Source of the DNA: Maribacter sp. BPC-D8
Lineage (GTDB): Bacteria > Bacteroidota > Bacteroidia > Flavobacteriales > Flavobacteriaceae
Assembly: GCF_035207705.1 (NCBI RefSeq)
Contig: NZ_CP128187.1
Coordinates: 558,001 to 622,000, forward strand
DNA: 64,000 bases
Reading direction: 5' to 3'
A model generated the notes under the pieces. That model searched no databases and was not told the origin of the DNA. It worked only from the letters and a program-made list of their open reading frames with translations. Position 1 is the stretch's first letter; every line of letters starts with the position of its first letter. Positions 1 through 64,000 of this stretch are shown here, in pieces. A program made the translations under genes and the position numbers.

Positions 1-714
1 AGCGACGCCTATTTTAAATTTAAACGGGACAGGATTAGTACAGTACCATTACCCGAATTCGCTGCAGAAACAGAAAAGTACCCATATCAGTTTGATGAAC
101 AATTATTAGTAGAACCAATTCGTTTAGGGGGAGCATCAAACCTAGCTGTGTATCGACAAATGGATAACGGAAAAATTGCAACGGCAACATTATTAAATAG
201 TTATCAGCTTTTGTTGAATGGAAAAAGTGAAGTGTACCGTGGTATTTGGACCACCATTTTAGATAAGATAGCAAAGAAGAAAAGGCAGGTAGTTTCATGG
301 GAGGCCAATACCAAAATTCCAAGAATAGACGAGCCATTTCATTTTGAGGTTCGAACAAATATAGCCGAATTTAGGGTTGTAAATGAAGACAGTATTTCGG
401 TGTCGCTTTTTCAAAAAGCGTTGCTGCCTAGTCACTATTCAGGTACTGTGCATCCAAAGAAAACAGGATGGAATACATTGCAAGTTGAAAATGATAGTAC
501 GAGCTTTTTATACTATGTTTATGACAATAAAGATTGGAGCGCTTTAACAAGTACCGCGAACTTAGCAGCTAATAAAAAGCAATTCGCAAAAGAAACTCAA
601 AAAAATAGAACGGTTGTTGTGGACCGTCCTATTTCTCTATTAGCATTTTATATCCTCTTTCTGTTAGGGGTAGGGTGGTTGTGGCTTTCACCAAAACTAT
701 CCGCCGAAGGCTAA
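1..714 (+). CDS. C-terminal part of unrecognised membrane-anchored protein (5' truncated by window)
   Basis: The reading frame is open from base 1 to the TAA at 712-714, so the true start lies upstream of the window; the GTG at 148 is only an internal codon. About 237 residues are visible. The last ~30 residues contain one hydrophobic segment (LLAFYILFLLGVGWLWL) followed by a short polar tail, so the protein ends with a membrane anchor and the preceding domain probably faces the periplasm. The domain is beta-rich in appearance with no motif I recognise. The next genes run convergently. Function not assigned. Confidence 0.75.
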   Translation, partial: SDAYFKFKRDRISTVPLPEFAAETEKYPYQFDEQLLVEPIRLGGASNLAVYRQMDNGKIATATLLNSYQLLLNGKSEVYRGIWTTILDKIAKKKRQVVSWEANTKIPRIDEPFHFEVRTNIAEFRVVNEDSISVSLFQKALLPSHYSGTVHPKKTGWNTLQVENDSTSFLYYVYDNKDWSALTSTANLAANKKQFAKETQKNRTVVVDRPISLLAFYILFLLGVGWLWLSPKLSAEG

Positions 715-728
715 ATCACTTTATTAAT

Positions 729-1142
729 TTAATGGGGTAATTTATTTTTCACTAATCCGTACACGAAAGTACCTAAAAGTGCTCCGCCAATAACAACAAG
801 AATAGAGTAGTAGCCAGCACCAACAAGCACATACATTGGTCCGGGGCAAGCACCAGCCAACGCCCAGCCTAATCCGAAAATAATACCACCAATTAAATAA
901 CGGGCAACACTTTTCGTTTTAGGGTGTAAATTCATTTCATTGCCACCAATCGCCTTAATCTTATATTTTTTGATGATTTGCACACCAATAATACCGATAG
1001 CAAGGGCAGAGCCGATAATACCATACATGTGGAAGGATCCAAATTGAAACATCTCGTAAATGCGAAACCACGAGGCAGCTTCAGATTTATACATGATGAT
1101 ACCAAAAAATATACCTATGGTTAAATAACTTATATATTTCAT
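729..1142 (-). CDS. YeeE/YedE-type (DUF6691) sulfur-compound transporter half
   Basis: Inner-membrane protein of 137 residues with four hydrophobic segments. It carries the GLGWALAGACPGP signature near residue 94, with the conserved Cys of the YeeE/YedE thiosulfate-uptake family; the family passes thiosulfate or related sulfur anions through Cys relays. It is the second gene of a two-gene operon, one base after the larger half at 1144-1704, and the pair probably forms one transporter. The operon is preceded by a GTAAC-N4-GTTAC operator, shared with the sulfide-oxidation genes of this window. Family assignment is firm; the exact substrate and direction are inferred. Confidence 0.85.
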   Translation of the reverse strand: MKYISYLTIGIFFGIIMYKSEAASWFRIYEMFQFGSFHMYGIIGSALAIGIIGVQIIKKYKIKAIGGNEMNLHPKTKSVARYLIGGIIFGLGWALAGACPGPMYVLVGAGYYSILVVIGGALLGTFVYGLVKNKLPH

Positions 1143-1143
1143 G

Positions 1144-1704
1144 TTAACTGAATATTAGAGGGAATAAAAGATGAATCATAACTAGACCACCAATAAAGAA
1201 ACCGATAACGGCAATTAAAGAAGGTAACTGTAAATTACTTAGTCCAGATATGGCATGCCCGCTGGTACAACCACCGGCATAACGAGCACCAAAACCTACT
1301 AAGAATCCTCCGATAATTAAAACAGCCAATACAAATGGGTCTGAAAGGTTTTCAGTTGCAAAAAGTTCTGTTGGTAAATAAGCTTCGCCAGCGCTATCTA
1401 TTCCGTAATCTGTTGAAAGCTGTTGTGCAACATCAGGATTTATAACTACCTTGTTATCAGACATAAACTGAGAAGCGATAAAGCCGCCAATTACGGCACC
1501 AACCACAACAACTAAATTCCACCGTTGCGCTCTCCAATCGAACTTAAAAAAATCTGAGTATTTGCCTGCACCGCCAATAGAACACATAGTTCTAAGGTTA
1601 GATGACATACCGAATTGTTTACCTGCATAGAGCAGAATAAACATGGTGAGGGCAATTAAAGGTCCGGCCACATACCATGGCCATGGATCATATATTAAAT
1701 TCAT
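1144..1704 (-). CDS. YeeE/YedE family thiosulfate transporter half
   Basis: Inner-membrane protein of 186 residues and first gene of the pair with 729-1142. The GFGARYAGGCTSGHAISGLS stretch near residue 137 is the diagnostic YeeE/YedE Cys motif. A second Cys (SNLRTMCSIGG) lies near residue 41. Together the two halves equal the length of a full YeeE. Expected role is transport of thiosulfate or another sulfur species across the inner membrane, in keeping with the SQR, persulfide dioxygenase and TsdA genes further right. An extended perfect palindrome at 1753-1786 lies about 50 bases upstream of its ATG. Confidence 0.88.
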   Translation of the reverse strand: MNLIYDPWPWYVAGPLIALTMFILLYAGKQFGMSSNLRTMCSIGGAGKYSDFFKFDWRAQRWNLVVVVGAVIGGFIASQFMSDNKVVINPDVAQQLSTDYGIDSAGEAYLPTELFATENLSDPFVLAVLIIGGFLVGFGARYAGGCTSGHAISGLSNLQLPSLIAVIGFFIGGLVMIHLLFPLIFS

Positions 1705-1732
1705 TATCTATTTAGTTAAAGTCCAAAAGCGC

Positions 1733-1776
1733 TAAAGAAAGCGCAAAGAAAATCATTCTTATGTAACTAAGGTTAC
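1733..1776 (-). promoter_or_regulatory. Crp-type operator and weak -7 box upstream of the YeeE/YedE operon
   Basis: GTAAC-TAAG-GTTAC at 1763-1776 is the core of a longer perfect palindrome with 15-bp arms (1753-1767 and 1772-1786). At the 22-nt spacing seen elsewhere, the minus strand reads TTTCTTTA (1740-1733), a poor match to TAnnTTTG, so the -7 assignment is weak here. The operator itself is a perfect match to the GTAAC class. Confidence 0.7.
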
Positions 1777-1981
1777 ATAAGAATGACATTAACTAAATGA
1801 ATTATAATTTTCTGAACAATTAACCTAATTGCGATAAGAGGTTTAGGCAGTGTAAAATTCTGAAATGCGGTAGGTTATGCGCAATTGATGATTTTTTTCC
1901 TTGTTTTATTATAATAAAAGGTTTTTTACAAATTTAACAAAGCACTAATTACCTTTTAGAGCACATGAATTTAGAATACTA

Positions 1982-2167
1982 CTAATTTTTAATTCCGAAT
2001 GTTTTAAGAATAGTTTCTAATAAGCACCATTTTGTAAAAGCCGACTGTATGATATTTACACCTATAAATACCGTAAACCATAACCAGTTGATATTAACAT
2101 AAACAGCTAATACAACACTCAACAAAACCATTGTACCTACTATAACTCTAAAATATGTGTTTAACAT
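1982..2167 (-). CDS. DUF2892 (YgaP-like transmembrane) protein
   Basis: Small protein of 61 residues with two hydrophobic segments and the pattern N-x2-QSAFTKWCLLE near residue 40, typical of the DUF2892 domain found fused to rhodaneses (YgaP) or free-standing in sulfur clusters. It follows the RND permease by 60 bases on the same strand and is probably the last gene of the TolC-HlyD-RND operon. A role as a membrane partner in sulfane-sulfur handling is inferred from the family's company, not shown by the sequence. A second member lies at 22080-22286. Confidence 0.75.
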   Translation of the reverse strand: MLNTYFRVIVGTMVLLSVVLAVYVNINWLWFTVFIGVNIIQSAFTKWCLLETILKTFGIKN

Positions 2168-2227
2168 GTTGTTCTATTTTTATAAGAATCAACAGCACCA
2201 CTAAAGTGCTGCTGATTACTGATTTTT

Positions 2228-5200
2228 TTATTCATTAATTTCTGTGCTATCCGTAGTTTCTGGATAGTTTTTCTTTTCTATCATATAATACACCAATGGT
2301 ACCACCAATAAGGTAAGAACGGTAGAAACAATAGTACCACCCATCAACGAAATCGCTAGACCTTGAAAAATTGGATCGAATAAGATTACGAATGCTCCAA
2401 TTACAACAGTACCTGCTGTTAATAGAATAGGGGTTGTACGTACCGCCCCAGCTTCAATAGCAGCTTGTTTTATAGGTACACCTTCGGCTAAACGTAGATT
2501 AATGAAATCTATGAGTAGTACCGAATTTCGTACCATGATACCTGCGAGGGCAATCATACCAATAAAAGAAGTAGCGGTAAAAAATGCTCCCATAATCCAG
2601 TGACCTAATATAATTCCAATTAATGATAATGGTATCGCAACCATCATTACTATTGGTGCTTTAAAGTTTTGAAACCATCCTACAATTAAAATATAAATTA
2701 AGATGATGGCACCCATAAAGGCGATACCTAAATCACGGAATACTTCAAGCGTAATTTGCCATTCCCCATCCCATTTAACGGTGTAGTCATCTTCAAACTC
2801 AGGTTGACCTAAGTACATTTCGGTAATCTCATATCCTTTAGGTAAAGCAATTTCTTTAAGCTTTTCTTCCATTCCTAATATCGCGTATGCAGGACTCTCC
2901 AATTCCCCCGCCATATCTGCCATTACATATACCACACGTTTTTGATTTTTGCGGTAAATACTCTTATCACTTATAGTTTCTTTAATATCTACTAAATCGG
3001 CAATAGGCACCATATTACCCTGTTTAGAGGTAATCTTCAATTGAGAAATATCTGTAATAGTCGACTTTTCTTTTTCATCTAAAGCGAGCACCAAACCAAC
3101 TTGGTCGATAGCATTCTCATCATATAAATTTGTGATGGCTCTATTTGATAAAGCCATATTCATGGTATAGGCAATTTGCTGTGGTGCCACGCCATAAAGC
3201 ATTGCTTTCTCTTTGTTAATTTCAAAATTATATTCAGTTTGGTCAGCTTCAACTAGCCAATCGATATCAACAACATCATCAGTATTTTTCAAAATGTCTT
3301 GTACGCTATTCGCAATTTTAATCTGTTCCTCATAATCAGGTCCATATACTTCAGCTACAATTGTAGAAAGTACAGGAGGTCCTGGCGGAACTTCCACCAA
3401 CTTAACATTAGCATTGTATTTAGCAGCTATTTTTTGAATATCTGGTCGTAGTAAACTTGCTATATCATGACTTTGAGCAGAACGTTCATCTTTATCAATA
3501 AGGTTTACTTGAATATCTGCCATATTGCTACCACCACGTAAATCGTAATGGCGCACCAAACCGTTAAAGGTAATAGGGGCAGAGGTACCTACGTAGTTCT
3601 GGTAATTTACAACCTCTGGTCTAGTAGATAGATATTGAGAAATTTCTTGAGCAACTACACCTGTACGTTCAAGGGTGGTGCCTTCGGACATATCAATAAC
3701 CACTTGAAACTCATTTTTGTTGTCAAAAGGCAACATCTTTACAGCTACAGATTTGGTAAAGAACAAAACCATTGATGCCATTAGCATTAAAAAAGTCAGT
3801 CCTAAAAACAACCAGCGTTTTCTTTTGTTTTCAATTAGTGGGCGTTCATATTTATTATAAATTTTATAAATAAAGGTTTCCTCTAATGGTTTCTCTACCT
3901 TTTCAACTTCACCTTTTTTCTCTTTTTCTCTCAAGAAAATATACCCCAAATATGGTGTTATGGTCAAGGCCACAAAAAGTGATAATATCATGGCAATAGA
4001 AGCCCCAATTGGCATAGGTGCCATATATGGGCCCATAAGTCCAGATACAAATGCCATCGGTAGTACAGAGGCAATTACAGTAAACGTTGCTAAAATAGTA
4101 GGGTTACCAACTTCGTTAATAGCATAGAGAGCTGCTTCTTTAAAGGGTAGGCGTTTCATTTTAAAATGCCGGTGCATATTCTCGGCTATAATAATCGAGT
4201 CATCTACCACAATACCTGTTACAAAAACTAAAGCAAATAATGTAATTCTGTTTAATGTATAGTCAAGCATATAATAGCTCAACAACGTCAAAGCAAACGT
4301 AATTGGTACAGACAAGAATACGACCAAACCACCACGCCAGCCCATTGCCAACATCACAACTAATGTTACCGCAATTATAGACCCTATTAAGTGTAATAAA
4401 AGTTCAGAGACTTTATGAGATGCCGTTTCACCATAGTTTCTAGTGATTTCTACATGTACGTCATCTGGTATTAAAGTGGTACGTAAATGTTCAACTTTAT
4501 CAATAACAATGTCCGCAATTTTCATTGCATCGGCACCTTTTCTTTTTGCCACAGAAATAGTTACTGCAGGGTATTCAGATTTGTAATCTGATACCTTATC
4601 GCTTGCCTGACCAAAACCTAATGAAACATAACTTTGAGGAATTTCTGGTCCGTCGATAATACTGGCAATCTGCTTTAAATAAATAGGCTGATTTTGTTGA
4701 ACACCAACAACAAGATTTTCAACATCGGTAACCGAAGCCAAAAAATTGCCGGTATTTACTAAGAACTCGGTATCATTTTTATCAAAACTACCAGAACTTA
4801 ATTGGGCATTATTAGCCTTGATCATTTCAGAAACAGATAAAAAATCTAATCCGCTAGCGGCTAGTTTATCTTTATCTAAAACCACGCGTAATTGACGGTC
4901 TTGATTTCCGATTTTATGGGTAATGGCAACATCATTTACCTTCTTGATTTCACTTTCCAGTTCTTGAGCCATTTGGCTTAACTGATACCCATCATAGTTT
5001 TCGCTCCAAAGGGTAAGGCCGAGCATCGGTACATCATCAATAGCACGGGTTTTTACCAGCGGAAAAGTTACGCCCTGCGGCATAATATCCATATGCTTAT
5101 TGATTTCGTTGTATAACTTTACGAAAGAGCGCTCAATATCTTCGCCCACATAAAACTGAACGATGACCATACCTTGTTCTTTCATCGATGTGGAGTACAC

Positions 5201-5452
5201 ATATTCTACACCTTTAATATTTGAAATTAATTTTTCTAAAGGTTTAATGACCCGCGATTCTACTTCTTCGGGACTCGCGCCAGGGTAGCCTACAAAAATG
5301 TCGGCCATAGGCACATCAATTTGTGGTTCTTCTTCCCTAGGGATTAAAAACGAACTGTACACCCCAATGACCATGAAAACAATCATTAAAAGTACCGTTA
5401 ACTTGCTGCCTATAAATAATTTGGCAATTTTACCAGCTAAACCTTCCTTCAT
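2228..5452 (-). CDS. RND-family efflux permease
   Basis: A 1074-residue inner-membrane permease of the AcrB/HAE type, proton driven, exporting substrates through a tripartite pump. Visible features are the N-terminal segment followed by PREEEPQIDVP, two large periplasmic loops, the transmembrane relay segment VTGIVVDDSIIIAENM with the acidic pair needed for proton transfer, and a repeated C-terminal half ending in a lysine- and glutamate-rich cytoplasmic tail. The adaptor (5577-6659) and TolC (6692-8005) lie upstream on the same strand. The first promoter of the operon carries the GTAAC operator of the sulfide genes, so the pump may respond to sulfide or persulfide stress. Its substrate cannot be read from the sequence. 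Confidence 0.93.
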   Translation of the reverse strand: MKEGLAGKIAKLFIGSKLTVLLMIVFMVIGVYSSFLIPREEEPQIDVPMADIFVGYPGASPEEVESRVIKPLEKLISNIKGVEYVYSTSMKEQGMVIVQFYVGEDIERSFVKLYNEINKHMDIMPQGVTFPLVKTRAIDDVPMLGLTLWSENYDGYQLSQMAQELESEIKKVNDVAITHKIGNQDRQLRVVLDKDKLAASGLDFLSVSEMIKANNAQLSSGSFDKNDTEFLVNTGNFLASVTDVENLVVGVQQNQPIYLKQIASIIDGPEIPQSYVSLGFGQASDKVSDYKSEYPAVTISVAKRKGADAMKIADIVIDKVEHLRTTLIPDDVHVEITRNYGETASHKVSELLLHLIGSIIAVTLVVMLAMGWRGGLVVFLSVPITFALTLLSYYMLDYTLNRITLFALVFVTGIVVDDSIIIAENMHRHFKMKRLPFKEAALYAINEVGNPTILATFTVIASVLPMAFVSGLMGPYMAPMPIGASIAMILSLFVALTITPYLGYIFLREKEKKGEVEKVEKPLEETFIYKIYNKYERPLIENKRKRWLFLGLTFLMLMASMVLFFTKSVAVKMLPFDNKNEFQVVIDMSEGTTLERTGVVAQEISQYLSTRPEVVNYQNYVGTSAPITFNGLVRHYDLRGGSNMADIQVNLIDKDERSAQSHDIASLLRPDIQKIAAKYNANVKLVEVPPGPPVLSTIVAEVYGPDYEEQIKIANSVQDILKNTDDVVDIDWLVEADQTEYNFEINKEKAMLYGVAPQQIAYTMNMALSNRAITNLYDENAIDQVGLVLALDEKEKSTITDISQLKITSKQGNMVPIADLVDIKETISDKSIYRKNQKRVVYVMADMAGELESPAYAILGMEEKLKEIALPKGYEITEMYLGQPEFEDDYTVKWDGEWQITLEVFRDLGIAFMGAIILIYILIVGWFQNFKAPIVMMVAIPLSLIGIILGHWIMGAFFTATSFIGMIALAGIMVRNSVLLIDFINLRLAEGVPIKQAAIEAGAVRTTPILLTAGTVVIGAFVILFDPIFQGLAISLMGGTIVSTVLTLLVVPLVYYMIEKKNYPETTDSTEINE

Positions 5453-5477
5453 TATTTCTTTATTTTATTTGTGTGTT

Positions 5478-5572
5478 CCCACCTGTAAAAGACAGGTGGT
5501 CGGGCTTTTCACTTTTACTCCTCGGCATAAAAAAATGCCTGTGGGGTAACCGCTTCAATCCCTAACCCAGAC
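5478..5572 (-). other. Structured intergenic element between adaptor and permease genes
   Basis: The 124-base gap between the HlyD and RND genes is unusually GC-rich. On the minus strand it holds GGGTTAGGGATTGAAGCGG, a GGCAT...ATGCC hairpin, AAAGCCCGACC, and a CCACCTGT...ACAGGTGG hairpin. I recall similar GGGTTAGGGATTGAAG...AGCCCGAC blocks between genes in other Flavobacteriia genomes, but cannot confirm this here. It could be a dispersed repeat or a structured RNA that adjusts expression of the permease relative to the adaptor. Confidence 0.45.
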
Positions 5573-5576
5573 TCGT

Positions 5577-6659
5577 TTATTGATTTGAGATTTTGGCGCC
5601 GTTGAATAATTTTCCCTCAGCAGAAACTATATATTGCTCATCTGCCGATAGACCAGATAATACTTCTACTTGATCACCAAAAGTTCTACCCAGTCGTAAC
5701 CATCTTAGTAATGCAGTATTGCTTTGACTTACGGTATAGATGCCAGATAGTTGACCTTTCTTAACTATAGCTTCTACTGGAATCATTACAGCAGAACTTG
5801 TTGTTTTTCTTGCAATAGGAAATTGTACGGTAGCGTACATACCAGAAAGTATTTGTACATCTGTTTTGTCTAAAATGACCTTTACCATATACTGTCCGCC
5901 TGTGTTCTTTGAAGACGTACTTACTTCGGTCACTTTTCCTTTTATGCTTTTATTTAATGCTTTGATTTGTACACTAACTTCAGTGTCATTTTTAACAGCA
6001 AGAATTTCAGATTCAGGTACCATGGCAAGCACTTGGTACGAACCAGGAGATTCCACTTCCATCAAAGGCATGCCTGGGTTAGCCATATCACCTGCATTTA
6101 TAAATTTATTGGTGACTACACCGTTAAACGGAGCGCGAATATTCGCATAGCCCATTTGGGCATTGACACCGTTTTTCATTTGCTTGGCAGATTCCACTCT
6201 TGCTTTTGCCATATTGTAATTGGCAGTAATATCATCTAGCTCTTTCTGTGATGCACTATTCTCTTGAAATAATGCAGTAAAACGATTAAAGTCTTTTTCT
6301 GCATTGGTATAGGCAGCTTCAGCTTCAGTAATACCGGCATTTACCTGCGCTAATTGCGCAGAAACATCTGCATTATTAACACTCATTAATAATTGACCTT
6401 TATTTACTTTATCACCAACACCAACATATATTTTATCAACGTACCCCATCATTCTAGTGCTAATGTTTGCACTCTTGGCTGCTTCGATTTTTCCGCTTAC
6501 CGTTAAAAACGGACTGCTACTATCTTCAGAAACAGTTTTTGTTTGAACGGCTACAGCAGGTGAATTATCGACTTCCGCTTTTTTATCATCGTTACCACAA
6601 CTAGAGAACAAGATTGTTGCACCTAAAATAGCTGTGATTATATATTTTTTATTTTTCAT
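5577..6659 (-). CDS. RND periplasmic adaptor (HlyD/MFP) lipoprotein
   Basis: A 360-residue membrane-fusion protein that bridges the RND permease and TolC. The N-terminus is a signal peptide ending in the lipobox ILFSSC (Cys 21), so it is lipid anchored. A biotinyl-lipoyl half (near residues 65-100, YVGVGDKVNKGQLL), a coiled-coil hairpin (about 100-160), the returning lipoyl half (YANIRAPFNGVVTNKF) and a beta-barrel and C-terminal domain follow in the usual order. It lies 32 bases after tolC on the same strand and is separated from the permease by a structured 124-base gap. Efflux substrate unknown. Confidence 0.92.
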   Translation of the reverse strand: MKNKKYIITAILGATILFSSCGNDDKKAEVDNSPAVAVQTKTVSEDSSSPFLTVSGKIEAAKSANISTRMMGYVDKIYVGVGDKVNKGQLLMSVNNADVSAQLAQVNAGITEAEAAYTNAEKDFNRFTALFQENSASQKELDDITANYNMAKARVESAKQMKNGVNAQMGYANIRAPFNGVVTNKFINAGDMANPGMPLMEVESPGSYQVLAMVPESEILAVKNDTEVSVQIKALNKSIKGKVTEVSTSSKNTGGQYMVKVILDKTDVQILSGMYATVQFPIARKTTSSAVMIPVEAIVKKGQLSGIYTVSQSNTALLRWLRLGRTFGDQVEVLSGLSADEQYIVSAEGKLFNGAKISNQ

Positions 6660-6691
6660 CTTTATGAATGGTATTAAGTGATTGTGGTACT

Positions 6692-8005
6692 CTATTCTTT
6701 CGTTAAAAACTGTACATACGCCAAGGCGTAATTATGTTGAAAAATTGTAGCGTAATACTCTAATTGCTTTTGAGAATATTGTGTTTCAGATAGTAATAAA
6801 TCAGTAGTCTTTTCTAAACCTTGCTTAAATCTATTGGTACGGATGCGCAATGATTCTTCAGATTGTTCTAGTGCTAGCTTTGTTAGCTTTAATTTATTTT
6901 GAGCATCTTCAAAACCTCTTTTCGCTTTGTTAAGCTCTAATTGACTTTCAGATTTATACTGCTCTAACTGTAATTTAGATTTATCATACTCCGCCTTGCT
7001 CTTTTGAGATTTTCCAAAACGCTTGCTACCCTCAAAAAGGTTCCATTTTAACTCTGCACCAAATAAATACCCTTGCGCTTGACCTTGAAAAATTTCATCG
7101 TCATGTAACTCATAAGTACCAAAAGCATTTAAACGAGGTAAGAAAGCCATTTGGTCTGCCTTATGCATTTGTCTATATGCTTCGGTAGCAGAATTCATCG
7201 CTAAAATATCTTTTCTGTTTTCAGATAAGTTTACGTTCGTTGTATTAGCATAACTAGTAATTGCAAGTGAATCTGAAGGCTTTAAAATTTCATTCTCATC
7301 AGCATTCATTAATACCGATAAATAGTTGCTTGCATTTAGAATGTTACTTTTTGCGTATTGCAATTGATTATCGATTTCGGTAACTCTTACTTCTACAGAA
7401 AGAACATCAGATTTTTGTAGGTAACCTTGCTTGTAACTATTGTCGGCAATACGCTTATTTTCTAAAGCAGTTTCTTGAGCTTTCTCTAAAACGGTAACGG
7501 TTTTATAAGCAAGTTGTAATTGCATATACGCCTTTTCAACCTCAAGGGCTAAGTAATCTTCTGTACGACCAGACTGTAATTCTGTAGCGGTCAATTTTGC
7601 CTTTGCCGCTTTACGCTGGTAGATGCCATCGAAGTTTATCAATGGTTGTTGTACTTCTACTCGAGTTGCAAAATCTTCGATTTGACGTGGGTCATTTAAT
7701 ACATCTGGATTAAAATCTGCAGCAGTCAAAATTTCTTGATTCAGTTTAGATCCAAATGCCATTAACGGGTTAGTGGTAGCAATACCAGTATGCGATACAC
7801 TAATGTTTGGCAATAGAATAGCATTGGTCTGATTGAAATCACCCTTGGCAACTAACACATCTTGTTCTGCCATTTTCAGTGTATTATTACTTTCTTTTAC
7901 CTTAGTCAGCACTTCATCTTTTGTAATAGATTTTACTTCTTGTGCCAAGCCAGAATAAAAGACGAACAACAATATCCATCCTAGTTTATATTTCATGGTA
8001 TTCAT
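6692..8005 (-). CDS. TolC-family outer-membrane efflux protein
   Basis: Outer-membrane channel of 437 residues and first gene of the RND efflux operon. It has a signal peptide (cleavage after YSGLAQ) and two internally similar halves rich in long amphipathic helices, as in OEP-family trimers; the second half shows the conserved pattern DLLLSETQYSQKQLEYY near residue 407. A promoter with a GTAAC-TAAT-GTTAC operator and a TAATTTTG -7 box sits directly upstream, giving a predicted leader of only about seven bases before this ATG. Confidence 0.92.
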   Translation of the reverse strand: MNTMKYKLGWILLFVFYSGLAQEVKSITKDEVLTKVKESNNTLKMAEQDVLVAKGDFNQTNAILLPNISVSHTGIATTNPLMAFGSKLNQEILTAADFNPDVLNDPRQIEDFATRVEVQQPLINFDGIYQRKAAKAKLTATELQSGRTEDYLALEVEKAYMQLQLAYKTVTVLEKAQETALENKRIADNSYKQGYLQKSDVLSVEVRVTEIDNQLQYAKSNILNASNYLSVLMNADENEILKPSDSLAITSYANTTNVNLSENRKDILAMNSATEAYRQMHKADQMAFLPRLNAFGTYELHDDEIFQGQAQGYLFGAELKWNLFEGSKRFGKSQKSKAEYDKSKLQLEQYKSESQLELNKAKRGFEDAQNKLKLTKLALEQSEESLRIRTNRFKQGLEKTTDLLLSETQYSQKQLEYYATIFQHNYALAYVQFLTKE

Positions 8006-8015
8006 TTATTTGATA

Positions 8016-8059
8016 CAAAATTAGAGCAGTAAAAAAGACTGCACAGTAACTAATGTTAC
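8016..8059 (-). promoter_or_regulatory. Crp-type operator and -7 box of the RND efflux operon
   Basis: GTAAC-TAAT-GTTAC at 8046-8059 is followed on the minus strand, after exactly 22 nt, by TAATTTTG (8023-8016). This is the class II activator layout shared by most operators in the window. Confidence 0.85.
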
Positions 8060-8102
8060 CTAAGAAGATTTGTTGGTAAAAAAAAGTTTCTAAATAAAAA
8101 AA

Positions 8103-8129
8103 AAGGTATTCCCATTACAGAAATACCTT
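8103..8129 (-). terminator. Terminator after the DUF6132 gene
   Basis: Stem AAGGTATT / AATACCTT with a ten-base loop. On the minus strand it is followed by a run of T, 23 bases after the DUF6132 stop codon. It would end the SQR-like operon before the tolC promoter. Confidence 0.7.
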
Positions 8130-8151
8130 CGTTGACTTTTTAAATTGAAAT

Positions 8152-8346
8152 TTATTTTTTAGGAGATTTTACAAATGTATTTGCGAGTAAACCACCCATT
8201 AAACTACCGTATAATGTACTATTTAAAGGTTTTGAAGTTATAGCGCAAGTACCACTTATGCAGCCGATTTCGGCATAGTATAAGTAACCAGCTATAGCGC
8301 CGATGACTATGCCTATAGTAGTTATGAGAATAACTTTTTTATTCAT
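8152..8346 (-). CDS. DUF6132 family small membrane protein
   Basis: A 64-residue protein with two hydrophobic segments flanking a polar loop, EIGCISGTCAITSKP, whose two Cys and AITS pattern are typical of the small DUF6132 family of Bacteroidota. The YGSLMGGLL helix follows. Its ATG shares one base with the stop codon of the 46-residue gene upstream (TAATG, 8348-8344), indicating translational coupling. It is the third gene of the operon that begins with the SQR-like flavoprotein, and a role with sulfur or thiol compounds is inferred only from this position. Confidence 0.75.
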   Translation of the reverse strand: MNKKVILITTIGIVIGAIAGYLYYAEIGCISGTCAITSKPLNSTLYGSLMGGLLANTFVKSPKK

Positions 8347-8486
8347 TAATTATTGACTTTTCTAGTACCGCCATGACCACCGGCCACCACTAGCATTATT
8401 TTGATACTCAACCAGATGAATTTGAAGAATTGAATTATAGGATTCATCATATAAAAACGTTTAGATTTCGATATTCTTTGTGTCAT
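8346..8486 (-). CDS. 46-residue small membrane protein, translationally coupled
   Basis: This gene lies between the SQR-like gene and DUF6132. ATG at 8486 opens a frame of 46 residues: a basic N-terminus (TQRISKSKRF), an amphipathic hydrophobic segment (NPIIQFFKFIWLSIKIMLVV) and a glycine and histidine tail AGGHGGTRKVNN. The stop TAA (8348-8346) overlaps the next ATG by one base. It starts 54 bases after the SQR-like stop codon. The coding nature is supported by the tight coupling and the sensible membrane-protein composition. The function is unknown; peripheral attachment of the SQR to the membrane would be one possibility. Confidence 0.65.
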   Translation of the reverse strand: MTQRISKSKRFYMMNPIIQFFKFIWLSIKIMLVVAGGHGGTRKVNN

Positions 8487-8540
8487 TTTTTTAGATTTTA
8501 AGTGTTATTCTTTCAAGTTTTAAAGATGTCGAACTTGAAA

Positions 8541-9995
8541 TTATTCCGGAATTAGCCACCAGAAGGGCTTCATTTTTGCCTTGTATATAAAAGCATAATG
8601 CAGCGCTAATTTTAACCAGTGACCAGCTAAACCTATTTCTCCAAAGGTTTTACCCAATTTACGACCTTGAGTATCGGGGTATTTGTTATAATCAGGTACA
8701 ATGGGGTAGGTGGTAATACTTACGCCACTACCTTTTGTCATGCCATAACCTGCAGAAGCAATACATGCAGCACCCATGTTACCTAAAGAACCCTTATGGT
8801 GTAAATCTTTTTTTCCGTTGATGGCGTCTATGATATTATCTGCAACCAACTTAGCAGTAATGCCAGAAGGCATACCCGTACGAGGTGGGGCAGGAGATAT
8901 TGAAGTACCATTTTTGCTTACTCGAGGTTTTGAAATTGCGTGTGGTGGGGCGAATGCAATACCAGGTGCGAATATGTTTTTGTATGACGGATTCTGATAA
9001 GTTTCAGGCCAATCTTGTACGCTCCATTCTTCATATGGTTTAGCAGTATAATCGGCATCTACCAACATAAAACCTTTAAAAAGCCTTTCGGTAATGTCTT
9101 CATTGTTCTTACCAAAGGCTTTAAAACCATGTCCGGAAAATGCAGGTATTAGCATGGCAAAATCATATGTTTCAGATTTATACTCACCATCTAATGTTTC
9201 ATAATGCGCTATACCATCTTCAATTTTGTTTACTCCGGCGCCAAGAATCCATTTAATACCACGGTCTTCAAAAACCATTTCTACCATTTCACTAGATTTC
9301 ATGATATTGTCACCATAACTAAGTAGCACGCCATCCATACCAAAATCACCTAACTGATACTCATTGGCAATCCAAATAACTTCAGCTTGGTCACGTACAT
9401 TATGTCTTCTAAGCTCTTGCTCTACATTTAAGATATATTCAAAAGCAGCGCCTTGGCAAGTAGATTTTGCGTGTCCGGTACCAATTAAAATTTTTGCTTT
9501 TTTGCCTTGTTTCATTTGCTGGATCAAATCATCTAGGGCATGCCATGCGTGTTCTGCATGACTATAAGTACAAACAGAGTAGGCTTTATTAGTACCAGGG
9601 TTTAAGCCCTCGGTCATGTCAAAGGCTAGTTTTGGTCCGGTGGCATTAATGAGATAGTCATAAGTTACCTTTTCGGTATTACCTTTTTGTTCGCCATTAA
9701 CGTATTTGATGTTTACGAACGGACTAGCTGATTCTGCATCACCTTCTGGATGAAAAGTAGTGACTAGAGCCTGCTTATAACCTATATTTTTTTTCTTGTA
9801 TAATGGAGGTAATGGAAATAGAATTTCTTCAGACTTCATACGACCTATACCTACCCATATATTAGATGGTATCCATTGGTAATTGCTATTTGGTGAAACA
9901 ACCAGAACTTCATGTTCTTTCGATAGTTTTCTTCGAAGGTGCGCAGCAGCAACATGCCCTGAAATTCCTGCACCTAGTATGACTATTTTTGACAT
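8541..9995 (-). CDS. SQR-like NAD(P)/FAD-dependent oxidoreductase
   Basis: A 484-residue flavoprotein of the sulfide:quinone oxidoreductase superfamily. The N-terminal dinucleotide fold is GAGISGHVAAAHLRR; a second fold region lies near ILIGTGHAKSTCQGAA. Three Cys in plausible redox positions are seen (SVCTYSH, KSTCQG, GAACIAS). The C-terminus is amphipathic (WLKLALHYAFIYKAKMKPFWWLIP), which in SQR proteins seats the enzyme on the membrane near the quinone. It probably oxidises sulfide to sulfane sulfur with electrons to quinone. It differs clearly from the type II enzyme at 20629-21939, so the cell has two distinct SQR-like enzymes. First gene of a three-gene operon. Confidence 0.8.
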   Translation of the reverse strand: MSKIVILGAGISGHVAAAHLRRKLSKEHEVLVVSPNSNYQWIPSNIWVGIGRMKSEEILFPLPPLYKKKNIGYKQALVTTFHPEGDAESASPFVNIKYVNGEQKGNTEKVTYDYLINATGPKLAFDMTEGLNPGTNKAYSVCTYSHAEHAWHALDDLIQQMKQGKKAKILIGTGHAKSTCQGAAFEYILNVEQELRRHNVRDQAEVIWIANEYQLGDFGMDGVLLSYGDNIMKSSEMVEMVFEDRGIKWILGAGVNKIEDGIAHYETLDGEYKSETYDFAMLIPAFSGHGFKAFGKNNEDITERLFKGFMLVDADYTAKPYEEWSVQDWPETYQNPSYKNIFAPGIAFAPPHAISKPRVSKNGTSISPAPPRTGMPSGITAKLVADNIIDAINGKKDLHHKGSLGNMGAACIASAGYGMTKGSGVSITTYPIVPDYNKYPDTQGRKLGKTFGEIGLAGHWLKLALHYAFIYKAKMKPFWWLIPE

Positions 9996-10048
9996 TATGA
10001 CAAGGTTTAAAGTTTACACGAAGTTCAAGTTAAACATAGCGTTGCACA

Positions 10049-10062
10049 GCAACATTTGTTAC
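10049..10062 (-). promoter_or_regulatory. Imperfect Crp-type operator upstream of the SQR-like operon
   Basis: GCAAC-ATTT-GTTAC matches the GTAAC class at nine of ten arm positions and lies 54 bases upstream of the ATG, like the other operators. No good TAnnTTTG box was found at the 22-nt spacing (the minus strand reads GAACTTCG), so the site is less certain. Confidence 0.5.
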
Positions 10063-10197
10063 ATATAGCTCTTTATTTTACTGGGAGATTTTGAGTAAAA
10101 TAATGATAATCAATTTATAGTCTAAAATTGATTAATATCATAGTTGCATTTCTATATGATGATTAATTTTGAACGTATTTTCTAAGATAGATTACAA

Positions 10198-10317
10198 ATG
10201 AGAGGTAGTTCGAATACACTGATTTATATTATTGCAGGTATCATCTTGCTTCATTTTGTTGTAGGTTTTATTTGGCTTATTTATAAGCTCAACAAGAAAA
10301 AAGAAGAGAAAGAGTAG
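10198..10317 (+). CDS. 39-residue single-pass membrane protein (candidate)
   Basis: This is a short open frame in the 380-base gap between the SQR-like gene and the 99-residue gene. ATG at 10198; the product has one hydrophobic helix (LIYIIAGIILLHFVVGFIWLIYKL) followed by a strongly charged tail NKKKEEKE. Composition and topology (short polar start, one helix, charged C-terminus) are those of real small membrane proteins rather than random sequence. No homologue can be named. The rest of the gap holds only the operator at 10049-10062. Confidence 0.5.
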   Translation: MRGSSNTLIYIIAGIILLHFVVGFIWLIYKLNKKKEEKE

Positions 10318-10375
10318 ATCTTACGATACTTAAAATCACATTAGCTATGGTTCTTGAATACGTAGGTATTATGGA

Positions 10376-10675
10376 TTATGATTTATTGAATTTCTGATAG
10401 ACCTTTTTTGCAATTATAAGACCTAAAACACCGCCAATAGCAGATACTACTAGATTTATGGCTAGGCGAAAACCATCAAAATCACCATTGTTCATTATTG
10501 ACCATGGGTTAAAGCCCAAGCGACCAAAGGTTTTTATGAATAAAATACTTCCAAAAACACCAATTATGGTATTGCCGGTAAAGCCAAAAGAATACTTCTT
10601 TTTAAAATTACCAAAAACGTTAGCGGCAATAATACCCATAAGAATGCTGATCAATGATATTAAGGTGCCTGTCAT
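10376..10675 (-). CDS. Small membrane protein of unknown function, downstream of cydB
   Basis: A 99-residue protein with three hydrophobic, glycine-rich segments (LISILMGIIAANVFG, TIIGVFGSILFIKTFG, LVVSAIGGVLGLIIAKKVYQK), resembling the small GlsB/YeaQ-like membrane proteins in glycine pattern, though I do not assign it to that family. It lies 15 bases after cydB on the same strand and is therefore probably the third gene of the cytochrome bd operon. A function in assembly or stability of the bd oxidase is possible by position only. Confidence 0.6.
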   Translation of the reverse strand: MTGTLISLISILMGIIAANVFGNFKKKYSFGFTGNTIIGVFGSILFIKTFGRLGFNPWSIMNNGDFDGFRLAINLVVSAIGGVLGLIIAKKVYQKFNKS

Positions 10676-10690
10676 GATAGTCTCTTTATT

Positions 10691-11764
10691 CTAATGCCCA
10701 TAATCCATATTGTCGACTTTACCTTTCATCAATCTTTTTTGAATGATCATGTATACAAACAGAAGTATAAAACCTAAAATTCCCCAATAAATGGCCACAG
10801 ACAACCCGTATTCTGATGCCGCAGTATTATAAATAGTTAACGGTTCATGAGTATCATTCACTGAAGGTAATATTACAGGGAATAAAGAAGCCAACGACGA
10901 TGTAATACCACCAACGATCAGTAAAGACGATAGTATAAAAGCGTGACTGTCTTTTTTTATTTTTTTGATAAAAAACAATCCTACCAATCCACTTAAATAA
11001 ATTAATGGAAATATGATTAAATATGGTTTGTCACCAAAGTTATCTAATGAATTCGGATTCACTATTTGCCATACAACTAATGAAAAAACGGTAAGTATCG
11101 CTAAAGCAATATTTAACTTGAAAATGACCCCTTTCAATTTCGTGTTTATAGAGGAATTGGTTTTTAAGATAATCCAGTTTGCACCATGTATAGCTAAGGT
11201 TACCACAGCTATTAATCCTATAATAATTGTAAACCAATCTATAACACCAGGGTGCTCGGTTAATGGACTAAAGCTACCATCCCACAATGGTAAAAAGAAA
11301 TAATGTCCTTCGTGAATAGATATGCCATTATCGACACCACCTAGGTTAACGCCTCTTACAATGTTACCTAAGGCAATACCAAAGAATAGGGCTAATAGTA
11401 AACTAGAAACTCCGAAAGATTTATCCCAGATATCTTTCCACATTTGAAATTTAAATTGCCCCCTTAATTCGAGTCCGATAGCTCTAAAGATTATGAGCCA
11501 TAAAACGAGTATTAGCGGCAAATAGAATCCGCTAAAAACAGAAGCGTAGAAGGTAGGGAAAGCCATAAAAAGCATTCCACCGGCAACGACTAACCAAACC
11601 TCATTAGAATCCCAAAACAAGCCAGCAGATTTTGCAATTACCTCTTTGTCTTTTTCAGTTTTCGCGAAGAACAAATGAATAATTCCCGTTCCGAAATCAT
11701 AACCATCTAAAATAAAAAATACAGCTAAAACAGTGGCGATTAAAATGTACCAGAATATTTCCAT
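10691..11764 (-). CDS. cydB: Cytochrome bd ubiquinol oxidase subunit II
   Basis: The 357-residue integral membrane subunit II of the high-affinity bd-type quinol oxidase. The N-terminus IATVLAVFFILDGYDFGTGI is the family signature, and the AGLFWDSNEVWLVVAGG stretch near residue 47 contains the conserved Trp-Asp and Glu that line the proton path. The usual number of hydrophobic helices is seen. It starts two bases after the cydA stop codon. The bd oxidase resists sulfide, unlike heme-copper oxidases, which fits its sharing an operator class with the sulfide-oxidation genes. Confidence 0.95.
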   Translation of the reverse strand: MEIFWYILIATVLAVFFILDGYDFGTGIIHLFFAKTEKDKEVIAKSAGLFWDSNEVWLVVAGGMLFMAFPTFYASVFSGFYLPLILVLWLIIFRAIGLELRGQFKFQMWKDIWDKSFGVSSLLLALFFGIALGNIVRGVNLGGVDNGISIHEGHYFFLPLWDGSFSPLTEHPGVIDWFTIIIGLIAVVTLAIHGANWIILKTNSSINTKLKGVIFKLNIALAILTVFSLVVWQIVNPNSLDNFGDKPYLIIFPLIYLSGLVGLFFIKKIKKDSHAFILSSLLIVGGITSSLASLFPVILPSVNDTHEPLTIYNTAASEYGLSVAIYWGILGFILLFVYMIIQKRLMKGKVDNMDYGH

Positions 11765-11766
11765 AA

Positions 11767-13098
11767 TTAATGTAATTTAGGTTTTGGACCTTCGTTAATA
11801 GTTTTACCGACTAAGACTAAAAAAAGTAGCCCTAGTAGCATATATAAAGCAACAAAACCTAGTAAAGTAAACAAGGTGTTACCAGATGAAACGGTTGGTG
11901 AAATACCATCGCTAGTTCTTAATAAGCCATAAACCAAATACGGTTGTCTACCTAATTCAGCGGTATACCAACCTGTTAGGTTTGCTATATAAGGGAATGG
12001 AACTAGAAACATAATTGTCCATAGTAGCGGTTTGATATTATATAATTTTTTACGCCATAATAGAAAGGATGCCAATGCCATAACAGCCATAAATACGGTG
12101 CCCAAACCAACCATAATATGATACGAATAATATAGTGCAGGCACGTTGTCTGGTAATTCTTCTTTTTCAAATTTATCCATACCGACAATCTGTTTATCCC
12201 ATTCTTGATAGGTTAAAAAGCTTAATATGTTTGGTACGGCAATTTTGTTATCCAGCTTTTTCTCTACCATATTCGGTTGTCCAATAAGTACAATTTCAGC
12301 ACCCGCATCTTCAGTTTCAAAAATACCCTCCATAGCAGCAAAAGCGGCTGGTTGGTATTTCGCAACGTTTTTCGCATTCCAATCTCCCGTAGGGAAAGCC
12401 ACCAAAATACTAGAAACTAAACCAAAAATTACTCCAGTTTTTAAAAGTAGTTTACCATGTTCAACTTGCTTTTCTCTCAAAATATAAAAGGCACCTATAC
12501 TTGCTACTACAAAGGAAGAAGTAACAACAGAAGCGAGTTGATTATGTAAGAACGCAGGTAAGAGCCATGGGTTGCTGAATAGGGCAGAGAAGTTTTCTAA
12601 AACGAATTTGCCGTTTTCTAATATTTCATAGCCAACGGGGTGTTGCATCCAAGCATTGGTCGCTAAAATGAACCAACCACTTGCCCAAGACCCTAAGAAT
12701 ACTAGAAAGCCAGTTAAGAGGTGTAATTTTTGCCCCATTAACTTTTCACCAAAAATAAAGAGTGCTAAAAAGGAAGATTCTAAAAAGAAAGAAAACATAC
12801 CTTCCATAGCCAAGGTCTGACCAATAATACCACCCGTAAGTTCAGAGAATTTTGCCCAGTTGGTACCAAATTGAAACTCCATTGGTATGCCCGTTACCAC
12901 ACCCATGGTAAAGTTGATGGCAAATATTTTCATTAAAAATTTAGCAGTATCATTATATTTTTCAATCTTATTTCTAAGGTATTTCCATTTAAAATAAACT
13001 ATCAATAAAGATAGCCCCATTGTTAATTGAGGAAATATATAGTGGAATGTGATAGTAAATGCAAACTGCAATCTATCATAAAAAATCATGTCCTCCAT
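11767..13098 (-). CDS. cydA: Cytochrome bd ubiquinol oxidase subunit I
   Basis: The 443-residue catalytic subunit carrying hemes b558, b595 and d. The N-terminal RLQFAFTITFHYIFPQLTMG holds the heme His, and the GRQP motif typical of CydA lies in GWYTAELGRQPYLVYGL near residue 382. The quinol-binding Q-loop is of the short type. It is the first gene of cydAB plus a 99-residue membrane protein. A Crp-type operator with one mismatch and a TACCTTTG -7 box precede it. The ATG was chosen because it begins the conserved N-terminal helix. Confidence 0.95.
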   Translation of the reverse strand: MEDMIFYDRLQFAFTITFHYIFPQLTMGLSLLIVYFKWKYLRNKIEKYNDTAKFLMKIFAINFTMGVVTGIPMEFQFGTNWAKFSELTGGIIGQTLAMEGMFSFFLESSFLALFIFGEKLMGQKLHLLTGFLVFLGSWASGWFILATNAWMQHPVGYEILENGKFVLENFSALFSNPWLLPAFLHNQLASVVTSSFVVASIGAFYILREKQVEHGKLLLKTGVIFGLVSSILVAFPTGDWNAKNVAKYQPAAFAAMEGIFETEDAGAEIVLIGQPNMVEKKLDNKIAVPNILSFLTYQEWDKQIVGMDKFEKEELPDNVPALYYSYHIMVGLGTVFMAVMALASFLLWRKKLYNIKPLLWTIMFLVPFPYIANLTGWYTAELGRQPYLVYGLLRTSDGISPTVSSGNTLFTLLGFVALYMLLGLLFLVLVGKTINEGPKPKLH

Positions 13099-13130
13099 AG
13101 TCTATTTACTTTACAATATTTTGAATGTTA

Positions 13131-13173
13131 CAAAGGTAACCAACGTATGATTTTTAAAAGTATCCAATGTTAC
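13131..13173 (-). promoter_or_regulatory. Crp-type operator and -7 box of cydAB
   Basis: GTATC-CAAT-GTTAC at 13160-13173 (one arm mismatch) is followed on the minus strand after 21 nt by TACCTTTG (13138-13131). The conspicuous GTTAC-AAAG-GTAAC at 13127-13140 is explained by the -7 box and its flank rather than by a second operator. Confidence 0.65.
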
Positions 13174-13308
13174 ATATTTGAAGAAAATTCAAAATAAAAG
13201 AATAATAAAAACAAAATTAAAGAGCTTATAGAATTAATGTTTAAAAACTGGTTTTTAATATGTTATATGTTAAAGCTTAGTTAGTATCTTGAAATGGTAG
13301 CATAAAAA

Positions 13309-13344
13309 AATCCCTAGAAATTGTATGAACAAATTCTAGGGATT
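13309..13344 (-). terminator. Terminator of dps
   Basis: Stem AATCCCTAGAA / TTCTAGGGATT, followed on the minus strand by a run of seven T. It lies 21 bases after the dps stop codon. Confidence 0.8.
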
Positions 13345-13364
13345 CAGAGATTTAAGTGTTTTAA

Positions 13365-13844
13365 TTAATCTTTATATGCAGATAGCATCCAAACTAATTT
13401 TTCTTGCTGTGTAATATAATCGCTCATTAAAGAAACGGTACCTTCATCTTCTGCCTCAGCAGCAATTTTAAGGGTAGTTCTTTCCTTTTTCAATAAAATA
13501 CTTAAGCTCTCTAAAATACTGTCTACGGCCTTATCGCCATCTACTACATTTTCGCTGGCTTTAATTTCAGAATTATCAATATACTTTGTGAACGTATGAA
13601 TAGGAGTGTTGCTTAATGTTAGCACGCGCTCTGCGATTTCATCTACCTTGATTAAAGCATCATTATATAACTCTTCGAATTTAAGGTGAAGTTCAAAAAA
13701 CTTCTTCCCTTTAATATTCCAATGAAAACCTCTTAGGTTCATATAGAACATTTGATAATTAGATAGTAAATCATTTAAATGATTTGCGATATCATTAGAG
13801 TCTTTTTTGTCTAGACCGATGTTTGATAAATTTGTATTTGCCAT
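13365..13844 (-). CDS. dps: Dps-family ferritin-like DNA-protection protein
   Basis: A 159-residue protein of the Dps family: dodecamers that oxidise and store iron using peroxide and protect DNA. The ferroxidase-site residues are seen in NLRGFHWNIKGKKFFELHLKFEELY near residues 37-61 (His, Asp/Glu and Trp pattern). The length is typical. It has its own promoter with a perfect GTAAC-ATAG-GTTAC operator and its own terminator. Control together with sulfide-oxidation genes suggests that iron or oxidant stress is expected under the same conditions. Confidence 0.92.
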   Translation of the reverse strand: MANTNLSNIGLDKKDSNDIANHLNDLLSNYQMFYMNLRGFHWNIKGKKFFELHLKFEELYNDALIKVDEIAERVLTLSNTPIHTFTKYIDNSEIKASENVVDGDKAVDSILESLSILLKKERTTLKIAAEAEDEGTVSLMSDYITQQEKLVWMLSAYKD

Positions 13845-13896
13845 GACTTTTAATGTTTATTTAATAGATAAAATTTATTGTTATTTTAATGTTTGA

Positions 13897-13940
13897 TAAA
13901 GATAATCTATATGTTAAAAATAGAGGGTAACATAGGTTAC
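13897..13940 (-). promoter_or_regulatory. Crp-type operator and -7 box of dps
   Basis: GTAAC-ATAG-GTTAC at 13927-13940, then 22 nt on the minus strand, then TATCTTTA (13904-13897). Confidence 0.82.
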
Positions 13941-14044
13941 ATAATTTATTTTTTAACCTTTTTTAACAAAAAGAAGGAAATATAGGAATAGGATAATTGC
14001 CAAATGTCTAATGCTAAAAATATATTTTATTAAAATCTAAGAAT

Positions 14045-14088
14045 GTGACTAATGTCACATTCTTAATCAATATTGGCACTTAATTTTG
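14045..14088 (+). promoter_or_regulatory. Crp-type operator (GTGAC variant) and -7 box of the TonB receptor operon
   Basis: GTGAC-TAAT-GTCAC at 14045-14058 lies in a perfect palindrome with 11-bp arms (14039-14049 and 14054-14064). After 22 nt comes TAATTTTG (14081-14088). The box ends only four bases before the ATG at 14093, so the transcript is predicted to be leaderless or nearly so. Confidence 0.8.
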
Positions 14089-14092
14089 CAGC

Positions 14093-14470
14093 ATGAAGTT
14101 GTCAAGCTTTACGATATCGATACTGTTTACATTCATTTCTTTGGCAAGTAGTTTTAAGACTGCCAGCGTTATGAGCTATTATGCGGTATTTACAAATGAT
14201 TTCGTTGAGCGCTTTTGCGAGAATAAAGAACGACCTGAATTAAAATGTGATGGTAAATGTGCTTTAGTACAAATGTTATCTCAGAAAGCTGATGATGAAA
14301 AAACTCCAATTAATTTAGACTTGCTTAAAAACGAAACAATATTGTTTATTGGATCGTTGACAGCATACGAGTTTGTACAACAATCTAGAAAAGTGTTGCA
14401 TAATGTACTGTACCGTGTGCTATATGATTTTCATTTCTTTGAGCGTATCAAACATCCTCCCAAAATTTAA
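14093..14470 (+). CDS. Small secreted Cys-rich protein upstream of a TonB receptor
   Basis: A 125-residue protein with an N-terminal hydrophobic segment (FTISILFTFISLASSF) that is probably a signal peptide. The mature part has the motif CENKERPELKCDGKC, Cys spaced x9 and x3, near residues 42-56. Small proteins with this Cys pattern commonly precede TonB-dependent receptors in Bacteroidota. Metal binding (copper is a good candidate beside a copper-type receptor) is inferred. The gene starts immediately after its -7 box and precedes the receptor by about 80 bases on the same strand. Confidence 0.7.
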   Translation: MKLSSFTISILFTFISLASSFKTASVMSYYAVFTNDFVERFCENKERPELKCDGKCALVQMLSQKADDEKTPINLDLLKNETILFIGSLTAYEFVQQSRKVLHNVLYRVLYDFHFFERIKHPPKI

Positions 14471-14551
14471 AAAATTTTACTTCAATTTAATGTATCTAGC
14501 TCCTTGTTGATAGGGCGCTGGATAGTATTTCTATTAATTAAAATTTTTAAA

Positions 14552-16849
14552 ATGAACCTAAAATATCTTTGGGTACTATCGGTATTATTATCGACACCCT
14601 TACTATACGCACAAAATTTATCAGGAAAAATCATCTCTGAAATTGACCAGCAGCCACTTAATGGCGCTCATATTTTAGCTAATAACGGATCAGCAACATA
14701 TACCAATTTTGATGGTGATTTTGTTTTAAAAAATGTTGAAGAGAATGTAATCTTGACCATATCTTATGTTGGCTATAAGACTATAGAACATCAGGTACTT
14801 AACATTAATAACTCAATAGTAATCACCTTACAAGAAGCGCCTATTGCCATCAATGGAGTTTTAGTGACAGGAAATATGAAAATTGATCCTGTACTTACCT
14901 TAGAAACCAATGATTATGTCAAGAGAATAGTTCAGCCCAGAAATGTAGCCGATCTATTTAATGATGTCAATGGTTTTTCGTTGATTAAAAGAGGTAATTA
15001 TGCAATTGACCCTAGTTTTAGAGCAACACAATATGAGCAGTTAAATGTACAGTTTGATGGAGGTACAAAAGCCATGAATGCTTGCCCTAATCGTATGGAT
15101 CCAATTACTACTCATGTGATACCAGAAGAAATTGAAAAAATTGAAATTATAAAAGGACCATACTCCGTTAGATATGGTGCTACTTTTGGAGGTATCGTAA
15201 ATATGGTTACTCAAAAACCAACTGTTGATGATTATGGGCTACATGGTAGTGTAAGTGGTGGTTATGAAAGCAACGGTAATTCTATGGTCTCCATGGCAAG
15301 GTTGCAACAGGCAACTGAGAAATATGACGTAGCAGGTAATATAGGTTTTCGAGATTTTGGTAATTACGAAGATGGTGATGGTACAGAAATTCCGTCTTCT
15401 TTTAGAAGCTTAGATTACGGAGTTAAAGCAGGTGTCAATTTTACTGAAAATCAAAGACTACAAGCACATTGGCGACAGTCTTTTGGGCGAGATGTTTTAC
15501 ACGCCGGTTTACCTATGGATACCGAAGAGGACAACAGTAGTATTCTCTCTTTAGATTATAAATTAGGTAGTCTACCAGGTCTTGTTGAAAGCATAGATTC
15601 TAAAATTTATTATAGTTATGTTGATCATTTAATGACTAATTACAATAGACCAACTTTTATGATGACGTCTGCGGTTTCTGCTATTGATGCTACTACGGCA
15701 GGTGGTAAAGTAGAATTAAAATTAAAACCAACAGAAAATCTTACGCTATTTACGGGTGTTGATGTTTTGCATATTGCACGAGATGGTAATAGAACACGTT
15801 TAGTAAAAAGAAATGCCATGGGAATTTTAGATACACCCTTAACATTTGAAGATAAGGTATGGCAAGATTCATATATAAATGATATTGGTTTATTTGCAGA
15901 AGGTAAATATCCCTTAACAGAAAAAACCATGTTAACTGCAGGTGTACGTTATGATAATGTTACTTCTGAAGCTAAAGATCCAGAAGCGGATTTTGCTGCT
16001 TTATACACTGATTTAGATAAAAGAACTGAGCATAATTTTAGTGGTACAGCTTCAATTAAATATGTGTATTCTCCTCAATTTATTATGGAAGTGGCGTATG
16101 GTCGTGGTGTTAGATCAGCAAATATGATAGAACGTTTTATCAATCATTTTAGCGTAGGTCAAGACGCGTATGAATATGTTGGTAATCCTAATTTAGAGGC
16201 TGAAGTAAATAATCAATTTGAGGTAGGTTTTAAAGGGAAGATGCCTATTTCAGAAAATACTTCAGATATGTTCAGTTATAGTACTTCTTTCTATTACTCG
16301 TTATACGAAAATTATATAGTGGCAGTAATAGATGAAACGCAGACAAGAAAATTCATGCCAATGAACGAACCATCTAACGCAAAGGTTTTTAGAAATTTAG
16401 ATGATGCGTACAAAACTGGTTTTGAAATTATGGGAGGTGTGGACTTTTGTAATTATTTCAATTTTACAACCGAACTTGCTTATGTATATGCTAAGAATAA
16501 TGACTTAAATGAGTCATTACCTTTGGTACCACCTTTAGTTACAAGGTTTAAACTGGGCTATGAAAAAGAAAAGTTTTGGGTGAATGCAGAATATAGGCTG
16601 ACTGCCGAGCAAGATAATATTGCAACTTCTTTTGGTGAACAGGTTACACCAGGTTATGAAATAATGGACTTACGTTTAGGTGTAATACCAATGAAAAACC
16701 TAACCTTAGGTGTTGCGGCATTAAATGTTTTTGATAAAACATATAGTAATCACCTCAATTTCGCATTTAATAATCAGGCAGATTTTGGAACAGAACCCAT
16801 TAATGACCCAGGAAGAAACCTATCGGTTTTTGTTCAATATGAATTTTAA
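14552..16849 (+). CDS. TonB-dependent receptor, probably for copper
   Basis: An outer-membrane gated beta-barrel of about 765 residues. The start at 14552 (ATG, giving MNLKYLWVLSVLLSTPLLYAQ as signal peptide) is preferred over the TTG at 14504. A carboxypeptidase-like regulatory domain (GKIISEIDQQPLNGAHIL) comes first, then the plug, then the barrel ending in an aromatic residue (FVQYEF). The plug holds MNACPNRMDP, a CxxxM motif like the copper-binding site of OprC/NosA-type copper receptors, and HAGLPMD lies in an early barrel loop. Copper is needed here for NosZ, cbb3 oxidase and CcoI, which fits. The copper assignment is an inference; the receptor class is firm. Confidence 0.85.
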   Translation: MNLKYLWVLSVLLSTPLLYAQNLSGKIISEIDQQPLNGAHILANNGSATYTNFDGDFVLKNVEENVILTISYVGYKTIEHQVLNINNSIVITLQEAPIAINGVLVTGNMKIDPVLTLETNDYVKRIVQPRNVADLFNDVNGFSLIKRGNYAIDPSFRATQYEQLNVQFDGGTKAMNACPNRMDPITTHVIPEEIEKIEIIKGPYSVRYGATFGGIVNMVTQKPTVDDYGLHGSVSGGYESNGNSMVSMARLQQATEKYDVAGNIGFRDFGNYEDGDGTEIPSSFRSLDYGVKAGVNFTENQRLQAHWRQSFGRDVLHAGLPMDTEEDNSSILSLDYKLGSLPGLVESIDSKIYYSYVDHLMTNYNRPTFMMTSAVSAIDATTAGGKVELKLKPTENLTLFTGVDVLHIARDGNRTRLVKRNAMGILDTPLTFEDKVWQDSYINDIGLFAEGKYPLTEKTMLTAGVRYDNVTSEAKDPEADFAALYTDLDKRTEHNFSGTASIKYVYSPQFIMEVAYGRGVRSANMIERFINHFSVGQDAYEYVGNPNLEAEVNNQFEVGFKGKMPISENTSDMFSYSTSFYYSLYENYIVAVIDETQTRKFMPMNEPSNAKVFRNLDDAYKTGFEIMGGVDFCNYFNFTTELAYVYAKNNDLNESLPLVPPLVTRFKLGYEKEKFWVNAEYRLTAEQDNIATSFGEQVTPGYEIMDLRLGVIPMKNLTLGVAALNVFDKTYSNHLNFAFNNQADFGTEPINDPGRNLSVFVQYEF

Positions 16850-16863
16850 TAAATGAAATATAA

Positions 16864-16889
16864 AAAAGGGACCAAATTAGGTCCCTTTT
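16864..16889. terminator. Bidirectional terminator
   Basis: Perfect stem AAAAGGGACC / GGTCCCTTTT with a six-base loop and flanking A and T runs. It serves the TonB receptor on the plus strand and the methyltransferase on the minus strand. Confidence 0.9.
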
Positions 16890-17482
16890 TATGCTTTAGT
16901 ACCGGTAAAACGAATAACCGAAGCATCACCAATATGGTAAAGTCCTTCGTTCAGTACTATTTTCTTTTCTTCTAAAATTTCAAAATTTATTCCCTCAAAC
17001 TCATCTTCAACTTCATCAATAGCATAAAGCATGTCTATATTTTTAGGTCCACCAGAAGATTTTCCTAGTTGATTTTTAGAGAACGCCTCGAAAATGATAT
17101 GTCCGTTTGGTTTTAATGATTTTAAAAGATGTTGGTTTGCTTTCTTTCTAATAGCTACTGGAAAATGCGCATAACAGAATGCGATGACATCAAACTTTTT
17201 AGAACTTTTAAATTTAAGAGCGTCAATTATTTGATATTCAATATTAAAGCCAGTTTTTAATGCAAGCTCTTGAGCTTTAGTTTTAGCAGATTCGCTAAAG
17301 TCAAAAGCCAATACTTCCCAACCTTTAGATAGTGCATAGACCGCGTTTCTACCTTCGCCTTCAGCTGGCAGTAAAATAGAACCTACTTTTAGTTTATCTA
17401 GTTGTTGTTTAAAGAATTCATTTGGTGAGTTTCCGTAAGCATAACTTTCCTCATCATAACGCTCGTTCCAAAAATCTTTCAT
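16889..17482 (-). CDS. Class I SAM-dependent methyltransferase (TehB/TPMT-like)
   Basis: A 197-residue cytosolic methyltransferase. The N-terminal FWNERYDEESYAYGNSPNEF is typical of the TehB-like small-molecule methyltransferases. The SAM-binding motif I is LLPAEGEGRNAVYAL near residue 38, followed by the acidic residue after strand 2 (VLAFDFSESA) and FDVIAFCYAHFP as motif IV. It lies 11 bases after the DsrE-family gene on the same strand and is probably the second gene of that operon, under the operator at 18134-18147. Detoxifying methylation of a thiol or metalloid is possible; the substrate cannot be read. Confidence 0.8.
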   Translation of the reverse strand: MKDFWNERYDEESYAYGNSPNEFFKQQLDKLKVGSILLPAEGEGRNAVYALSKGWEVLAFDFSESAKTKAQELALKTGFNIEYQIIDALKFKSSKKFDVIAFCYAHFPVAIRKKANQHLLKSLKPNGHIIFEAFSKNQLGKSSGGPKNIDMLYAIDEVEDEFEGINFEILEEKKIVLNEGLYHIGDASVIRFTGTKA

Positions 17483-17493
17483 GAGGTAATTAT

Positions 17494-18021
17494 TTATGGC
17501 ATAAAAGTATACCCATCCATTTGATAATTGGCAAGTACCATCATTGCAGAAAGCCCTAATTCTGTATTCGGGTTTAAATCTGCACCAGTAATATCTCTAG
17601 CGGCAGTAGCTTGTGCGCAAACATAAAATTCTACTCCGTAATCCTTTAGTAATTTTATTACGGCTTTATTGGGGTTTTCCTTTTCGTATTTAGCCTTGTA
17701 TTTGGCATCATTTAAAGCAGTGAAAGTAGCACCACCATGTACGGCAGCGATAATATTTACTTTATCGGCAGAAACACCACCAGCACCTAGCATGTTTATC
17801 ATTCTAGCGATTTTGAAATAACCTACATTAATACCATCTAACTCACGATCATCTTTAAGGTCAAATACAAGATTATATTCTTTGGTAGGGTCTGCCTGAA
17901 CGGCAACATCCTTAAACTCTTTTATTTTTCCGTAACCATCAATAACAGGTGTAGTCCATTCTTGGGCAGTTGTAATTTGTGTTGCCATAAGTACTATTGC
18001 AATTAGAAGTGCTTTTTTCAT
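17494..18021 (-). CDS. Periplasmic DsrE-family protein
   Basis: A 175-residue protein with a signal peptide (cleavage near QITTAQ) and a DsrE/YchN-like fold. The region VNIIAAVHGGATFTALND is the conserved core, and a single Cys lies in YGVEFYVCAQATAARDI near residue 134, the position used for sulfur binding in DsrE/TusD proteins. It is probably a periplasmic sulfane-sulfur carrier or binding protein. It is transcribed divergently from the TsdA-like cytochrome, and one operator at 18134-18147 is phased to both promoters. Confidence 0.82.
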   Translation of the reverse strand: MKKALLIAIVLMATQITTAQEWTTPVIDGYGKIKEFKDVAVQADPTKEYNLVFDLKDDRELDGINVGYFKIARMINMLGAGGVSADKVNIIAAVHGGATFTALNDAKYKAKYEKENPNKAVIKLLKDYGVEFYVCAQATAARDITGADLNPNTELGLSAMMVLANYQMDGYTFMP

Positions 18022-18103
18022 GTGTTCGTCAATTTTAAAAAGAATATAATTTGGTTAAAATAATATGTTGATTACTACTAATGTCCGTTATTTTTGATTG
18101 GAA

Positions 18104-18177
18104 TAAAAGTAAGTTAAAGTATTTAACGTTACTGTAACTAGGGTTACTGTAATAATCATGCGTTTATTATAGATTCG
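18104..18177. promoter_or_regulatory. Divergent promoter pair sharing one Crp-type operator (DsrE / tsdA)
   Basis: GTAAC-TAGG-GTTAC at 18134-18147. To the right, 22 nt then TAGATTCG (18170-18177). To the left on the minus strand, 22 nt then TACTTTTA (18111-18104). One palindrome is thus correctly phased for activation in both directions. Confidence 0.82.
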
Positions 18178-18207
18178 TTATTTAAATTAGCATAAGATTA
18201 CAGTTCT

Positions 18208-19245
18208 ATGAAAGATTTACGAGCATTTGCGAAACTATTTTTAAAGCTATTTGCAATCATCTTCGTTTTGGTAGGTCTTGCCTTTATATGGCTAGTAACG
18301 TATGAGCCTAGCGTTGAAAAAGATGCGATTATTAAAACTGAAGAAACTGTAGCTAACGAGATTTGGCAACCTAAAGATGCAATGGCAGAGTTGGCTATTA
18401 TGCCTGCGACAGTTAAAGAGGGGTACTACCTAATTGCAGAATCTTCAAAATATATGGGTCCGAATGCAGAGAACGCTGCAGATAGGTATAGTGGTAATAA
18501 TTTAGCTTGTACGAATTGCCATTTACAAAAGGGGGCACAGGCGGGCTCTGGTTCTTGGGTCGGTATTATAGAACGATTTCCTCAGTTTGGTGGTCGAGGT
18601 AACAAACAAGGTACCATTGAAGATCGCATAAATGGATGTATGGAGCGTAGTATGAACGGCAAAATGCTTCCGGTAGATTCTGACCAGATGAAGGCGATTG
18701 TAGCCTATATGAATTGGTTGAGCGAAGATGTACCAGAAAATAGAAAGGCTGAGTTTAAAGGATATCCAAAAATTAAGATACCTGCTGTTGCAGTAGATTT
18801 AGAAAGAGGGAGTCAGGTATATCAAAAAGAGTGTATCATTTGCCATGGTGAAAATGGGGCGGGTGTACTAAATGCGATCGATGGTAAAAGCTACACATAT
18901 CCGCCACTATGGGGTCCAGATAGTTTTAACGATGGTGCAGGTATGAATAGGGTAATTACATCGGCGGAATTTATTAAAAGTAACATGCCGTATTTACAAG
19001 CAACTTGGGACAACCCTAAATTGAGTGATGAAGAAGCATATCATGTAGCAGGATATATCAATAGTTTTTCTAGACCACATAAGTTAAATACCGAAAACGA
19101 TTATCCTGACAAGAAACTAAAACCGGTTTCAACACCCTACGGTCCGTGGGTAGACGATTTTTCTCCAGAACAGCACAAATACGGACCATTTTTACCGATA
19201 ATGGACTTCTACAAAAAGGAATACGGAATTACCAAAACAAAGTAA
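18208..19245 (+). CDS. TsdA-like diheme c-type thiosulfate dehydrogenase
   Basis: A 345-residue protein anchored by one N-terminal helix (about residues 10-31) with two periplasmic heme c domains. Heme sites are CTNCH (101-105) and CIICH (209-213). The run EDRINGCMERSMNGK with Cys 144 is a signature of TsdA, in which a Cys is the distal ligand of the first heme. TsdA oxidises two thiosulfates to tetrathionate or reduces tetrathionate. It is followed four bases later by a porin gene, a likely operon. Family assignment is good; direction of the reaction is not shown. Confidence 0.85.
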   Translation: MKDLRAFAKLFLKLFAIIFVLVGLAFIWLVTYEPSVEKDAIIKTEETVANEIWQPKDAMAELAIMPATVKEGYYLIAESSKYMGPNAENAADRYSGNNLACTNCHLQKGAQAGSGSWVGIIERFPQFGGRGNKQGTIEDRINGCMERSMNGKMLPVDSDQMKAIVAYMNWLSEDVPENRKAEFKGYPKIKIPAVAVDLERGSQVYQKECIICHGENGAGVLNAIDGKSYTYPPLWGPDSFNDGAGMNRVITSAEFIKSNMPYLQATWDNPKLSDEEAYHVAGYINSFSRPHKLNTENDYPDKKLKPVSTPYGPWVDDFSPEQHKYGPFLPIMDFYKKEYGITKTK

Positions 19246-19249
19246 CCTC

Positions 19250-20584
19250 ATGCGATTAGTATATCTGTTCATTTTTTGTTTGCCCATATTTTCTATGGCA
19301 CAAGATACTGTTGCGGTAAAGAAAAAAGGAACCCTATCTGGGCAATGGCGTACGTATTATATGATGACGTCAAATAAAGGGGAATTAAAAGATTTTAATG
19401 CTTTAGCAACAGGAGGTAAATTAAAGTACCAGTATAATCTATTAAAAAACTTAGAAGTAGGTGCAGCATTATATAATGCTACGAATTTAGGTTTACAAGA
19501 TTTAACCATACCCGATGCGACAACCGGAAGAATTAGTAGATATGAAGAAGGGTTGTTCGACAGGTTAGATTTAGAAAATGATGCCGTTTTTTTATTAGGA
19601 GAACTGTATGCGAAATATCACCTAGCTCAGCATTCATTTACGCTTGGGCGGATGAAAATAAATACGCCATTGATTAACCCCGAAGATGGTAGAATGATAC
19701 CTACTTTGGTACAAGGGTTTTGGTATAATTTTAGTGCAGAAAAGACAAAGTTTCAATTGGGCGTATTAAATGAAATAGCACCTAGATCAACAGGGGAGTT
19801 TTATGGTATTGGGGAAAGTATTGGAACCTATCCCGTTGGTAGAAATATTTATGGTAATGCATCGGCATATGCTGATAATACTGAATCGGACTATGTATTA
19901 ATGGCAAATGCCGAGTTTAAATTGTCAAAAGAATTTAATGTAAAAGTCTGGAACCAATATGTGGATAACGTTTTTAATTCTGTCTATATAAAACCTAAAT
20001 TAGAAGTATCTAAATCTATTATTTTAGAAGGGGAGTGGTTGCATCAAAATAAGGTAGGTGATGGGGGTAGCGGTATAGATTCCCTTCGCTATTATAATCA
20101 AAATTCGTCGGATATATTAGGATTAAAAATCGCGTATAAAAGTAAAGCAGGTCTAGTTTCTTTGAGTTATAATAGAATATTACCGCATGGTCAATTTATC
20201 TCACCAAGAGAATGGGGTAGAGAAGATTTGTTCAGTTTTCAAAAGCGAGAACGCAGCGAAGGTTCAGCAGACAATCATGCGTTAGTTTTGAATTATAAAA
20301 AAGATTTTACCCTTTTAAAAGATCTAAATCTTATGTCGATCTTAAGTATTGGTAAGCACTGGAAACCAGATCCAACCAATGCTACTTTAAATAAGTATGC
20401 GATGCCAGATTACACGCATATTAACCTCGATATTTTCTTCAATATTAAAAAGTTAAAGCACTTACGACCAGAGCTATTAGTGACCTCTAAAATTGGTAAT
20501 GGCGATATACCAGATAATCCTAATTTCTATTTTAATAAGGTAGATATGTTCCATTTAGATTTAATACTGAATTATAACTGGTAA
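19250..20584 (+). CDS. Outer-membrane porin-like beta-barrel protein
   Basis: A 444-residue protein with a signal peptide (cleavage after FSMAQ) and alternating hydrophobic strands throughout. The SGQWRTYYMMTSNKGELKDF start and the last-residue aromatic (LILNYNW) are as in OprD/OprP-like barrels of Bacteroidota. It is co-transcribed with the TsdA-like cytochrome, so passage of thiosulfate or tetrathionate across the outer membrane is a reasonable inference. It does not look like a TonB-dependent receptor: there is no plug domain. Confidence 0.75.
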   Translation: MRLVYLFIFCLPIFSMAQDTVAVKKKGTLSGQWRTYYMMTSNKGELKDFNALATGGKLKYQYNLLKNLEVGAALYNATNLGLQDLTIPDATTGRISRYEEGLFDRLDLENDAVFLLGELYAKYHLAQHSFTLGRMKINTPLINPEDGRMIPTLVQGFWYNFSAEKTKFQLGVLNEIAPRSTGEFYGIGESIGTYPVGRNIYGNASAYADNTESDYVLMANAEFKLSKEFNVKVWNQYVDNVFNSVYIKPKLEVSKSIILEGEWLHQNKVGDGGSGIDSLRYYNQNSSDILGLKIAYKSKAGLVSLSYNRILPHGQFISPREWGREDLFSFQKRERSEGSADNHALVLNYKKDFTLLKDLNLMSILSIGKHWKPDPTNATLNKYAMPDYTHINLDIFFNIKKLKHLRPELLVTSKIGNGDIPDNPNFYFNKVDMFHLDLILNYNW

Positions 20585-20595
20585 CGGAGCATAAA

Positions 20596-20623
20596 AAAAA
20601 TCTCTGTGTAAACAGAGATTTTT
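20596..20623. terminator. Bidirectional terminator
   Basis: Perfect stem AAAAATCTCTGT / ACAGAGATTTTT with a four-base loop, between the convergent porin and type II SQR genes. Confidence 0.9.
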
Positions 20624-20628
20624 TAAGC

Positions 20629-21939
20629 TTAAACATTTTGACCTTTCATCATCTTGCTCCAGTATAAGTAGGGTAGTCCGTATTTTTTAAGCATCCACAA
20701 TCTCCAATGTTCTTTAGAAGAATCGTTTATAAGCATTCTTTTCAATTTAGGATCTGGTGTAAAATTATTATCGTAATCAAATTCTGCCAACACCATTTTT
20801 CCGTAGTCTGTAACCAAAGGGCACGAAGAATAACCGTTATAAGATTTAGTTCCCATTTTATGACTGTTCATAAGCAGGTTTAAATTGTCAACTACGATAG
20901 GCACTTGCTTACGAATTGCTGCTCCTGTTTTAGCAGTAGGCAAGGCAGCTACATCGCCTAATCCAAATATATTGGCGTAGGTATTATGTTGCATAGTTTG
21001 ATGATTTACATCTAACCAACCCGCTGCATTAACTAAAGTTGAATCTTTTACAAATTTAGGAGCCACAGAAGGCGGAGCGGTATGCATCATATCATAATGA
21101 ATGCCATATCTATTTCCATCAACTACTACTTTTACATCTTTATAATTATATTGAAATTTTTCGTCTAATTTTAAGTCATCAACTTTGTTACTTGAGATTA
21201 CTACACAACCACCAGCAGTAATTTCTTGACCCATTTCATACCAGGCAATTTGTTTATCACCATCGACAGCCACAAGTTTATGGTGAAATCTAAGGTTAAT
21301 ATCTTTTCGGTCTACTACCTCCATTAATGTTTTGGCTATTTTCTTTACACCGAAAATAACAGTACCACCAGTTGCAAAAATGATATCGGTTTTTTTACGG
21401 ATTCCACTTTTTCTAAAATGACTTTCAGCCAGATACATTATTTTTTGTGGTGCTCCACCACATTTAATTGGGGTTGTAGGTTGTGTAAAAAGTGCAGTAC
21501 CACCTTTGAAGTTTTTAATAACATCCCAAGTATGCTTAGGGTCTGTGTAATTACTACAAACCACTCCTTTATCTATAGCATCACCTAAGCCAGGTACTAA
21601 ACTGAAATCATAAGCAAGACCCGGTGCAACTACTAAGTAATCGTATGTAATATCTCCTTTAGATGCAGTGTTTACGATATTATTTTCTGGGTCGAAACCT
21701 GTTGCCTTATCTTTTATCCAAGTAGCATTTTTAGGTATAACCGATGACATCGGTCGGGCAGTTTTGTCAAAATCATAGGTACCGGCACCTACTAGAGTCC
21801 ATGCAGGTTGGTAATAATGGGTATCTGCCGGTTCAATAATTGCGATGTCTTTAGCTCCTTTTTGAGTGAGAAGCTGGGCTGCTACCATGATACCTGCAGT
21901 ACCACCTCCAATAATTAATACCTGATGATGTGAACTCAT
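20629..21939 (-). CDS. sqr: Type II sulfide:quinone oxidoreductase
   Basis: A 436-residue membrane-bound flavoprotein oxidising sulfide to a persulfide with electrons to quinone. The N-terminal FAD motif is LIIGGGTAGIMVAAQLL. The redox Cys pair sits in PIKCGGAPQKIMYL (near 160) and YSSCPLVTDYGKM (near 375), the arrangement of the mitochondrial-type SQOR, which passes sulfur to a thiol acceptor. The C-terminal YWSKMMKG region is amphipathic. The persulfide dioxygenases at 24875-27823 would act on the product. It has its own GTAAC-AAAT-GTTAC promoter. Confidence 0.92.
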   Translation of the reverse strand: MSSHHQVLIIGGGTAGIMVAAQLLTQKGAKDIAIIEPADTHYYQPAWTLVGAGTYDFDKTARPMSSVIPKNATWIKDKATGFDPENNIVNTASKGDITYDYLVVAPGLAYDFSLVPGLGDAIDKGVVCSNYTDPKHTWDVIKNFKGGTALFTQPTTPIKCGGAPQKIMYLAESHFRKSGIRKKTDIIFATGGTVIFGVKKIAKTLMEVVDRKDINLRFHHKLVAVDGDKQIAWYEMGQEITAGGCVVISSNKVDDLKLDEKFQYNYKDVKVVVDGNRYGIHYDMMHTAPPSVAPKFVKDSTLVNAAGWLDVNHQTMQHNTYANIFGLGDVAALPTAKTGAAIRKQVPIVVDNLNLLMNSHKMGTKSYNGYSSCPLVTDYGKMVLAEFDYDNNFTPDPKLKRMLINDSSKEHWRLWMLKKYGLPYLYWSKMMKGQNV

Positions 21940-21964
21940 TTTGTTGTTGTATTTGTGAATATGA

Positions 21965-22008
21965 TAAATATAGCAGATACAAAATGAATATTATGTAACA
22001 AATGTTAC
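21965..22008 (-). promoter_or_regulatory. Crp-type operator and -7 box of the type II sqr gene
   Basis: GTAAC-AAAT-GTTAC at 21995-22008 within TATGTAAC...GTTACATA. After 22 nt the minus strand reads TATATTTA (21972-21965). Confidence 0.8.
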
Positions 22009-22079
22009 ATAGCATTATCAACACGCAAATTAGTCGTCGATTTCTTTAAGTAGTATGTTTTAAGGTAATTAAGGTAATC

Positions 22080-22286
22080 TTACTTTTTTATTTTGCATGT
22101 GCTAGCACCGAACAACGTATACAGAGGGCAAAAACTAACAAATGAAGTTAATACGAAAATGGCTGCAACTGCTAATGCTACATAACCTAAAACACCGGTT
22201 ACGGTATCTGTCAAAAATGCAATTAAAAGCGCTGCCGCAATAATGAATCTTATGAATTTGTCTGTGGTTCCCATATTTTTTTTCAT
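22080..22286 (-). CDS. DUF2892 (YgaP-like transmembrane) protein
   Basis: A 68-residue protein with two hydrophobic helices and the DUF2892 pattern FVSFCPLYTLFGASTCKIKK at the C-terminus, with two conserved Cys; the N-terminal MGTTDKFIRFIIAAALL is typical. It lies upstream of the type II sqr gene on the same strand but is separated by 140 bases holding the sqr promoter, so it may be transcribed alone or read into sqr. DUF2892 domains usually accompany rhodaneses and sulfide-oxidising enzymes. Confidence 0.8.
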   Translation of the reverse strand: MKKNMGTTDKFIRFIIAAALLIAFLTDTVTGVLGYVALAVAAIFVLTSFVSFCPLYTLFGASTCKIKK

Positions 22287-22451
22287 GATACTAGTTTTTA
22301 AATGTTATTTGTAATGTTGATACTATAAAGTAGACTTACTCAACAGTTATAGTGGTTGATAAATCTTTTACTTTACCAAAGTACTATAAACTAGGAAAGT
22401 GGCATATGACATTGGTCAGCTCAAAATTAATGGTTAATCGTCGTTTCTAAA

Positions 22452-22495
22452 GTAACTTTGGTTACTGCGAAGCCATAATTATTACAGTATTTTTG
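22452..22495 (+). promoter_or_regulatory. Crp-type operator and -7 box of the sterol-desaturase-family gene
   Basis: GTAAC-TTTG-GTTAC at 22452-22465, 22 nt, then TATTTTTG (22488-22495). The ATG follows at 22513. Confidence 0.82.
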
Positions 22496-22512
22496 CAAAA
22501 AGCTTTAGAGGA

Positions 22513-23388
22513 ATGGAAGCATATATAGATGCGTTTTTAAATGCGATAACAGGAACTTTAAGTTGGACATGGAAATCAATCATTTTTCAAGTGCCTTGGT
22601 ATCTTAATTACTTTTGGGGCTTAATTTCTATATCGCTAATAGTTTGGTTTTTAGAAATTGTTTTTCCTTGGAGAAAACAACAAGGCGTATTTAGAAAAGA
22701 TTTTTGGTTAGACGGCTTTTACATGTTCTTCAACTTCTTTTTGTTTGCCATTGCCATAAGTGGTATTTATAAATTATTGCAAGTGTTTTTTACTGACATC
22801 GGTATAAAAGCAAATAGTTTGGCACTAATAGATATATCTAACTGGCCAATGTGGGGTCAGCTTTTATTATTCTTTATCGTATTAGATTTTGTGCAATGGT
22901 TTACACATACCTTATTACACAAATATGCATTTCTTTGGAAATTTCATCAAGTACACCATAGCGTAAAAGAAATGGGCTTTGCAGCTCATTTACGATACCA
23001 TTGGATGGAGAATATTTTGTATAAACCCTTGAAGACCTTCGGAGTTATGATTCTTGGCGGTTTTGAACCAGAACAAGCTTACATTGTTCATTTTATAGCC
23101 ATAGCAATTGGGCATTTCAATCATTCTAACATAAAAATTACTTGGGGTCCTTTAAAATATATTTTAAACAATCCAGTAATGCATTTATATCATCACGCAT
23201 ATGATTTACCAGAAGGAACATATGGTGTAAATTTCGGAATTAGCTTAAGCCTTTGGGATTATATATTTAAAACCAATTACATACCAGAAGATAGTGGAGA
23301 TGTAAAATTGGGTTACCCAGGAGATGAGAATTTGCCAGAAAACTTTTTAGGTCAGTTGACTCACGGCTTTAAAACAAAGAAGAAGTAA
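22513..23388 (+). CDS. Sterol desaturase / fatty-acid hydroxylase family protein
   Basis: A 291-residue inner-membrane di-iron oxygenase-like enzyme. The eight-His metal site is seen as HTLLH, KFHQVHHS, and HLYHHAYD, with HLRYHWME and HFNHSN nearby, in the order usual for the family; four hydrophobic helices surround them. It may hydroxylate or desaturate a membrane lipid using O2. Its promoter carries the same operator as the sulfide genes, an unexpected partner. Convergent with the heavy-metal-domain gene and separated from it by a hairpin terminator. Confidence 0.88.
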   Translation: MEAYIDAFLNAITGTLSWTWKSIIFQVPWYLNYFWGLISISLIVWFLEIVFPWRKQQGVFRKDFWLDGFYMFFNFFLFAIAISGIYKLLQVFFTDIGIKANSLALIDISNWPMWGQLLLFFIVLDFVQWFTHTLLHKYAFLWKFHQVHHSVKEMGFAAHLRYHWMENILYKPLKTFGVMILGGFEPEQAYIVHFIAIAIGHFNHSNIKITWGPLKYILNNPVMHLYHHAYDLPEGTYGVNFGISLSLWDYIFKTNYIPEDSGDVKLGYPGDENLPENFLGQLTHGFKTKKK

Positions 23389-23408
23389 TGTATAATTACT
23401 TCTTCTTT
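23376..23408. terminator. Bidirectional terminator overlapping the desaturase stop codon
   Basis: Perfect 14-bp stem AAAGAAGAAGTAAT / ATTACTTCTTCTTT with a five-base loop. The TAA of the desaturase gene lies inside the left arm. Confidence 0.8.
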
Positions 23409-23420
23409 AGATTCTTAAAA

Positions 23421-23690
23421 TTAGTCAGATAGTTTGCCCGTAGCGCAGCTTACAAAGGACTTCGCTTTTGATAGTACCGAATTATCTTGGTCTAGACTTG
23501 GGTAGCCAATCGACTTTAATTTGGTTTTTGCAGTAGCTATATCTTCTTGGTTTAAAGCGTCAAAAGAAACCGATGATGATTCTACTGATACCGATACATT
23601 CGTTATGGTAGGTATCTCCTCTAATTTTGAAACAATTGTTTTGGCACAGCCACCACATTTTAAATTTTGAATAGGAATTACTGAAGTCAT
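23421..23690 (-). CDS. Heavy-metal-associated domain protein
   Basis: An 89-residue cytosolic protein. An HMA ferredoxin-like domain with the metal motif GGCAK (LKCGGCAKTIVSKL, Cys 12 and Cys 15) covers residues 1-68; a short C-terminal extension SKAKSFVSCATGKLSD adds one Cys. Such proteins carry copper or related soft metals to P-type ATPases or regulators. It follows the DUF3365 gene by three bases, so the two are co-transcribed. Confidence 0.85.
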   Translation of the reverse strand: MTSVIPIQNLKCGGCAKTIVSKLEEIPTITNVSVSVESSSVSFDALNQEDIATAKTKLKSIGYPSLDQDNSVLSKAKSFVSCATGKLSD

Positions 23691-23693
23691 ATC

Positions 23694-24338
23694 TTATTTA
23701 TTTTGTTCGTCTTTAAAACTTATACTCCAAATGCCTCTTACCTCATTTTCTTTATAGCCTATGGCTTCGTCATATGGGTATTTATCGTTCAAAAGTTGGG
23801 TAACCTTTGGGTCGATATTTGTTTCTGGTACACCATGGCAGTTTAGGCACATGGTATTGGTAACAATAGGAGAATAGAAATAAGTATTTCCATTCTCGTT
23901 AGCTAGTATAGGTTCGTAAGACTCGTTATTATTAATTTTTGATTTAAAAAACGCAATATATTCAAGCTCTTTTTTACTTGCTTTATTATTTTGATTTCTT
24001 GGTTTATCACTTACCCTTTTAATTTTAGCATGGTGAACAATTGCCATACTATCTGTTAGCGGATATGCCTTTTCATTACAAAACGTTACAGCACCAATTG
24101 GACCATTTTTCTGAATATTGAGCATAAGGTTCTTACCTAATACTTTTTGGGTACTTTGGGCAATCATTTTACCTTTTTCTAAAAGTAGGCTGTCATTAAC
24201 TTTAGCATCTATCTCTGATGTGCTGACGCTTGAAGATGAATTATTAGAATTATCAATAACAACATCTTGTTTCACCTTTGGAGCATCTTTACAACTGATT
24301 GTAAAAACAATCACTGATAATAAAAAGATATTTTTCAT
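23694..24338 (-). CDS. DUF3365 (Tll0287-like) heme-binding lipoprotein
   Basis: A 214-residue lipoprotein: signal peptide with lipobox VFTISC (Cys 16), a low-complexity linker of Asn and Ser, then a DUF3365 domain. A c-type heme site CLNCH is seen near residue 170 after TNTM, and the preceding residues GPIGAVTFCNEKA are conserved in the family. Related Tll0287-like proteins are thought to be redox or gas sensors. It is first in a two-gene operon with the HMA protein. The upstream gap shows no clear member of either operator class. Confidence 0.8.
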   Translation of the reverse strand: MKNIFLLSVIVFTISCKDAPKVKQDVVIDNSNNSSSSVSTSEIDAKVNDSLLLEKGKMIAQSTQKVLGKNLMLNIQKNGPIGAVTFCNEKAYPLTDSMAIVHHAKIKRVSDKPRNQNNKASKKELEYIAFFKSKINNNESYEPILANENGNTYFYSPIVTNTMCLNCHGVPETNIDPKVTQLLNDKYPYDEAIGYKENEVRGIWSISFKDEQNK

Positions 24339-24440
24339 AAGTATGACATTTTAAACGTGTTGATTGATTTTGAAATAAGCCATTATTCCTGAATAAACCT
24401 ACTATAAACTACCTATTAAAGGGTAATGGTAACCTTTACC

Positions 24441-24785
24441 TTAGTTCCAAGAACTATAACCTCCTTTAAGATCATAAACTTGTGTAAAGCCCATGTTTAA
24501 TAATTTACGAGCAGCTTTTTGACTTCTTGCGCCTGATCTACAGTATACGTATACCGGTTTTTCTTTATTTACTTTTTCAAAATAAGCGTTAAAATTACCA
24601 GCGCTAAAAAAATCAACGTTTATAGCGTTCTTAATATGACCGCTATTATATTCAGATGGCGTTCTAACGTCAAAAGGTTTGATATTGTTAGCTACAATTT
24701 GCGTGGCATATTCGTTCTTGTTTAGTATAGTAATATTACCTGCGGCTTCTTCTTTTTTACCAAAGAGTGTACTTAAAAATGACAT
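24441..24785 (-). CDS. Single-domain rhodanese
   Basis: A 114-residue cytosolic rhodanese. The active-site loop CRSGARS (near residue 96) contains the catalytic Cys that carries sulfane sulfur. The PSEYNSGHIKNAINVDFF pattern is the usual substrate-loop entrance. It lies between the DUF3365 operon and the first persulfide dioxygenase fusion, all on the minus strand, and probably transfers sulfane sulfur among thiols and cyanide-like acceptors. A hairpin at 24818-24852 separates it from the upstream gene. Confidence 0.9.
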   Translation of the reverse strand: MSFLSTLFGKKEEAAGNITILNKNEYATQIVANNIKPFDVRTPSEYNSGHIKNAINVDFFSAGNFNAYFEKVNKEKPVYVYCRSGARSQKAARKLLNMGFTQVYDLKGGYSSWN

Positions 24786-24817
24786 AGTATTTTATTTAAA
24801 ATTAATATTTAATAATA

Positions 24818-24852
24818 GAAAGAAACGGACTTGGTATATGACCGTTTCTTTC
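24818..24852 (-). terminator. Hairpin between persulfide dioxygenase and rhodanese genes
   Basis: Perfect stem GAAAGAAACGG / CCGTTTCTTTC with a 13-base loop. No strong T run follows on the minus strand, so it may be a partial terminator or a processing site rather than a full stop. Confidence 0.5.
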
Positions 24853-24874
24853 AATAACCAACCAATAAAAAAAT

Positions 24875-26284
24875 TTATAATGTAGTAGGACAAACAAATT
24901 CAGTAACCGGTATACCAGCTTCTTTAATATCTTTAAATCCGCCTTTTACATCTATAAGATTATGAATACCTCTACTTTTCAAAATAGAAGAAGCAATCAT
25001 ACTTCTGTAACCACCAGCACAATGCACGTAAAATAATTTTTTGTTAGGGAATTCGGCTAAATGGTCGTTTAGAAAATCTAGCGGTGTGTTTTTAGCATCG
25101 ATAATATGTTCAGAAAGGTATTCAGATTCTTTACGAACATCGAATACGGGTACCTGATCAGTTTCAATGGCTTTTTTAAGTTCATCTGCATCAACCTGGC
25201 TTACGGTATCATACTCCATCGCCGCTTTTTTCCAAGCATCGAATCCGCCTTCTAAATATCCTAAAGTGCCATCAAAACCAACTCTAGATAATCGAGTTAC
25301 AGTTTCTTCTTCCATACCAACAGGAGTTACTAGTACAATTGGCTGTTTTACATCTGCAATTAAAGCACCTACCCATGGGGCAAAACTACCATCCAATCCT
25401 ATAAAAATAGAACGTGGAATATGACCTTTTGCAAAATCATCTTGATGACGAACATCTAAGACTATAGCGCCAGTTTCATTTGCGGCTGCTTCAAAAGCTT
25501 TTGGTGAAAGTGCTCTTGTACCACGAACCAATACTTCTTTTATATCTTCATAACCTTCTTTGTTCAGTTTTACATTTAAAGGAAAATATTGAGGTGGCGG
25601 TAGTAAACCATCAATCACTTCATCAATAAATTCTTCTTTCGTCATATCTGAACGTAAGGCATAATTCATTTTCTTTTGGTTACCCAATGTATCTACCGTT
25701 TCTTTCATCATATTCTTACCACATGCAGAACCGGCACCATGAGCAGGGTAAACGATGACGTCATCTGCTAATGGCATGATTTTTTCACGTAGACTGTCAA
25801 ATAAAAATCCGGCAAGATCACGCTCTGTCAATTCGCCCATTTTCTGTGCAAGATCAGGTCTACCGACATCACCTAAAAACAACGTATCTCCACTAAAAAT
25901 AGCATAGTCTTTACCATTGGCGTCTCTTAATAAATACGTGGTACTTTCCATTGTATGACCAGGAGTATGCAATGCAGTAATCGTAATGTCCCCTAATTTA
26001 AACTCTTGATTATCTTTTGCAATAATCGCTTCGAAAGACGGATTCGCTTTTGGTCCGTAAATAATATCAGCACCAGTTTCTTTAGCCAAGGTTACATGAC
26101 CACTAACAAAATCGGCATGAAAATGTGTTTCAAAAATATATTTGATTTTAGCATTATCTGCCGCAGCTTTCTTTATGTAAGGCTGTACTTCTCGTAGAGG
26201 ATCAATAATGGCGACTTCTCCATTGCTTTCAATGTAGTAAGCACCTTGCGCAAGACAACCAGTATATATTTGTTCTACTTTCAT
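24875..26284 (-). CDS. Persulfide dioxygenase-rhodanese fusion (CstB-like)
   Basis: A 469-residue cytosolic enzyme. Residues 1-250: metallo-beta-lactamase-fold dioxygenase with ETHFHADFVSGH, HTPGHTMEST and SGDTLFLGDVGRPDL, the iron-site motifs of ETHE1-type persulfide dioxygenases. Residues ~260-360: a rhodanese-like domain without the catalytic Cys. Residues ~370-465: an active rhodanese with HCAGGYRS. This three-part layout is that of CstB, which turns low-molecular persulfides into sulfite and thiosulfate. A close paralogue lies just upstream (26408-27823). The promoter carries GTAAC-TTAG-GTTAC. Confidence 0.9.
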   Translation of the reverse strand: MKVEQIYTGCLAQGAYYIESNGEVAIIDPLREVQPYIKKAAADNAKIKYIFETHFHADFVSGHVTLAKETGADIIYGPKANPSFEAIIAKDNQEFKLGDITITALHTPGHTMESTTYLLRDANGKDYAIFSGDTLFLGDVGRPDLAQKMGELTERDLAGFLFDSLREKIMPLADDVIVYPAHGAGSACGKNMMKETVDTLGNQKKMNYALRSDMTKEEFIDEVIDGLLPPPQYFPLNVKLNKEGYEDIKEVLVRGTRALSPKAFEAAANETGAIVLDVRHQDDFAKGHIPRSIFIGLDGSFAPWVGALIADVKQPIVLVTPVGMEEETVTRLSRVGFDGTLGYLEGGFDAWKKAAMEYDTVSQVDADELKKAIETDQVPVFDVRKESEYLSEHIIDAKNTPLDFLNDHLAEFPNKKLFYVHCAGGYRSMIASSILKSRGIHNLIDVKGGFKDIKEAGIPVTEFVCPTTL

Positions 26285-26306
26285 AAGTTCATATTTATTA
26301 TTGACC

Positions 26307-26350
26307 CAAAATTACATTTGTAAAAAGGACTACACAGTAACTTAGGTTAC
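26307..26350 (-). promoter_or_regulatory. Crp-type operator and -7 box of the first persulfide dioxygenase gene
   Basis: GTAAC-TTAG-GTTAC at 26337-26350, 22 nt, then TAATTTTG on the minus strand (26314-26307). Confidence 0.85.
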
Positions 26351-26407
26351 ATAGGTATTAACAAGTAAAACAGCCCTGAAAAATCAGCGCTGTTTTAGTA
26401 GTACCTA

Positions 26408-27823
26408 TTACAATAGTGTTGATGGGCAAACGTATGCTGTTTTAGGTAGTGTTGTTTTTGAAATAGCTTCAAATCCGCCTTTAACATCAGTAAAATCTTG
26501 CCATCCCCTTTGTTTTAAAATTGAAGCTGCGATCATACTTCTATAACCACCGGCACAATGTAAAACGAAATGCTTGTCTTTAGGGAATTGAGATAGATGC
26601 TGGTTGATTTCATTTAAGGGAACATTGATGGCACCGACCACATGTTCAGAATCAAACTCACTCTTTTTTCTAACATCAATTATTAAAGGTTTATCGGCTT
26701 TATATTCAGCTTCTAATTCATCGGCATCAATTCTGTTGCTTACCTCGTAATCTTTTCCTGATTGCTTCCAAGTATCAAAACCACCATCTAAAAAACCTAC
26801 AGTATGGTCATAACCAACTCTTGCCAATCGTGTAATGGCTTCTTCTTGCTTGTCTTTGTAAGTGACCAATAAAATTTCTTGTTTAATATCTGGTATCATT
26901 TCACCGACCCATTGCGCAAAACTACCTTCGAGTCCGATATTGATACTATTAGGAATAAATCCTTTTGCAAAATCTTCGGCATTTCTAGTATCTAAAACCA
27001 AAGCTCCGGTTTCATTGGCAACAGCCTCAAAAGCCTCGGGAGTGTATGGGGTAGTGGCACGGTCCATGATCTTGTCTAAACTTTCGTACCCTTGAATGTT
27101 CATTAAAACATTTTTAGGAAAATATGCTGGAGGAGCTGTGAGTCCGGTTAAGAGTTCTTTGATAAATTCCTCTTTGGTCATATCTGGCCTCAGCGCATAG
27201 TTTACTTTCTTTTGATGCCCTAACGTATCGGTAGTTTCTTTACTCATCATTTTACCACAAGCAGAACCGGCACCATGATTGGGGTAGACAATTAAATCAT
27301 CGCTCAGTGGCATAATTCTATTGCGGAGCGAATCGTATAAATACCCGGCTAGCTTTTCTTCGGTTAAATCTGCAACGACGTGTTGTGCTAAATCTGGTCT
27401 ACCAACATCGCCAATAAACAAGGTGTCGCCAGTGATAATACCATGTTCTTTTCCATTTTCATCAATTAATAGGTAGGTAGTACTCTCCATCGTATGCCCG
27501 GGAGTGTGAATTACTTTAACCTTATAATCACCTACTTCAAATATTTGATTGTCTTTTGCTGTGGTAGCTTTATAAGCTGGTTTTGCACCAGGGCCGAATA
27601 CAATTTCTGCACCCGCCTTTTTTTGTAAATCTAAATGACCACTAACAAAATCTGCATGAAAATGGGTCTCAAAAACATATTTAATTTTTGCATTGTCTTT
27701 TTTAGCACGGTCAAGGTATGGCTGTACTTCTCGTAACGGATCGAATACTGCAGCTTCACCATTACTTTCTATATAATAGGCAGCGTGTGCCAAACATCCG
27801 GTATAAATCTGTTCTACTTTCAT
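26408..27823 (-). CDS. Persulfide dioxygenase-rhodanese fusion, second copy
   Basis: A 471-residue paralogue of the 24875-26284 product with the same three domains: ETHFHADFVSGH and HTPGHTMEST in the dioxygenase, a Cys-less middle rhodanese, and a C-terminal rhodanese with HCAGGYRS. The start at 27823 (KVEQIYTGC as in the paralogue) is used instead of the ATG at 27850, because the latter overlaps the -7 box and could not be on the transcript. The two copies are very similar over their whole length, implying duplication within the lineage. The operator is the GTGAC variant, so the copies may be tuned differently. Confidence 0.9.
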   Translation of the reverse strand: MKVEQIYTGCLAHAAYYIESNGEAAVFDPLREVQPYLDRAKKDNAKIKYVFETHFHADFVSGHLDLQKKAGAEIVFGPGAKPAYKATTAKDNQIFEVGDYKVKVIHTPGHTMESTTYLLIDENGKEHGIITGDTLFIGDVGRPDLAQHVVADLTEEKLAGYLYDSLRNRIMPLSDDLIVYPNHGAGSACGKMMSKETTDTLGHQKKVNYALRPDMTKEEFIKELLTGLTAPPAYFPKNVLMNIQGYESLDKIMDRATTPYTPEAFEAVANETGALVLDTRNAEDFAKGFIPNSINIGLEGSFAQWVGEMIPDIKQEILLVTYKDKQEEAITRLARVGYDHTVGFLDGGFDTWKQSGKDYEVSNRIDADELEAEYKADKPLIIDVRKKSEFDSEHVVGAINVPLNEINQHLSQFPKDKHFVLHCAGGYRSMIAASILKQRGWQDFTDVKGGFEAISKTTLPKTAYVCPSTLL

Positions 27824-27849
27824 GTTGTTGCTTATTTTGATTAACAACA

Positions 27850-27893
27850 TAAAATTACCCTTTCTTTAAAACGTGTACAGTGACATTAGTCAC
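27850..27893 (-). promoter_or_regulatory. Crp-type operator (GTGAC variant) and -7 box of the second persulfide dioxygenase gene
   Basis: GTGAC-ATTA-GTCAC at 27880-27893, 22 nt, then TAATTTTA on the minus strand (27857-27850). Confidence 0.8.
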
Positions 27894-27904
27894 ATAAGCG
27901 AAAT

Positions 27905-28705
27905 TTATTTAAAGAATTCCATGTAGAAAATAAAGGCAGCCATAACAAGAATAAAATAGCCGAAACCTTTCTTTAATTTTTTACCATCTATGAAGTTGCT
28001 GAGGTAACTGCCAATAAAAATACCAACAAAAGATAGCGAGGTGAAAATGGCAAGAAACTTCCAATCAATGAGCATGGTCATGGCATCGCCCAAAAAGAAA
28101 CCCATTAATGATTTAATAGCAATTATAATCAACGAGGTACCAACGGCAACTTTCATTCCAACATTTGCCAAGATGACCAATGCAGGAATGATTAAGAATC
28201 CGCCACCGGCGCCAATCAATCCTGTTATGCTACCAACTATAAGCCCTTCTAATAATATTAAGGGATAATTATAAGAAACATCTCCGCCTTTAATAACACT
28301 CTTTTCCTTTTTTAGCATAGAATATGCAGCAGGAATCATCAAAATAGCGAACAGCCCGAACATTGCCATTCTACGTGTAAATTGAAAGTGATCGACTTCA
28401 AATAAAACATCGGGCATAGCCGGTATCACATAGTACCTAACAAGTGTAACACCAATAATTGCGGGTGTACCAAAAACAATAGCAGTTCGCCAATCTACGT
28501 AACCTTTTAGATGCTGTTGCCAACCACCGACCAATGCACTTGCACCAACAATAAAAAGAGAGTAAGCGGTTGCGGCTTTTTCGTTAATTGAAAAAAGGTA
28601 GGCTAAAACAGGAACAGCTAATATGGAACCACCACCGCCAATAAGACCTAATGAAATACCGATAATTAAGGCACTGATATAACCAAGAATTTGCAAAATT
28701 TCCAT
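27905..28705 (-). CDS. TauE/SafE-family sulfite exporter
   Basis: A 266-residue inner-membrane protein with about eight helices. The two family repeats are visible as GLIGGGGSILAVPVLAYL (near 21) and GLIGAGGGFLIIPALVIL (near 162). The family exports sulfite or sulfoacetate-like anions. As the persulfide dioxygenases release sulfite, export is the natural next step. It has its own GTAAC-ATTG-GTTAC promoter and lies just downstream of the Crp/Fnr regulator gene. Confidence 0.9.
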   Translation of the reverse strand: MEILQILGYISALIIGISLGLIGGGGSILAVPVLAYLFSINEKAATAYSLFIVGASALVGGWQQHLKGYVDWRTAIVFGTPAIIGVTLVRYYVIPAMPDVLFEVDHFQFTRRMAMFGLFAILMIPAAYSMLKKEKSVIKGGDVSYNYPLILLEGLIVGSITGLIGAGGGFLIIPALVILANVGMKVAVGTSLIIIAIKSLMGFFLGDAMTMLIDWKFLAIFTSLSFVGIFIGSYLSNFIDGKKLKKGFGYFILVMAAFIFYMEFFK

Positions 28706-28723
28706 GTGATGTATTTGATATCA

Positions 28724-28767
28724 CAAAAGTAGAATGGTACGGAAACCTGCGCAGTAACATTGGTTAC
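28724..28767 (-). promoter_or_regulatory. Crp-type operator and -7 box of the TauE/SafE gene
   Basis: GTAAC-ATTG-GTTAC at 28754-28767, 22 nt, then TACTTTTG on the minus strand (28731-28724). Confidence 0.85.
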
Positions 28768-28774
28768 AGAGGTA

Positions 28775-29407
28775 TTATAAATCTAATATCTCTAAATAAT
28801 TTCGGTGAAGTTTAATTTTACCCATTTCTTCTAGCTTCTTTAAAAGCCTAGAAATTACAACCCTAGAACTATGAAGGTCATAGGCAATATCTTGATGGGT
28901 ACTGTGAATGATATTATCTTTTGTTACTCTAGATTTTTCTTTTAAATAGCCGATTAGACGTTCATCCATTTTTTGGAATGCGATATTATCTAAGGTGCTT
29001 AAAAGCTCATTTAATCGAACATGGTAGCTATTGAAAACGAAGTTTCTCCAAGATTTATATTTGGCGGTCCATTCTTCCATTTTCTGAATAGGCACCATAA
29101 TAAGTTTTGCATCAGTTTCTGCAATAGCTCTAATTTCACTTTTCTTATCGCCCATACAGCACGCCATGGTCATAGAGCAGGTATCACCTTTTTCTAAATA
29201 GTATAGTAAAAGTTCATCGCCATCTTCATCTTCTCTCAAAATTTTAATGACTCCAGAAATTAATAAAGGCATACCTCTAATGTAGTCACCAATCTCCATG
29301 AATTTATAACCCTCAGGTACTTCTTTAAAAGTACCTACCTGAACAATTTCATTGATGAGCTCTTCTTCAAAGATATCTCCGTATTCTTCCTTTAAGTTTT
29401 GAATCAT
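28775..29407 (-). CDS. Crp/Fnr-family regulator, candidate controller of the GTAAC regulon
   Basis: A 210-residue regulator with an N-terminal cyclic-nucleotide-type beta-roll, a long dimer helix and a C-terminal winged helix. Cys 77, 83 and 84 (DTCSMTMACCMG) lie in the sensor domain and could sense thiols or persulfides (inference). The recognition helix is SSRVVISRLLKK: Arg 182 and Arg 187 are kept, but Val 183 stands where Crp has Glu 181 and where many relatives have SREVISR. That Glu reads the G of TGTGA; operators around it have TGTAA. Second gene after DUF983, under its own operator, so it probably regulates itself. Confidence 0.85.
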   Translation of the reverse strand: MIQNLKEEYGDIFEEELINEIVQVGTFKEVPEGYKFMEIGDYIRGMPLLISGVIKILREDEDGDELLLYYLEKGDTCSMTMACCMGDKKSEIRAIAETDAKLIMVPIQKMEEWTAKYKSWRNFVFNSYHVRLNELLSTLDNIAFQKMDERLIGYLKEKSRVTKDNIIHSTHQDIAYDLHSSRVVISRLLKKLEEMGKIKLHRNYLEILDL

Positions 29408-29413
29408 TCTTGG

Positions 29414-29803
29414 CTAATTAATTTTCTGAGCAATTTCTTTATCAAATTTAAAAAATATATTCGCCCAAATCGATTTAGATACTGCGGCTATCCATGGCAT
29501 TGTTATCACTAATGATGCAACGATAACAACAAATAAAACACCTATTGAAAGTTGAAGTCCGAATAGTAAAGTTAATACATACGCGGCAACTGCTACAGCA
29601 ATACCTACTGCGTAAGAAACATACATTGATCCCGTATAAAAACTAGGTTCTATACTATATTTCAAATCACATTTTGGGCAACGTTCTTTAACCTTATTGA
29701 AGTTACTTAATTTATAAGGATTAGCCTCAAAGAATTCACCTTTATGACATCTTGGGCATTTCAAAAATATAACACTGTATAATTTGGAACCTTTTGGTAA
29801 CAT
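29414..29803 (-). CDS. DUF983 zinc-ribbon membrane protein
   Basis: A 129-residue protein. The N-terminal zinc ribbon uses two CxxC pairs (KCPRCHKG and ERCPKCDLK) around residues 14-46; two hydrophobic helices follow (about 60-105), typical of DUF983. The function of the family is not known. It lies six bases before the Crp/Fnr regulator gene and is the first gene of their operon, controlled by the GTAAC-AAAG-GTTAC operator at 29850. Confidence 0.82.
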   Translation of the reverse strand: MLPKGSKLYSVIFLKCPRCHKGEFFEANPYKLSNFNKVKERCPKCDLKYSIEPSFYTGSMYVSYAVGIAVAVAAYVLTLLFGLQLSIGVLFVVIVASLVITMPWIAAVSKSIWANIFFKFDKEIAQKIN

Positions 29804-29819
29804 GGGTATAAATTTTAAT

Positions 29820-29863
29820 CAAAATTATTGGATCTGAATATTTTCTTAGGTAACAAAGGTTAC
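29820..29863 (-). promoter_or_regulatory. Crp-type operator and -7 box of the DUF983-regulator operon
   Basis: GTAAC-AAAG-GTTAC at 29850-29863, 22 nt, then TAATTTTG on the minus strand (29827-29820). This implies autoregulation of the Crp/Fnr protein at 28775. Confidence 0.85.
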
Positions 29864-29924
29864 ATAGTACAACTATTCATTATGTAATTTCTGGGGAAGT
29901 TATTTTTTTTCGATGTGCTGCGAA

Positions 29925-29968
29925 CTGATATAAATCATATTATATGCTGACTTAGACATGTAAGTTTG
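29925..29968 (+). promoter_or_regulatory. FNR-type operator and -7 box of hemN
   Basis: CTGAT-ATAA-ATCAT at 29925-29938, 22 nt, then TAAGTTTG (29961-29968). The TGA-N6-TCA core separates it from the GTAAC class. Confidence 0.78.
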
Positions 29969-29986
29969 TGACTAAATAAGAAGTTT

Positions 29987-31348
29987 ATGTGTTCGCTTGT
30001 TCAAAAGTATAATGTACCAGGACCTAGGTATACTAGCTACCCAACAGTTCCTTTTTGGGATATCAATACCTTCTCAGGAAAAAAGTGGGAGGCTTCGGTA
30101 AAAAAGAGCTTTCACGCAAGTAATTCGATATCAGGTATTAGTCTATATATACATTTACCATTTTGCGAGAATATGTGTACGTTCTGCGGATGTCATAAGC
30201 GTATTACAAAACGACACGATTTAGAGATGCCCTATATAAAAGCGGTATTGAAAGAATGGCAATTATATAGCGCACTGTTCGATGAAAAACCGATTATAAA
30301 AGAGCTACACTTAGGTGGTGGTACGCCGACATTTTTTACTCCAGAAAACTTGAAGTATTTAATAGATGGTATTCTACGAATAGCCGATAAGGCAAATGAT
30401 GCCGAGTTTAGTTTTGAAGGGCACCCCAATAATACCACTAAAGAACATTTGCAAGCACTGTACAATGTTGGTTTTAGAAGAGTAAGCTATGGTGTGCAAG
30501 ATTATAATGAAACGGTACAAAAGGCAATCAATAGAATTCAACCTTTTGAAAATGTAAAAAATGTAACCGAGTGGGCTCGTGAAATTGGGTATACATCTGT
30601 AAGTCACGATATCATATTCGGTCTACCACATCAAAAGCTAGAACACGTAATTAATACGATAGAAAAGACCAAAGAATTAAAACCAGACCGTATTGCTTTT
30701 TACAGCTATGCACATGTGCCATGGTTGGCGGGTAACGGTCAACGTGGTTATAATGATGCAGATCTACCTGCGGGAGATGAAAAGAGAACGCAGTATGAAG
30801 TTGGTAAAGAATTGTTATTAGAATATGGGTATCACGAAATAGGAATGGATCACTTTGCATTAGAGAGCGACGGATTATTTCAGGCTATGGAGAATGGAAA
30901 ACTTCATAGAAATTTTATGGGTTATACCAGCTCTAATACCAACTTAATGATTGGGTTAGGTGCGTCGAGTATAAGCGATAGTTGGTACGGTTTTGCACAG
31001 AATGTAAAAAATGTAGAAGAGTATCAAAGTCTTGTGGAAAATGATATTATTCCGCTATACAGAGGTCATATTTTAACAGAAGAGGATCAAATTATAAGAA
31101 GACATATCTTAAATTTAATGTGCCATTTTAAAACCAGTTGGAGCGAATTTAAGTTACATCTTCCACAAATAGATAGTATTTTAAATAGGTTACAAGAAAT
31201 GGAAGAAGATGGTTTAGTGACCATTACCGAAGGTAGTCTTCAAATTACCGAAAAGGGCAGACCGTATGTTAGAAACGTATGTATGGCTTTTGATTTGCCT
31301 TTGCAGAAAAAAGCACCAGACACCAAGATTTTTTCAATGACCGTTTAA
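29987..31348 (+). CDS. hemN: Oxygen-independent coproporphyrinogen III oxidase
   Basis: A 453-residue cytosolic radical-SAM enzyme that makes protoporphyrinogen IX without oxygen. The iron-sulfur motif is CENMCTFCGC near residue 61, preceded by the YTSYPTVPFW and SLYIHLPFC regions. LGGGTPTFF and the C-terminal HemN domain are present. It supplies heme for cbb3, bd and the c-type cytochromes when oxygen is low. FNR control is classical for hemN, and an FNR-type operator is correctly placed upstream. A stress-protein gene follows 49 bases later, probably in the same transcript. Confidence 0.95.
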   Translation: MCSLVQKYNVPGPRYTSYPTVPFWDINTFSGKKWEASVKKSFHASNSISGISLYIHLPFCENMCTFCGCHKRITKRHDLEMPYIKAVLKEWQLYSALFDEKPIIKELHLGGGTPTFFTPENLKYLIDGILRIADKANDAEFSFEGHPNNTTKEHLQALYNVGFRRVSYGVQDYNETVQKAINRIQPFENVKNVTEWAREIGYTSVSHDIIFGLPHQKLEHVINTIEKTKELKPDRIAFYSYAHVPWLAGNGQRGYNDADLPAGDEKRTQYEVGKELLLEYGYHEIGMDHFALESDGLFQAMENGKLHRNFMGYTSSNTNLMIGLGASSISDSWYGFAQNVKNVEEYQSLVENDIIPLYRGHILTEEDQIIRRHILNLMCHFKTSWSEFKLHLPQIDSILNRLQEMEEDGLVTITEGSLQITEKGRPYVRNVCMAFDLPLQKKAPDTKIFSMTV

Positions 31349-31397
31349 TTTTAAAAATAGAAGTTCCTAATCTTAATAATTGCTAAATAAAATTACC

Positions 31398-32219
31398 ATG
31401 AAAAAAATAATCGTACTTACAGATTTTTCAAATCAGTCAGAACAAGCGCTAAAGGCAGCTGCAGATTTGGCTAAAAAACATAAAGTTGAACTATTGGTAG
31501 TTCATATGCTAGAGTTAAACCAGGCAATAATTACTTCGCCCGATGGTATGTATATCGAGCAAACAGTTTTCATGGTGAAATTGGCAGAAAAGAATTTAAA
31601 AGAATTTATAGAAAAGCCTTATTTAGAAGGCGTTACCGTAACTCCGGTAATTAAGCATTATAAAGTATTCAGTGAGCTAAATGTTATGGCTAAAGAACAT
31701 GATGCAGACCTAATAGTAATGGGTTCTAATGGAGCTAGCGGATTTGAAGAAATGTTTATTGGCTCTAATGCAGAAAAAGTGGTTCGTAACGCTACAGTAC
31801 CAGTTTTAGTTATTAAAGGCGAGATTACAAATTTAAGCTTAGATCGTTTTGTATTCGCATGCGATTTTAATGATGATAATTTACCAGCTTTTCAAAAAGC
31901 TAAGGAGTTTGCAGTGATGCTAGGTGCTAGCATGGAGGTTGTCTTTATCAACACGCCAAACGATGAATTTTTAAGTAATAGAGATGCTTATCAAAAAATA
32001 AATAAATTTTTAACTAAGGCCAATTCGGCACAACAAGTTGAAATTTATAATGATTACAGTGTTGAGCAGGGTATTATCAATTATGGTAAAACCATCTTAG
32101 CAGATGCTATAGCGATCCCTACACACGGTCGTAAAGGCATTTCACATATGTTTAATGGTAGCATTGGCGAAGATGTTGTAAACCACTCAAGAATACCTGT
32201 GATTACATTCAAAATATAG
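31398..32219 (+). CDS. Universal stress protein, tandem UspA domains
   Basis: A 273-residue cytosolic protein with two UspA domains. The first starts IIVLTDFSNQSEQALKAA and carries the ATP-type motif GSNGASGFEEMFIGSNAEKV; the second ends with PTHGRKGISHMFNGSIGEDV. The ATG at 31398 is preferred over the TTG at 31380 since the domain begins right after it. The gene follows hemN and lacks its own clear operator. Tandem Usp proteins are common in low-oxygen regulons. Confidence 0.9.
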   Translation: MKKIIVLTDFSNQSEQALKAAADLAKKHKVELLVVHMLELNQAIITSPDGMYIEQTVFMVKLAEKNLKEFIEKPYLEGVTVTPVIKHYKVFSELNVMAKEHDADLIVMGSNGASGFEEMFIGSNAEKVVRNATVPVLVIKGEITNLSLDRFVFACDFNDDNLPAFQKAKEFAVMLGASMEVVFINTPNDEFLSNRDAYQKINKFLTKANSAQQVEIYNDYSVEQGIINYGKTILADAIAIPTHGRKGISHMFNGSIGEDVVNHSRIPVITFKI

Positions 32220-32246
32220 ATACTAACCTAGTCTATAAGCAAGAAT

Positions 32247-32272
32247 AAACCCAAGGCAAATGCCTTGGGTTT
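32247..32272 (+). terminator. Terminator of the hemN-usp operon
   Basis: Perfect 12-bp stem AAACCCAAGGCA / TGCCTTGGGTTT with a two-base loop, followed by a T-rich tail. The rest of the 339-base gap 32220-32558 is AT-rich and contains only the FNR-type promoter of the nos operon. Confidence 0.88.
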
Positions 32273-32476
32273 ATTTGTTTTAATACTATTTATTTGAGTA
32301 GAAAACTATACTTTCTTTAATCCGAATTTACTGTTTTAAAATGTGTGTGTATTATTTAACGTATTGATTTATAATACGATATAGATTCACTTACTTAGTA
32401 AATTTTAACATATTTAAGTACGAGGTAATTGTCTTTTATCATTTTATTTTAAATAAGGACAATTTTATCCTTGATC

Positions 32477-32520
32477 ATGATATTTATCATATTTTTCCTT
32501 TTTAATACCCAATACATTTG
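32477..32520 (+). promoter_or_regulatory. FNR-type operator and -7 box of the nos operon
   Basis: ATGAT-ATTT-ATCAT at 32477-32490, 22 nt, then TACATTTG (32513-32520). The centre lies near -42 of the predicted start of transcription. Confidence 0.85.
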
Positions 32521-32558
32521 TCCAGTTAATTAATCAATAATCATTAATCATTTAAAAA

Positions 32559-33068
32559 ATGAAAATAGTTCTAAGAAGTACCGTAATAATGTTTTCACTG
32601 CTACTAATGGCATGTGGAGGCAAAGAAGAAAAGAAAAAAGAAGGATTTAGTGTAGATCGTTCAAAAGCTACAGAAAAAGCAACAGAGGCTGTTACTGAAA
32701 CTAGTACAGAAAAACCTTCTGAGCGTGTAGATTTAGAAAATAAAGGAGTAGGCCCTATTACCTCTGTGACTTTATCTCCTGAGATTGATATGGCATTAGC
32801 AAAAAAAGGTGAAGAAACGTACAGCCAAATGTGTATGGCTTGCCATAGAATAGATAAAAAATTCATTGGTCCGGCTCCAACTGGTGTTTTAAAAAGACGT
32901 AGTCCAGAATGGATTATGAACATGATTCTTAATCCAGAAGTTATGGTTAAAGAAGATCCTTTGGCAAAAGAGCTTATGGCAGAATTTAATGGTGCGCCAA
33001 TGGCCAACCAAGGGTTGACCGAAGACCAAGCGCGTAGCATACTTGAGTATTTTAGAACATTAGAGTAG
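32559..33068 (+). CDS. Monoheme c-type cytochrome lipoprotein of the nos operon
   Basis: A 169-residue periplasmic lipoprotein. Signal peptide with lipobox LLMAC (Cys 19), a Lys-Glu-Thr rich linker, then a cytochrome c domain with CMACH near residue 92 and the axial Met in PMANQGLTEDQ. It is first in the operon, 33 bases before nosZ, and is the probable electron donor to NosZ. Clade II nos clusters often contain such small cytochromes. The linker suggests a flexible tether. Confidence 0.92.
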   Translation: MKIVLRSTVIMFSLLLMACGGKEEKKKEGFSVDRSKATEKATEAVTETSTEKPSERVDLENKGVGPITSVTLSPEIDMALAKKGEETYSQMCMACHRIDKKFIGPAPTGVLKRRSPEWIMNMILNPEVMVKEDPLAKELMAEFNGAPMANQGLTEDQARSILEYFRTLE

Positions 33069-33101
33069 TAAATAAATAAGATAACCACAAACATAAATAA
33101 A

Positions 33102-35063
33102 ATGAAAAAGTACTTCTTTTATCTAGCAGCGGCTCTAGGGCCAATTCTGCTTCTTTCAGGTTGCGGCGACCAAAACGGTAAGGCATCCTCAAATGGAGCA
33201 CTTGCATCAAATAATGCAGAGAAAGTATATGTAGCACCTGGTGAACATGATGAGTTTTACGCATTCATGTCTGGCGGGTATAGCGGTAACGTAACCGTTT
33301 ATGGTCTTCCTTCTGGGCGTATGTTCAAAGAAATTCCTGTCTTCTCTCAATTCCCTACAAATGGATATGGGTATTCAGAAGAAACAAAACCTATGTTAGA
33401 AACGTCTTTTGGCTTTATTCCTGCAGATGATTCTCACCACCCAGATATTTCTCAGACTAATGGTGAATTAGATGGTAGATGGCTATTTATAAATGGAAAT
33501 AACACTCCACGTATAGCTAGAATTGACCTAAAAACATTTGAAACTGCTGAGATTATAGAAGTTCCGAATAGTGCAGGTAACCACAGTTCTTCTTATATCA
33601 CAGAAAATTCAGAGTATGTAGTGGCAGGAACACGTTTTTCAGTTCCTATTCCACAAAGAGATATGCCTATAAAAGATTACAAAGGGAATTTTAAAGGAGC
33701 CTTATCTTTTATTAGTGTAGAACCTGAAACTGGTAGAATGGATATAAAATTCCAGTTAATTATGCCTGGTTTTAATTATGATTTATCTCACCCTGGTAGA
33801 GGTAAATCTCACGGTTGGTTTTTCTTTACTACGTATAATACAGAAGAAGCAAATTCATTGTTAGAAGTTAACGCTTCTCAAAACGATAAAGATTTTATTG
33901 CAGCGGTAAACTGGAAAAAGATTGAAGAGTATGTAAATAATGGCGGTGGTACAATGGTGCCTGCAAATTATACACATAACGTATATAGCGATGAAACACA
34001 TAGTGCTACTTCAACCATGAAAAAAGAGGTTCTTACTGTAGATCCTACAAAAGTACCTGGTGCTATATTCTTTATGCCAACACCAAAATCTCCACATGGG
34101 GTAGATGTAAGTCCGTCAGGCGATTACATTATTGGTAACGGTAAGCTTTCTGCAGACCTTACAGTATTTTCTTTTGATAAAATGATTGCTGCAATTGAAG
34201 GTAAGAAGTTTGATGGAGAAGCATATGGTCTTCCAATTTTAAAATTTGAAGATGTACTTGGTGGGACTGTAAAGAGTGGAGGCTTAGGTCCATTGCATAC
34301 AGAGTTTGATGGTAAGGGTAATGCGTATACTACGTTCTTTATATCATCAGAAGTTGTTAAATGGAAATTAGATACATGGGAGGTTATTGATAGAAAACCA
34401 ACTTTTTATTCAGTAGGTCACTGTATGATCCCTGGTGGTAACTCTAGAAAGCCTTTTGGTAAATATCTAGTATCGTTGAACAAGATTACAAAAGATAGAT
34501 ACCTGCCAACGGGTCCTGAATTAGAGCACTCTGCGCAATTGTATGACATCTCTGGAGATAAAATGGAGCTTATATATGACTTTCCAACACATGGCGAGCC
34601 ACACTATGCAGCAGCTATACCAGCATCTATATTAGCGCCTAAATCGCAGAAAATATATAAACTGGCAGAAAATGAGAATCCATATGCTACAAAAAATGTT
34701 GCAGATGCAAGAGTTGTGCGAAATGGTAATGAAGTACATGTGTATATGGCAATGATCCGTAGTCACTTTACTCCAGATAATATTGAAGGTATTAAAGTTG
34801 GTGATAAAGTATATTTCCATATCACGAACCATGAGCAAGATTTTGATGTACCACATGGCTTTATGATGATTGGGCAACAGAATTCTGGTTTACTAATAAT
34901 GCCTGGTCAAACAAAAACATCTGTTTGGGAACCTAAGCAAGAAGGAGTATGGCCATTTTACTGTACAGATTTTTGTTCTGCTTTACACCAAGAGATGCAA
35001 GGTTACGTAAGAGTATCGCCTGCATCATCTAATCTTGACCTTTCTTGGTCTTTAGGTGAGTAA
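33102..35063 (+). CDS. nosZ: Nitrous oxide reductase, clade II (Sec-dependent lipoprotein type)
   Basis: A 653-residue periplasmic copper enzyme reducing N2O to N2. The signal peptide is of the Sec lipoprotein type (LLLSGC, Cys 21) without a twin-arginine motif, the mark of clade II. The beta-propeller CuZ ligands are visible in DDSHHPD (His 112 and 113), SHGWFF, SPHGVDVSPSGDY, HTEFDGKGNAY, GHCMIPGG and EPHYA. The C-terminal cupredoxin domain holds the CuA site CTDFCSALHQEM (Cys 621, Cys 625, His 629, Met 632). Key copper ligands all appear present, so the enzyme should be functional. Maturation proteins NosL, NosD, NosF and NosY follow. Confidence 0.97.
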   Translation: MKKYFFYLAAALGPILLLSGCGDQNGKASSNGALASNNAEKVYVAPGEHDEFYAFMSGGYSGNVTVYGLPSGRMFKEIPVFSQFPTNGYGYSEETKPMLETSFGFIPADDSHHPDISQTNGELDGRWLFINGNNTPRIARIDLKTFETAEIIEVPNSAGNHSSSYITENSEYVVAGTRFSVPIPQRDMPIKDYKGNFKGALSFISVEPETGRMDIKFQLIMPGFNYDLSHPGRGKSHGWFFFTTYNTEEANSLLEVNASQNDKDFIAAVNWKKIEEYVNNGGGTMVPANYTHNVYSDETHSATSTMKKEVLTVDPTKVPGAIFFMPTPKSPHGVDVSPSGDYIIGNGKLSADLTVFSFDKMIAAIEGKKFDGEAYGLPILKFEDVLGGTVKSGGLGPLHTEFDGKGNAYTTFFISSEVVKWKLDTWEVIDRKPTFYSVGHCMIPGGNSRKPFGKYLVSLNKITKDRYLPTGPELEHSAQLYDISGDKMELIYDFPTHGEPHYAAAIPASILAPKSQKIYKLAENENPYATKNVADARVVRNGNEVHVYMAMIRSHFTPDNIEGIKVGDKVYFHITNHEQDFDVPHGFMMIGQQNSGLLIMPGQTKTSVWEPKQEGVWPFYCTDFCSALHQEMQGYVRVSPASSNLDLSWSLGE

Positions 35064-35098
35064 GTTTAAAAAAAGTAGTTAAGTATTTTAAATATAAA

Positions 35099-35132
35099 GC
35101 AGGTCGTGTTTTAAGACTGACCTGCTTTTTTT
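35099..35132 (+). terminator. Hairpin terminator between nosZ and the nosB-like gene
   Basis: Stem GCAGGTC / GACCTGC with a 13-base loop, followed by a run of seven T. It would lower transcription of the maturation genes relative to nosZ. Confidence 0.75.
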
Positions 35133-35179
35133 ATGAGAATTAATTTTAGTTTTAGTGTTAGTTTTTAATATAATATAAG

Positions 35180-35791
35180 ATGAAAAAGGCAAGTATAATA
35201 ATGTTCGTAGGTTCTATATGTTTATTGGGGTTATTTGCATTTCCGCTTTGGAATATTATGTTAGGTGCTCCACAATACCCAGATCCATTGGGTATGAACA
35301 TTCATATTACAGGCATACAAGGTGTCTCTGAATTTGATTTACAAAATATAGATGGTCTAAACCATTACATAGGTATGAAGACAATACCTAAAGCTGATGA
35401 AATGTGGGAATTCAATGTTTTTCCTTCCGTAATAATAGGTATGGTAATTTTAGGGGTACTTATAAGTATACTAGGCTTTTTTGGTAAAGTAGATTATCGT
35501 TATTTTTTAGGTTGGTTTGTGTTAATGTCTATCTTAGGTGTTATGGGTATGTACGATTTTAATCTCTGGTTAACAGATTACGGTTCAAATCTAGATCCTC
35601 ATGCAATCATTAGAGTTATTAATGATGATGGAACACCAATGACATATAAGCCACCACTTCTTGGGTATAAAAAATTATTGAATTTTGATGTAAGTTCAAT
35701 GCCTTCTGCAGGTGCATGGTTCATGTTCGTAGGTATGATGCTTACTGTAGTTGCTTTTTTTGTAGGATGGAAAAGTAAAAAATCGTTGTAG
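35180..35791 (+). CDS. NosB-like membrane protein of the nos operon
   Basis: A 203-residue protein with four hydrophobic helices (near 5-30, 90-110, 118-135 and 178-198) and a periplasmic loop with PQYPDPLGMNIHITGI. Clade II nos clusters carry an integral membrane protein, NosB, directly after nosZ; position and topology fit, but I cannot confirm homology by sequence. It may take part in electron transfer or maturation. The gene follows a terminator-like hairpin. Confidence 0.7.
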   Translation: MKKASIIMFVGSICLLGLFAFPLWNIMLGAPQYPDPLGMNIHITGIQGVSEFDLQNIDGLNHYIGMKTIPKADEMWEFNVFPSVIIGMVILGVLISILGFFGKVDYRYFLGWFVLMSILGVMGMYDFNLWLTDYGSNLDPHAIIRVINDDGTPMTYKPPLLGYKKLLNFDVSSMPSAGAWFMFVGMMLTVVAFFVGWKSKKSL

Positions 35792-35818
35792 CCTTAATAA
35801 ACCATAAATAACTAAAAA

Positions 35819-36253
35819 ATGAAAAATCTAGTAATAATAGGTGTAATATGTGTTCTAGTATTATCGGCATGTAATAGCGAACTTAAGCCCATAACTTATG
35901 GTTCTGATGGATGCCATTTTTGTAGTATGACTATTGTAGATAAGCAGCATGCAGCTCAGTTTATGACTAAAAAAGGAAGAAGCTACTCTTTCGATGCTAC
36001 TGAATGTATGTTAAACCACTTACGCGAAATAGATACAGAAACAGTTGAATTATTTCGAGTAAACGATTATACGGATCCTGGCGTTTTTGTTGATGCTACA
36101 CAGGCAACATATTTAATTAGTGAAAACATACCAAGTCCTATGGGTGCCTTTCTTTCTGCTTTTTCAAATGAAGAAGCTGCTAAAAAAGCGCAATCAGATA
36201 ATACGGGAGTTTTATATACTTGGACTGAGTTAAATGAAAAGTTTAAAAAATAA
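35819..36253 (+). CDS. nosL: NosL copper chaperone lipoprotein
   Basis: A 144-residue lipoprotein that delivers Cu(I) for CuZ assembly of NosZ. Lipobox LVLSAC (Cys 18). The metal motif is DGCHFCSMTIVD near residue 32, and SFDATECMLNHL follows, as in NosL. It lies 27 bases after the nosB-like gene in the same operon. The copper-receptor candidate at 14552 may feed copper into this path. Confidence 0.93.
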   Translation: MKNLVIIGVICVLVLSACNSELKPITYGSDGCHFCSMTIVDKQHAAQFMTKKGRSYSFDATECMLNHLREIDTETVELFRVNDYTDPGVFVDATQATYLISENIPSPMGAFLSAFSNEEAAKKAQSDNTGVLYTWTELNEKFKK

Positions 36254-36348
36254 GCTTTTTTTAAAAGTAATAGTGCAGCTTTTAAACTTATACGTTACCA
36301 ACAAACCATACAAAGTATAAACCAAAAGGTAAATTTATTCGTGATAAC

Positions 36349-37590
36349 ATGATACGATACCAAAGCTTATTAATTTTTACGTTAGTACTTATGGTAACTG
36401 CAAATCTATGGGCGAAACCTATTGTAATTTGTGATAGTTGTGAGGTAAAATCAATTTCTGAAGGAATTAAAATTGCTATGGAGTTCGATACGCTTCTAGT
36501 AAAAAAAGGAACCTATAAAGAGTACAATATTCTAATAGATAAACCATTGACTTTAATAGGAGAAGATTACCCTATAATTGATGGAGAAGAGAAAGGTGAA
36601 ATCATACGTATTGTATCAGATGGTGTAACGCTCGATGGTTTTTTTATTATCAATGTAGGTACTAGCTATACTACAGATCATGCAGCCATTAGAGTAGTTA
36701 AAAGTGAAAATTTTCTAATTCAGAACGTGGTGCTCGAAAAGTTATTTTTTGGTATTTACTTAGAGAAATCAAGCAATGGTAAAGTCTATCACAATAAAAT
36801 TATAGGTGATGCAAAAGACGAATACAATTCGGGTAACGGCATTCAACTTTGGTATTCTCACCATGTAGAGGTTAGTAATAATATCGTTCAAGGTGCAAGA
36901 GATGGCATATACCTAGAGTTTTCAGATAATATAGCCATCCATAATAATAAGAGCACGGGTAATTTAAGATACGGTCTACACTTTATGTTTTCTGATGATG
37001 ATATATATACAGACAATATTTTTGAAAACAATGGGGCAGGGGTAGCGGTAATGTTTTCTAAAAATATAGTGATGAAGGGCAATACTTTTCGTAAAAACTG
37101 GGGTACTGCTGCTTTTGGTATGTTATTAAAAGAAATTAATGACGCAGAAATAAGCAATAATACCTTTGAAGAAAATACCATTGGTATAAATATAGAAGGC
37201 TCTAACCGTATTGATTATAAAGGGAATAATTTTATAAAGAACGGATGGGGAATTAAAGTTTTAGGAGCCTGTTATACCAATACTTTCTCTGGAAACAACT
37301 TTCTATATAACAGTTTTGATATTTCGTATGACAGTAATTTGAACGACAACGTTTTTGACGGTAATTATTGGAGCGATTATACTGGCTACGATTTAGATAA
37401 GAATGGCATAGGCGACGTACCATATCGCCCCGTAAAATTGTTTTCTTATATCGTAAACAAAACGCCAGAATCTATAGTATTACTTAGAAGTCTTTTTATG
37501 GATATCATTGATTTTTCTGAAAAAGTTTCTCCCGTTTTTACACCAGATAATTTATTGGATATTAATCCCCTAATGACCAAAGTACAATGA
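36349..37590 (+). CDS. nosD: NosD periplasmic copper-binding maturation protein
   Basis: A 413-residue protein with a signal peptide (cleavage after NLWAKP) and a right-handed beta-helix made of repeated NIxxGNxF-like rungs, e.g. NNIVQGARDGIYLEFSD and GNNFIKNGWGIKVLG. It works with the NosF-NosY ABC transporter to build the CuZ site, probably by sulfide delivery. The final four bases overlap the start of nosF (ATGA), showing translational coupling. Confidence 0.94.
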   Translation: MIRYQSLLIFTLVLMVTANLWAKPIVICDSCEVKSISEGIKIAMEFDTLLVKKGTYKEYNILIDKPLTLIGEDYPIIDGEEKGEIIRIVSDGVTLDGFFIINVGTSYTTDHAAIRVVKSENFLIQNVVLEKLFFGIYLEKSSNGKVYHNKIIGDAKDEYNSGNGIQLWYSHHVEVSNNIVQGARDGIYLEFSDNIAIHNNKSTGNLRYGLHFMFSDDDIYTDNIFENNGAGVAVMFSKNIVMKGNTFRKNWGTAAFGMLLKEINDAEISNNTFEENTIGINIEGSNRIDYKGNNFIKNGWGIKVLGACYTNTFSGNNFLYNSFDISYDSNLNDNVFDGNYWSDYTGYDLDKNGIGDVPYRPVKLFSYIVNKTPESIVLLRSLFMDIIDFSEKVSPVFTPDNLLDINPLMTKVQ

Positions 37591-38297
37591 TTCATATTGA
37601 AGGTTTACAAAAGAAATTTGGAAAGAATATTGTTCTTTCAGACTTAGATCTCAACATTGAGAAACCAGGTGTTTTTGCCATCTTGGGTCCTAATGGTTCA
37701 GGTAAGACAACCTTAATAAAAAGTGTTTTAGGTATGGTGGTACCAGATAAGGGAAGCATTTCTGTTTTGGGAAAACCAATTAAAAAAAACTGGAAATACC
37801 GTAAAGAGATTGACTACCTACCTCAGATAGCAAATTTTCCAGGTAATTTAAAAGTACACGAACTTATACGAATGATCAAAGATCTTAGGCAGAGCCCAAG
37901 TGATGAAGATCGATTGATAACGCTTTTTAAGCTTGAACCTTTTTTAGATAAAAAACTATCTACACTTTCTGGAGGTACAAAGCAGAAGGTGAATATCGTT
38001 TTGGCTTTTATGTTCGATAGTCCGTTGTTAATTTTAGATGAGCCTACAACTGGTCTTGATCCAGCATCTTTAATACATCTAAAAAATCTTATTAGAGAAC
38101 AGAAAGAAATGAACAAGACAGTATTGATCACTTCTCATATAATGCAGTTCGTAGCAGAAGTTTCAGATATCATTGTCTATTTACTAGAAGGTAATATTTA
38201 CTTTAAAGGTAGTATTGAAGAACTGAAAACAAAAACCGGACAAACAGATTTAGAACATGCCATAGCGGCAATAGCAACCACACCAGCTCATGCTTAA
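37587..38297 (+). CDS. nosF: NosF ABC transporter ATP-binding protein
   Basis: A 236-residue ATPase. Walker A GPNGSGKTT near residue 34, signature LSGGTKQK near 129, Walker B LLILDEPTTGLDP and the H-loop TSHIMQF. It pairs with NosY and acts with NosD in CuZ maturation. The gene overlaps nosD by four bases and nosY by eight. Confidence 0.95.
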   Translation: MIHIEGLQKKFGKNIVLSDLDLNIEKPGVFAILGPNGSGKTTLIKSVLGMVVPDKGSISVLGKPIKKNWKYRKEIDYLPQIANFPGNLKVHELIRMIKDLRQSPSDEDRLITLFKLEPFLDKKLSTLSGGTKQKVNIVLAFMFDSPLLILDEPTTGLDPASLIHLKNLIREQKEMNKTVLITSHIMQFVAEVSDIIVYLLEGNIYFKGSIEELKTKTGQTDLEHAIAAIATTPAHA

Positions 38298-39072
38298 AAT
38301 ATTAAAATACAGTTTTTACGACCTTATTCGTAGCCGATGGAGCTATGTTTATTTTTTGTTCTACCTATTGTTAGGTTTTGTATTGCTATTCTTGAACAAT
38401 GACGTTTCAAAGGCAATCATTACCCTAATGAACGTTATCATAATTCTAGTGCCTTTGATCAGTACCATCTTTGGTATCATGTATTTTTATAATTCAAAGG
38501 AGTTTACAGAGCTTTTATTGGCGCAGCCAGTTAAACGTTCTTCCATTTTCTTAGGGCAATACTTTGGTGTTGCAGGCTCTTTAACATTAAGCTTAGTGTT
38601 GGGGCTTGGTATTCCGTTTGTACTTTACGGCTTATTAAAAAGTGATGCTATTTTTGACTTTACCCTGCTCTTGGTAACAGGCGCTTTTCTAACCTTAATT
38701 TTCACTGTACTTGCTTTTAATATAGCCTTGTCTAATGAGAATAAAATTAAAGGCTTTGGGTACGCCGTATTGCTGTGGTTGTTTATGGCAGTAATCTATG
38801 ACGGACTTTTTCTAATGTCATTAATTATTTTTAAAGAGTATCCTTTAGATAGTTTTTCTCTTGCAGCAACTATTTTCAATCCTATAGATTTATCGAGAAC
38901 CTTAATTCTTTTAAAGTTGGACATCTCTGCACTATTGGGTTACACGGGTGCAGTATTTAAAAAGTTTTTTGGTACAGATCAAGGGCTGTTTGTTTCAATG
39001 TTCATGCTTATTTTATGGACGGTTCTACCTATTTGGAGATTAGTACACGTTTCTAAGAAAAAAGATTTTTAA
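38290..39072 (+). CDS. nosY: NosY ABC transporter permease
   Basis: A 260-residue membrane protein with six hydrophobic helices; the first cytoplasmic stretch KILKYSFYDLIRSRWSYVYF is typical of NosY. It is the membrane half of the NosFY transporter that supports sulfur delivery to CuZ. The start overlaps the nosF end by eight bases. Confidence 0.92.
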   Translation: MLKILKYSFYDLIRSRWSYVYFLFYLLLGFVLLFLNNDVSKAIITLMNVIIILVPLISTIFGIMYFYNSKEFTELLLAQPVKRSSIFLGQYFGVAGSLTLSLVLGLGIPFVLYGLLKSDAIFDFTLLLVTGAFLTLIFTVLAFNIALSNENKIKGFGYAVLLWLFMAVIYDGLFLMSLIIFKEYPLDSFSLAATIFNPIDLSRTLILLKLDISALLGYTGAVFKKFFGTDQGLFVSMFMLILWTVLPIWRLVHVSKKKDF

Positions 39073-39087
39073 ATTGGTGCCAACAAC

Positions 39088-40314
39088 ATGGCAAGACTAA
39101 ATAAAAACCTTCAGAACCACACCAGCTTAGCAATAGTATATTTTGTGTTAGCTGCGGGTTTAGGGTGCGTTCTACGATTTTTTAGGGTATTTGAAATTCC
39201 CGTTACGTACAAATTTATTGTTCATGCGCATTCTCATGTAGCTTTGTTGGGTTGGGTATATTTAGCACTGACTACGTTGCTATATAAACTTTACCTAAGT
39301 AAGGTAGAGGTACATAAGAAATACAGAAACATCTTTTGGTTTACCCAACTTACTATAGTTGGTATGTTGTTGACATTTCCGTTTCAAGGGTATGCGGTAT
39401 TTTCAATTATATTTTCAACACTTTTCTTATTTGCATCCTATTGGTTTGCATGGTTCTTTTTTAAGAATGTTCCGGCTGAATACAAACAGAAGCATTCATT
39501 AAAATGTGCTAAGGTCGCTATAGTGTATTTATTACTTTCAAGTCTTGGACCATGGGCATTAGGGGCTATAATGAATACCCTTGGCGCAACTTCTATTTGG
39601 TATCGTTTAGCCATTTACTTCTACCTACATTTTATTTATAATGGATGGATGATTATGGCGCTTGTTGCTGTGTTTCTTTATATTCTTGACAAGCAAAATA
39701 TATTGTTATCAGAAAAAGGTTTCAAAGCTTTCTTTTTGAAATTAAATTTAGGAATTATCTTCTCTTTTTTTCTGTCTACCTTATTTACCCAACCAGCAGT
39801 ATTCTATTATATTTTAGGCGGAGTGGGGGCTTTTTCACAACTCTGGGCTTTTTATGATTTATTTAAATTTATGAGGATTGAATGGACTCCAATTAAAAGA
39901 CAATTTTCAATTTTTTTTATAAATACAATTAAGACAATAGGGGTGTTATGGGGATTAAAAATGCTCTTGCAATTGCTAAGTTCCATACCTTATTTTGCTA
40001 ATATGGCTACAACGTATTTAGACTTTACGGTTGGCTATTTACATTTAACCTTTTTGGGCGTTGTTACCATAAGTTTATTCCTTTTTCTAGATTATTTTAA
40101 ACTATTAATTCTAAACAAAAAGTTGTTTTTAGTATACGTCTTTGGGTTTGTATTTACAGAATTACTTATTTTCTTTAAAGCCATTGTGGCATGGCAATCA
40201 GCTACTTTATTCTCTGAATATTATTTTATTTTAGCGGTAGCAAGTTTACTTATTTTAGTAGCTGTTTTGGGTCTTTTAATACATAATTATAGACTTAAAG
40301 CTACATTGAAATAG
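39088..40314 (+). CDS. Heme-copper-oxidase-like multi-helix membrane protein at the end of the nos operon
   Basis: A 408-residue integral membrane protein with about eleven hydrophobic helices. The second helix contains HAHSHVALLGWVYLAL (His 46, 48 and 50), resembling the heme-ligand helix of oxidase or NO-reductase subunit I, but I see no set of later His residues for a CuB site. It lies 15 bases after nosY and is probably co-transcribed. It may bind one heme and pass electrons or sense a gas. Family named by resemblance only. Confidence 0.65.
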   Translation: MARLNKNLQNHTSLAIVYFVLAAGLGCVLRFFRVFEIPVTYKFIVHAHSHVALLGWVYLALTTLLYKLYLSKVEVHKKYRNIFWFTQLTIVGMLLTFPFQGYAVFSIIFSTLFLFASYWFAWFFFKNVPAEYKQKHSLKCAKVAIVYLLLSSLGPWALGAIMNTLGATSIWYRLAIYFYLHFIYNGWMIMALVAVFLYILDKQNILLSEKGFKAFFLKLNLGIIFSFFLSTLFTQPAVFYYILGGVGAFSQLWAFYDLFKFMRIEWTPIKRQFSIFFINTIKTIGVLWGLKMLLQLLSSIPYFANMATTYLDFTVGYLHLTFLGVVTISLFLFLDYFKLLILNKKLFLVYVFGFVFTELLIFFKAIVAWQSATLFSEYYFILAVASLLILVAVLGLLIHNYRLKATLK

Positions 40315-40385
40315 AATGAATATTATTTGTATGATAAAAGCTATTATTTCTAGTGAAACAGAAATTGTATAGTTTAAAATTCTTT

Positions 40386-40820
40386 TTAACGTCGCAGATA
40401 AGTGAGACCTTCTTCAAGACCTTCGGTCATTTCAAAAAGACTCGTATTTTCTAACATACTTCTTAAGTCGTTTCTTATTTGTACAAATTTATCGTGAACG
40501 GGGCAGGGTTTATCGGCATTACATTTTTTAAGCCCCAAACCGCAGCCTGCATAGACATTGTTTCCATCTATTGCATATACTATTTGGTCAAGCTTGATTT
40601 TAGAAATATTTTCAATTTCTATTTCAAAACCACCATAGGCACCTTTTACCGAATCTATAATTTTGTTTTTAGTCAATTGTTGCAGAACTTTTGCTGTGAA
40701 GGCAACAGGTGAGTCAATCTTCTCAGCAATCTCTTTTAAGCTCACACGTTTACCATCAAGCGAATTTAATGCTATGTAGGTTGATGCTCTAATTCCGTAT
40801 TCACATGCTTTAGAAAACAT
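40386..40820 (-). CDS. Rrf2-family iron-sulfur regulator (NsrR/IscR-like)
   Basis: A 144-residue regulator. Winged helix at the N-terminus (residues 1-65, FSKACEYGIRASTYIALNS and SPVAFTAKVLQQLTKNKI). Three Cys near residues 93-107 (AGCGLGLKKCNADKPC, spacing x6 and x5) would hold an iron-sulfur cluster as in NsrR or IscR. NO sensing is attractive next to the nos operon, but the sequence cannot tell NsrR from IscR. A 17-bp near-perfect palindrome at 40878-40894 is a candidate operator, presumably for itself. Confidence 0.88.
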   Translation of the reverse strand: MFSKACEYGIRASTYIALNSLDGKRVSLKEIAEKIDSPVAFTAKVLQQLTKNKIIDSVKGAYGGFEIEIENISKIKLDQIVYAIDGNNVYAGCGLGLKKCNADKPCPVHDKFVQIRNDLRSMLENTSLFEMTEGLEEGLTYLRR

Positions 40821-40877
40821 TGTAGGTTTAAAGTTTTGGGTAACAAGTATATAAACAGTATTTAATGTAACATGTAG

Positions 40878-40894
40878 TGATTTAAATTAAATCA
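40878..40894 (-). promoter_or_regulatory. Candidate Rrf2 operator
   Basis: TGATTTAAATTAAATCA is palindromic around one central base and lies 58 bases upstream of the Rrf2 gene. It belongs to neither of the two Crp/Fnr operator classes. Confidence 0.5.
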
Positions 40895-41009
40895 AGGTTA
40901 CTTTTTTATAATGGGGGAAGTGTGTTATTCTTGTTACGATTTATCGTAAATATCGGTCATTTATGTAATTTAAAATATGAAGTTTATCATAAAATTAAAA
41001 TTATACCTA

Positions 41010-41048
41010 AAATTAAAAAGTCAACCTATTAGGTTGACTTTTTAATTT
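41010..41048 (-). terminator. Terminator of the haloperoxidase-like gene
   Basis: Perfect 18-bp stem (41010-41027 with 41031-41048) containing AAAAAGTCAACCT / AGGTTGACTTTTT and a three-base loop. T runs occur on both strands, so it could act in either direction. Confidence 0.85.
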
Positions 41049-41066
41049 TAATAAAGATATGTATCG

Positions 41067-42521
41067 TTATTTTCCTAAATGCTCATTATAGAATGTCCAT
41101 GCTTGTTTAGCCACATCTCTACCTAATTCTAAGCCTGCAATATTATCGGCTTGAATGTGGTAACCACCCATAACTCTAGACATACCAGCCATATTTGCCG
41201 ACTCTGTAAACGTAGGGAAGGTAACCGTAACAGGTTTACCATAGAAAGCAGCATCAATTTCAGTTAGTGTTCCTGGCATTAATTCTACTGATTCACCAAA
41301 GTAATCATCGCCTGTAAACAAACGTAATACTTCTGCACAGCCACCACTAATGGTACTATGTCCAGAAGTGTAACTAGGAAATGGCGGACATAAAAAGATA
41401 TCTGGAGAATAAGGTCTCCAATCTTGTCCTTTCATTTCTATAATTCCAACTCCGGGTCCACCCCAAGCTTTAATAGTTTTGTCTTTGTAATATTCATGAA
41501 CCAGTGCATATGGTCTGGCATAATCGTAGAACATTTTAGAATCCCAAGAAGCTATGAAAGCATCCATAGCTGTAATTTCGGTTAAGAAATACATTTTTAC
41601 GTCTTGGTCTAGGGTATGGTTATCACGGCGAGAAACATCTTGAGCGAATTTCAACCAGTGTCCCGCTTGTTGAACAGACTGTGGTCCGTCTCGCATGAAT
41701 TCGACCAACGCTTTATCTTCATCAGAAAGGTTGGCTTGTAGATCAACCACTTCTTGTACCTCTTTTTTCAATTGCTCAGAACCGTACATAGGTGGTGGTC
41801 CCGGTCTAAACTGATCAGCAGATGTCATCGTAATCGGTGTTACTTGTTGCCAGTAGGGCGTAAGGCATCCTGGTGCATATTGCCCACCATTACCATCAGA
41901 AAAATACTTAGGTTGCCAACGGTTGATATCAGTACTTTCATCAGCAGAGTTTACAGGACTGTAATTTGTGTAGTCAAAATAAGGCTCTCCATCAGAGCCA
42001 TCAACAGTACCGTATTGATTGCTGCCATCATTTTTTCTAGCTTCAATGGTTGCCTTAGCAGCTAAGTTGCCAATACCTGCTGGGGTGTTCGGATCCATAG
42101 AAGTATTATCAGGGTCTAGACCTAATTCTACCATGAATTTTCTGAACATTTCGGTATCAGAATAGTAGTATTCTTTCATGGCGCCAAAAGCAGCATAGCT
42201 AATAGCAATTTCTTTATTAGATAGCGTTTGCTCGGCTAAGGGTCTTCTTTCTGTAGCTTTTAAAAATACAGGTATGGCATTTTCATCATATCTAGACCAG
42301 GCATCGAAAATAGAGATAAAGATCAATCCTAAGTATCGAGAAGTAATTGTAGGTCTTGGTTTAAATTTTTCGGTATCAGAGGCTGTAGCATCTAATGCCA
42401 TTTTACCCCATTTGTAAGCAACATTTTCAGTTCCTTTTGGCTCTTCTTGTTTTTCTTGGGCAAAAGATGTTCCAACGCTTAAAAAAGCAATGGTTAATGT
42501 TAAAAATAAAATACGTTTCAT
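41067..42521 (-). CDS. Vanadium-dependent haloperoxidase / PAP2-superfamily protein
   Basis: A 484-residue secreted protein: signal peptide cleaved near GTSFAQ. The C-terminal half holds the vanadate or phosphate-binding motifs FYDYARPYALVHEYY, FPSYTSGHST and SRVMGGYHIQADN, in the order K/R...PSxxSGH...RxxxxxHxxxD of the family. The long N-terminal helical domain is usual in haloperoxidases of marine Bacteroidota. Halide oxidation is likely but a phosphatase role cannot be excluded. It stands alone between the Rrf2 gene and the cbb3 operon. Confidence 0.85.
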   Translation of the reverse strand: MKRILFLTLTIAFLSVGTSFAQEKQEEPKGTENVAYKWGKMALDATASDTEKFKPRPTITSRYLGLIFISIFDAWSRYDENAIPVFLKATERRPLAEQTLSNKEIAISYAAFGAMKEYYYSDTEMFRKFMVELGLDPDNTSMDPNTPAGIGNLAAKATIEARKNDGSNQYGTVDGSDGEPYFDYTNYSPVNSADESTDINRWQPKYFSDGNGGQYAPGCLTPYWQQVTPITMTSADQFRPGPPPMYGSEQLKKEVQEVVDLQANLSDEDKALVEFMRDGPQSVQQAGHWLKFAQDVSRRDNHTLDQDVKMYFLTEITAMDAFIASWDSKMFYDYARPYALVHEYYKDKTIKAWGGPGVGIIEMKGQDWRPYSPDIFLCPPFPSYTSGHSTISGGCAEVLRLFTGDDYFGESVELMPGTLTEIDAAFYGKPVTVTFPTFTESANMAGMSRVMGGYHIQADNIAGLELGRDVAKQAWTFYNEHLGK

Positions 42522-42583
42522 TCGTTTAGTTTTTGGCTATTTCTAATTCCTAAATATAGCTATGAGATTATAAAAAATAAAAT

Positions 42584-43075
42584 TTATGACGTAAGAACAT
42601 TCGTCATAAACTCATGTAATTGGTGCATTTGGGGCTTTCCTTTTTTCTTACCACTTCTACCTGAAAAATATAATACAAACCATAGCGCTATTAGCATGAT
42701 CATGACACCTACTTGAATGTGGTATTCCTTACCTAAAGATGCACTTGAATATGCCCAAATACCTATAATTATAAAAAGTGTTGCTATGACAAAGTGTATG
42801 AACATAAAGAAAGTCCATAGGGTAGGGTTGGGACCGAAAACGCCATATAGTTTACAACTAATGTCATCTACCTCATCTATTTCTAAATGTAACTGCGGAG
42901 ACCAAAAGTGATGCTCTTTTTGGTTGAATTTGATGAACACATGCTCATCTAAACGTTTAACCAAAAACGGATTTTCTTTCGATCCCTCAAATTTGCTAAG
43001 AACCGTTTCTTTGTTTTTTGATAGATGCATTTGAAACCTTGGGCGAAGTACAATTTCGTTCGGTAATGGTTTCAT
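42584..43075 (-). CDS. Conserved two-helix membrane protein at the end of the cbb3 operon
   Basis: A 163-residue protein. The N-terminal 85 residues are soluble and beta-rich (SKFEGSKENPFLVKRLDEHVFIKF); two hydrophobic helices follow (near 88-110 and 121-138) and a basic His-rich C-terminus GKKKGKPQMHQLHEF. It is 25 bases after the TauE/DsbD-like gene and so probably the last gene of the cbb3 operon. I recognise no family. A role in oxidase assembly is inferred from position. Confidence 0.65.
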   Translation of the reverse strand: MKPLPNEIVLRPRFQMHLSKNKETVLSKFEGSKENPFLVKRLDEHVFIKFNQKEHHFWSPQLHLEIDEVDDISCKLYGVFGPNPTLWTFFMFIHFVIATLFIIIGIWAYSSASLGKEYHIQVGVMIMLIALWFVLYFSGRSGKKKGKPQMHQLHEFMTNVLTS

Positions 43076-43100
43076 ATAAATTTGTATTTGGCTTTAGCCA

Positions 43101-43805
43101 TTAATTATGACATTCTATTGCACTTGAAACTAGTTCAGTGACAGGTGCTGGTGATACGTACGGTATGCCTAGACCAAGACCTCTTAGTATAAAAAGAACT
43201 CCTATAATAACTACAAATACCGGAATTGCTTTTTGTACTTTTTGACGTATACCACCTTTTAGTAAATTACTAAAATAAATGGCAGCGGTCATGAGGGGTA
43301 AGGTACCCACACCGAAAAGCATCATGTATAAACTACCTTGTAAAGCATCGCCCATAGCTATAGATCCAAAAAGCGCCATGTAAACGAGACCGCATGGTAA
43401 AAAACCATTTAAGAATCCGATAGTTAAAAAGGTATCGGGCGATTTTTTCTTTAGCTCTTTGCCCAATTGGTTCTTAACTTTTGATATGATTTTGTAGATG
43501 GGTTTAGACAGGTTGTACTTATTGAATGTTTTATACGGAATCAAAACAATCACAATCATAATAATGCCAATACCAATAGATAACTTTTGTTGTATACCAA
43601 AAATGGAAAGCCCTTTACCTAGTAGTCCGAATATGAGACCTATAAGTCCATACGCCATTAATCGACCAAAGTGATAGATAAATATCTGTCCGAATTTTTT
43701 GTAGTTGTTCGTTCTATCTACCGGAAGCATAAAGGCAATGGGTCCGCACATACCTACGCAGTGCAAACTACCCATTAGACCTAATATGAGTGCAGATAGT
43801 AGCAT
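43101..43805 (-). CDS. TauE/SafE-DsbD_2-type membrane protein of the cbb3 operon
   Basis: A 234-residue protein with six hydrophobic helices. SLHCVGMCGPIAFML near residue 13 and GFLNGFLPCGLVYMAL near 130 show the paired Cys/Pro motifs of the DsbD_2/UreH-like family. In Bacteroidota this gene regularly follows ccoH (fixH) and is thought to help copper or thiol handling during cbb3 assembly. It differs from the sulfite exporter at 27905. It lies two bases after the FixH gene. Confidence 0.85.
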   Translation of the reverse strand: MLLSALILGLMGSLHCVGMCGPIAFMLPVDRTNNYKKFGQIFIYHFGRLMAYGLIGLIFGLLGKGLSIFGIQQKLSIGIGIIMIVIVLIPYKTFNKYNLSKPIYKIISKVKNQLGKELKKKSPDTFLTIGFLNGFLPCGLVYMALFGSIAMGDALQGSLYMMLFGVGTLPLMTAAIYFSNLLKGGIRQKVQKAIPVFVVIIGVLFILRGLGLGIPYVSPAPVTELVSSAIECHN

Positions 43806-43807
43806 AT

Positions 43808-44254
43808 TTAAAAGGTAATACTCTCTTTATGTAGAAAATCTTTTCCTTCGTGTTCCCAAGTAATTTTAATGTCCCAGCGACCATCCAACAATTGATTGTC
43901 AGGTATGAGCAAATGTGAATTGGATAAACTAATGGGCAAATTAAAATCCAAATTCTTGTTGGATGGTCTGTATAGGGACACTATACCTTTAACATTGGTA
44001 TCATCATATCCTTCAGGGAAAAGTATCATTAACCCTTCAGAAGATTTTTGTATTTCTATTTGTGTAGTTGCGATTTGAGCATTTTTCTCTGCATCTATTT
44101 CTTTTTGAAAGCCAAGCTCCGCTTTATAATAATCTTCGGTAACCAAATCATGATTAGCATTATGACTGGTGGTCATAGTAATTACAAAAAACAAGATAAA
44201 GCCCATGAACGCAACTATGGCAATGACAATACCGGTACCCCAATTAATTTTCAT
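43808..44254 (-). CDS. ccoH: FixH/CcoH cbb3 assembly protein
   Basis: A 148-residue protein with one N-terminal helix (IVIAIVAFMGFILFFVI) and a periplasmic domain; LVTEDYYKAELGFQKEIDAEKNA near residue 37 is the FixH signature. It stabilises assembly of the cbb3 oxidase with CcoG. The gene follows ccoG by 17 bases. Confidence 0.9.
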   Translation of the reverse strand: MKINWGTGIVIAIVAFMGFILFFVITMTTSHNANHDLVTEDYYKAELGFQKEIDAEKNAQIATTQIEIQKSSEGLMILFPEGYDDTNVKGIVSLYRPSNKNLDFNLPISLSNSHLLIPDNQLLDGRWDIKITWEHEGKDFLHKESITF

Positions 44255-44271
44255 GATTTTTTCTTTAAGTA

Positions 44272-45690
44272 CTATTTGTAACTACGTGGTGCTAAAAAGC
44301 GAGCTGTAGTGGTCTCAATTAATTTATCGTTACTGTAAACACCAATTTTAAGGTCGTTCTTATCACCACTTAAAGCAGATGCATTTATTTCTATAAACAA
44401 GGTGCCTTCTGCCAATGCCTCTGGATCTACATCAAAATTCTCATGACGTACTAGTTTAATTTCTCCTTTAGGTGATATCAGCTTAAAGTGAACATCTTCA
44501 ACCGGTTTAGTGGTTTTGTTCAATAGTTTATAAGTGTATACATTACTAATAATGTTCCCTTCTTTGTGTTCGTACAATTGCCCAGGTAGTCTTAATATAT
44601 TTGCTTCAAGGTCATTTCTCAAGAACATCATGCCTACTAATACTCCAGTTAAAATAACCAGTACAGCGGTATATCCTTTTAAACGAGGTGTAAACTTGAA
44701 TTTCTCTTTCTTGGTAATTTCGTCTTCACTTGCATAACGAATCAAACCTTTAGGTAAATCAACTTTTTCCATGATGGTATCGCATTCATCGATACAAGCA
44801 GTACAGTTAATACATTCTAACTGCGTTCCGTTTCTAATATCGATACCAGTAGGGCAAACATTTACACATTGATTACAGTCAATACAATCACCATTACCTA
44901 ATTCTTGGCGATCTTCATTTTTACGCCATTTTTTTCTACCATTTTCAGCTTCACCTCTTTCATAATCATAGGCAACTACAATCGATTTATTATCAAGAAG
45001 CACCCCTTGCATACGACCGTAAGGGCAGGCAATGATACATACTTGCTCTCTAAACCAAGCGAATATAAAATAGAAAACACCGGTAAAAATTAATAGCGAA
45101 ACCATGGTGCTTACATGCTGTGATGGACCATCGGTAACGTATTGTATTAAACGGTCACTTCCAATAAGGTAGGCGAGAAAGACATTGGCTATAATAAACG
45201 AAATGATGAAAAAGATAATCCACTTTATAACACGTTTACGAATCTTTTCTGCATTCCATTCTTGTCTATCTAATTTTATTTGAGCACCTCGATCACCGTC
45301 GATCCAATATTCTATCCTACGGAAAACCATCTCTAAGAATATAGTTTGCGGACACATCCATCCGCAGAAAATACGTCCGAAGGCTACCGTAAACAGGGCG
45401 ATAAAAACCACCCCAATAATCATAGAGATTACAAAGAGGTGAAAATCTTGTGGGTAAAAAGGAAATCCGAAGATGTTGAAACGTCTTTCCAACACATTGA
45501 ACATCAAGAATTGGTTGCCGTTTATTTTTATAAAAGGAGACGCAATCAAGAAAACAAGAAGAACGTAGCTTACATATTTACGATACTCATAAAGTTTACC
45601 ACTCGGCTTTTTAGGAAAAACCCAAGCTCGTTTTCCATCTTCCTTAATGGTACCGATAGAATCTCTAAAATTATCTTGATCTTGTGACAT
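44272..45690 (-). CDS. ccoG: CcoG cbb3 oxidase accessory ferredoxin-like protein
   Basis: A 472-residue membrane protein with polyferredoxin domains that reduces Cu(II) for CuB assembly. The Cys motif CGWMCPQTIF lies near residue 109. The 4Fe-4S motifs CIDCNQCVNVCP and CINCTACIDECD near 270-300 are complete. A C-terminal Ig-like domain (LLNKTTKPVEDVHFKLISPKG) follows. Standard place after ccoP. Confidence 0.95.
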   Translation of the reverse strand: MSQDQDNFRDSIGTIKEDGKRAWVFPKKPSGKLYEYRKYVSYVLLVFLIASPFIKINGNQFLMFNVLERRFNIFGFPFYPQDFHLFVISMIIGVVFIALFTVAFGRIFCGWMCPQTIFLEMVFRRIEYWIDGDRGAQIKLDRQEWNAEKIRKRVIKWIIFFIISFIIANVFLAYLIGSDRLIQYVTDGPSQHVSTMVSLLIFTGVFYFIFAWFREQVCIIACPYGRMQGVLLDNKSIVVAYDYERGEAENGRKKWRKNEDRQELGNGDCIDCNQCVNVCPTGIDIRNGTQLECINCTACIDECDTIMEKVDLPKGLIRYASEDEITKKEKFKFTPRLKGYTAVLVILTGVLVGMMFLRNDLEANILRLPGQLYEHKEGNIISNVYTYKLLNKTTKPVEDVHFKLISPKGEIKLVRHENFDVDPEALAEGTLFIEINASALSGDKNDLKIGVYSNDKLIETTTARFLAPRSYK

Positions 45691-45739
45691 TTGTATCTCT
45701 CTTTATAGGCTATGAGCGCGCTTTGCACTCTCACTTTAA

Positions 45740-46696
45740 TCAGTTCATAGTAACCGAAGCAGAATCTATCTCTACTGCAGGTACTGTTGCTTCAGCAGGA
45801 GTTTCTTGTGCCGGCGTATTCGGGTCAACCCAAATATCACCTTCAGCAGCTTTCGGGTTGGCAGGTGTAGTACCTTGAAAACTTAATACATAACTAGCTA
45901 CTTGTGCAATTTCTGCAGGCTTCAAGTTCTGTTTCCAAGCGATCATACCTTTACCGTCACGACCACCTTCAGAAATGGTATGGAAAACGTTTTTGATACC
46001 ACCACCAAGAATCCAGTTGTGATCCGTAAGGTTCGGTCCAATACCACCACCACCATCTGCCATATGGCAAGCAACACAGTTACTTTCGAATATACCTTGA
46101 CCAGCACTAATGTCTGATGCATCGGTTAATAATTCAACGGTATTGGCATCAACAAGACCTTTAGCAGTTTTCTTGTATTCTTCAATTTCTAATTGTGCTG
46201 CAGCAACTTCTTGTTCGTATTCTTGATCTTGGGTATAATCATCATACACATGAAAACGTACCATATAAACTATAGCAAAAACTACAGATGCATAAAATAG
46301 GTATACCCACCATGGTGGTAAATTATTATCTAACTCACGAATACCATCATAATTATGGTCAAGTATAATTTCGCCTTCAGCTTCCATAGGTTTACTGCCC
46401 AACATTTTGTCGTACATTTTCTTACCCCATGTCCATTCCCATTTTTCTTCTTTAGTAGCTAAATAGCGCACTTTTGCTTCTTCGTCAAGCGTATTGTAAA
46501 GTACATTTTCAATAGCTTGTACAATAAAGGCAATCGCTATTAATAGTAATAGTATAAGTGCCATAAAGCCAAACATCAAAGTAGGGTAGGCTAGAAAAGC
46601 TGGTTTATCACCGCTATCAATATAAACTTCCATAAGTACAATGACCGCGAAAAAGGCCACTGTTATTCTTAACCACCAGGGTGTATTGTTTTTCAT
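45740..46696 (-). CDS. ccoP: cbb3 oxidase subunit III, monoheme CcoP
   Basis: A 318-residue subunit. Two N-terminal helices, then the FixP_N region with LDHNYDGIRELDNNLPPWWVYLFY near residue 110, another helix, and one cytochrome c domain with CVACH near residue 206 and Met in GKGMIAWKQ. Usual CcoP has two CxxCH motifs; only one is visible here. A Pro/Ala/Glu rich tail ends the protein. It overlaps the CcoQ gene by four bases. Confidence 0.93.
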   Translation of the reverse strand: MKNNTPWWLRITVAFFAVIVLMEVYIDSGDKPAFLAYPTLMFGFMALILLLLIAIAFIVQAIENVLYNTLDEEAKVRYLATKEEKWEWTWGKKMYDKMLGSKPMEAEGEIILDHNYDGIRELDNNLPPWWVYLFYASVVFAIVYMVRFHVYDDYTQDQEYEQEVAAAQLEIEEYKKTAKGLVDANTVELLTDASDISAGQGIFESNCVACHMADGGGGIGPNLTDHNWILGGGIKNVFHTISEGGRDGKGMIAWKQNLKPAEIAQVASYVLSFQGTTPANPKAAEGDIWVDPNTPAQETPAEATVPAVEIDSASVTMN

Positions 46697-46884
46697 AATT
46701 GGTTGTTTAGTTGGTTATCATCTTCTAAAGGCAATTCGCTAACTTCTTTTATGTATGATTTTGAGGCTGTAATTACCCACCAAAATAACAATGTGAAAAA
46801 CACAAAGAAGATAAGTAATGATATCATGGGGTAGGTAGCTACTCCCTCTATAGTTTCCATGTAACCTTTTACAAATTTGAACAT
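46693..46884 (-). CDS. ccoQ: CcoQ-like small subunit of cbb3 oxidase
   Basis: A 63-residue single-helix protein (ISLLIFFVFFTLLFWWVI) with a charged C-terminal tail ELPLEDDNQLNNQL. Position between ccoNO and ccoP and the topology match CcoQ, which stabilises the oxidase. The stop overlaps the ccoP ATG by four bases. Confidence 0.85.
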   Translation of the reverse strand: MFKFVKGYMETIEGVATYPMISLLIFFVFFTLLFWWVITASKSYIKEVSELPLEDDNQLNNQL

Positions 46885-46895
46885 GATTTTTTATT

Positions 46896-49094
46896 TTATT
46901 TATCAGATAATATTTCTCCAGTTTCTTTGACCTTGATGTCAGTACCTAATCGTTGTAGGTAAGCAATTAAGGATACAATTTCACGGTCTCTCATTTCTAT
47001 GAATTCTTCACCATTTTCAGCAGCATACTTTTTATCAGCCTCATAAGAGTTTGCAAAATCAGGATCACTGTATAAGTTCTTCTCGATTTTCTCGGCCTGT
47101 GCATCCATTAAAGCATCTGCATTGGCAATTTCGTCTTCGGTGTAAGGAACACCTAAGGTTACCATAGCTTCCATTTTAGTTTGTATGTTACCTCTGTCAT
47201 GTTTATCACGCACTAACCAAGAGTATGAAGGCATTATAGAACCTGAAGAGGTGCTTTGAGGATCGTACATGTGGTTTAAGTGCCAGTTATCAGAATATTT
47301 ACCACCAATACGTAGTAAATCTGGACCAGTACGCTTACTACCCCAAAGGAATGGGTGATCGTAAACAAATTCACCTGCTTTGGCATATTCACCATAACGT
47401 TCTACCTCACTTCTAAACGGACGAACCATTTGAGAGTGACAACCCACACACCCTTCACGAATGTATAAATCACGACCTTCTAATTCTAAAGGCGTATATG
47501 GTTTTACACTGGTAATAGTAGGTATGTTAGATTTCACCAATATGGTAGGTATGATTTGTATAATACCACCAATAAGGATAGCAACAGTAGCTAAAATGGT
47601 TAATTGAATAGGCTTACGCTCTAACCAAGTATGAAAAGTTTCACCTGCAGTTCTACGTTTAGATACTACAGTAAGTGCAGCAGCTTCTGCCAATTCATCT
47701 TCTATAGTACTACCAGCTTTAATGGTGCGAACTACATTGTAAATCATTACCATAGCACCAACAATATAAAGGCTACCACCAATGGCACGCATCCAATACA
47801 TTGGCATGATTTCGTTTACTGTTTCTAAGAAGTTACCGTAAACTAAAGTTCCGTCAGGGTTAAATTCTTTCCACATTAACGCTTGGGTAAAACCAGCAAC
47901 GTACATTGGTAAAGTGTAAAGAATGATACCTAAAGTACCGATCCAGAAGTGGAAGTTTGCAAGGCTGACAGAGAATAGTTTATTCTTGGTCATTTTTGGT
48001 ACCAACCAATAAATCATACCAAAGGTCAAGAATCCGTTCCAAGCTAATGCACCTACGTGAACGTGAGCAATAATCCAGTCACTAAAGTGAGCAATTGCAT
48101 TTACATTTTTAAGAGAAAGTAAAGGTCCTTCGAAAGTTGCCATACCATAACCGGTAATTGCAACCACCATAAATTTTAAAACAGGATCGGTACGAACTTT
48201 ATCCCAAGCACCACGAAGTGTTAAAAGTCCGTTGATCATACCACCCCAAGATGGAGCTAGTAACATAATAGAGAAGGCTACCCCTAAATTCTGTGCCCAA
48301 TCTGGCAAAGCAGAATATAATAAGTGGTGCGGACCTGCCCAGATATATATGAAAATCAATGACCAGAAGTGAACGATAGATAGTCTGTATGAGTATACAG
48401 GTCTGTTTGCTGCTTTAGGTACAAAATAGTACATAAGACCTAAGAACGGAGTAGTCAAGAAAAATGCAACAGCATTATGACCGTACCACCATTGTACCAA
48501 TGCATCTTGTACACCGGCATAAACGGAGTAACTTTTAAAAGCACTAACAGGTAATTCTAAACTATTGAAAATATGAAGTACTGCAACCGTAACAAAAGTT
48601 GCCAGATAAAACCAGATAGCTACGTAAAGGTGACGTTGTCTTCTTTTTATCATGGTACCAATAAGGTTTGCACCAAATGCCACCCAAACAACAGCAATGG
48701 CTAAATCTATAGGCCATTCAAGTTCAGCGTATTCTTTAGAGCTCGAATAACCAAGGGGTAACGTAATAGCTGCGGCAACAATAATTGCCTGCCAACCCCA
48801 AAAGTTAAACTTACTTAAAAAGTCACTGTACATACGCGCCTTTAATAGACGTTGGGTAGAGTAGTAGACCCCTGCATAAATTGCATTTCCTACAAATGCA
48901 AAAATTACCGCGTTGGTGTGCAACGGGCGTAAGCGACCAAAACTTAACCATGATATTCCATCGGTTACGTTAGGGAATATGAACATAAAGGCTAATAATA
49001 ACCCTACAGACATACCCACTATACCCCAGAACATGGTTGCATAAAGGAAATTTTTCACGATTTTGTTATCGTAATAAAACTGCTGTACTTCCAT
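46896..49094 (-). CDS. ccoNO: cbb3 oxidase fused subunits I and II (CcoN-CcoO)
   Basis: A 732-residue fusion. The N-terminal part (about 1-480) is CcoN with twelve helices, heme ligands in RLRPLHTNAVIFAFVG and the CuB/heme region WWYGHNAVAFFLT, GPHHLLYSALPDW and HVHVGALAWNG. The C-terminal part is CcoO with one helix and a heme c site CVGCHSQMVRPF near residue 535. The fusion is common in Bacteroidota. It is the catalytic core of the high-affinity oxidase. Confidence 0.96.
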   Translation of the reverse strand: MEVQQFYYDNKIVKNFLYATMFWGIVGMSVGLLLAFMFIFPNVTDGISWLSFGRLRPLHTNAVIFAFVGNAIYAGVYYSTQRLLKARMYSDFLSKFNFWGWQAIIVAAAITLPLGYSSSKEYAELEWPIDLAIAVVWVAFGANLIGTMIKRRQRHLYVAIWFYLATFVTVAVLHIFNSLELPVSAFKSYSVYAGVQDALVQWWYGHNAVAFFLTTPFLGLMYYFVPKAANRPVYSYRLSIVHFWSLIFIYIWAGPHHLLYSALPDWAQNLGVAFSIMLLAPSWGGMINGLLTLRGAWDKVRTDPVLKFMVVAITGYGMATFEGPLLSLKNVNAIAHFSDWIIAHVHVGALAWNGFLTFGMIYWLVPKMTKNKLFSVSLANFHFWIGTLGIILYTLPMYVAGFTQALMWKEFNPDGTLVYGNFLETVNEIMPMYWMRAIGGSLYIVGAMVMIYNVVRTIKAGSTIEDELAEAAALTVVSKRRTAGETFHTWLERKPIQLTILATVAILIGGIIQIIPTILVKSNIPTITSVKPYTPLELEGRDLYIREGCVGCHSQMVRPFRSEVERYGEYAKAGEFVYDHPFLWGSKRTGPDLLRIGGKYSDNWHLNHMYDPQSTSSGSIMPSYSWLVRDKHDRGNIQTKMEAMVTLGVPYTEDEIANADALMDAQAEKIEKNLYSDPDFANSYEADKKYAAENGEEFIEMRDREIVSLIAYLQRLGTDIKVKETGEILSDK

Positions 49095-49096
49095 AA

Positions 49097-49306
49097 TTAT
49101 ACTTGTTTATTTAGTTGGATTTTCTCTTGTTTAAAATCTTTGATGTCGGTCTTTTTTGGTTTGACCAATTCATCTTCAAAAAGCATTCGAACGGAAGGAG
49201 TGTATGAATCTTCGTATTGCCCCTGTTTGACAGATACAATAAAAGCGACAAAAAAGATAATTGCCACTACAAGGCTTATCGCCAATAAAATATATATAAC
49301 ACTCAT
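49097..49306 (-). CDS. ccoS: CcoS cbb3 assembly protein
   Basis: A 69-residue protein with one helix (VIYILLAISLVVAIIFFVAFI) and the CcoS tail KQGQYEDSYTPSVRMLFED. It is needed for cofactor insertion into cbb3. The stop lies two bases before ccoNO. First gene of the operon, preceded by an FNR-type operator. Confidence 0.92.
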   Translation of the reverse strand: MSVIYILLAISLVVAIIFFVAFIVSVKQGQYEDSYTPSVRMLFEDELVKPKKTDIKDFKQEKIQLNKQV

Positions 49307-49325
49307 ACCTACCTGAATTATTTGG

Positions 49326-49369
49326 TAAAAATAAGTGGGTTGTAAACCTTAGAAAATGACAAATGTCAT
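49326..49369 (-). promoter_or_regulatory. FNR-type operator and -7 box of the cbb3 operon
   Basis: ATGAC-AAAT-GTCAT at 49356-49369, 22 nt, then TATTTTTA on the minus strand (49333-49326). Confidence 0.85.
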
Positions 49370-49588
49370 ACTTTAAAATTTTTCTTAAAAAACTTAATTA
49401 GTATAGCGGGTGTGGTATTCAATAGATGATTATAATATGTTGTAAACAAGTATGTTATAAAAATTAAGGGATAGATAATCTAGATTCGGTTATGTTAAAA
49501 TGTACGAATGAGATTTTTGCAAGAATATGATTATACTCCAATGTGTAATTTAATATCAAATAGTAGTTTTAAGAGGGTAGCGCTCTAA

Positions 49589-51985
49589 TTATGGAAGTTT
49601 TCTGCCAATAAGGTTCGTCATTACCGTTGTAAAAATAACAATACTAATAGAGCTTAAGGGCATTAGAATTGCAGCGATAACAGGCTCTAGCTGCCCTGTA
49701 ATGGCAAAATAAAGTCCTATACAATTATAGAGTAGCGATAACATAAAGCTCATTTTAATAATGCGCATCGCCTTTTTAGATGCGAGAATATAGCTGTACA
49801 ATTGTTGAAATTTAGAAGCATCTAAGATGGCATCACAAGCAGGGGAGAAGACATTGATATTTTCAGATATAGCAATACCTACATTACTTTGTGCAAGCGC
49901 ACCGGCATCATTTAATCCGTCGCCTACCATCAACACTTTCTTACCTTGATCTTGTAGCGATTTTATGAACTCTAGCTTTGTTTCCGGTTTCTGATTGAAG
50001 TACAGCGGAGTCAGTTTTGGCAATAACCCCTGTAATCGCTCTTTTTCTCCTTCATTATCACCAGAAAGTATCGCCAAACTTAGCGTTTCAGACATTTCTT
50101 TGAAAACAGATGAGAGTCCGTCACGATATTGATTTTGAAAAACATATCTGCCTTTGTAAGCATTATTTGAGCTGATATAAATAGAAGTGTCAAGCAAATT
50201 CTCTGAGGTGCCTTTGCCTACAAAATTGGCAGAACCAATCTTCATATTTATATCGTCTTTAGAACTTTCTAGTCCTTTACCAACATGCTCTTCGTACTCA
50301 TCTAAGGTAATGATATTCTGTTCTTTAAGTAGATCATATAAAGATCTGCTTAAAGGGTGATTAGAAGCTCTAATCGTATTCTTGAGTATCGATTCTTCAT
50401 CGGGAGTTAAAGGCATACCTTCGTAATGTGCCGTGCTTTTTTGCGTAGTTGTAATGGTGCCGGTTTTATCAAAAATAGCAGTATCTATTTTTGCTAAGCG
50501 CTCGATGGTTTGCGTGTCTTTAATATAGAATTTCTTCTTGCCAAAAATACGTAGCATATTGCCTAGGGTAAATGGTGAAGCTAATGCTATGGCACACGGA
50601 CAAGCGATAATCAATACCGCCGTAAAAACATTCATGGCTTTAGATGGGTCGTAGAACAACCAAAAAGCAGTAGCAGCAAATGCAATAGAAAGTACGGCAA
50701 TGGTAAAGCGTTTGCCGATACTATCGGTAAGGTTTTGAAAGGCGGTTACTTTGTCTGTCTTAAAAATGGAATTTCCCCACAGTTGTGTCAAATAACTCTG
50801 CGATACCGATTTTAAGGCAATCATTTCAATGACACCGTTGAGTTGCTTTCCGCCGGCAAAAACCTGTTCACCGATATTTTTAGAAACGGGTTCAGATTCC
50901 CCCGAAACAAAACTGTAGTCAATTTGTGCATTTCCGTAAACGAGAGTACCATCTACAGGGATCATTTCTTCGTTACGGATCAATATACGATCTCCTTTTT
51001 CAATTTCTTGAACAGGCACGGTTTCTTCTTTACCTTTTAAGTTCAGTTTGGTGATGGCAATAGGGAAGTATGATTTGTAATCGCGCTCAAACGATAAAAA
51101 GCTATATGTTCTTTGTTGAAAGAATTTACCTAGTAATAGAAAAAATACGAGTCCGGTAAGAGAATCGAAAAATCCGCTACCTAAATCAAAGGCAATATCA
51201 TAGGTACTTCTTAAAAATAAAACAAGAATACCAAGCGCAATGGGTACATCAATATTTAAAAGTTTAGCTCTTAGTCCTTTAAATGCAGATACAAAATAAT
51301 CCCATCCAGCATAAAAAACTACAGGTAAAGCGAAGATGAACATCATCCATCGAAATAAGCCTTGATATTGGTTAAGCCAATATTCACCACCAGAAGCTGC
51401 ACTAGAACCTAAATCGAAATAATCAGGAAAAGAAAGAAACATTACATTACCGAATGCAAAACCGGCAACACCTAATTTGTAAATAAGCGTTTTATCAGAA
51501 ACCTTCTTCTTGCCTTCAAAATCTTCTAAAGAAATATAAGGTTCATATCCTATTTTAGCTAGAAGTAAGACGAGCTCTTTTAAGCTGAAATCCTCTTGTT
51601 TGTAGGTAATACGAATTGTTTTCTTGGGGAAATCTACTTGAGAATTCGTAACGTTCTTATTGAGCTTGTTCAAATTCTCTAGAATCCAAATACAAGAACT
51701 ACAATGAATAGTAGGTATATATAGGTTGATGATCTGAATGTTACCATCATTAAATTCTGTTAGTTTCGCTATGATTTCTTCGTTATCGAGAAAATCATAT
51801 TTACCTTCTATAGCTTTGGGTGTAGTACCTGCCGCGGCTTGTAAATCATAATAATGAGACAAATCGTTTGTTGAGAATATTTCATAAACGGTTTTACAAC
51901 CGGCACAACAAAATGATTTTTCATCAAATGTTATAAGTTGCCTATCACAAGGGTCACCACAATGAAAACAATTAGTTGCCTGCAT
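49589..51985 (-). CDS. ccoI: CcoI-type copper P-type ATPase
   Basis: A 798-residue copper-exporting ATPase supplying copper for cbb3 assembly. N-terminal CFHCGDPCD and FCCAGCKTVYEIF are the family's metal-binding motif, then an HMA-like domain with CSSCIWIL; eight helices with CPCAIALASP; phosphorylation site DKTGTITT; and GDGLNDAGALAQS hinge. Divergent from the FNR-like regulator, sharing one operator with it. Its product serves the cbb3 oxidase and possibly CuA of NosZ. Confidence 0.94.
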   Translation of the reverse strand: MQATNCFHCGDPCDRQLITFDEKSFCCAGCKTVYEIFSTNDLSHYYDLQAAAGTTPKAIEGKYDFLDNEEIIAKLTEFNDGNIQIINLYIPTIHCSSCIWILENLNKLNKNVTNSQVDFPKKTIRITYKQEDFSLKELVLLLAKIGYEPYISLEDFEGKKKVSDKTLIYKLGVAGFAFGNVMFLSFPDYFDLGSSAASGGEYWLNQYQGLFRWMMFIFALPVVFYAGWDYFVSAFKGLRAKLLNIDVPIALGILVLFLRSTYDIAFDLGSGFFDSLTGLVFFLLLGKFFQQRTYSFLSFERDYKSYFPIAITKLNLKGKEETVPVQEIEKGDRILIRNEEMIPVDGTLVYGNAQIDYSFVSGESEPVSKNIGEQVFAGGKQLNGVIEMIALKSVSQSYLTQLWGNSIFKTDKVTAFQNLTDSIGKRFTIAVLSIAFAATAFWLFYDPSKAMNVFTAVLIIACPCAIALASPFTLGNMLRIFGKKKFYIKDTQTIERLAKIDTAIFDKTGTITTTQKSTAHYEGMPLTPDEESILKNTIRASNHPLSRSLYDLLKEQNIITLDEYEEHVGKGLESSKDDINMKIGSANFVGKGTSENLLDTSIYISSNNAYKGRYVFQNQYRDGLSSVFKEMSETLSLAILSGDNEGEKERLQGLLPKLTPLYFNQKPETKLEFIKSLQDQGKKVLMVGDGLNDAGALAQSNVGIAISENINVFSPACDAILDASKFQQLYSYILASKKAMRIIKMSFMLSLLYNCIGLYFAITGQLEPVIAAILMPLSSISIVIFTTVMTNLIGRKLP

Positions 51986-52007
51986 AAATATTAAAGAATA
52001 ATAAGTA

Positions 52008-52081
52008 CAAAGGTGAAAATGATACAGTTTCTAAAACATGATAATTGTCAGTTACTACAATTATAAGCTTGTTTAATTTTG
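52008..52081. promoter_or_regulatory. Divergent promoter pair sharing one FNR-type operator (ccoI / fnr-like)
   Basis: ATGAT-AATT-GTCAG at 52038-52051. To the right, 22 nt then TAATTTTG (52074-52081). To the left on the minus strand, 22 nt then CACCTTTG (52015-52008), which misses the first consensus base. Confidence 0.75.
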
Positions 52082-52103
52082 CTTAAGATTAATTTATTAA
52101 GCT

Positions 52104-52793
52104 ATGGAATTTAGATGTGAAAATTGCATTATACGACAGTTTAATTCACTCCGTGCATTGAGCAAAGACGAATTAAAAAAAGTGGCAGACTCTAAAACCT
52201 CTAAGAAGATTAAAAAAGGAGAGGCATTATTTATAGAGGGGCAAAAGCTTGATGGTGTATTTTGTGTACGAGATGGCGTTTCTAAATTATCTAAATTAAG
52301 TAGCAATGGTAAAGAGCAAATTGTAAAATTGACCAATAGAGGCGAAATTATGGGGCAACGCTCAGTAATCGCTGAAGATTTTACCAATTTAAGTGCTACT
52401 GCCATTAGTGATATGGAAGTGTGTTTTATACCCAAAGAGGTCATATCAAATACCTTAAATACTAATCCCTATTTTTCTTTAGAAGTATTGCGACATATGG
52501 CGCATGATTTAAAAGAGGCAGATGATGTCATCGTAAATATGTCTCAAAAAACAGTGAAACAGCGTTTGGCTGAGGCATTTGTGTATTTGAAGAAAAACTA
52601 TGGTGAAGATGAAAACGGATTTCTATTATTGACATTAAGTAGAGATGATTATGCAAATATTGTCGGTGCGGCAACGGAGTCTCTAATTCGTATGATTTCT
52701 GAGTTTAAGAAAAAAGGACTGATAAAGACAGAAGGTAAAAAAATTGGGATTGTAGAGGAGGAGATGTTGCAAGAATTAGCTGACGGATTTTAA
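52104..52793 (+). CDS. FNR-like Crp/Fnr-family regulator, candidate controller of the TGA-N6-TCA regulon
   Basis: A 229-residue regulator with an N-terminal Cys pair (CENC, Cys 5 and 8), Cys 54 and Cys 107 in the sensor domain, so an oxygen-labile iron-sulfur cluster is possible, although spacing differs from E. coli FNR. The recognition helix GAATESLIRMISEF keeps Glu 192 and Arg 196, the residues that in FNR contact the TGA core. The operators near it are TGA-N6-TCA. One such operator lies upstream of its own gene and of ccoI, suggesting autoregulation. Confidence 0.87.
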   Translation: MEFRCENCIIRQFNSLRALSKDELKKVADSKTSKKIKKGEALFIEGQKLDGVFCVRDGVSKLSKLSSNGKEQIVKLTNRGEIMGQRSVIAEDFTNLSATAISDMEVCFIPKEVISNTLNTNPYFSLEVLRHMAHDLKEADDVIVNMSQKTVKQRLAEAFVYLKKNYGEDENGFLLLTLSRDDYANIVGAATESLIRMISEFKKKGLIKTEGKKIGIVEEEMLQELADGF

Positions 52794-52806
52794 ATTTTTT
52801 AGTATT

Positions 52807-52850
52807 CTGATAAATGTCATAGTTTCAATTCTGTAGGGAAACTACATTTA
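52807..52850 (+). promoter_or_regulatory. FNR-type operator and -7 box of the second usp gene
   Basis: CTGAT-AAAT-GTCAT at 52807-52820, 22 nt, then TACATTTA (52843-52850). Confidence 0.8.
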
Positions 52851-52873
52851 TCATCAAATGATGTTTCTCATTT

Positions 52874-53746
52874 ATGAAAAATATATTAATACCGACCGAT
52901 TTTTCACTAGCTGCATGGAATGCTACACAGTATGCCTTGCAATTATTCGCAGAATCTGAATGTGTATTCCATTTTTTAAATGCCTACACTCCAGAATTAC
53001 ATAGTAACCGCTTAATGGCGGGTAGAGTTACAGACGCCGCTAAAGATTATTCTGCACAAGCAACTTCAGAGAAAGGATTGAAAAAGACCCTTCAGCGCAT
53101 CAAAAAACAGTATCATAATCCGCTTCATAAGTATAAAACGATATCTAGCTTCTCAATGCTAATAGATGAGGTAAAAGAAGTCGTCGAAAAACAACACATC
53201 GATTTTGTAATAATGAGTGCCAGCGGTGGTGCAGATGATGAATCTATTTTCTTGGGAAGAAATACGGTAAGAATATTAAATCATATCGATGCATGTCCGG
53301 TAATGGTTATACCGCCAAGGGCAGTTTTTGAAAACTTACATTCCATTTCTGTCGTATCAGAATTCAGCCATTTATTTAAGAGTGATGAATTAAACCCAGT
53401 AGTAGAATTAGCGCGATATTTTAATAGTACAGTGCAAATTGCAAGTATGCAAAATGCTACGCCACAAATTACAGAATTACAACAGATAAATCATGAGATT
53501 ATAGCTGAAAAACTAGGATCTATTTATCATAATTTCTACAAATTAGATACCGAAAGTTCCTTAACAACCACTTTAAAAAGGTATGTTGATCAAACTAATT
53601 GCCAGTTACTTGTTATGTCTAACAATGCAAATAGCTATTTAAGAAACTTGTGCAATGATTATATTGTTGGTAAATCGATTTTCTGCTGCCATGTGCCAAT
53701 GTTATCATTACAATTAATTGAAAATAACATCAGTATCAGTCATTAA
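52874..53746 (+). CDS. Universal stress protein family
   Basis: A 290-residue cytosolic protein with two UspA-like halves. The first has NILIPTDFSLAAWNATQYAL and MSASGGADDESIFLGRNTVRIL; the second is more diverged (SISVVSEFSHLFKSDEL) and lacks a clear glycine-rich nucleotide loop. An FNR-type operator precedes it. Divergence of the second half suggests it no longer binds ATP there. Confidence 0.85.
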   Translation: MKNILIPTDFSLAAWNATQYALQLFAESECVFHFLNAYTPELHSNRLMAGRVTDAAKDYSAQATSEKGLKKTLQRIKKQYHNPLHKYKTISSFSMLIDEVKEVVEKQHIDFVIMSASGGADDESIFLGRNTVRILNHIDACPVMVIPPRAVFENLHSISVVSEFSHLFKSDELNPVVELARYFNSTVQIASMQNATPQITELQQINHEIIAEKLGSIYHNFYKLDTESSLTTTLKRYVDQTNCQLLVMSNNANSYLRNLCNDYIVGKSIFCCHVPMLSLQLIENNISISH

Positions 53747-53875
53747 GATCTTCCTTCAGAAAATTGTTTATTGAGGTTTAATTACAAAATTTTAGGCATT
53801 ACTTAATGTTTTGGTGAATGCTATCGATTAATTCTAAATATCTTTAGAGCCAAATAACCATAATACAACCAAAAA

Positions 53876-54553
53876 GTGAGCGCGGTAAACGAGAAAAAAG
53901 TAGCAGCATTAGAAGCGGTAAAATATATAAAATCGGGTATGACCGTTGGTCTAGGCACTGGATCAACTGCATTTTATATGATCGAAGCTATTGGCGAAAT
54001 GGTAAAGAACGGCTTAGAGCTTAAAGCAGTTGCAACTTCTGACGAAACTGAAAAATTAGCAAAGAAACTAGGTATACATGTGATTACACTTGCAGAAGCA
54101 AAAAGATTAGATGTTACCATAGATGGTGCTGATGAGGTCGATGAAAACTTTCAATTGATTAAAGGCGGAGGCGGAGCCTTACTACGTGAAAAGATAGTCG
54201 CCCATAATTCTGATATGAATATCATTATTGCCGATTCGTCTAAAAGTGTATCTAAACTAGGTAAGTTCAAACTGCCTATAGAAACAATACCCTTTGCAAC
54301 GCAATTGATTATTAAAGAATTGGAGGGAATGAAATTGGCGCCAGTACAGCGAATGAGAGGTGCTGACGATTATAAAACAGACGAGAATAACGATATTATA
54401 GATATTGATATTTGGGATACCGATATAAAATTAACTGATCTAGAGCAGCAATTAAAAACAATACCAGGCATCGTAGAAACGGGATTGTTCTTGACCACTA
54501 CCAATTTGGTTATTATAGGTAAAGGGGAAGAGGCTATTGTAAAGAAGCGATAA
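53876..54553 (+). CDS. rpiA: Ribose-5-phosphate isomerase A
   Basis: A 225-residue enzyme interconverting ribose 5-phosphate and ribulose 5-phosphate. Motifs: GLGTGSTAFYMIEAIG near 22, TSDETEKLAKKLGI near 59, TIDGADEVDENFQLIKGGGGALLREK with catalytic Asp and Glu near 80-105. The start is GTG at 53876; no ATG is available in a suitable place. A TATCTTTA box at 53839-53846 may be its promoter. Its last codons are repeated 170 bases downstream (see repeats). Confidence 0.93.
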   Translation: MSAVNEKKVAALEAVKYIKSGMTVGLGTGSTAFYMIEAIGEMVKNGLELKAVATSDETEKLAKKLGIHVITLAEAKRLDVTIDGADEVDENFQLIKGGGGALLREKIVAHNSDMNIIIADSSKSVSKLGKFKLPIETIPFATQLIIKELEGMKLAPVQRMRGADDYKTDENNDIIDIDIWDTDIKLTDLEQQLKTIPGIVETGLFLTTTNLVIIGKGEEAIVKKR

Positions 54554-54846
54554 CAAAAAACAAATGTCACTTCGAGTGATTTTTTGGAATGCAATGGAGA
54601 AAAATTGTATCGAGAACTTATAGGCACTAAAGGTTTTTGCTGGGTAAATGAAGTTTTTATCGAAAGCATTGAATGATTCATTTTATTGGATAAGTGGAAG
54701 ACGCTGTTGTAAAAAAGCGATAATAAAATACGAATGTCACTTCGAGTGATTTTTAGAAATGCAATGAAGAAAAATTGTATCGAGAACTTTATAGGTACTT
54801 ACGGTTTTTGCTGGGTAAATGAAGCATATATCGAGGGTGTATAATG
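54518..54846 (+). repeat. Two tandem copies of an rpiA 3'-end plus intergenic repeat, period 170
   Basis: Copy 1 begins in the last codons of rpiA (GGTAAAGGGGAAGAGGCT) and runs through CACTTCGAGTG, ATTGTATCGAGAAC and TTTTTGCTGGGTAAATGAAG. Copy 2 (from about 54689) repeats all of this, including a degenerate rpiA tail that would read DAVVKKR-stop. TAA codons at 54551 and 54721 define the period. CACTTCGAGTG is palindromic; I recall similar intergenic sequences in other Flavobacteriia. The 355-base gap 54554-54908 holds nothing else. Confidence 0.8.
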
Positions 54847-54908
54847 ACGAATTAAAAACTAAAGGGGATACACAAGTGGTCATCTGAAGTCACAAAAAAG
54901 AACAAACT

Positions 54909-55598
54909 ATGCAAGAAGAAAAGCACTATGGTACACGAAGTAATTGGTTGCGAGCAGCAGTGCTTGGTGCCAATGATGGTATTTTGTCTACAGCAAGTTT
55001 GGTCATCGGTGTTGCTGCGGCAAGTACAACTAGAGAGCCTATTATTTTAGCCGGCGTAGCAGGTTTGGTGGCAGGTGCCTTGTCAATGGCGGCAGGGGAG
55101 TATGTATCTGTAAGTTCGCAAGAAGATCTAGAAAAAGCCGATTTAGCTCGCGAAATGAAAGAGCTCGAAGAAATGCCCGAAGAAGAACTTAAAGAACTCG
55201 CTTTAATTTATGAAGAGCGCGGTTTAGATTCAGATTTGGCGTTACAAGTAGCAACACAATTAACCGCACATGATGCCTTGAGTGCACATGCCAGAGATGA
55301 GCTGGGTATAAATGATATTACACAGGCGAATCCGTTATTGGCGGCATTATCATCTGGCGCTTCCTTTGTTTTCGGCGGATTACTTCCTGTTCTAGTAGCG
55401 TATTTTGGTCCGCTTGAGGAGATGGAATATGTGCAATATGGTTTTGCAGTGCTGTTTCTAGCAGTGTTGGGTGCCATTGCAGCTAAAGCAGGAGGTTCAA
55501 ATATTTTGATAGCCGTATTAAGAATTAGCTTTTGGGGAACCGTAGCCATGGTCATCACCGCATTGATCGGGCATTTGTTCGGGGTAAATGTGGCGTAG
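54909..55598 (+). CDS. VIT-family (Ccc1-like) metal transporter
   Basis: A 229-residue membrane protein with five helices. GTRSNWLRAAVLGANDGILSTASLVIGVAAA at the start and GLVAGALSMAAGEYVSVSSQEDLEKADLAREM are signatures of vacuolar iron transporter homologues, with the acidic metal-binding helix extension (ELEEMPEEELKELALIYEERGL) in the cytoplasm. Likely exports iron or manganese. Convergent with the esterase gene, only two bases apart. Confidence 0.92.
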   Translation: MQEEKHYGTRSNWLRAAVLGANDGILSTASLVIGVAAASTTREPIILAGVAGLVAGALSMAAGEYVSVSSQEDLEKADLAREMKELEEMPEEELKELALIYEERGLDSDLALQVATQLTAHDALSAHARDELGINDITQANPLLAALSSGASFVFGGLLPVLVAYFGPLEEMEYVQYGFAVLFLAVLGAIAAKAGGSNILIAVLRISFWGTVAMVITALIGHLFGVNVA

Positions 55599-55600
55599 TG

Positions 55601-56536
55601 CTATTTTTTACTAGCTATGGGTGAGGTAATCGATTCAAAATCTTTCATAGTAGCATCACCACGTAATACATCCGCTAAAAATTCATAAATCAATTCGGGA
55701 AATTTAAATCCGAGAGACGCCCATTCGTGTCCGCCTTCTTCATTGAAATACACTTTATAACTCCCATCAATCTCAGAAAGGCGTTCGGCAATAGCTTTAG
55801 GTCCGTTGATTTGTAAATAGCCAACATCCGTAGGTTTACAAAACCGATGCGGATTCGTATCATAAGGCACAACCGAATCTTTCACTCCGTGAAAAAATAA
55901 TAGTGGCGTTTTATTCGTAGTATCAATATAATTTTCATCTAATACAGCACCAGACAAACTAACTACTCCGGCAACATTGGCATTGGGGTAGGGCAGTCTT
56001 TTAAAACGATAATCGTACCGCATAAACTGAAAGTTCAAAACGGTTTCGGCACCGGCACTACTACCGATCAAGAATATTTTTGCAGGATCAGCTTTAAACG
56101 GTAATGAATCTTTCGTTAAGTAATTAATAGCCTTAGAAAGATCGGCAACCGCCTCGACGTAAGTGTCAATTTTTATAGAAGTAGGGCAGTCGCATCCAAA
56201 AGATTTACCTTTTCTAGACAGCCTGTAATTAATAGAAGCCACATTAAAGCCCTTGGTCGCCAGGTAAGTACTTAGTCCTTTTTCGTCACCACCATTACGT
56301 TGTCCCGCAGTAAAGCCACCACCATGCACCAAAACAACTGTGGGTTTAAGTTCCATGTCTTTAGACGGAATGCTATAAAAATCGAGTTGTAGGGTATCGG
56401 CATAGTTATAGGTTTTCATTTGTACAGCATCCGGTGTGGAGTTTGAGTCTTGAGCAAATGCAGGGCTAATGGTAGAAATGAAACCAAATAATATGATGAA
56501 GTAACTAAATATATGCAATGTTGTTTTTGAGGTCAT
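55601..56536 (-). CDS. Secreted alpha/beta-hydrolase (carboxylesterase-like)
   Basis: A 311-residue protein with a signal peptide (cleavage after SPAFAQ). Oxyanion-hole HGGG near residue 71, nucleophile GSSAGAE near 159, candidate acid in FFHGVKDSVVPYD and His in EEGGHEWASLG. The VASINYRLSRKGKSFGCDCPTS insert holds two Cys. Typical esterase or lipase of the BD-FAE type. Substrate unknown. Confidence 0.88.
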   Translation of the reverse strand: MTSKTTLHIFSYFIILFGFISTISPAFAQDSNSTPDAVQMKTYNYADTLQLDFYSIPSKDMELKPTVVLVHGGGFTAGQRNGGDEKGLSTYLATKGFNVASINYRLSRKGKSFGCDCPTSIKIDTYVEAVADLSKAINYLTKDSLPFKADPAKIFLIGSSAGAETVLNFQFMRYDYRFKRLPYPNANVAGVVSLSGAVLDENYIDTTNKTPLLFFHGVKDSVVPYDTNPHRFCKPTDVGYLQINGPKAIAERLSEIDGSYKVYFNEEGGHEWASLGFKFPELIYEFLADVLRGDATMKDFESITSPIASKK

Positions 56537-56940
56537 AAGTGAAATTATAGTGTTTAGGGGAACATCCGAAGTAAACAGAATACCACTAAAACGTTATATA
56601 ACAAAGGTTGTCAGTTTTATAAAAGTTTGAATCCGATAAAAAACAAACATAAATACGTTTGCTATAAAAATGTATAAAGCGTGCAAATGTACAGCGTAAG
56701 TATCTTACTAATAGTATTTAAAGGTGAATTGGGTTAAAAAATGAAACATAGAATGTTTTCGAAAACCCTTTCGCTACAATATATCTGTGAAATTAGTAGT
56801 GTATGAGCGCTTATGACTTGAATTCTATAGAATTATGTTAGTCGAAATATTTTAATTAGCGCCTTATATAAAGTATCTTTGGGGGAGATTTTAGTAGATC
56901 ATAAAATAAACACGAACCTGAAAAATAATCTAATAATATA
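56537..56940 (+). promoter_or_regulatory. 404-base gap upstream of transketolase with promoter-like box
   Basis: A TATCTTTG box lies at 56874-56881, about 60 bases before the tkt ATG, with T-rich sequence in the -33 area. Neither Crp-type operator class is present. Nothing else was recognised in the gap. Confidence 0.5.
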
Positions 56941-58971
56941 ATGAACAACGAACTAGATCAATTAGCAGCCGATAATATAAGGGCATTAGCTGTAGCGATG
57001 GTAGAAAAGGCAAACTCTGGACACCCAGGTGGGCCAATGGGAGGCGCAGACTACATGCACATTTTATATTCTGAATTTTTCAACTACGATCCTTCTGATA
57101 TGAAGTGGCCGTTTCGTGACCGTTTTTTCATGGATGCTGGGCACTTATCTACTTTAATGTACGCTCAGTATTATTTATTGGGTAATTATGAAAAAGATGA
57201 TGTAGCTAATTTTAGACAATGGGGATCGGTAACACCGGGCCACCCAGAAGTTGATGTTGCAAGAGGTATAGAAAATACATCGGGGCCATTAGGTCAAGGA
57301 CATACTATGGGTGTTGGTGCTGCAGTAGCGGCTAACTTTTTGAAAGCACGTTTTGGAGATTGGATGAACCATAAAATTTATGGCTTTATTTCTGATGGTG
57401 GTGTACAAGAAGAAATTTCTCAAGGTGCAGGTAGAATTGCAGGTCACTTAGGCTTAAGCAACTTTATTATGTTCTACGATTCTAACGATGTTCAACTTTC
57501 GTCTAAAACAGATGAGGTTACTTCAGAGAATACAGCAATGAAATATGAAGCATGGGGATGGAAAGTCGTTACTATCGATGGCCATGATCATGATCAAATA
57601 AGAAAAGCACTTACAGATGCTAATGCAGAAACAGATAAGCCAACGTTGATTATCGGTCAAACGATAATGGGTAAAGGTTGTGTAACTGCAGATGGCACTC
57701 CGTACGAAGGGTATACAGAACTACACGGTAAGCCAATTGGCGATACAGGTGCAGATTATGAAAAGACCTTATTGAATTTAGGTGCAGACGTAGCCAACCC
57801 TTTTGATATTTATTCAAAAGTAGAGGAGTACTACGAAGGTATTATCAATAAAAAGAAAGACGAAGCACAAGCTAAGAAAAGAGAAATCGATGCATGGCGT
57901 TCAGAGAATGCTGAGCTATCTGCAAAATTAGACGGTTTCTTAGAAGGTAAATTACCAGAATTAGATTTCAGTTCTGTAGCACAGAAAGAAGGTCAGGCAA
58001 CTCGTGCAGCATCCTCTAACGTTTTAGCGTATTTAGCGCAGAATGTAGAGAATATGATCGTATCATCTGCCGATTTATCGAACAGTGATAAAACAGACGG
58101 ATTCTTAAAGAAAACTCACATTTTAAAGAAAGGTGATTTCTCTGGGGCATTCTTACAAGCGGGTGTAGCAGAATTAACAATGGCAACTATGGCAAACGGT
58201 ATCGCGCTTCACGGTGGGGTAATGGCAGTAGTAGCAACATTCTTTGTATTCTCAGATTACATGAAACCAGCTATTCGTTTAAGCTGTATTCAAGAATTAC
58301 CAGTGAAGTTTATTTGGACGCATGATGCCTTTAGAGTAGGAGAGGACGGACCAACACACCAGCCAGTTGAGCAAGAAGCTCAAATACGTTTGTTAGAGAA
58401 ATTAAAGAACCATAGCCACGAGCAAAGTTTCGTAGCATTGCGCCCTGCAGATTCTCAAGAAACAAATGTAGCTTGGAAAATGGCAATGGAAAACCAGAAA
58501 ACGCCGACCGGACTTATTTTATCTCGTCAAGGGATAAAAGATCTTCCTGCGAAGAGCGGTAACCGTTACCAAGAAGCATTAGGAGCAGAAAAAGGAGGAT
58601 ACTTAATACAAGAAGTAGCAGATCCAGATGTTATCTTAATTGCTAATGGTTCTGAAGTAGCAACATTGGTAGCTGCAACAAAATTGTTGGAAGAGAAAGA
58701 TGGCTTAAAAGTGAATATCGCTTCAATACCATCAGAAGGTATATTTAGACAACAGTCAGAAGCATACCAAGAAAAAGTGATTCCGCCAAACATACCAGTT
58801 TTCGGACTTACAGCAGGCTTACCTGTAAACTTAGAAGGTTTAGCAGGAGCAAATGGTAAAGTGTTCGGTTTAGACCATTTCGGTTATTCTGCACCAGCAA
58901 CGGTACTTGATGAAAAATTCGGATTCACCGGTGATCAAGTATACCAACAAGTAGTAGATTTTTTAAAATAA
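56941..58971 (+). CDS. tkt: Transketolase
   Basis: A 676-residue thiamine-diphosphate enzyme of the pentose phosphate pathway. ANSGHPGGPMG near residue 21, thiamine-binding DGGVQEEISQGAGRI near 154, and the pyrimidine domain TMANGIALHGGVMAVVATFF plus THDAFRVGEDGPTHQP near 457. Followed by fsa 57 bases downstream, a likely operon, as needed for the non-oxidative pathway. Confidence 0.96.
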   Translation: MNNELDQLAADNIRALAVAMVEKANSGHPGGPMGGADYMHILYSEFFNYDPSDMKWPFRDRFFMDAGHLSTLMYAQYYLLGNYEKDDVANFRQWGSVTPGHPEVDVARGIENTSGPLGQGHTMGVGAAVAANFLKARFGDWMNHKIYGFISDGGVQEEISQGAGRIAGHLGLSNFIMFYDSNDVQLSSKTDEVTSENTAMKYEAWGWKVVTIDGHDHDQIRKALTDANAETDKPTLIIGQTIMGKGCVTADGTPYEGYTELHGKPIGDTGADYEKTLLNLGADVANPFDIYSKVEEYYEGIINKKKDEAQAKKREIDAWRSENAELSAKLDGFLEGKLPELDFSSVAQKEGQATRAASSNVLAYLAQNVENMIVSSADLSNSDKTDGFLKKTHILKKGDFSGAFLQAGVAELTMATMANGIALHGGVMAVVATFFVFSDYMKPAIRLSCIQELPVKFIWTHDAFRVGEDGPTHQPVEQEAQIRLLEKLKNHSHEQSFVALRPADSQETNVAWKMAMENQKTPTGLILSRQGIKDLPAKSGNRYQEALGAEKGGYLIQEVADPDVILIANGSEVATLVAATKLLEEKDGLKVNIASIPSEGIFRQQSEAYQEKVIPPNIPVFGLTAGLPVNLEGLAGANGKVFGLDHFGYSAPATVLDEKFGFTGDQVYQQVVDFLK

Positions 58972-59027
58972 ATAATCTTTAAGGCTAGCCCTAAAGACAT
59001 ACATTATAAATTTAAAATTAGAAAAAG

Positions 59028-59681
59028 ATGAAATTTTTTATAGATACAGCGAATTTAGACGAGATCAAAGAAGCTCAAGATATGGGTATTTTAGATGGTG
59101 TTACAACAAACCCGTCTTTAATGGCAAAAGAAGGAATTACTGGTGCAGACAACATTTTGGCTCATTACAAGAAAATATGTGATGTAGTTGATGGTGACGT
59201 TAGTGCTGAGGTTATTTCTACAGATTATGAAGGTATGATTGCAGAAGGCGAGAAGTTGGTTAAAATTAGCCCACAGATCGTAATTAAAGTACCTATGATC
59301 AAAGAAGGTGTAAAAGCAATTAAGTATTTCTCTGATAAAGGATACAGAACTAACTGTACATTGGTATTCTCTTCTGGTCAAGCGTTATTGGCTGCTAAGG
59401 CAGGTGCAACGTATGTATCTCCTTTCATTGGTCGTTTAGATGATATCTCTACTGACGGATTAGGATTGATTGCTGATATTCGTTTGATCTACGATAACTA
59501 CGGTTACGAAACACAAATTCTTGCAGCATCTGTACGTCACGTAATGCATATTATCGACTGTGCTAAACTTGGTGCTGATGTTATGACAGGTGGTTTAAGT
59601 TCAATTGTTGGACTTTTAAAGCACCCATTAACTGATAGCGGTTTAGCTAAGTTCTTAGCTGATTACCAAAAAGGTAACTAA
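59028..59681 (+). CDS. fsa: Transaldolase-family enzyme (fructose-6-phosphate aldolase type)
   Basis: A 217-residue enzyme of the short transaldolase class (TalC/MipB/Fsa). [15 protein letters not shown] start, [13 protein letters not shown], and the Schiff-base lysine in [32 protein letters not shown] at the end. Transaldolase or fructose-6-phosphate aldolase activity cannot be told apart here; beside tkt, transaldolase is likelier. Its last ~16 codons and terminator occur again at 62125-62255. Confidence 0.92.
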
Positions 59682-59764
59682 GTCGTAAGATTTAAGCTAT
59701 TGATATAGAAAACCATCACTGAAAAGTGATGGTTTTTTTGTTTTATATTAGTGCTTCTAAAAAA
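59634..59764 (+). repeat. Direct repeat copy A: 3' end of fsa plus terminator
   Basis: 131 bases covering the final codons of fsa (from GATAGCGGTTTAGC), its stop, the terminator and GTGCTTCTAAAAAA. Copy B at 62125-62255 has the same length and by eye differs at three positions. The 2.49-kb distance encloses two genes. Confidence 0.93.
59711..59738 (+). terminator. Terminator of tkt-fsa
   Basis: Perfect stem AACCATCACT / AGTGATGGTT with loop GAAA and a run of seven T. Confidence 0.92.
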
Positions 59765-59811
59765 CGATCAAACTTACTAAAAGTACATCTATTTAAATGT
59801 TGAAAAAAAAA

Positions 59812-60972
59812 ATGAGAAAGAATATAATTTTTTTTATAATAACTGCCACATTTTTATTGATTTCCAGTTGTGGAGGCGATAATGTTGAAAATGAAGAAGT
59901 TATAGTAACCCCTAATAATCAAGCTCCAAATACATTTTTACTTTTGACTGTAAACGATCAATCAAAAAATATAGACTTAAAGCCTACATTAACTTGGGAT
60001 GCGTCAACAGATCCAGATAATGACCCCATCAGTTACGATTTATTATTAGACAATAATTCTAATCCTAATACAATAATCGCATCCAATATAGAAGAAACTA
60101 AATTTACATTTGACTCCTTCTTACAATCCGAAGAAGTTTATTACTGGAAAGTAATAGCTAATGATAGTAATGGTAATTCTACAGAAAGCAGTGTTTTTAG
60201 TTTTACTACAATCGATTTGTTTACAATTACAGATGTAACAACAGATTTATTGAGACCTGCAGGATTAGCATTTTATGGAGATGATTTATATTACTCTGAA
60301 GTAGATGGTTACAAAGTATCAAAAGTCAATGTTTCTGAGAAAAACTCTATCGCAACAGATGTATTAACGGAATTACTTACTGGCAGATTAGCTTTTTCTG
60401 GCAGCGAATTATATATTTCTCAGCCTCAAGCTAATCTACTCTCTAAAACTGATATATCAGTCGCAACGCCTATCATAAGTCCCGTAATTCTAGGAAGTAA
60501 TGGTCCTACAGCATTAGCTTTTAATGGAAATGAATTATATGTGGCAGCGCCAGACGTAAATAAAATTAGAAAACTTAATATTTTATCTTCAACACCTGCG
60601 TTTATAGATGTACTTCAATTGGAATTTGGTCCTCGCCCCGATGGTTTATTACTAAATGGTAATGATTTGTATATTGCTTTAAGAGTTGGTAACAAAATTG
60701 TTAAAATTGATATTTCGGAAAAAGAGCCTGTATTAACAAATGTAGCCACTGGATTATCTGGTCCTACTGCATTAGCACTTGATGGAAATATACTATATAT
60801 TGCTGAATATGAAGGAAATAAGATTTCAAAAATTGATATTTCATCTAATTCAACTACTGTAACAGATGTAAAATCAGGGTTATCTGGACCAAGAGAATTA
60901 GCACTTTATGGCAATGAACTATATATTGCTGAATACGATGGCAATAGAATATCTAAAATTAATGTTCAGTAG
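59812..60972 (+). CDS. Lipoprotein with fibronectin-like and beta-propeller (NHL/YVTN-like) domains
   Basis: A 386-residue lipoprotein. The start at 59812 is preferred (MRKNIIFFIITATFLLISSC with lipobox); an ATG at 59797 is also open. Residues ~35-125 form a fibronectin-type domain (PTLTWDASTDPDNDPISYDL). Residues ~130-386 contain six or so propeller blades with repeats such as GPTALALDGNILYIAEYEGN and KISKIDIS. Such proteins bind ligands or cell-surface partners. It lies just right of repeat copy A, inside the putative inserted segment. Confidence 0.8.
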   Translation: MRKNIIFFIITATFLLISSCGGDNVENEEVIVTPNNQAPNTFLLLTVNDQSKNIDLKPTLTWDASTDPDNDPISYDLLLDNNSNPNTIIASNIEETKFTFDSFLQSEEVYYWKVIANDSNGNSTESSVFSFTTIDLFTITDVTTDLLRPAGLAFYGDDLYYSEVDGYKVSKVNVSEKNSIATDVLTELLTGRLAFSGSELYISQPQANLLSKTDISVATPIISPVILGSNGPTALAFNGNELYVAAPDVNKIRKLNILSSTPAFIDVLQLEFGPRPDGLLLNGNDLYIALRVGNKIVKIDISEKEPVLTNVATGLSGPTALALDGNILYIAEYEGNKISKIDISSNSTTVTDVKSGLSGPRELALYGNELYIAEYDGNRISKINVQ

Positions 60973-61077
60973 TGGTAATGTTATTTACATTAAGAAAATT
61001 CATATCAGAATATTCTAAGTGGATATGATTTTAATAATAATATTTCCAATTATAGAAACAAACATACGAGCCTGACC

Positions 61078-61972
61078 GTTATCTGCAAGCTAAAAAAAGA
61101 CAACCGATTATAAATTTCTATGATGTTATTAGACCTAATATGCGCCGATTGCTTACTAGAACAAATAGAAAGTAAAAAAGTAACAGAACAACCCGAACAC
61201 TTCGTTCCGGTGCCGTTTGAAATGGTCAACGATTCGGGAATTTATAATTTTAATTGTCAAAAGGGACATAATTCAATTTCTTACTTGATTAATATAGAAT
61301 TTGAAATACTATTTGAATATGGACTTAATGCTCTCGCTGATGGTTATTACCGAGAAGCTGTTTCTTCTTTCACCTCTGCAATGGAGAGATATTTTGAATT
61401 CTTTATCAAAGTAATTTTGAAAAATTCTGGAACAGAATATGAAAATATAGATAAAATTTGGAAACAAATTTCAAAACAATCGGAAAGACAACTTGGAGCA
61501 TACTTAACTTTGTACGCTCAAACTTTTCAGGAATTACCAATGGTTTTAAGTTCAAATAAGGAAGTACCATTTAGGAATAAAATCATTCATCAAGGATATA
61601 TCCCTTCAAAAAAAGAGGCAATAGAATATGGTGAACGGATTATGGAAGTAATAGAAAGTTCATTAATACCTTTAAAAAAGTTATTCCCAGATTTAACTTT
61701 AGATGTATTCGATAATTATGGGTATCACTCAAAAGCTAAAATTATTCTTGAAAAACAAGAGAAAGATACTGGTCGAGAGTTAAATGTTGGTGGAGTTAAT
61801 ATTTTGACTACAATAAGTGTTGTAGCAGGGCGAGAACGCCATGATATTGATACACGTAATGGTAATATAGAAAGTCAAATAATAAGAGTTTTACAACTTA
61901 GAAATCCAAGAGGCATCTCATTATTTAATCAACAGTATCCGGAGAACAAAAAGGGAAAAGCTAGCAGATAAC
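61078..61972 (+). repeat. Inverted core pair bracketing the HEPN-like gene (cassette-like unit 1)
   Basis: GTTATCTGC at 61078-61086 is the exact reverse complement of GCAGATAAC at 61964-61972, and a further AGCT matches after one mismatch. The right core contains the stop codon TAA (61969-61971). The layout GTT...gene...AAC is that of an integron-type gene cassette. Confidence 0.7.
61120..61971 (+). CDS. HEPN-like protein with N-terminal zinc-ribbon-like Cys/His motif
   Basis: A 283-residue cytosolic protein. CADC (Cys 8, 11) and CQKGH (Cys 46, His 50) suggest a small zinc ribbon. An all-helical domain (residues ~60-180, LADGYYREAVSSFTSAMERYFEFF) ends with FRNKIIHQGY, where Arg 152 and His 157 form the Rx4H motif of HEPN ribonucleases. 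A charged C-terminal domain follows. It may be a defence or toxin-type RNase; no antitoxin gene is adjacent. Bracketed by gene-specific inverted cores. Confidence 0.6.
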   Translation: MMLLDLICADCLLEQIESKKVTEQPEHFVPVPFEMVNDSGIYNFNCQKGHNSISYLINIEFEILFEYGLNALADGYYREAVSSFTSAMERYFEFFIKVILKNSGTEYENIDKIWKQISKQSERQLGAYLTLYAQTFQELPMVLSSNKEVPFRNKIIHQGYIPSKKEAIEYGERIMEVIESSLIPLKKLFPDLTLDVFDNYGYHSKAKIILEKQEKDTGRELNVGGVNILTTISVVAGRERHDIDTRNGNIESQIIRVLQLRNPRGISLFNQQYPENKKGKASR

Positions 61973-62124
61973 AAAGAACTGAGGTAAAAAACAAACAAAT
62001 TCTTCTTTAATCTGAGATAATATTATTCTAGGCTCATAAATTCAAAAAACAGATTCTTGAGCTTTTCTTATTCAATTAATCTGCTATTTATCTAGGCAAT
62101 ACAGAAACGTAAGTTTCATCAATA

Positions 62125-62255
62125 GATAGCGGTTTAGCTAAGTTCTTAGCTGATTACCAAAAAGGAAAATAAGTCGTAAGATTTAAGCTATTGATATAGA
62201 AAACCATTACTGAAAAGTGATGGTTTTTTTGTTTTATATTAGTGCTTCTAAAAAA
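62125..62255 (+). repeat. Direct repeat copy B: fsa 3'-end remnant plus terminator
   Basis: A second copy of the fsa tail within the 352-base gene-free stretch 61972-62323. The coding part still ends in frame (GGA AAA TAA in place of GGT AAC TAA), and the hairpin (62202-62229) keeps pairing through a G-T wobble, so the copy looks like a homologous tail from a related fsa rather than decayed sequence. It is probably the right-hand boundary of an insertion. Confidence 0.9.
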
Positions 62256-62286
62256 GGGATATATGTAATTGTACACATATCCCTAC

Positions 62287-62798
62287 GTTGTAACAAATTT
62301 TGAAGAACCATTTATAACTAAATATGATTGAATTTTTAAAAGGAGGAAAAACTCTTAAAGGAGTTATAATGGGAATGACGATTGATGAAGCAAATTCAAT
62401 ATTGGGCGAGCCGACGAATATCAGCGGCGAGAAAGAATATGGGTATCTACATTACGGAGCATATCGTTACGGATTCGCCGATAAAATAATTAACGAAATG
62501 GCTATTGAATTTAAATTTCTTGACAAACCAATTATGTTTAAGAATTTAGAATGGAAAAAACATGACATTTCACTCTTTGAAGATTTCAAAATAAAATCCA
62601 AATGCAAAATTCATAGAATAATCGGACTCATAAATCACCTTCAATTGAATTGGAAAGCAGAAAATGGAATTGACAAAGATAGCTTTATAATGAAAATTGC
62701 TAATGGACCATATATTGTTTGCGACCTATATGATGGAATTGTTGATAAAATAACTATCGTTGACGGACACCAAGCTGGGTAATAAAACTTGTTACAAC
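62287..62798 (+). repeat. Inverted core pair bracketing unit 2
   Basis: GTTGTAACAAATTTT (62287-62301) pairs with AAAACTTGTTACAAC (62784-62798) at 14 of 15 positions. The sequence differs from the cores of units 1 and 3, as expected if each unit carries its own pair. Confidence 0.7.
62324..62782 (+). CDS. Protein of unknown function, cassette-like unit 2
   Basis: A 152-residue cytosolic protein. The N-terminal part KGVIMGMTIDEANSILGEPT resembles the GMTxxEVxxxLGxP pattern of small beta-rich proteins and immunity-type proteins; no family is assigned. The C-terminus is NGPYIVCDLYDGIVDKITI. No signal peptide. It lies alone between hairpin-rich spacers. An immunity or antitoxin function would suit such a cassette but is a guess. 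Confidence 0.55.
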   Translation: MIEFLKGGKTLKGVIMGMTIDEANSILGEPTNISGEKEYGYLHYGAYRYGFADKIINEMAIEFKFLDKPIMFKNLEWKKHDISLFEDFKIKSKCKIHRIIGLINHLQLNWKAENGIDKDSFIMKIANGPYIVCDLYDGIVDKITIVDGHQAG

Positions 62799-62978
62799 AC
62801 AACCTATAAACAATACGGGCTTAGGCAATAAACGCTAAGGTCTGCGTATATTTATATTGTCGCAAAATCTTTGGGATTTTTCTTTGACAGAAAAATAAAA
62901 CTAAACAATAAGCTTTAGCTTCGTGCGCAGACGGAAACGAAAAGTTTCCTTGCCTCCGCACTACGCTTAGCTCAGGCG
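62799..62978. repeat. attC-like imperfect hairpin spacer between units 2 and 3
   Basis: About 180 bases without a gene. It shares a 24-base identical block (62801-62824) with the next spacer. Nested complementary segments are GCTAAG (62834-62839) with CTTAGC (62967-62972) and TCTGCG (62841-62846) with CGCAGA (62926-62931). It is bounded by AAC on the left and GTT on the right. Confidence 0.6.
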
Positions 62979-63600
62979 TTGGCATTAATACTGAAAAAAC
63001 ATATGAAACATTTAACTATCCTTCTTTTTTTAATATTTATAAGTTGTAAAAACGAGCCTAAAACCAAAACGGAGACGAAAACGGAGACGAAAACGGAAAC
63101 GGAAATGGATATTGAAAATGGAATTGACAAATCTGTTTATGAAATGTGGAATAATTTTACGGAATCAAATCCTGAATTTAAAAATGAAGAACTCCCAAAT
63201 ACTGAATTTTTTGACAATAGTGAAGAAGATTATCATCGATATGCAGACCTAATTGTTGCCGGAAAAAAGAGGGCAAGTTCTGGTTTATATATTTGGTATA
63301 AAGAAGCAAATGTTGATTTACCAAAAAAAGGGGCAAAACTTATTGTAACGGATTTTAACGGAAAAGCGCGAGCAATAATTGAGAATACAAAGGTAGACAC
63401 AATACCATTTAAGAACATTTCCAAGGAATATGCTGAATTGGATATGGGAACTAATATTAAACCACTCGAAGAATGGAAAAAAGCACATTGGGAAATTTTT
63501 GCGAACTCATTAGAACAAAATGGACAAAAAGCGACAGATGAAATTCTAGTGGTGTGTGAATGGTTTGAAACAATCTGGACGGAAAAGTACTAATGCCAAC
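62979..63600 (+). repeat. Inverted core pair bracketing unit 3
   Basis: GTTGGCATTAATAC (about 62979-62992) pairs with GTACTAATGCCAAC (63587-63600) at 13 of 14 positions. The stop codon of the ASCH gene (63591-63593) lies within the right core. Confidence 0.75.
63003..63593 (+). CDS. Lipoprotein carrying an ASCH domain
   Basis: A 196-residue protein. The ATG at 63003 gives MKHLTILLFLIFISCKNEPK, a lipoprotein signal (Cys 15), then a KTET repeat encoded by near-identical 12-base units, then an ASCH-type domain: YADLIVAGKKRASSGLY, PKKGAKLIVTDFNGKARAII, PFKNISKEYAELDM, WKKAHWEIF and EILVVCEWFETIW. ASCH domains usually act inside the cell on RNA or nucleosides, so an exported, lipid-anchored form is odd. 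An alternative upstream TTG would add eight residues and not change the lipobox. Confidence 0.75.
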   Translation: MKHLTILLFLIFISCKNEPKTKTETKTETKTETEMDIENGIDKSVYEMWNNFTESNPEFKNEELPNTEFFDNSEEDYHRYADLIVAGKKRASSGLYIWYKEANVDLPKKGAKLIVTDFNGKARAIIENTKVDTIPFKNISKEYAELDMGTNIKPLEEWKKAHWEIFANSLEQNGQKATDEILVVCEWFETIWTEKY

Positions 63601-63782
63601 AAAACCTATAAACAATACGGGCTTAGATTTTAAACGCCAAGGTCTGAGTATATTTAGAATGTCGCGAAATCTTTCGGATTTCGCTTTGACACAAAAAAAG
63701 AAAAAACAAAACCAAAAGATTTCGCTACGTGCTTGGCGGAAAGCAAACGCTAGTTTGCTCCCGTACTGTTCATAGCTAAATC
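63601..63782. repeat. attC-like imperfect hairpin spacer after unit 3
   Basis: Shares the 24-base block (63603-63626) with the previous spacer. AACAATACGGG (63611-63621) pairs with CCCGTACTGTT (63760-63770), and CGCCAAG (63635-63641) with CTTGGCG (63732-63738), nested. The spacer is bounded by AAC (63598-63600) and GTT (63783-63785). Confidence 0.65.
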
Positions 63783-63831
63783 GTTGTGCGTCATATTGAG
63801 CAACTAACAATATTGAATTAAAATTATACAA

Positions 63832-64000
63832 ATGAGAAACACATTATTCTATATTCTAATGATAATTGGAATGAATTCTACGCTTTCTGCTCAAGACATT
63901 AATCTTGACGAATCGGAATTACAATCCATTTTATGCCAGCAATGGGAAATTGAATATGCACTTATGGGAGGGATGAAGATTGGACAACTACCGGGTGCTG
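63832..64000 (+). CDS. Secreted protein of unknown function (3' end outside window)
   Basis: ATG at 63832 opens a frame to the end of the window (56 full codons). RNTLFYILMIIGMNSTLSAQ is a signal peptide; the mature start is DINLDESELQSILCQQWEIEYALMGG, which faintly resembles the first strand of lipocalin-like proteins. A left core GTTGTGCGTCAT (63783-63794) precedes it, so it may be a fourth cassette-like unit. Confidence 0.6.
   Translation, partial: MRNTLFYILMIIGMNSTLSAQDINLDESELQSILCQQWEIEYALMGGMKIGQLPGA

Follow-up and report, generated by a model that had tools for sequence, protein, structure and literature searches.

The promoters most like those described here are the FNR-activated promoters of Escherichia coli, where the site lies at −41.5 ± 4 in 19 of the 23 cases with a known start (PMC3688515). 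At its class II members (dmsA, narG, nirB, and nrfA), the site is centred at −41.5 and 22 nt separate the 14-bp dyad from position −12, exactly as here, and FNR bound at such a site is placed to meet both σ and α (PMC3688515). The class II mechanism is thus already known; what is new is its quantified version in the Bacteroidota, which have a divergent primary σ factor and few mapped regulons. For the flavobacterial σA, the promoter box TAnnTTTG, the same as the one found here, was mapped at −12 to −5 in F. psychrophilum, and the main text of that start map contains no occurrence of Crp or Fnr (PMC9723704). Neither a spacing rule for Bacteroidota nor a Crp/Fnr regulator of sulfide oxidation in these bacteria is stated in the titles and abstract openings listed in searches of open-licence papers.

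Judging from the DNA of a marine Maribacter-like bacterium, the sites listed below are very probably class II promoters of the Bacteroidota primary σ factor activated by Crp/Fnr proteins. A dimer on a 14-bp dyad centred at −41.5 would contact the RNA polymerase that occupies the TAnnTTTG box (−12 to −5), and the fixed geometry of this contact would set the distance of 22 nt; the centre at −41.5 follows from the 22-nt spacing and the box at −12 to −5, with the start position taken from the related species. What the analysis shows are the sites, their spacing, how widely it holds, and the joint occurrence of GTAAC sites and the gene of regulator A; binding, activation, transcription starts, the pairing of proteins with sites, and the signals we infer. 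Regulator A would read GTAACN4GTTAC in a sulfide/persulfide island, and FNR-like proteins (regulator B and probably two receiver-Crp fusions) would read TGA-N6-TCA at microaerobic and denitrification genes. Compared with E. coli, the box is the Bacteroidota TAnnTTTG instead of TATAAT, and two or more operator specificities share a single spacing throughout the class, whereas the E. coli sites in the part of the table considered are more scattered, from −40.5 to −45.5 (PMC3688515). The comparison suggests that class II geometry has been retained despite a different promoter box. The features in the window, that is, the whole 64-kb stretch of DNA analysed, are as follows.

1763..1776, minus strand: operator GTAACTAAGGTTAC, upstream of the Sulf_transp (YedE/TsuA-like) ORF 1144-1704; the box at 22 nt is poor (1733-1740, TTTCTTTA)
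8016..8059, minus strand: predicted class II promoter with operator 8046-8059 and box 8016-8023 TAATTTTG, ahead of gene 6692-8005 (outer-membrane efflux protein), which is followed by an RND adaptor and pump
10128..10171, plus strand: FNR-type predicted class II promoter, operator TTGATTAATATCAT, perfect box 10164-10171 TAATTTTG; 26 nt to a 39-aa ORF (10198-10317) that apparently has a single membrane helix
13131..13173, minus strand: cydA promoter, operator 13160-13173, spacing 21 nt, box TACCTTTG
13897..13940, minus strand: predicted class II promoter of the ferritin/Dps-type gene 13365-13844, box TATCTTTA
14045..14088, plus strand: predicted class II promoter, operator GTGACTAATGTCAC, box 14081-14088 TAATTTTG; genes 14093-14470 and TonB-dependent receptor
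14015-14022, minus strand: leftward box of the 14045 operator, TATTTTTA
18104..18177, both strands: operator 18134-18147 common to divergent genes; leftward box 18104-18111 TACTTTTA (DsrE-like, 17494-18021), rightward box 18170-18177 TAGATTCG (SoxA-like cytochrome c, 18208-19245)
21965..22008, minus strand: predicted class II promoter of the sulfide:quinone reductase-like gene 20629-21939 (match below the NCBIfam cut-off), box TATATTTA
22376..22419, minus strand: operator 22406, ATGACATTGGTCAG, leftward box TACTTTGG, 1 mismatch
22422..22495, both strands: operator 22452-22465, flanked by two perfect boxes; 22488-22495 TATTTTTG faces right (FA_hydroxylase gene 22513-23388) and 22422-22429 TAATTTTG faces left, 482 nt before gene 20629-21939
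26307..26350, minus strand: predicted class II promoter of the metallo-beta-lactamase-fold/rhodanese gene 24875-26284 (putatively persulfide-dioxygenase-like), box TAATTTTG
27850..27893, minus strand: operator GTGACATTAGTCAC and box TAATTTTA of a second metallo-beta-lactamase-fold/rhodanese gene, ORF 26408-27850, whose true start is probably downstream of its box
28724..28767, minus strand: predicted class II promoter of the TauE/SafE permease gene 27905-28705, box TACTTTTG
28775..29407, minus strand: regulator A, Crp/Fnr family, 210 aa (Pfam HTH_Crp_2 and cNMP_binding over cut-off)
29820..29863, minus strand: predicted class II promoter of the DUF983 gene 29414-29803, with regulator A close behind
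29925..29968, plus strand: FNR-type predicted class II promoter of hemN (29987-31348), box TAAGTTTG
32477..32520, plus strand: FNR-type predicted class II promoter, box TACATTTG, ahead of a cytochrome c gene (32559-33068) that is followed by nosZ (33102-35063)
49326..49369, minus strand: FNR-type predicted class II site, box TATTTTTA, 231 nt from the cbb3 oxidase gene (COX1+FixO) 46896-49094
52008..52081, both strands: operator 52038-52051 common to two promoters; box 52074-52081 TAATTTTG faces right towards regulator B, and box 52008-52015 CACCTTTG faces left towards the P-type ATPase gene 49589-51985
52104..52793, plus strand: regulator B, FNR-like, 229 aa (Pfam; nearest solved relatives FNR-type regulators, E 6e-24)
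52807..52850, plus strand: FNR-type predicted class II promoter of the Usp gene 52874-53746, box TACATTTA

An earlier, sequence-only reading of this DNA had listed 17 operator-box pairs, and in all 17 the distance is exactly 22 nt and the box departs from TAnnTTTG at no more than one position. Fifteen of these promoters also fit the TAnnTTT[GA] box given there, but the rightward box of operator 18134 (TAGATTCG) and the leftward box of operator 52038 (CACCTTTG) do not. Several TGA-type dyads are imperfect palindromes, those at 52038 and 52807 pairing at 3/5 arm positions. The exceptions it named were borne out: cydA stands at 21 nt (box 13131-13138, TACCTTTG), operator 1763 has only its poor box with 2 mismatches (TTTCTTTA), and a box is absent at 10049. 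Four further 22-nt boxes had been overlooked (10128 rightward and 22452, 14045, and 22406 leftward). Around the nine exact GTAACN4GTTAC sites, scored in both directions, 10 boxes with at most one mismatch lie at spacing 22 and 0 to 2 at each other spacing from 5 to 45, with a local background of 36 such boxes in 2,682 positions.

Because boxes might occur everywhere in AT-rich DNA and the sites of the earlier reading were chosen by eye, the spacing might reflect chance or selection, with those at 22 nt simply picked out. Rule-based scans involving no choice gave the same peak and not a flat histogram, which makes this explanation hardly credible. In the genome as a whole, where a broad spread of spacings would have spoken against the earlier reading, the peak at 22 nt is sharp: 20 of 79 matches to TGA-N6-TCA plus TAnnTTTG fall there and 59 are distributed over 30 other spacings (mean, 1.97 each; Poisson tail for 22 nt, 5e-14). 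All 20 matches at 22 nt are non-coding, as are 2/9 at 21 or 23 nt and 21/51 at the remaining spacings; 18/20, 2/9, and 9/51, respectively, are non-coding with an ORF start within 300 nt, and the two further 22-nt sites lie upstream of ORFs of 39 and 47 aa, so that 20/20 precede an ORF. These data confirm that the 22-nt observation is real and far beyond chance.

The GTAAC operators are concentrated in the window, which holds 9 of the genome's 15 exact copies. Outside it, one of six has a 22-nt box (781625), upstream of a second ferritin/Dps-type gene, and the five box-less sites are probably chance occurrences. Two ferritin/Dps-type genes stand behind GTAAC sites at 22 nt, one of them at the sole such site outside the window; this gene type is not special to GTAAC, since a third ferritin-type gene (L111) lies behind a TGA-type site. 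The genome-wide count of GTAAC dyads was rejected as evidence by itself, as the dyad is not enriched (15 copies versus 26 for the pattern read backwards).

In 80 related loci, exact boxes lie 22 nt from GTAACN4GTTAC in 119 cases, and the remaining spacings between 0 and 60 together give 19; 124 of the 241 exact operators have no exact TAnnTTTG at 21 to 23 nt, and boxes ending in TTTA add 68 at 22 nt. When any perfect 5-bp-arm dyad was accepted 22 nt before a box, in these 80 and 40 distant loci chosen around A homologues, 203 matches were obtained, among them 165 GTAAC, 16 GTGAC, and 8 ATGAC, compared to 4 to 13 at each of nine other spacings. Within loci chosen in this way, the spacing rule thus found all three dyads without prior input. 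Across 247 genomes of the class, TGA-N6-TCA stands at 22 nt 1,306 times versus 137 for the reversed pattern, a control that gives a low background, as the true pattern exceeds it already at 18 nt (302 versus 173). GTAAC is less sharp class-wide: among the 130 matches listed, 63 are at 22 nt, 15 at 23, and 4 at 21. The 12 matches in its 15-nt peak stem from a single repeat of genomes G205 and G325, and the 8 in its 18-nt peak are of one sequence type. The claim that two operator families share one 22-nt grammar is therefore supported both genome-wide and class-wide, and across the class, operators of Crp/Fnr type tend to stand exactly 22 nt before the promoter box.

Could this spacing simply have been inherited through many copies of one ancestral promoter, free of functional constraint? 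Orthologous promoters of the genus do have a common spacer sequence, and the loci of one genus are not independent. Yet 25 GTAAC promoters whose spacers are <50% identical still keep 22 nt, GTAAC occurs at 22 nt in 46 other genomes of the class among the matches listed, and within one genome the distance is shared by TGA-type promoters that serve unrelated genes; we consider common descent alone very unlikely. Repression from −41.5, in which the dyad would hinder RNA polymerase and the fixed spacing would be incidental, seems improbable as well: E. coli repressor sites are spread, whereas here the distance is kept to the exact base although genes, spacers, and families are unrelated. A class-wide spacing rule turns the prediction of Crp/Fnr regulons into a pattern search, in which a strong candidate is a dyad that lies in non-coding DNA and is followed after 22 nt by TAnnTTT[GA], and genes probably under Crp/Fnr-type control can be read from the DNA.

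The earlier reading also held that no other −33 element is seen and that a dimer near −41.5 replaces the −33 contact. The site centre at −41.5 is supported, but the absence of any −33 element holds only in part and replacement is not established. TTG is indeed absent at −33, in part necessarily, because its first T would coincide with the final base of the operator, which is C in GTAAC sites; even in control boxes, the TTG peak is weak (best spacing, 11/142). As the operator's last base fixes −35, this control comparison is biased, and we do not claim loss of the −33 element. Moreover, GTAAC promoters of the lineage often carry TG at −34/−33 (34/60 after a 75% identity filter and 14/25 at the strictest filter), and the mirror image on the operator's far side was found in none of them. 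The TG is lineage-specific and was no longer read as a retained −33 element, since only 4/63 GTAAC promoters listed from the rest of the class have it, which is about chance.

The GTAACN4GTTAC operators most likely belong to regulator A. Its gene lies among sulfide/persulfide genes and is probably autoregulated via the promoter at 29820..29863. Of the 36 genomes of the genus, all 33 with A (one of them with A as a 52-residue fragment) have one or more GTAAC-box matches, and the 3 without A have none; one of these three is 64% complete, and loss of the entire island may explain all three. Elsewhere in the family, matches occur in 18/22 genomes with an A homologue and 0/3 without; an exact match was found in none of the same-family genomes G052, G054, G057, and G059 despite their A homologue, nor in 20 of 24 same-order genomes with one. 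The same motif, GTAACnnnnGTTAC, was assigned in 2005 to the NO regulator HcpR2 and attributed to loss of Glu-181 (Rodionov et al. 2005, PMC1274295), and a regulator of that type might read the sites beside A. HcpR2 differs from A in having Pro rather than Val at the CRP Glu-181 position (PMC1274295). Given that the window, where A and the sulfur genes are located, contains 9 of the genome's 15 sites, that only four HTH_Crp_2 matches were found in the genome, with A alone lacking Glu at the CRP-181 position, and that A and the GTAAC-box pattern agree in presence across the genus, we give the HcpR2 alternative little credence and retain A as the predicted reader.

Regulator A aligns R182, V183, and R187 with CRP R180, E181, and R185. 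Among 81 close homologues, position 183 is Val in 80 and Glu in 1; among 120 homologues, it is Val in 100 and Glu in 20. Operators with a 22-nt box number 186 AA and 13 GG for Val and 3 AA and 4 GG for Glu (Fisher p 0.001, in related loci; mixed half-sites excluded, 12 for Val and 2 for Glu). A change of specificity at CRP Glu-181 goes back to work of the 1980s. Twelve of the 20 Glu-183 loci have no 22-nt-box operator, and L059 and L194 have Glu-183 yet a GTAAC operator; a recognition code in which V183 specifies GTAAC and E183 GTGAC is suggestive only.

Known persulfide sensors that control sulfide and persulfide oxidation genes are SqrR, CstR, and FisR, from the ArsR, CsoR, and σ54-activator families, respectively, and SqrR acts via cysteines. 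Regulator A, in contrast, is a Crp/Fnr protein and probably an activator, whose sulfur signal we infer; in marine Flavobacteriia, sulfide oxidation is thus probably controlled by a Crp/Fnr protein. Its C77, C83, and C84 lie in the nucleotide-pocket loop and are conserved in 81/81, 81/81, and 79/81 close homologues. We tentatively propose, as a possibility somewhat short of even, that A founds an unnamed Flavobacteriaceae Crp/Fnr subfamily that senses sulfide-derived sulfur via C77, C83, and nearly always C84 in the former cyclic-nucleotide pocket, and that, from GTAACN4GTTAC at −41.5, activates a regulon for sulfide oxidation with the aid of a directional, non-dyad TG at −34/−33; the 22-nt grammar would then be a general Bacteroidota mode of Crp/Fnr activation, with operator families findable de novo from spacing alone.

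Regulator B is the proposed reader of TGA-N6-TCA, given that such sites adjoin its gene and that its recognition helix, ATESLIR, retains E and R. In E. coli FNR, the cluster cysteines are C20, C23, C29, and C122. C5, C8, and C107 of regulator B align with FNR cluster cysteines, and we describe the protein as FNR-like rather than FNR because the third N-terminal cysteine is replaced by Asn. Sites at 21 nt like that of the cydA promoter, taken regardless of the genes behind them, occur in five genomes of the genus.

The sequence-only reading had described 17 promoters in the window in which a 14-bp palindrome of the GTAAC-N4-GTTAC or TGA-N6-TCA type ends 22 nt before a TAnnTTTG-like promoter box, and on remeasurement all 17 have exactly this spacing, with no more than one mismatch in the box; the consensus TAnnTTT[GA] fits 15 of the 17. 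Its coordinates mark the leftmost element of each pair and thus, for leftward promoters, the position of the box and not of the operator. Four further pairs had been overlooked, at 10128, 22406 and, leftward, at 14045 and 22452. Around the nine exact GTAACN4GTTAC sites, scanned in both directions, 10 boxes with at most one mismatch lie at spacing 22, and each of the remaining distances between 5 and 45 nt has 0 to 2; locally, such boxes occur at a background of 36/2682. The 21 nt noted for cydA was likewise recovered, and since a similar site occurs in five genomes of the genus (sharing 31 to 36 of 43 letters with that of cydA, by sequence likeness alone), it looks like a kept −40.5 variant rather than noise. 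The lone operators at 18134, 22452 and 52038 have a box at 22 nt on either side (two of the six boxes being degenerate), so that one dimer could drive two divergent class II promoters.

The genome-wide scan that the same reading had proposed gives a peak at 22 nt. Searching the genome for TGA-N6-TCA followed by an exact TAnnTTTG at 31 spacings (7 to 37 nt, counted from where the 14-mer ends), we found 79 matches, 20 at 22 nt and 59 across the 30 other spacings (Poisson tail for the peak, 5e-14). The surroundings of all matches, some of them within the window, were then rescanned at spacings 8 to 38, which gave 80 matches. Defining as noncoding any position outside all stop-to-stop frames of 150 codons, we found that all 20 of the 22-nt matches are noncoding and that 18 are followed within 300 nt by the start of an ORF of 80 aa or longer, compared to 21 noncoding matches, 9 of them with an ORF start within 300 nt, among 51 at other spacings; of nine matches at 21 or 23 nt, two are noncoding, both with such a start. 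Genes downstream of the 20 sites include hemN, a cytochrome c gene before nosZ, the FNR-like regulator B, and genes for a universal stress protein, ferritin, phosphate acetyltransferase and an MlaE permease. The two orphan sites lie 26 and 21 nt upstream of small ORFs (39 and 47 aa, respectively), each encoding one apparent membrane helix; the 47-aa ORF follows the site at 4341482. The 39-aa ORF (window 10198-10317, + strand), which is unlisted and lies 26 nt downstream of an FNR-type class II box, sits in the interval that separates cydB from the flavoprotein gene 8541-9995. Of the GTAAC sites beyond the window, only one has a box at 22 nt (TAATTTTA at 781625); it lies upstream of a second ferritin/Dps-type gene (compare 13927 in the window).

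These data confirm and extend the 22-nt observation. Transcription starts mapped in Flavobacterium psychrophilum put the TAnnTTTG box at −12 to −5 (PMC9723704); on that map, a 22-nt spacing places the 14-mer at −48 to −35, centered at −41.5, so that the 22-nt grammar amounts to class II geometry combined with the Bacteroidota promoter box. The predicted center resembles that of Escherichia coli FNR class II promoters: PMC3688515 reports a site at −41.5 ± 4 in 19 of 23 directly FNR-activated promoters of known start, and FNR at the class II position as able to contact σ and α. Unlike those of E. coli, the window's promoters are built on this phylum's own box. The mechanism is thus already known in kind; what is new is its Bacteroidota form, quantified across the class and serving two operator specificities.

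Across 247 genomes drawn from the class, our own included, TGA-N6-TCA with TAnnTTTG at spacing 22 gave 1,306 matches compared to 137 for the pattern read backwards. Spacing 18 already exceeds its reversed pattern (302 compared to 173), indicating that the latter is a low background; the excess of spacing 22 over spacing 18 is 4.3-fold. Among the 130 GTAACN4GTTAC matches listed beyond our genome, 63 (in 46 genomes) are at 22 nt, 15 at 23 nt, 4 at 21 nt, 8 at 18 nt and 12 at 15 nt, the last 12 being one repeat. From these class-wide counts, the rule holds throughout the class and is sharper in the lineage of regulator A, the Crp/Fnr protein proposed to read GTAACN4GTTAC, than elsewhere. In two class genomes (G205 and G325), a many-copy repeated element carries GTAACTGATGTTAC or GTAACTTTTGTTAC 15 nt upstream of TAAATTTG.

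For this lineage we collected the best 80 of 152 loci around regulator A relatives in named genomes (1.51 Mb; Maribacter, Cellulophaga, Kordia, Tamlana, Aequorivita and others), the protein of Maribacter spongiicola being 99% identical to regulator A. They contain 241 exact GTAACN4GTTAC sites, with 119 exact boxes at 22 nt compared to 19 summed over the other spacings from 0 to 60 (each ≤3); for TTT[GA] boxes the count is 187 at 22 nt and never exceeds 7 at another spacing. An exact box at 21 to 23 nt accompanies 117 of the 241 operators (5 in both directions) and is absent for 124. In a separate comparison across the genus, family and order, 15 of the 21 matches listed from outside the genus lie at 22 nt and 3 at 21 nt. 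An operator-blind search of these and 40 distant loci for any noncoding perfect dyad with 5-bp arms and an N4 center, 22 nt from a box, returned 203 matches (165 GTAAC, 16 GTGAC, 8 ATGAC, the rest other dyads), and 4 to 13 at each of nine other spacings, counts that are not independent because the loci are mutually related.

The genome has four HTH_Crp_2 matches, two of them proteins of 350 to 355 aa with an N-terminal response-regulator receiver domain:

Window 28775..29407, − strand: regulator A, Crp/Fnr family
Window 52104..52793, + strand: regulator B, FNR-like, proposed reader of TGA-N6-TCA
L023:661-1713, near 1557053 of the genome: receiver-Crp protein (Response_reg + cNMP_binding + HTH_Crp_2)
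L021:1483-2550, near 2126915 of the genome: receiver-Crp protein (Response_reg + cNMP_binding + HTH_Crp_2)

Regulator A lies inside the GTAAC island, downstream of a GTAAC promoter (29850) that it shares with a DUF983 gene. In an alignment by eye to the CRP numbering, it has Val at the Glu-181 position, flanked by the kept arginines R182 and R187, and the other three proteins have Glu. Rodionov et al. 2005 (PMC1274295) assign GTAACnnnnGTTAC to HcpR2 and put it down to the loss of Glu-181, which in HcpR2 is replaced by Pro, unlike the Val of regulator A. Among 36 genomes of the genus, the GTAAC-box pattern occurs in 33 of 33 with regulator A (in one case a 52-residue fragment) and in none of the three without it (G006; G025, 64% complete; and G033, with only a 35% identical paralogue). 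Outside the genus, genomes with a homologue show it in 18 of 22 cases within the family and in only 4 of 24 elsewhere in the order; residue 183 covaries with the operator suggestively, if not cleanly. Regulator B retains three of the four cysteines of the cluster, with Asn in place of the third N-terminal one. Both CheY-like receiver-Crp genes are close to TGA-type class II sites, and by eye the L021 gene lies directly 3′ of a histidine-kinase-like ORF.

The reading had also seen no other −33 element. This stands insofar as we found no general one: in a filtered set of 142 control boxes close to ORFs, TTG was most frequent at a spacing of 20 nt, where it ends at −33, with 11 cases. However, GTAAC promoters of the regulator A lineage do have an extra directional TG at −34/−33, in 34 of 60 (window and named loci L025-L104, 75% identity filter) and in 14 of the 25 with spacers <50% identical. 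The mirror-image CA at −50/−49 occurs in 0/60 and 0/25 of these sets, so that the TG is directional, lying outside the dyad on the promoter side of the operator. In the 26 promoters with operators of the GTGAC, mixed or TGA type, TG and its mirror image occur in two each; elsewhere in the class, 4 of 63 GTAAC promoters carry TG, about chance. That the dimer replaces the −33 contact is not proved by these data.

As to its signal, regulator A may sense sulfide or persulfide. The island encodes SQR-like reductases, two metallo-β-lactamase/rhodanese fusions, a rhodanese, DsrE, TauE, sulfur-transport and SoxA-like cytochrome proteins, together with cydAB, a ferritin/Dps gene and an efflux system. 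Of the cysteines of regulator A, C77 and C83 are present in 81 of 81 close homologues and C84 in 79, in what is presumably the cAMP-holding loop of CRP, the former cyclic-nucleotide pocket; C83 and C84 are partly lost in distant homologues. Two of these three positions are also cysteine in 3dv8, the solved structure of a distant relative.
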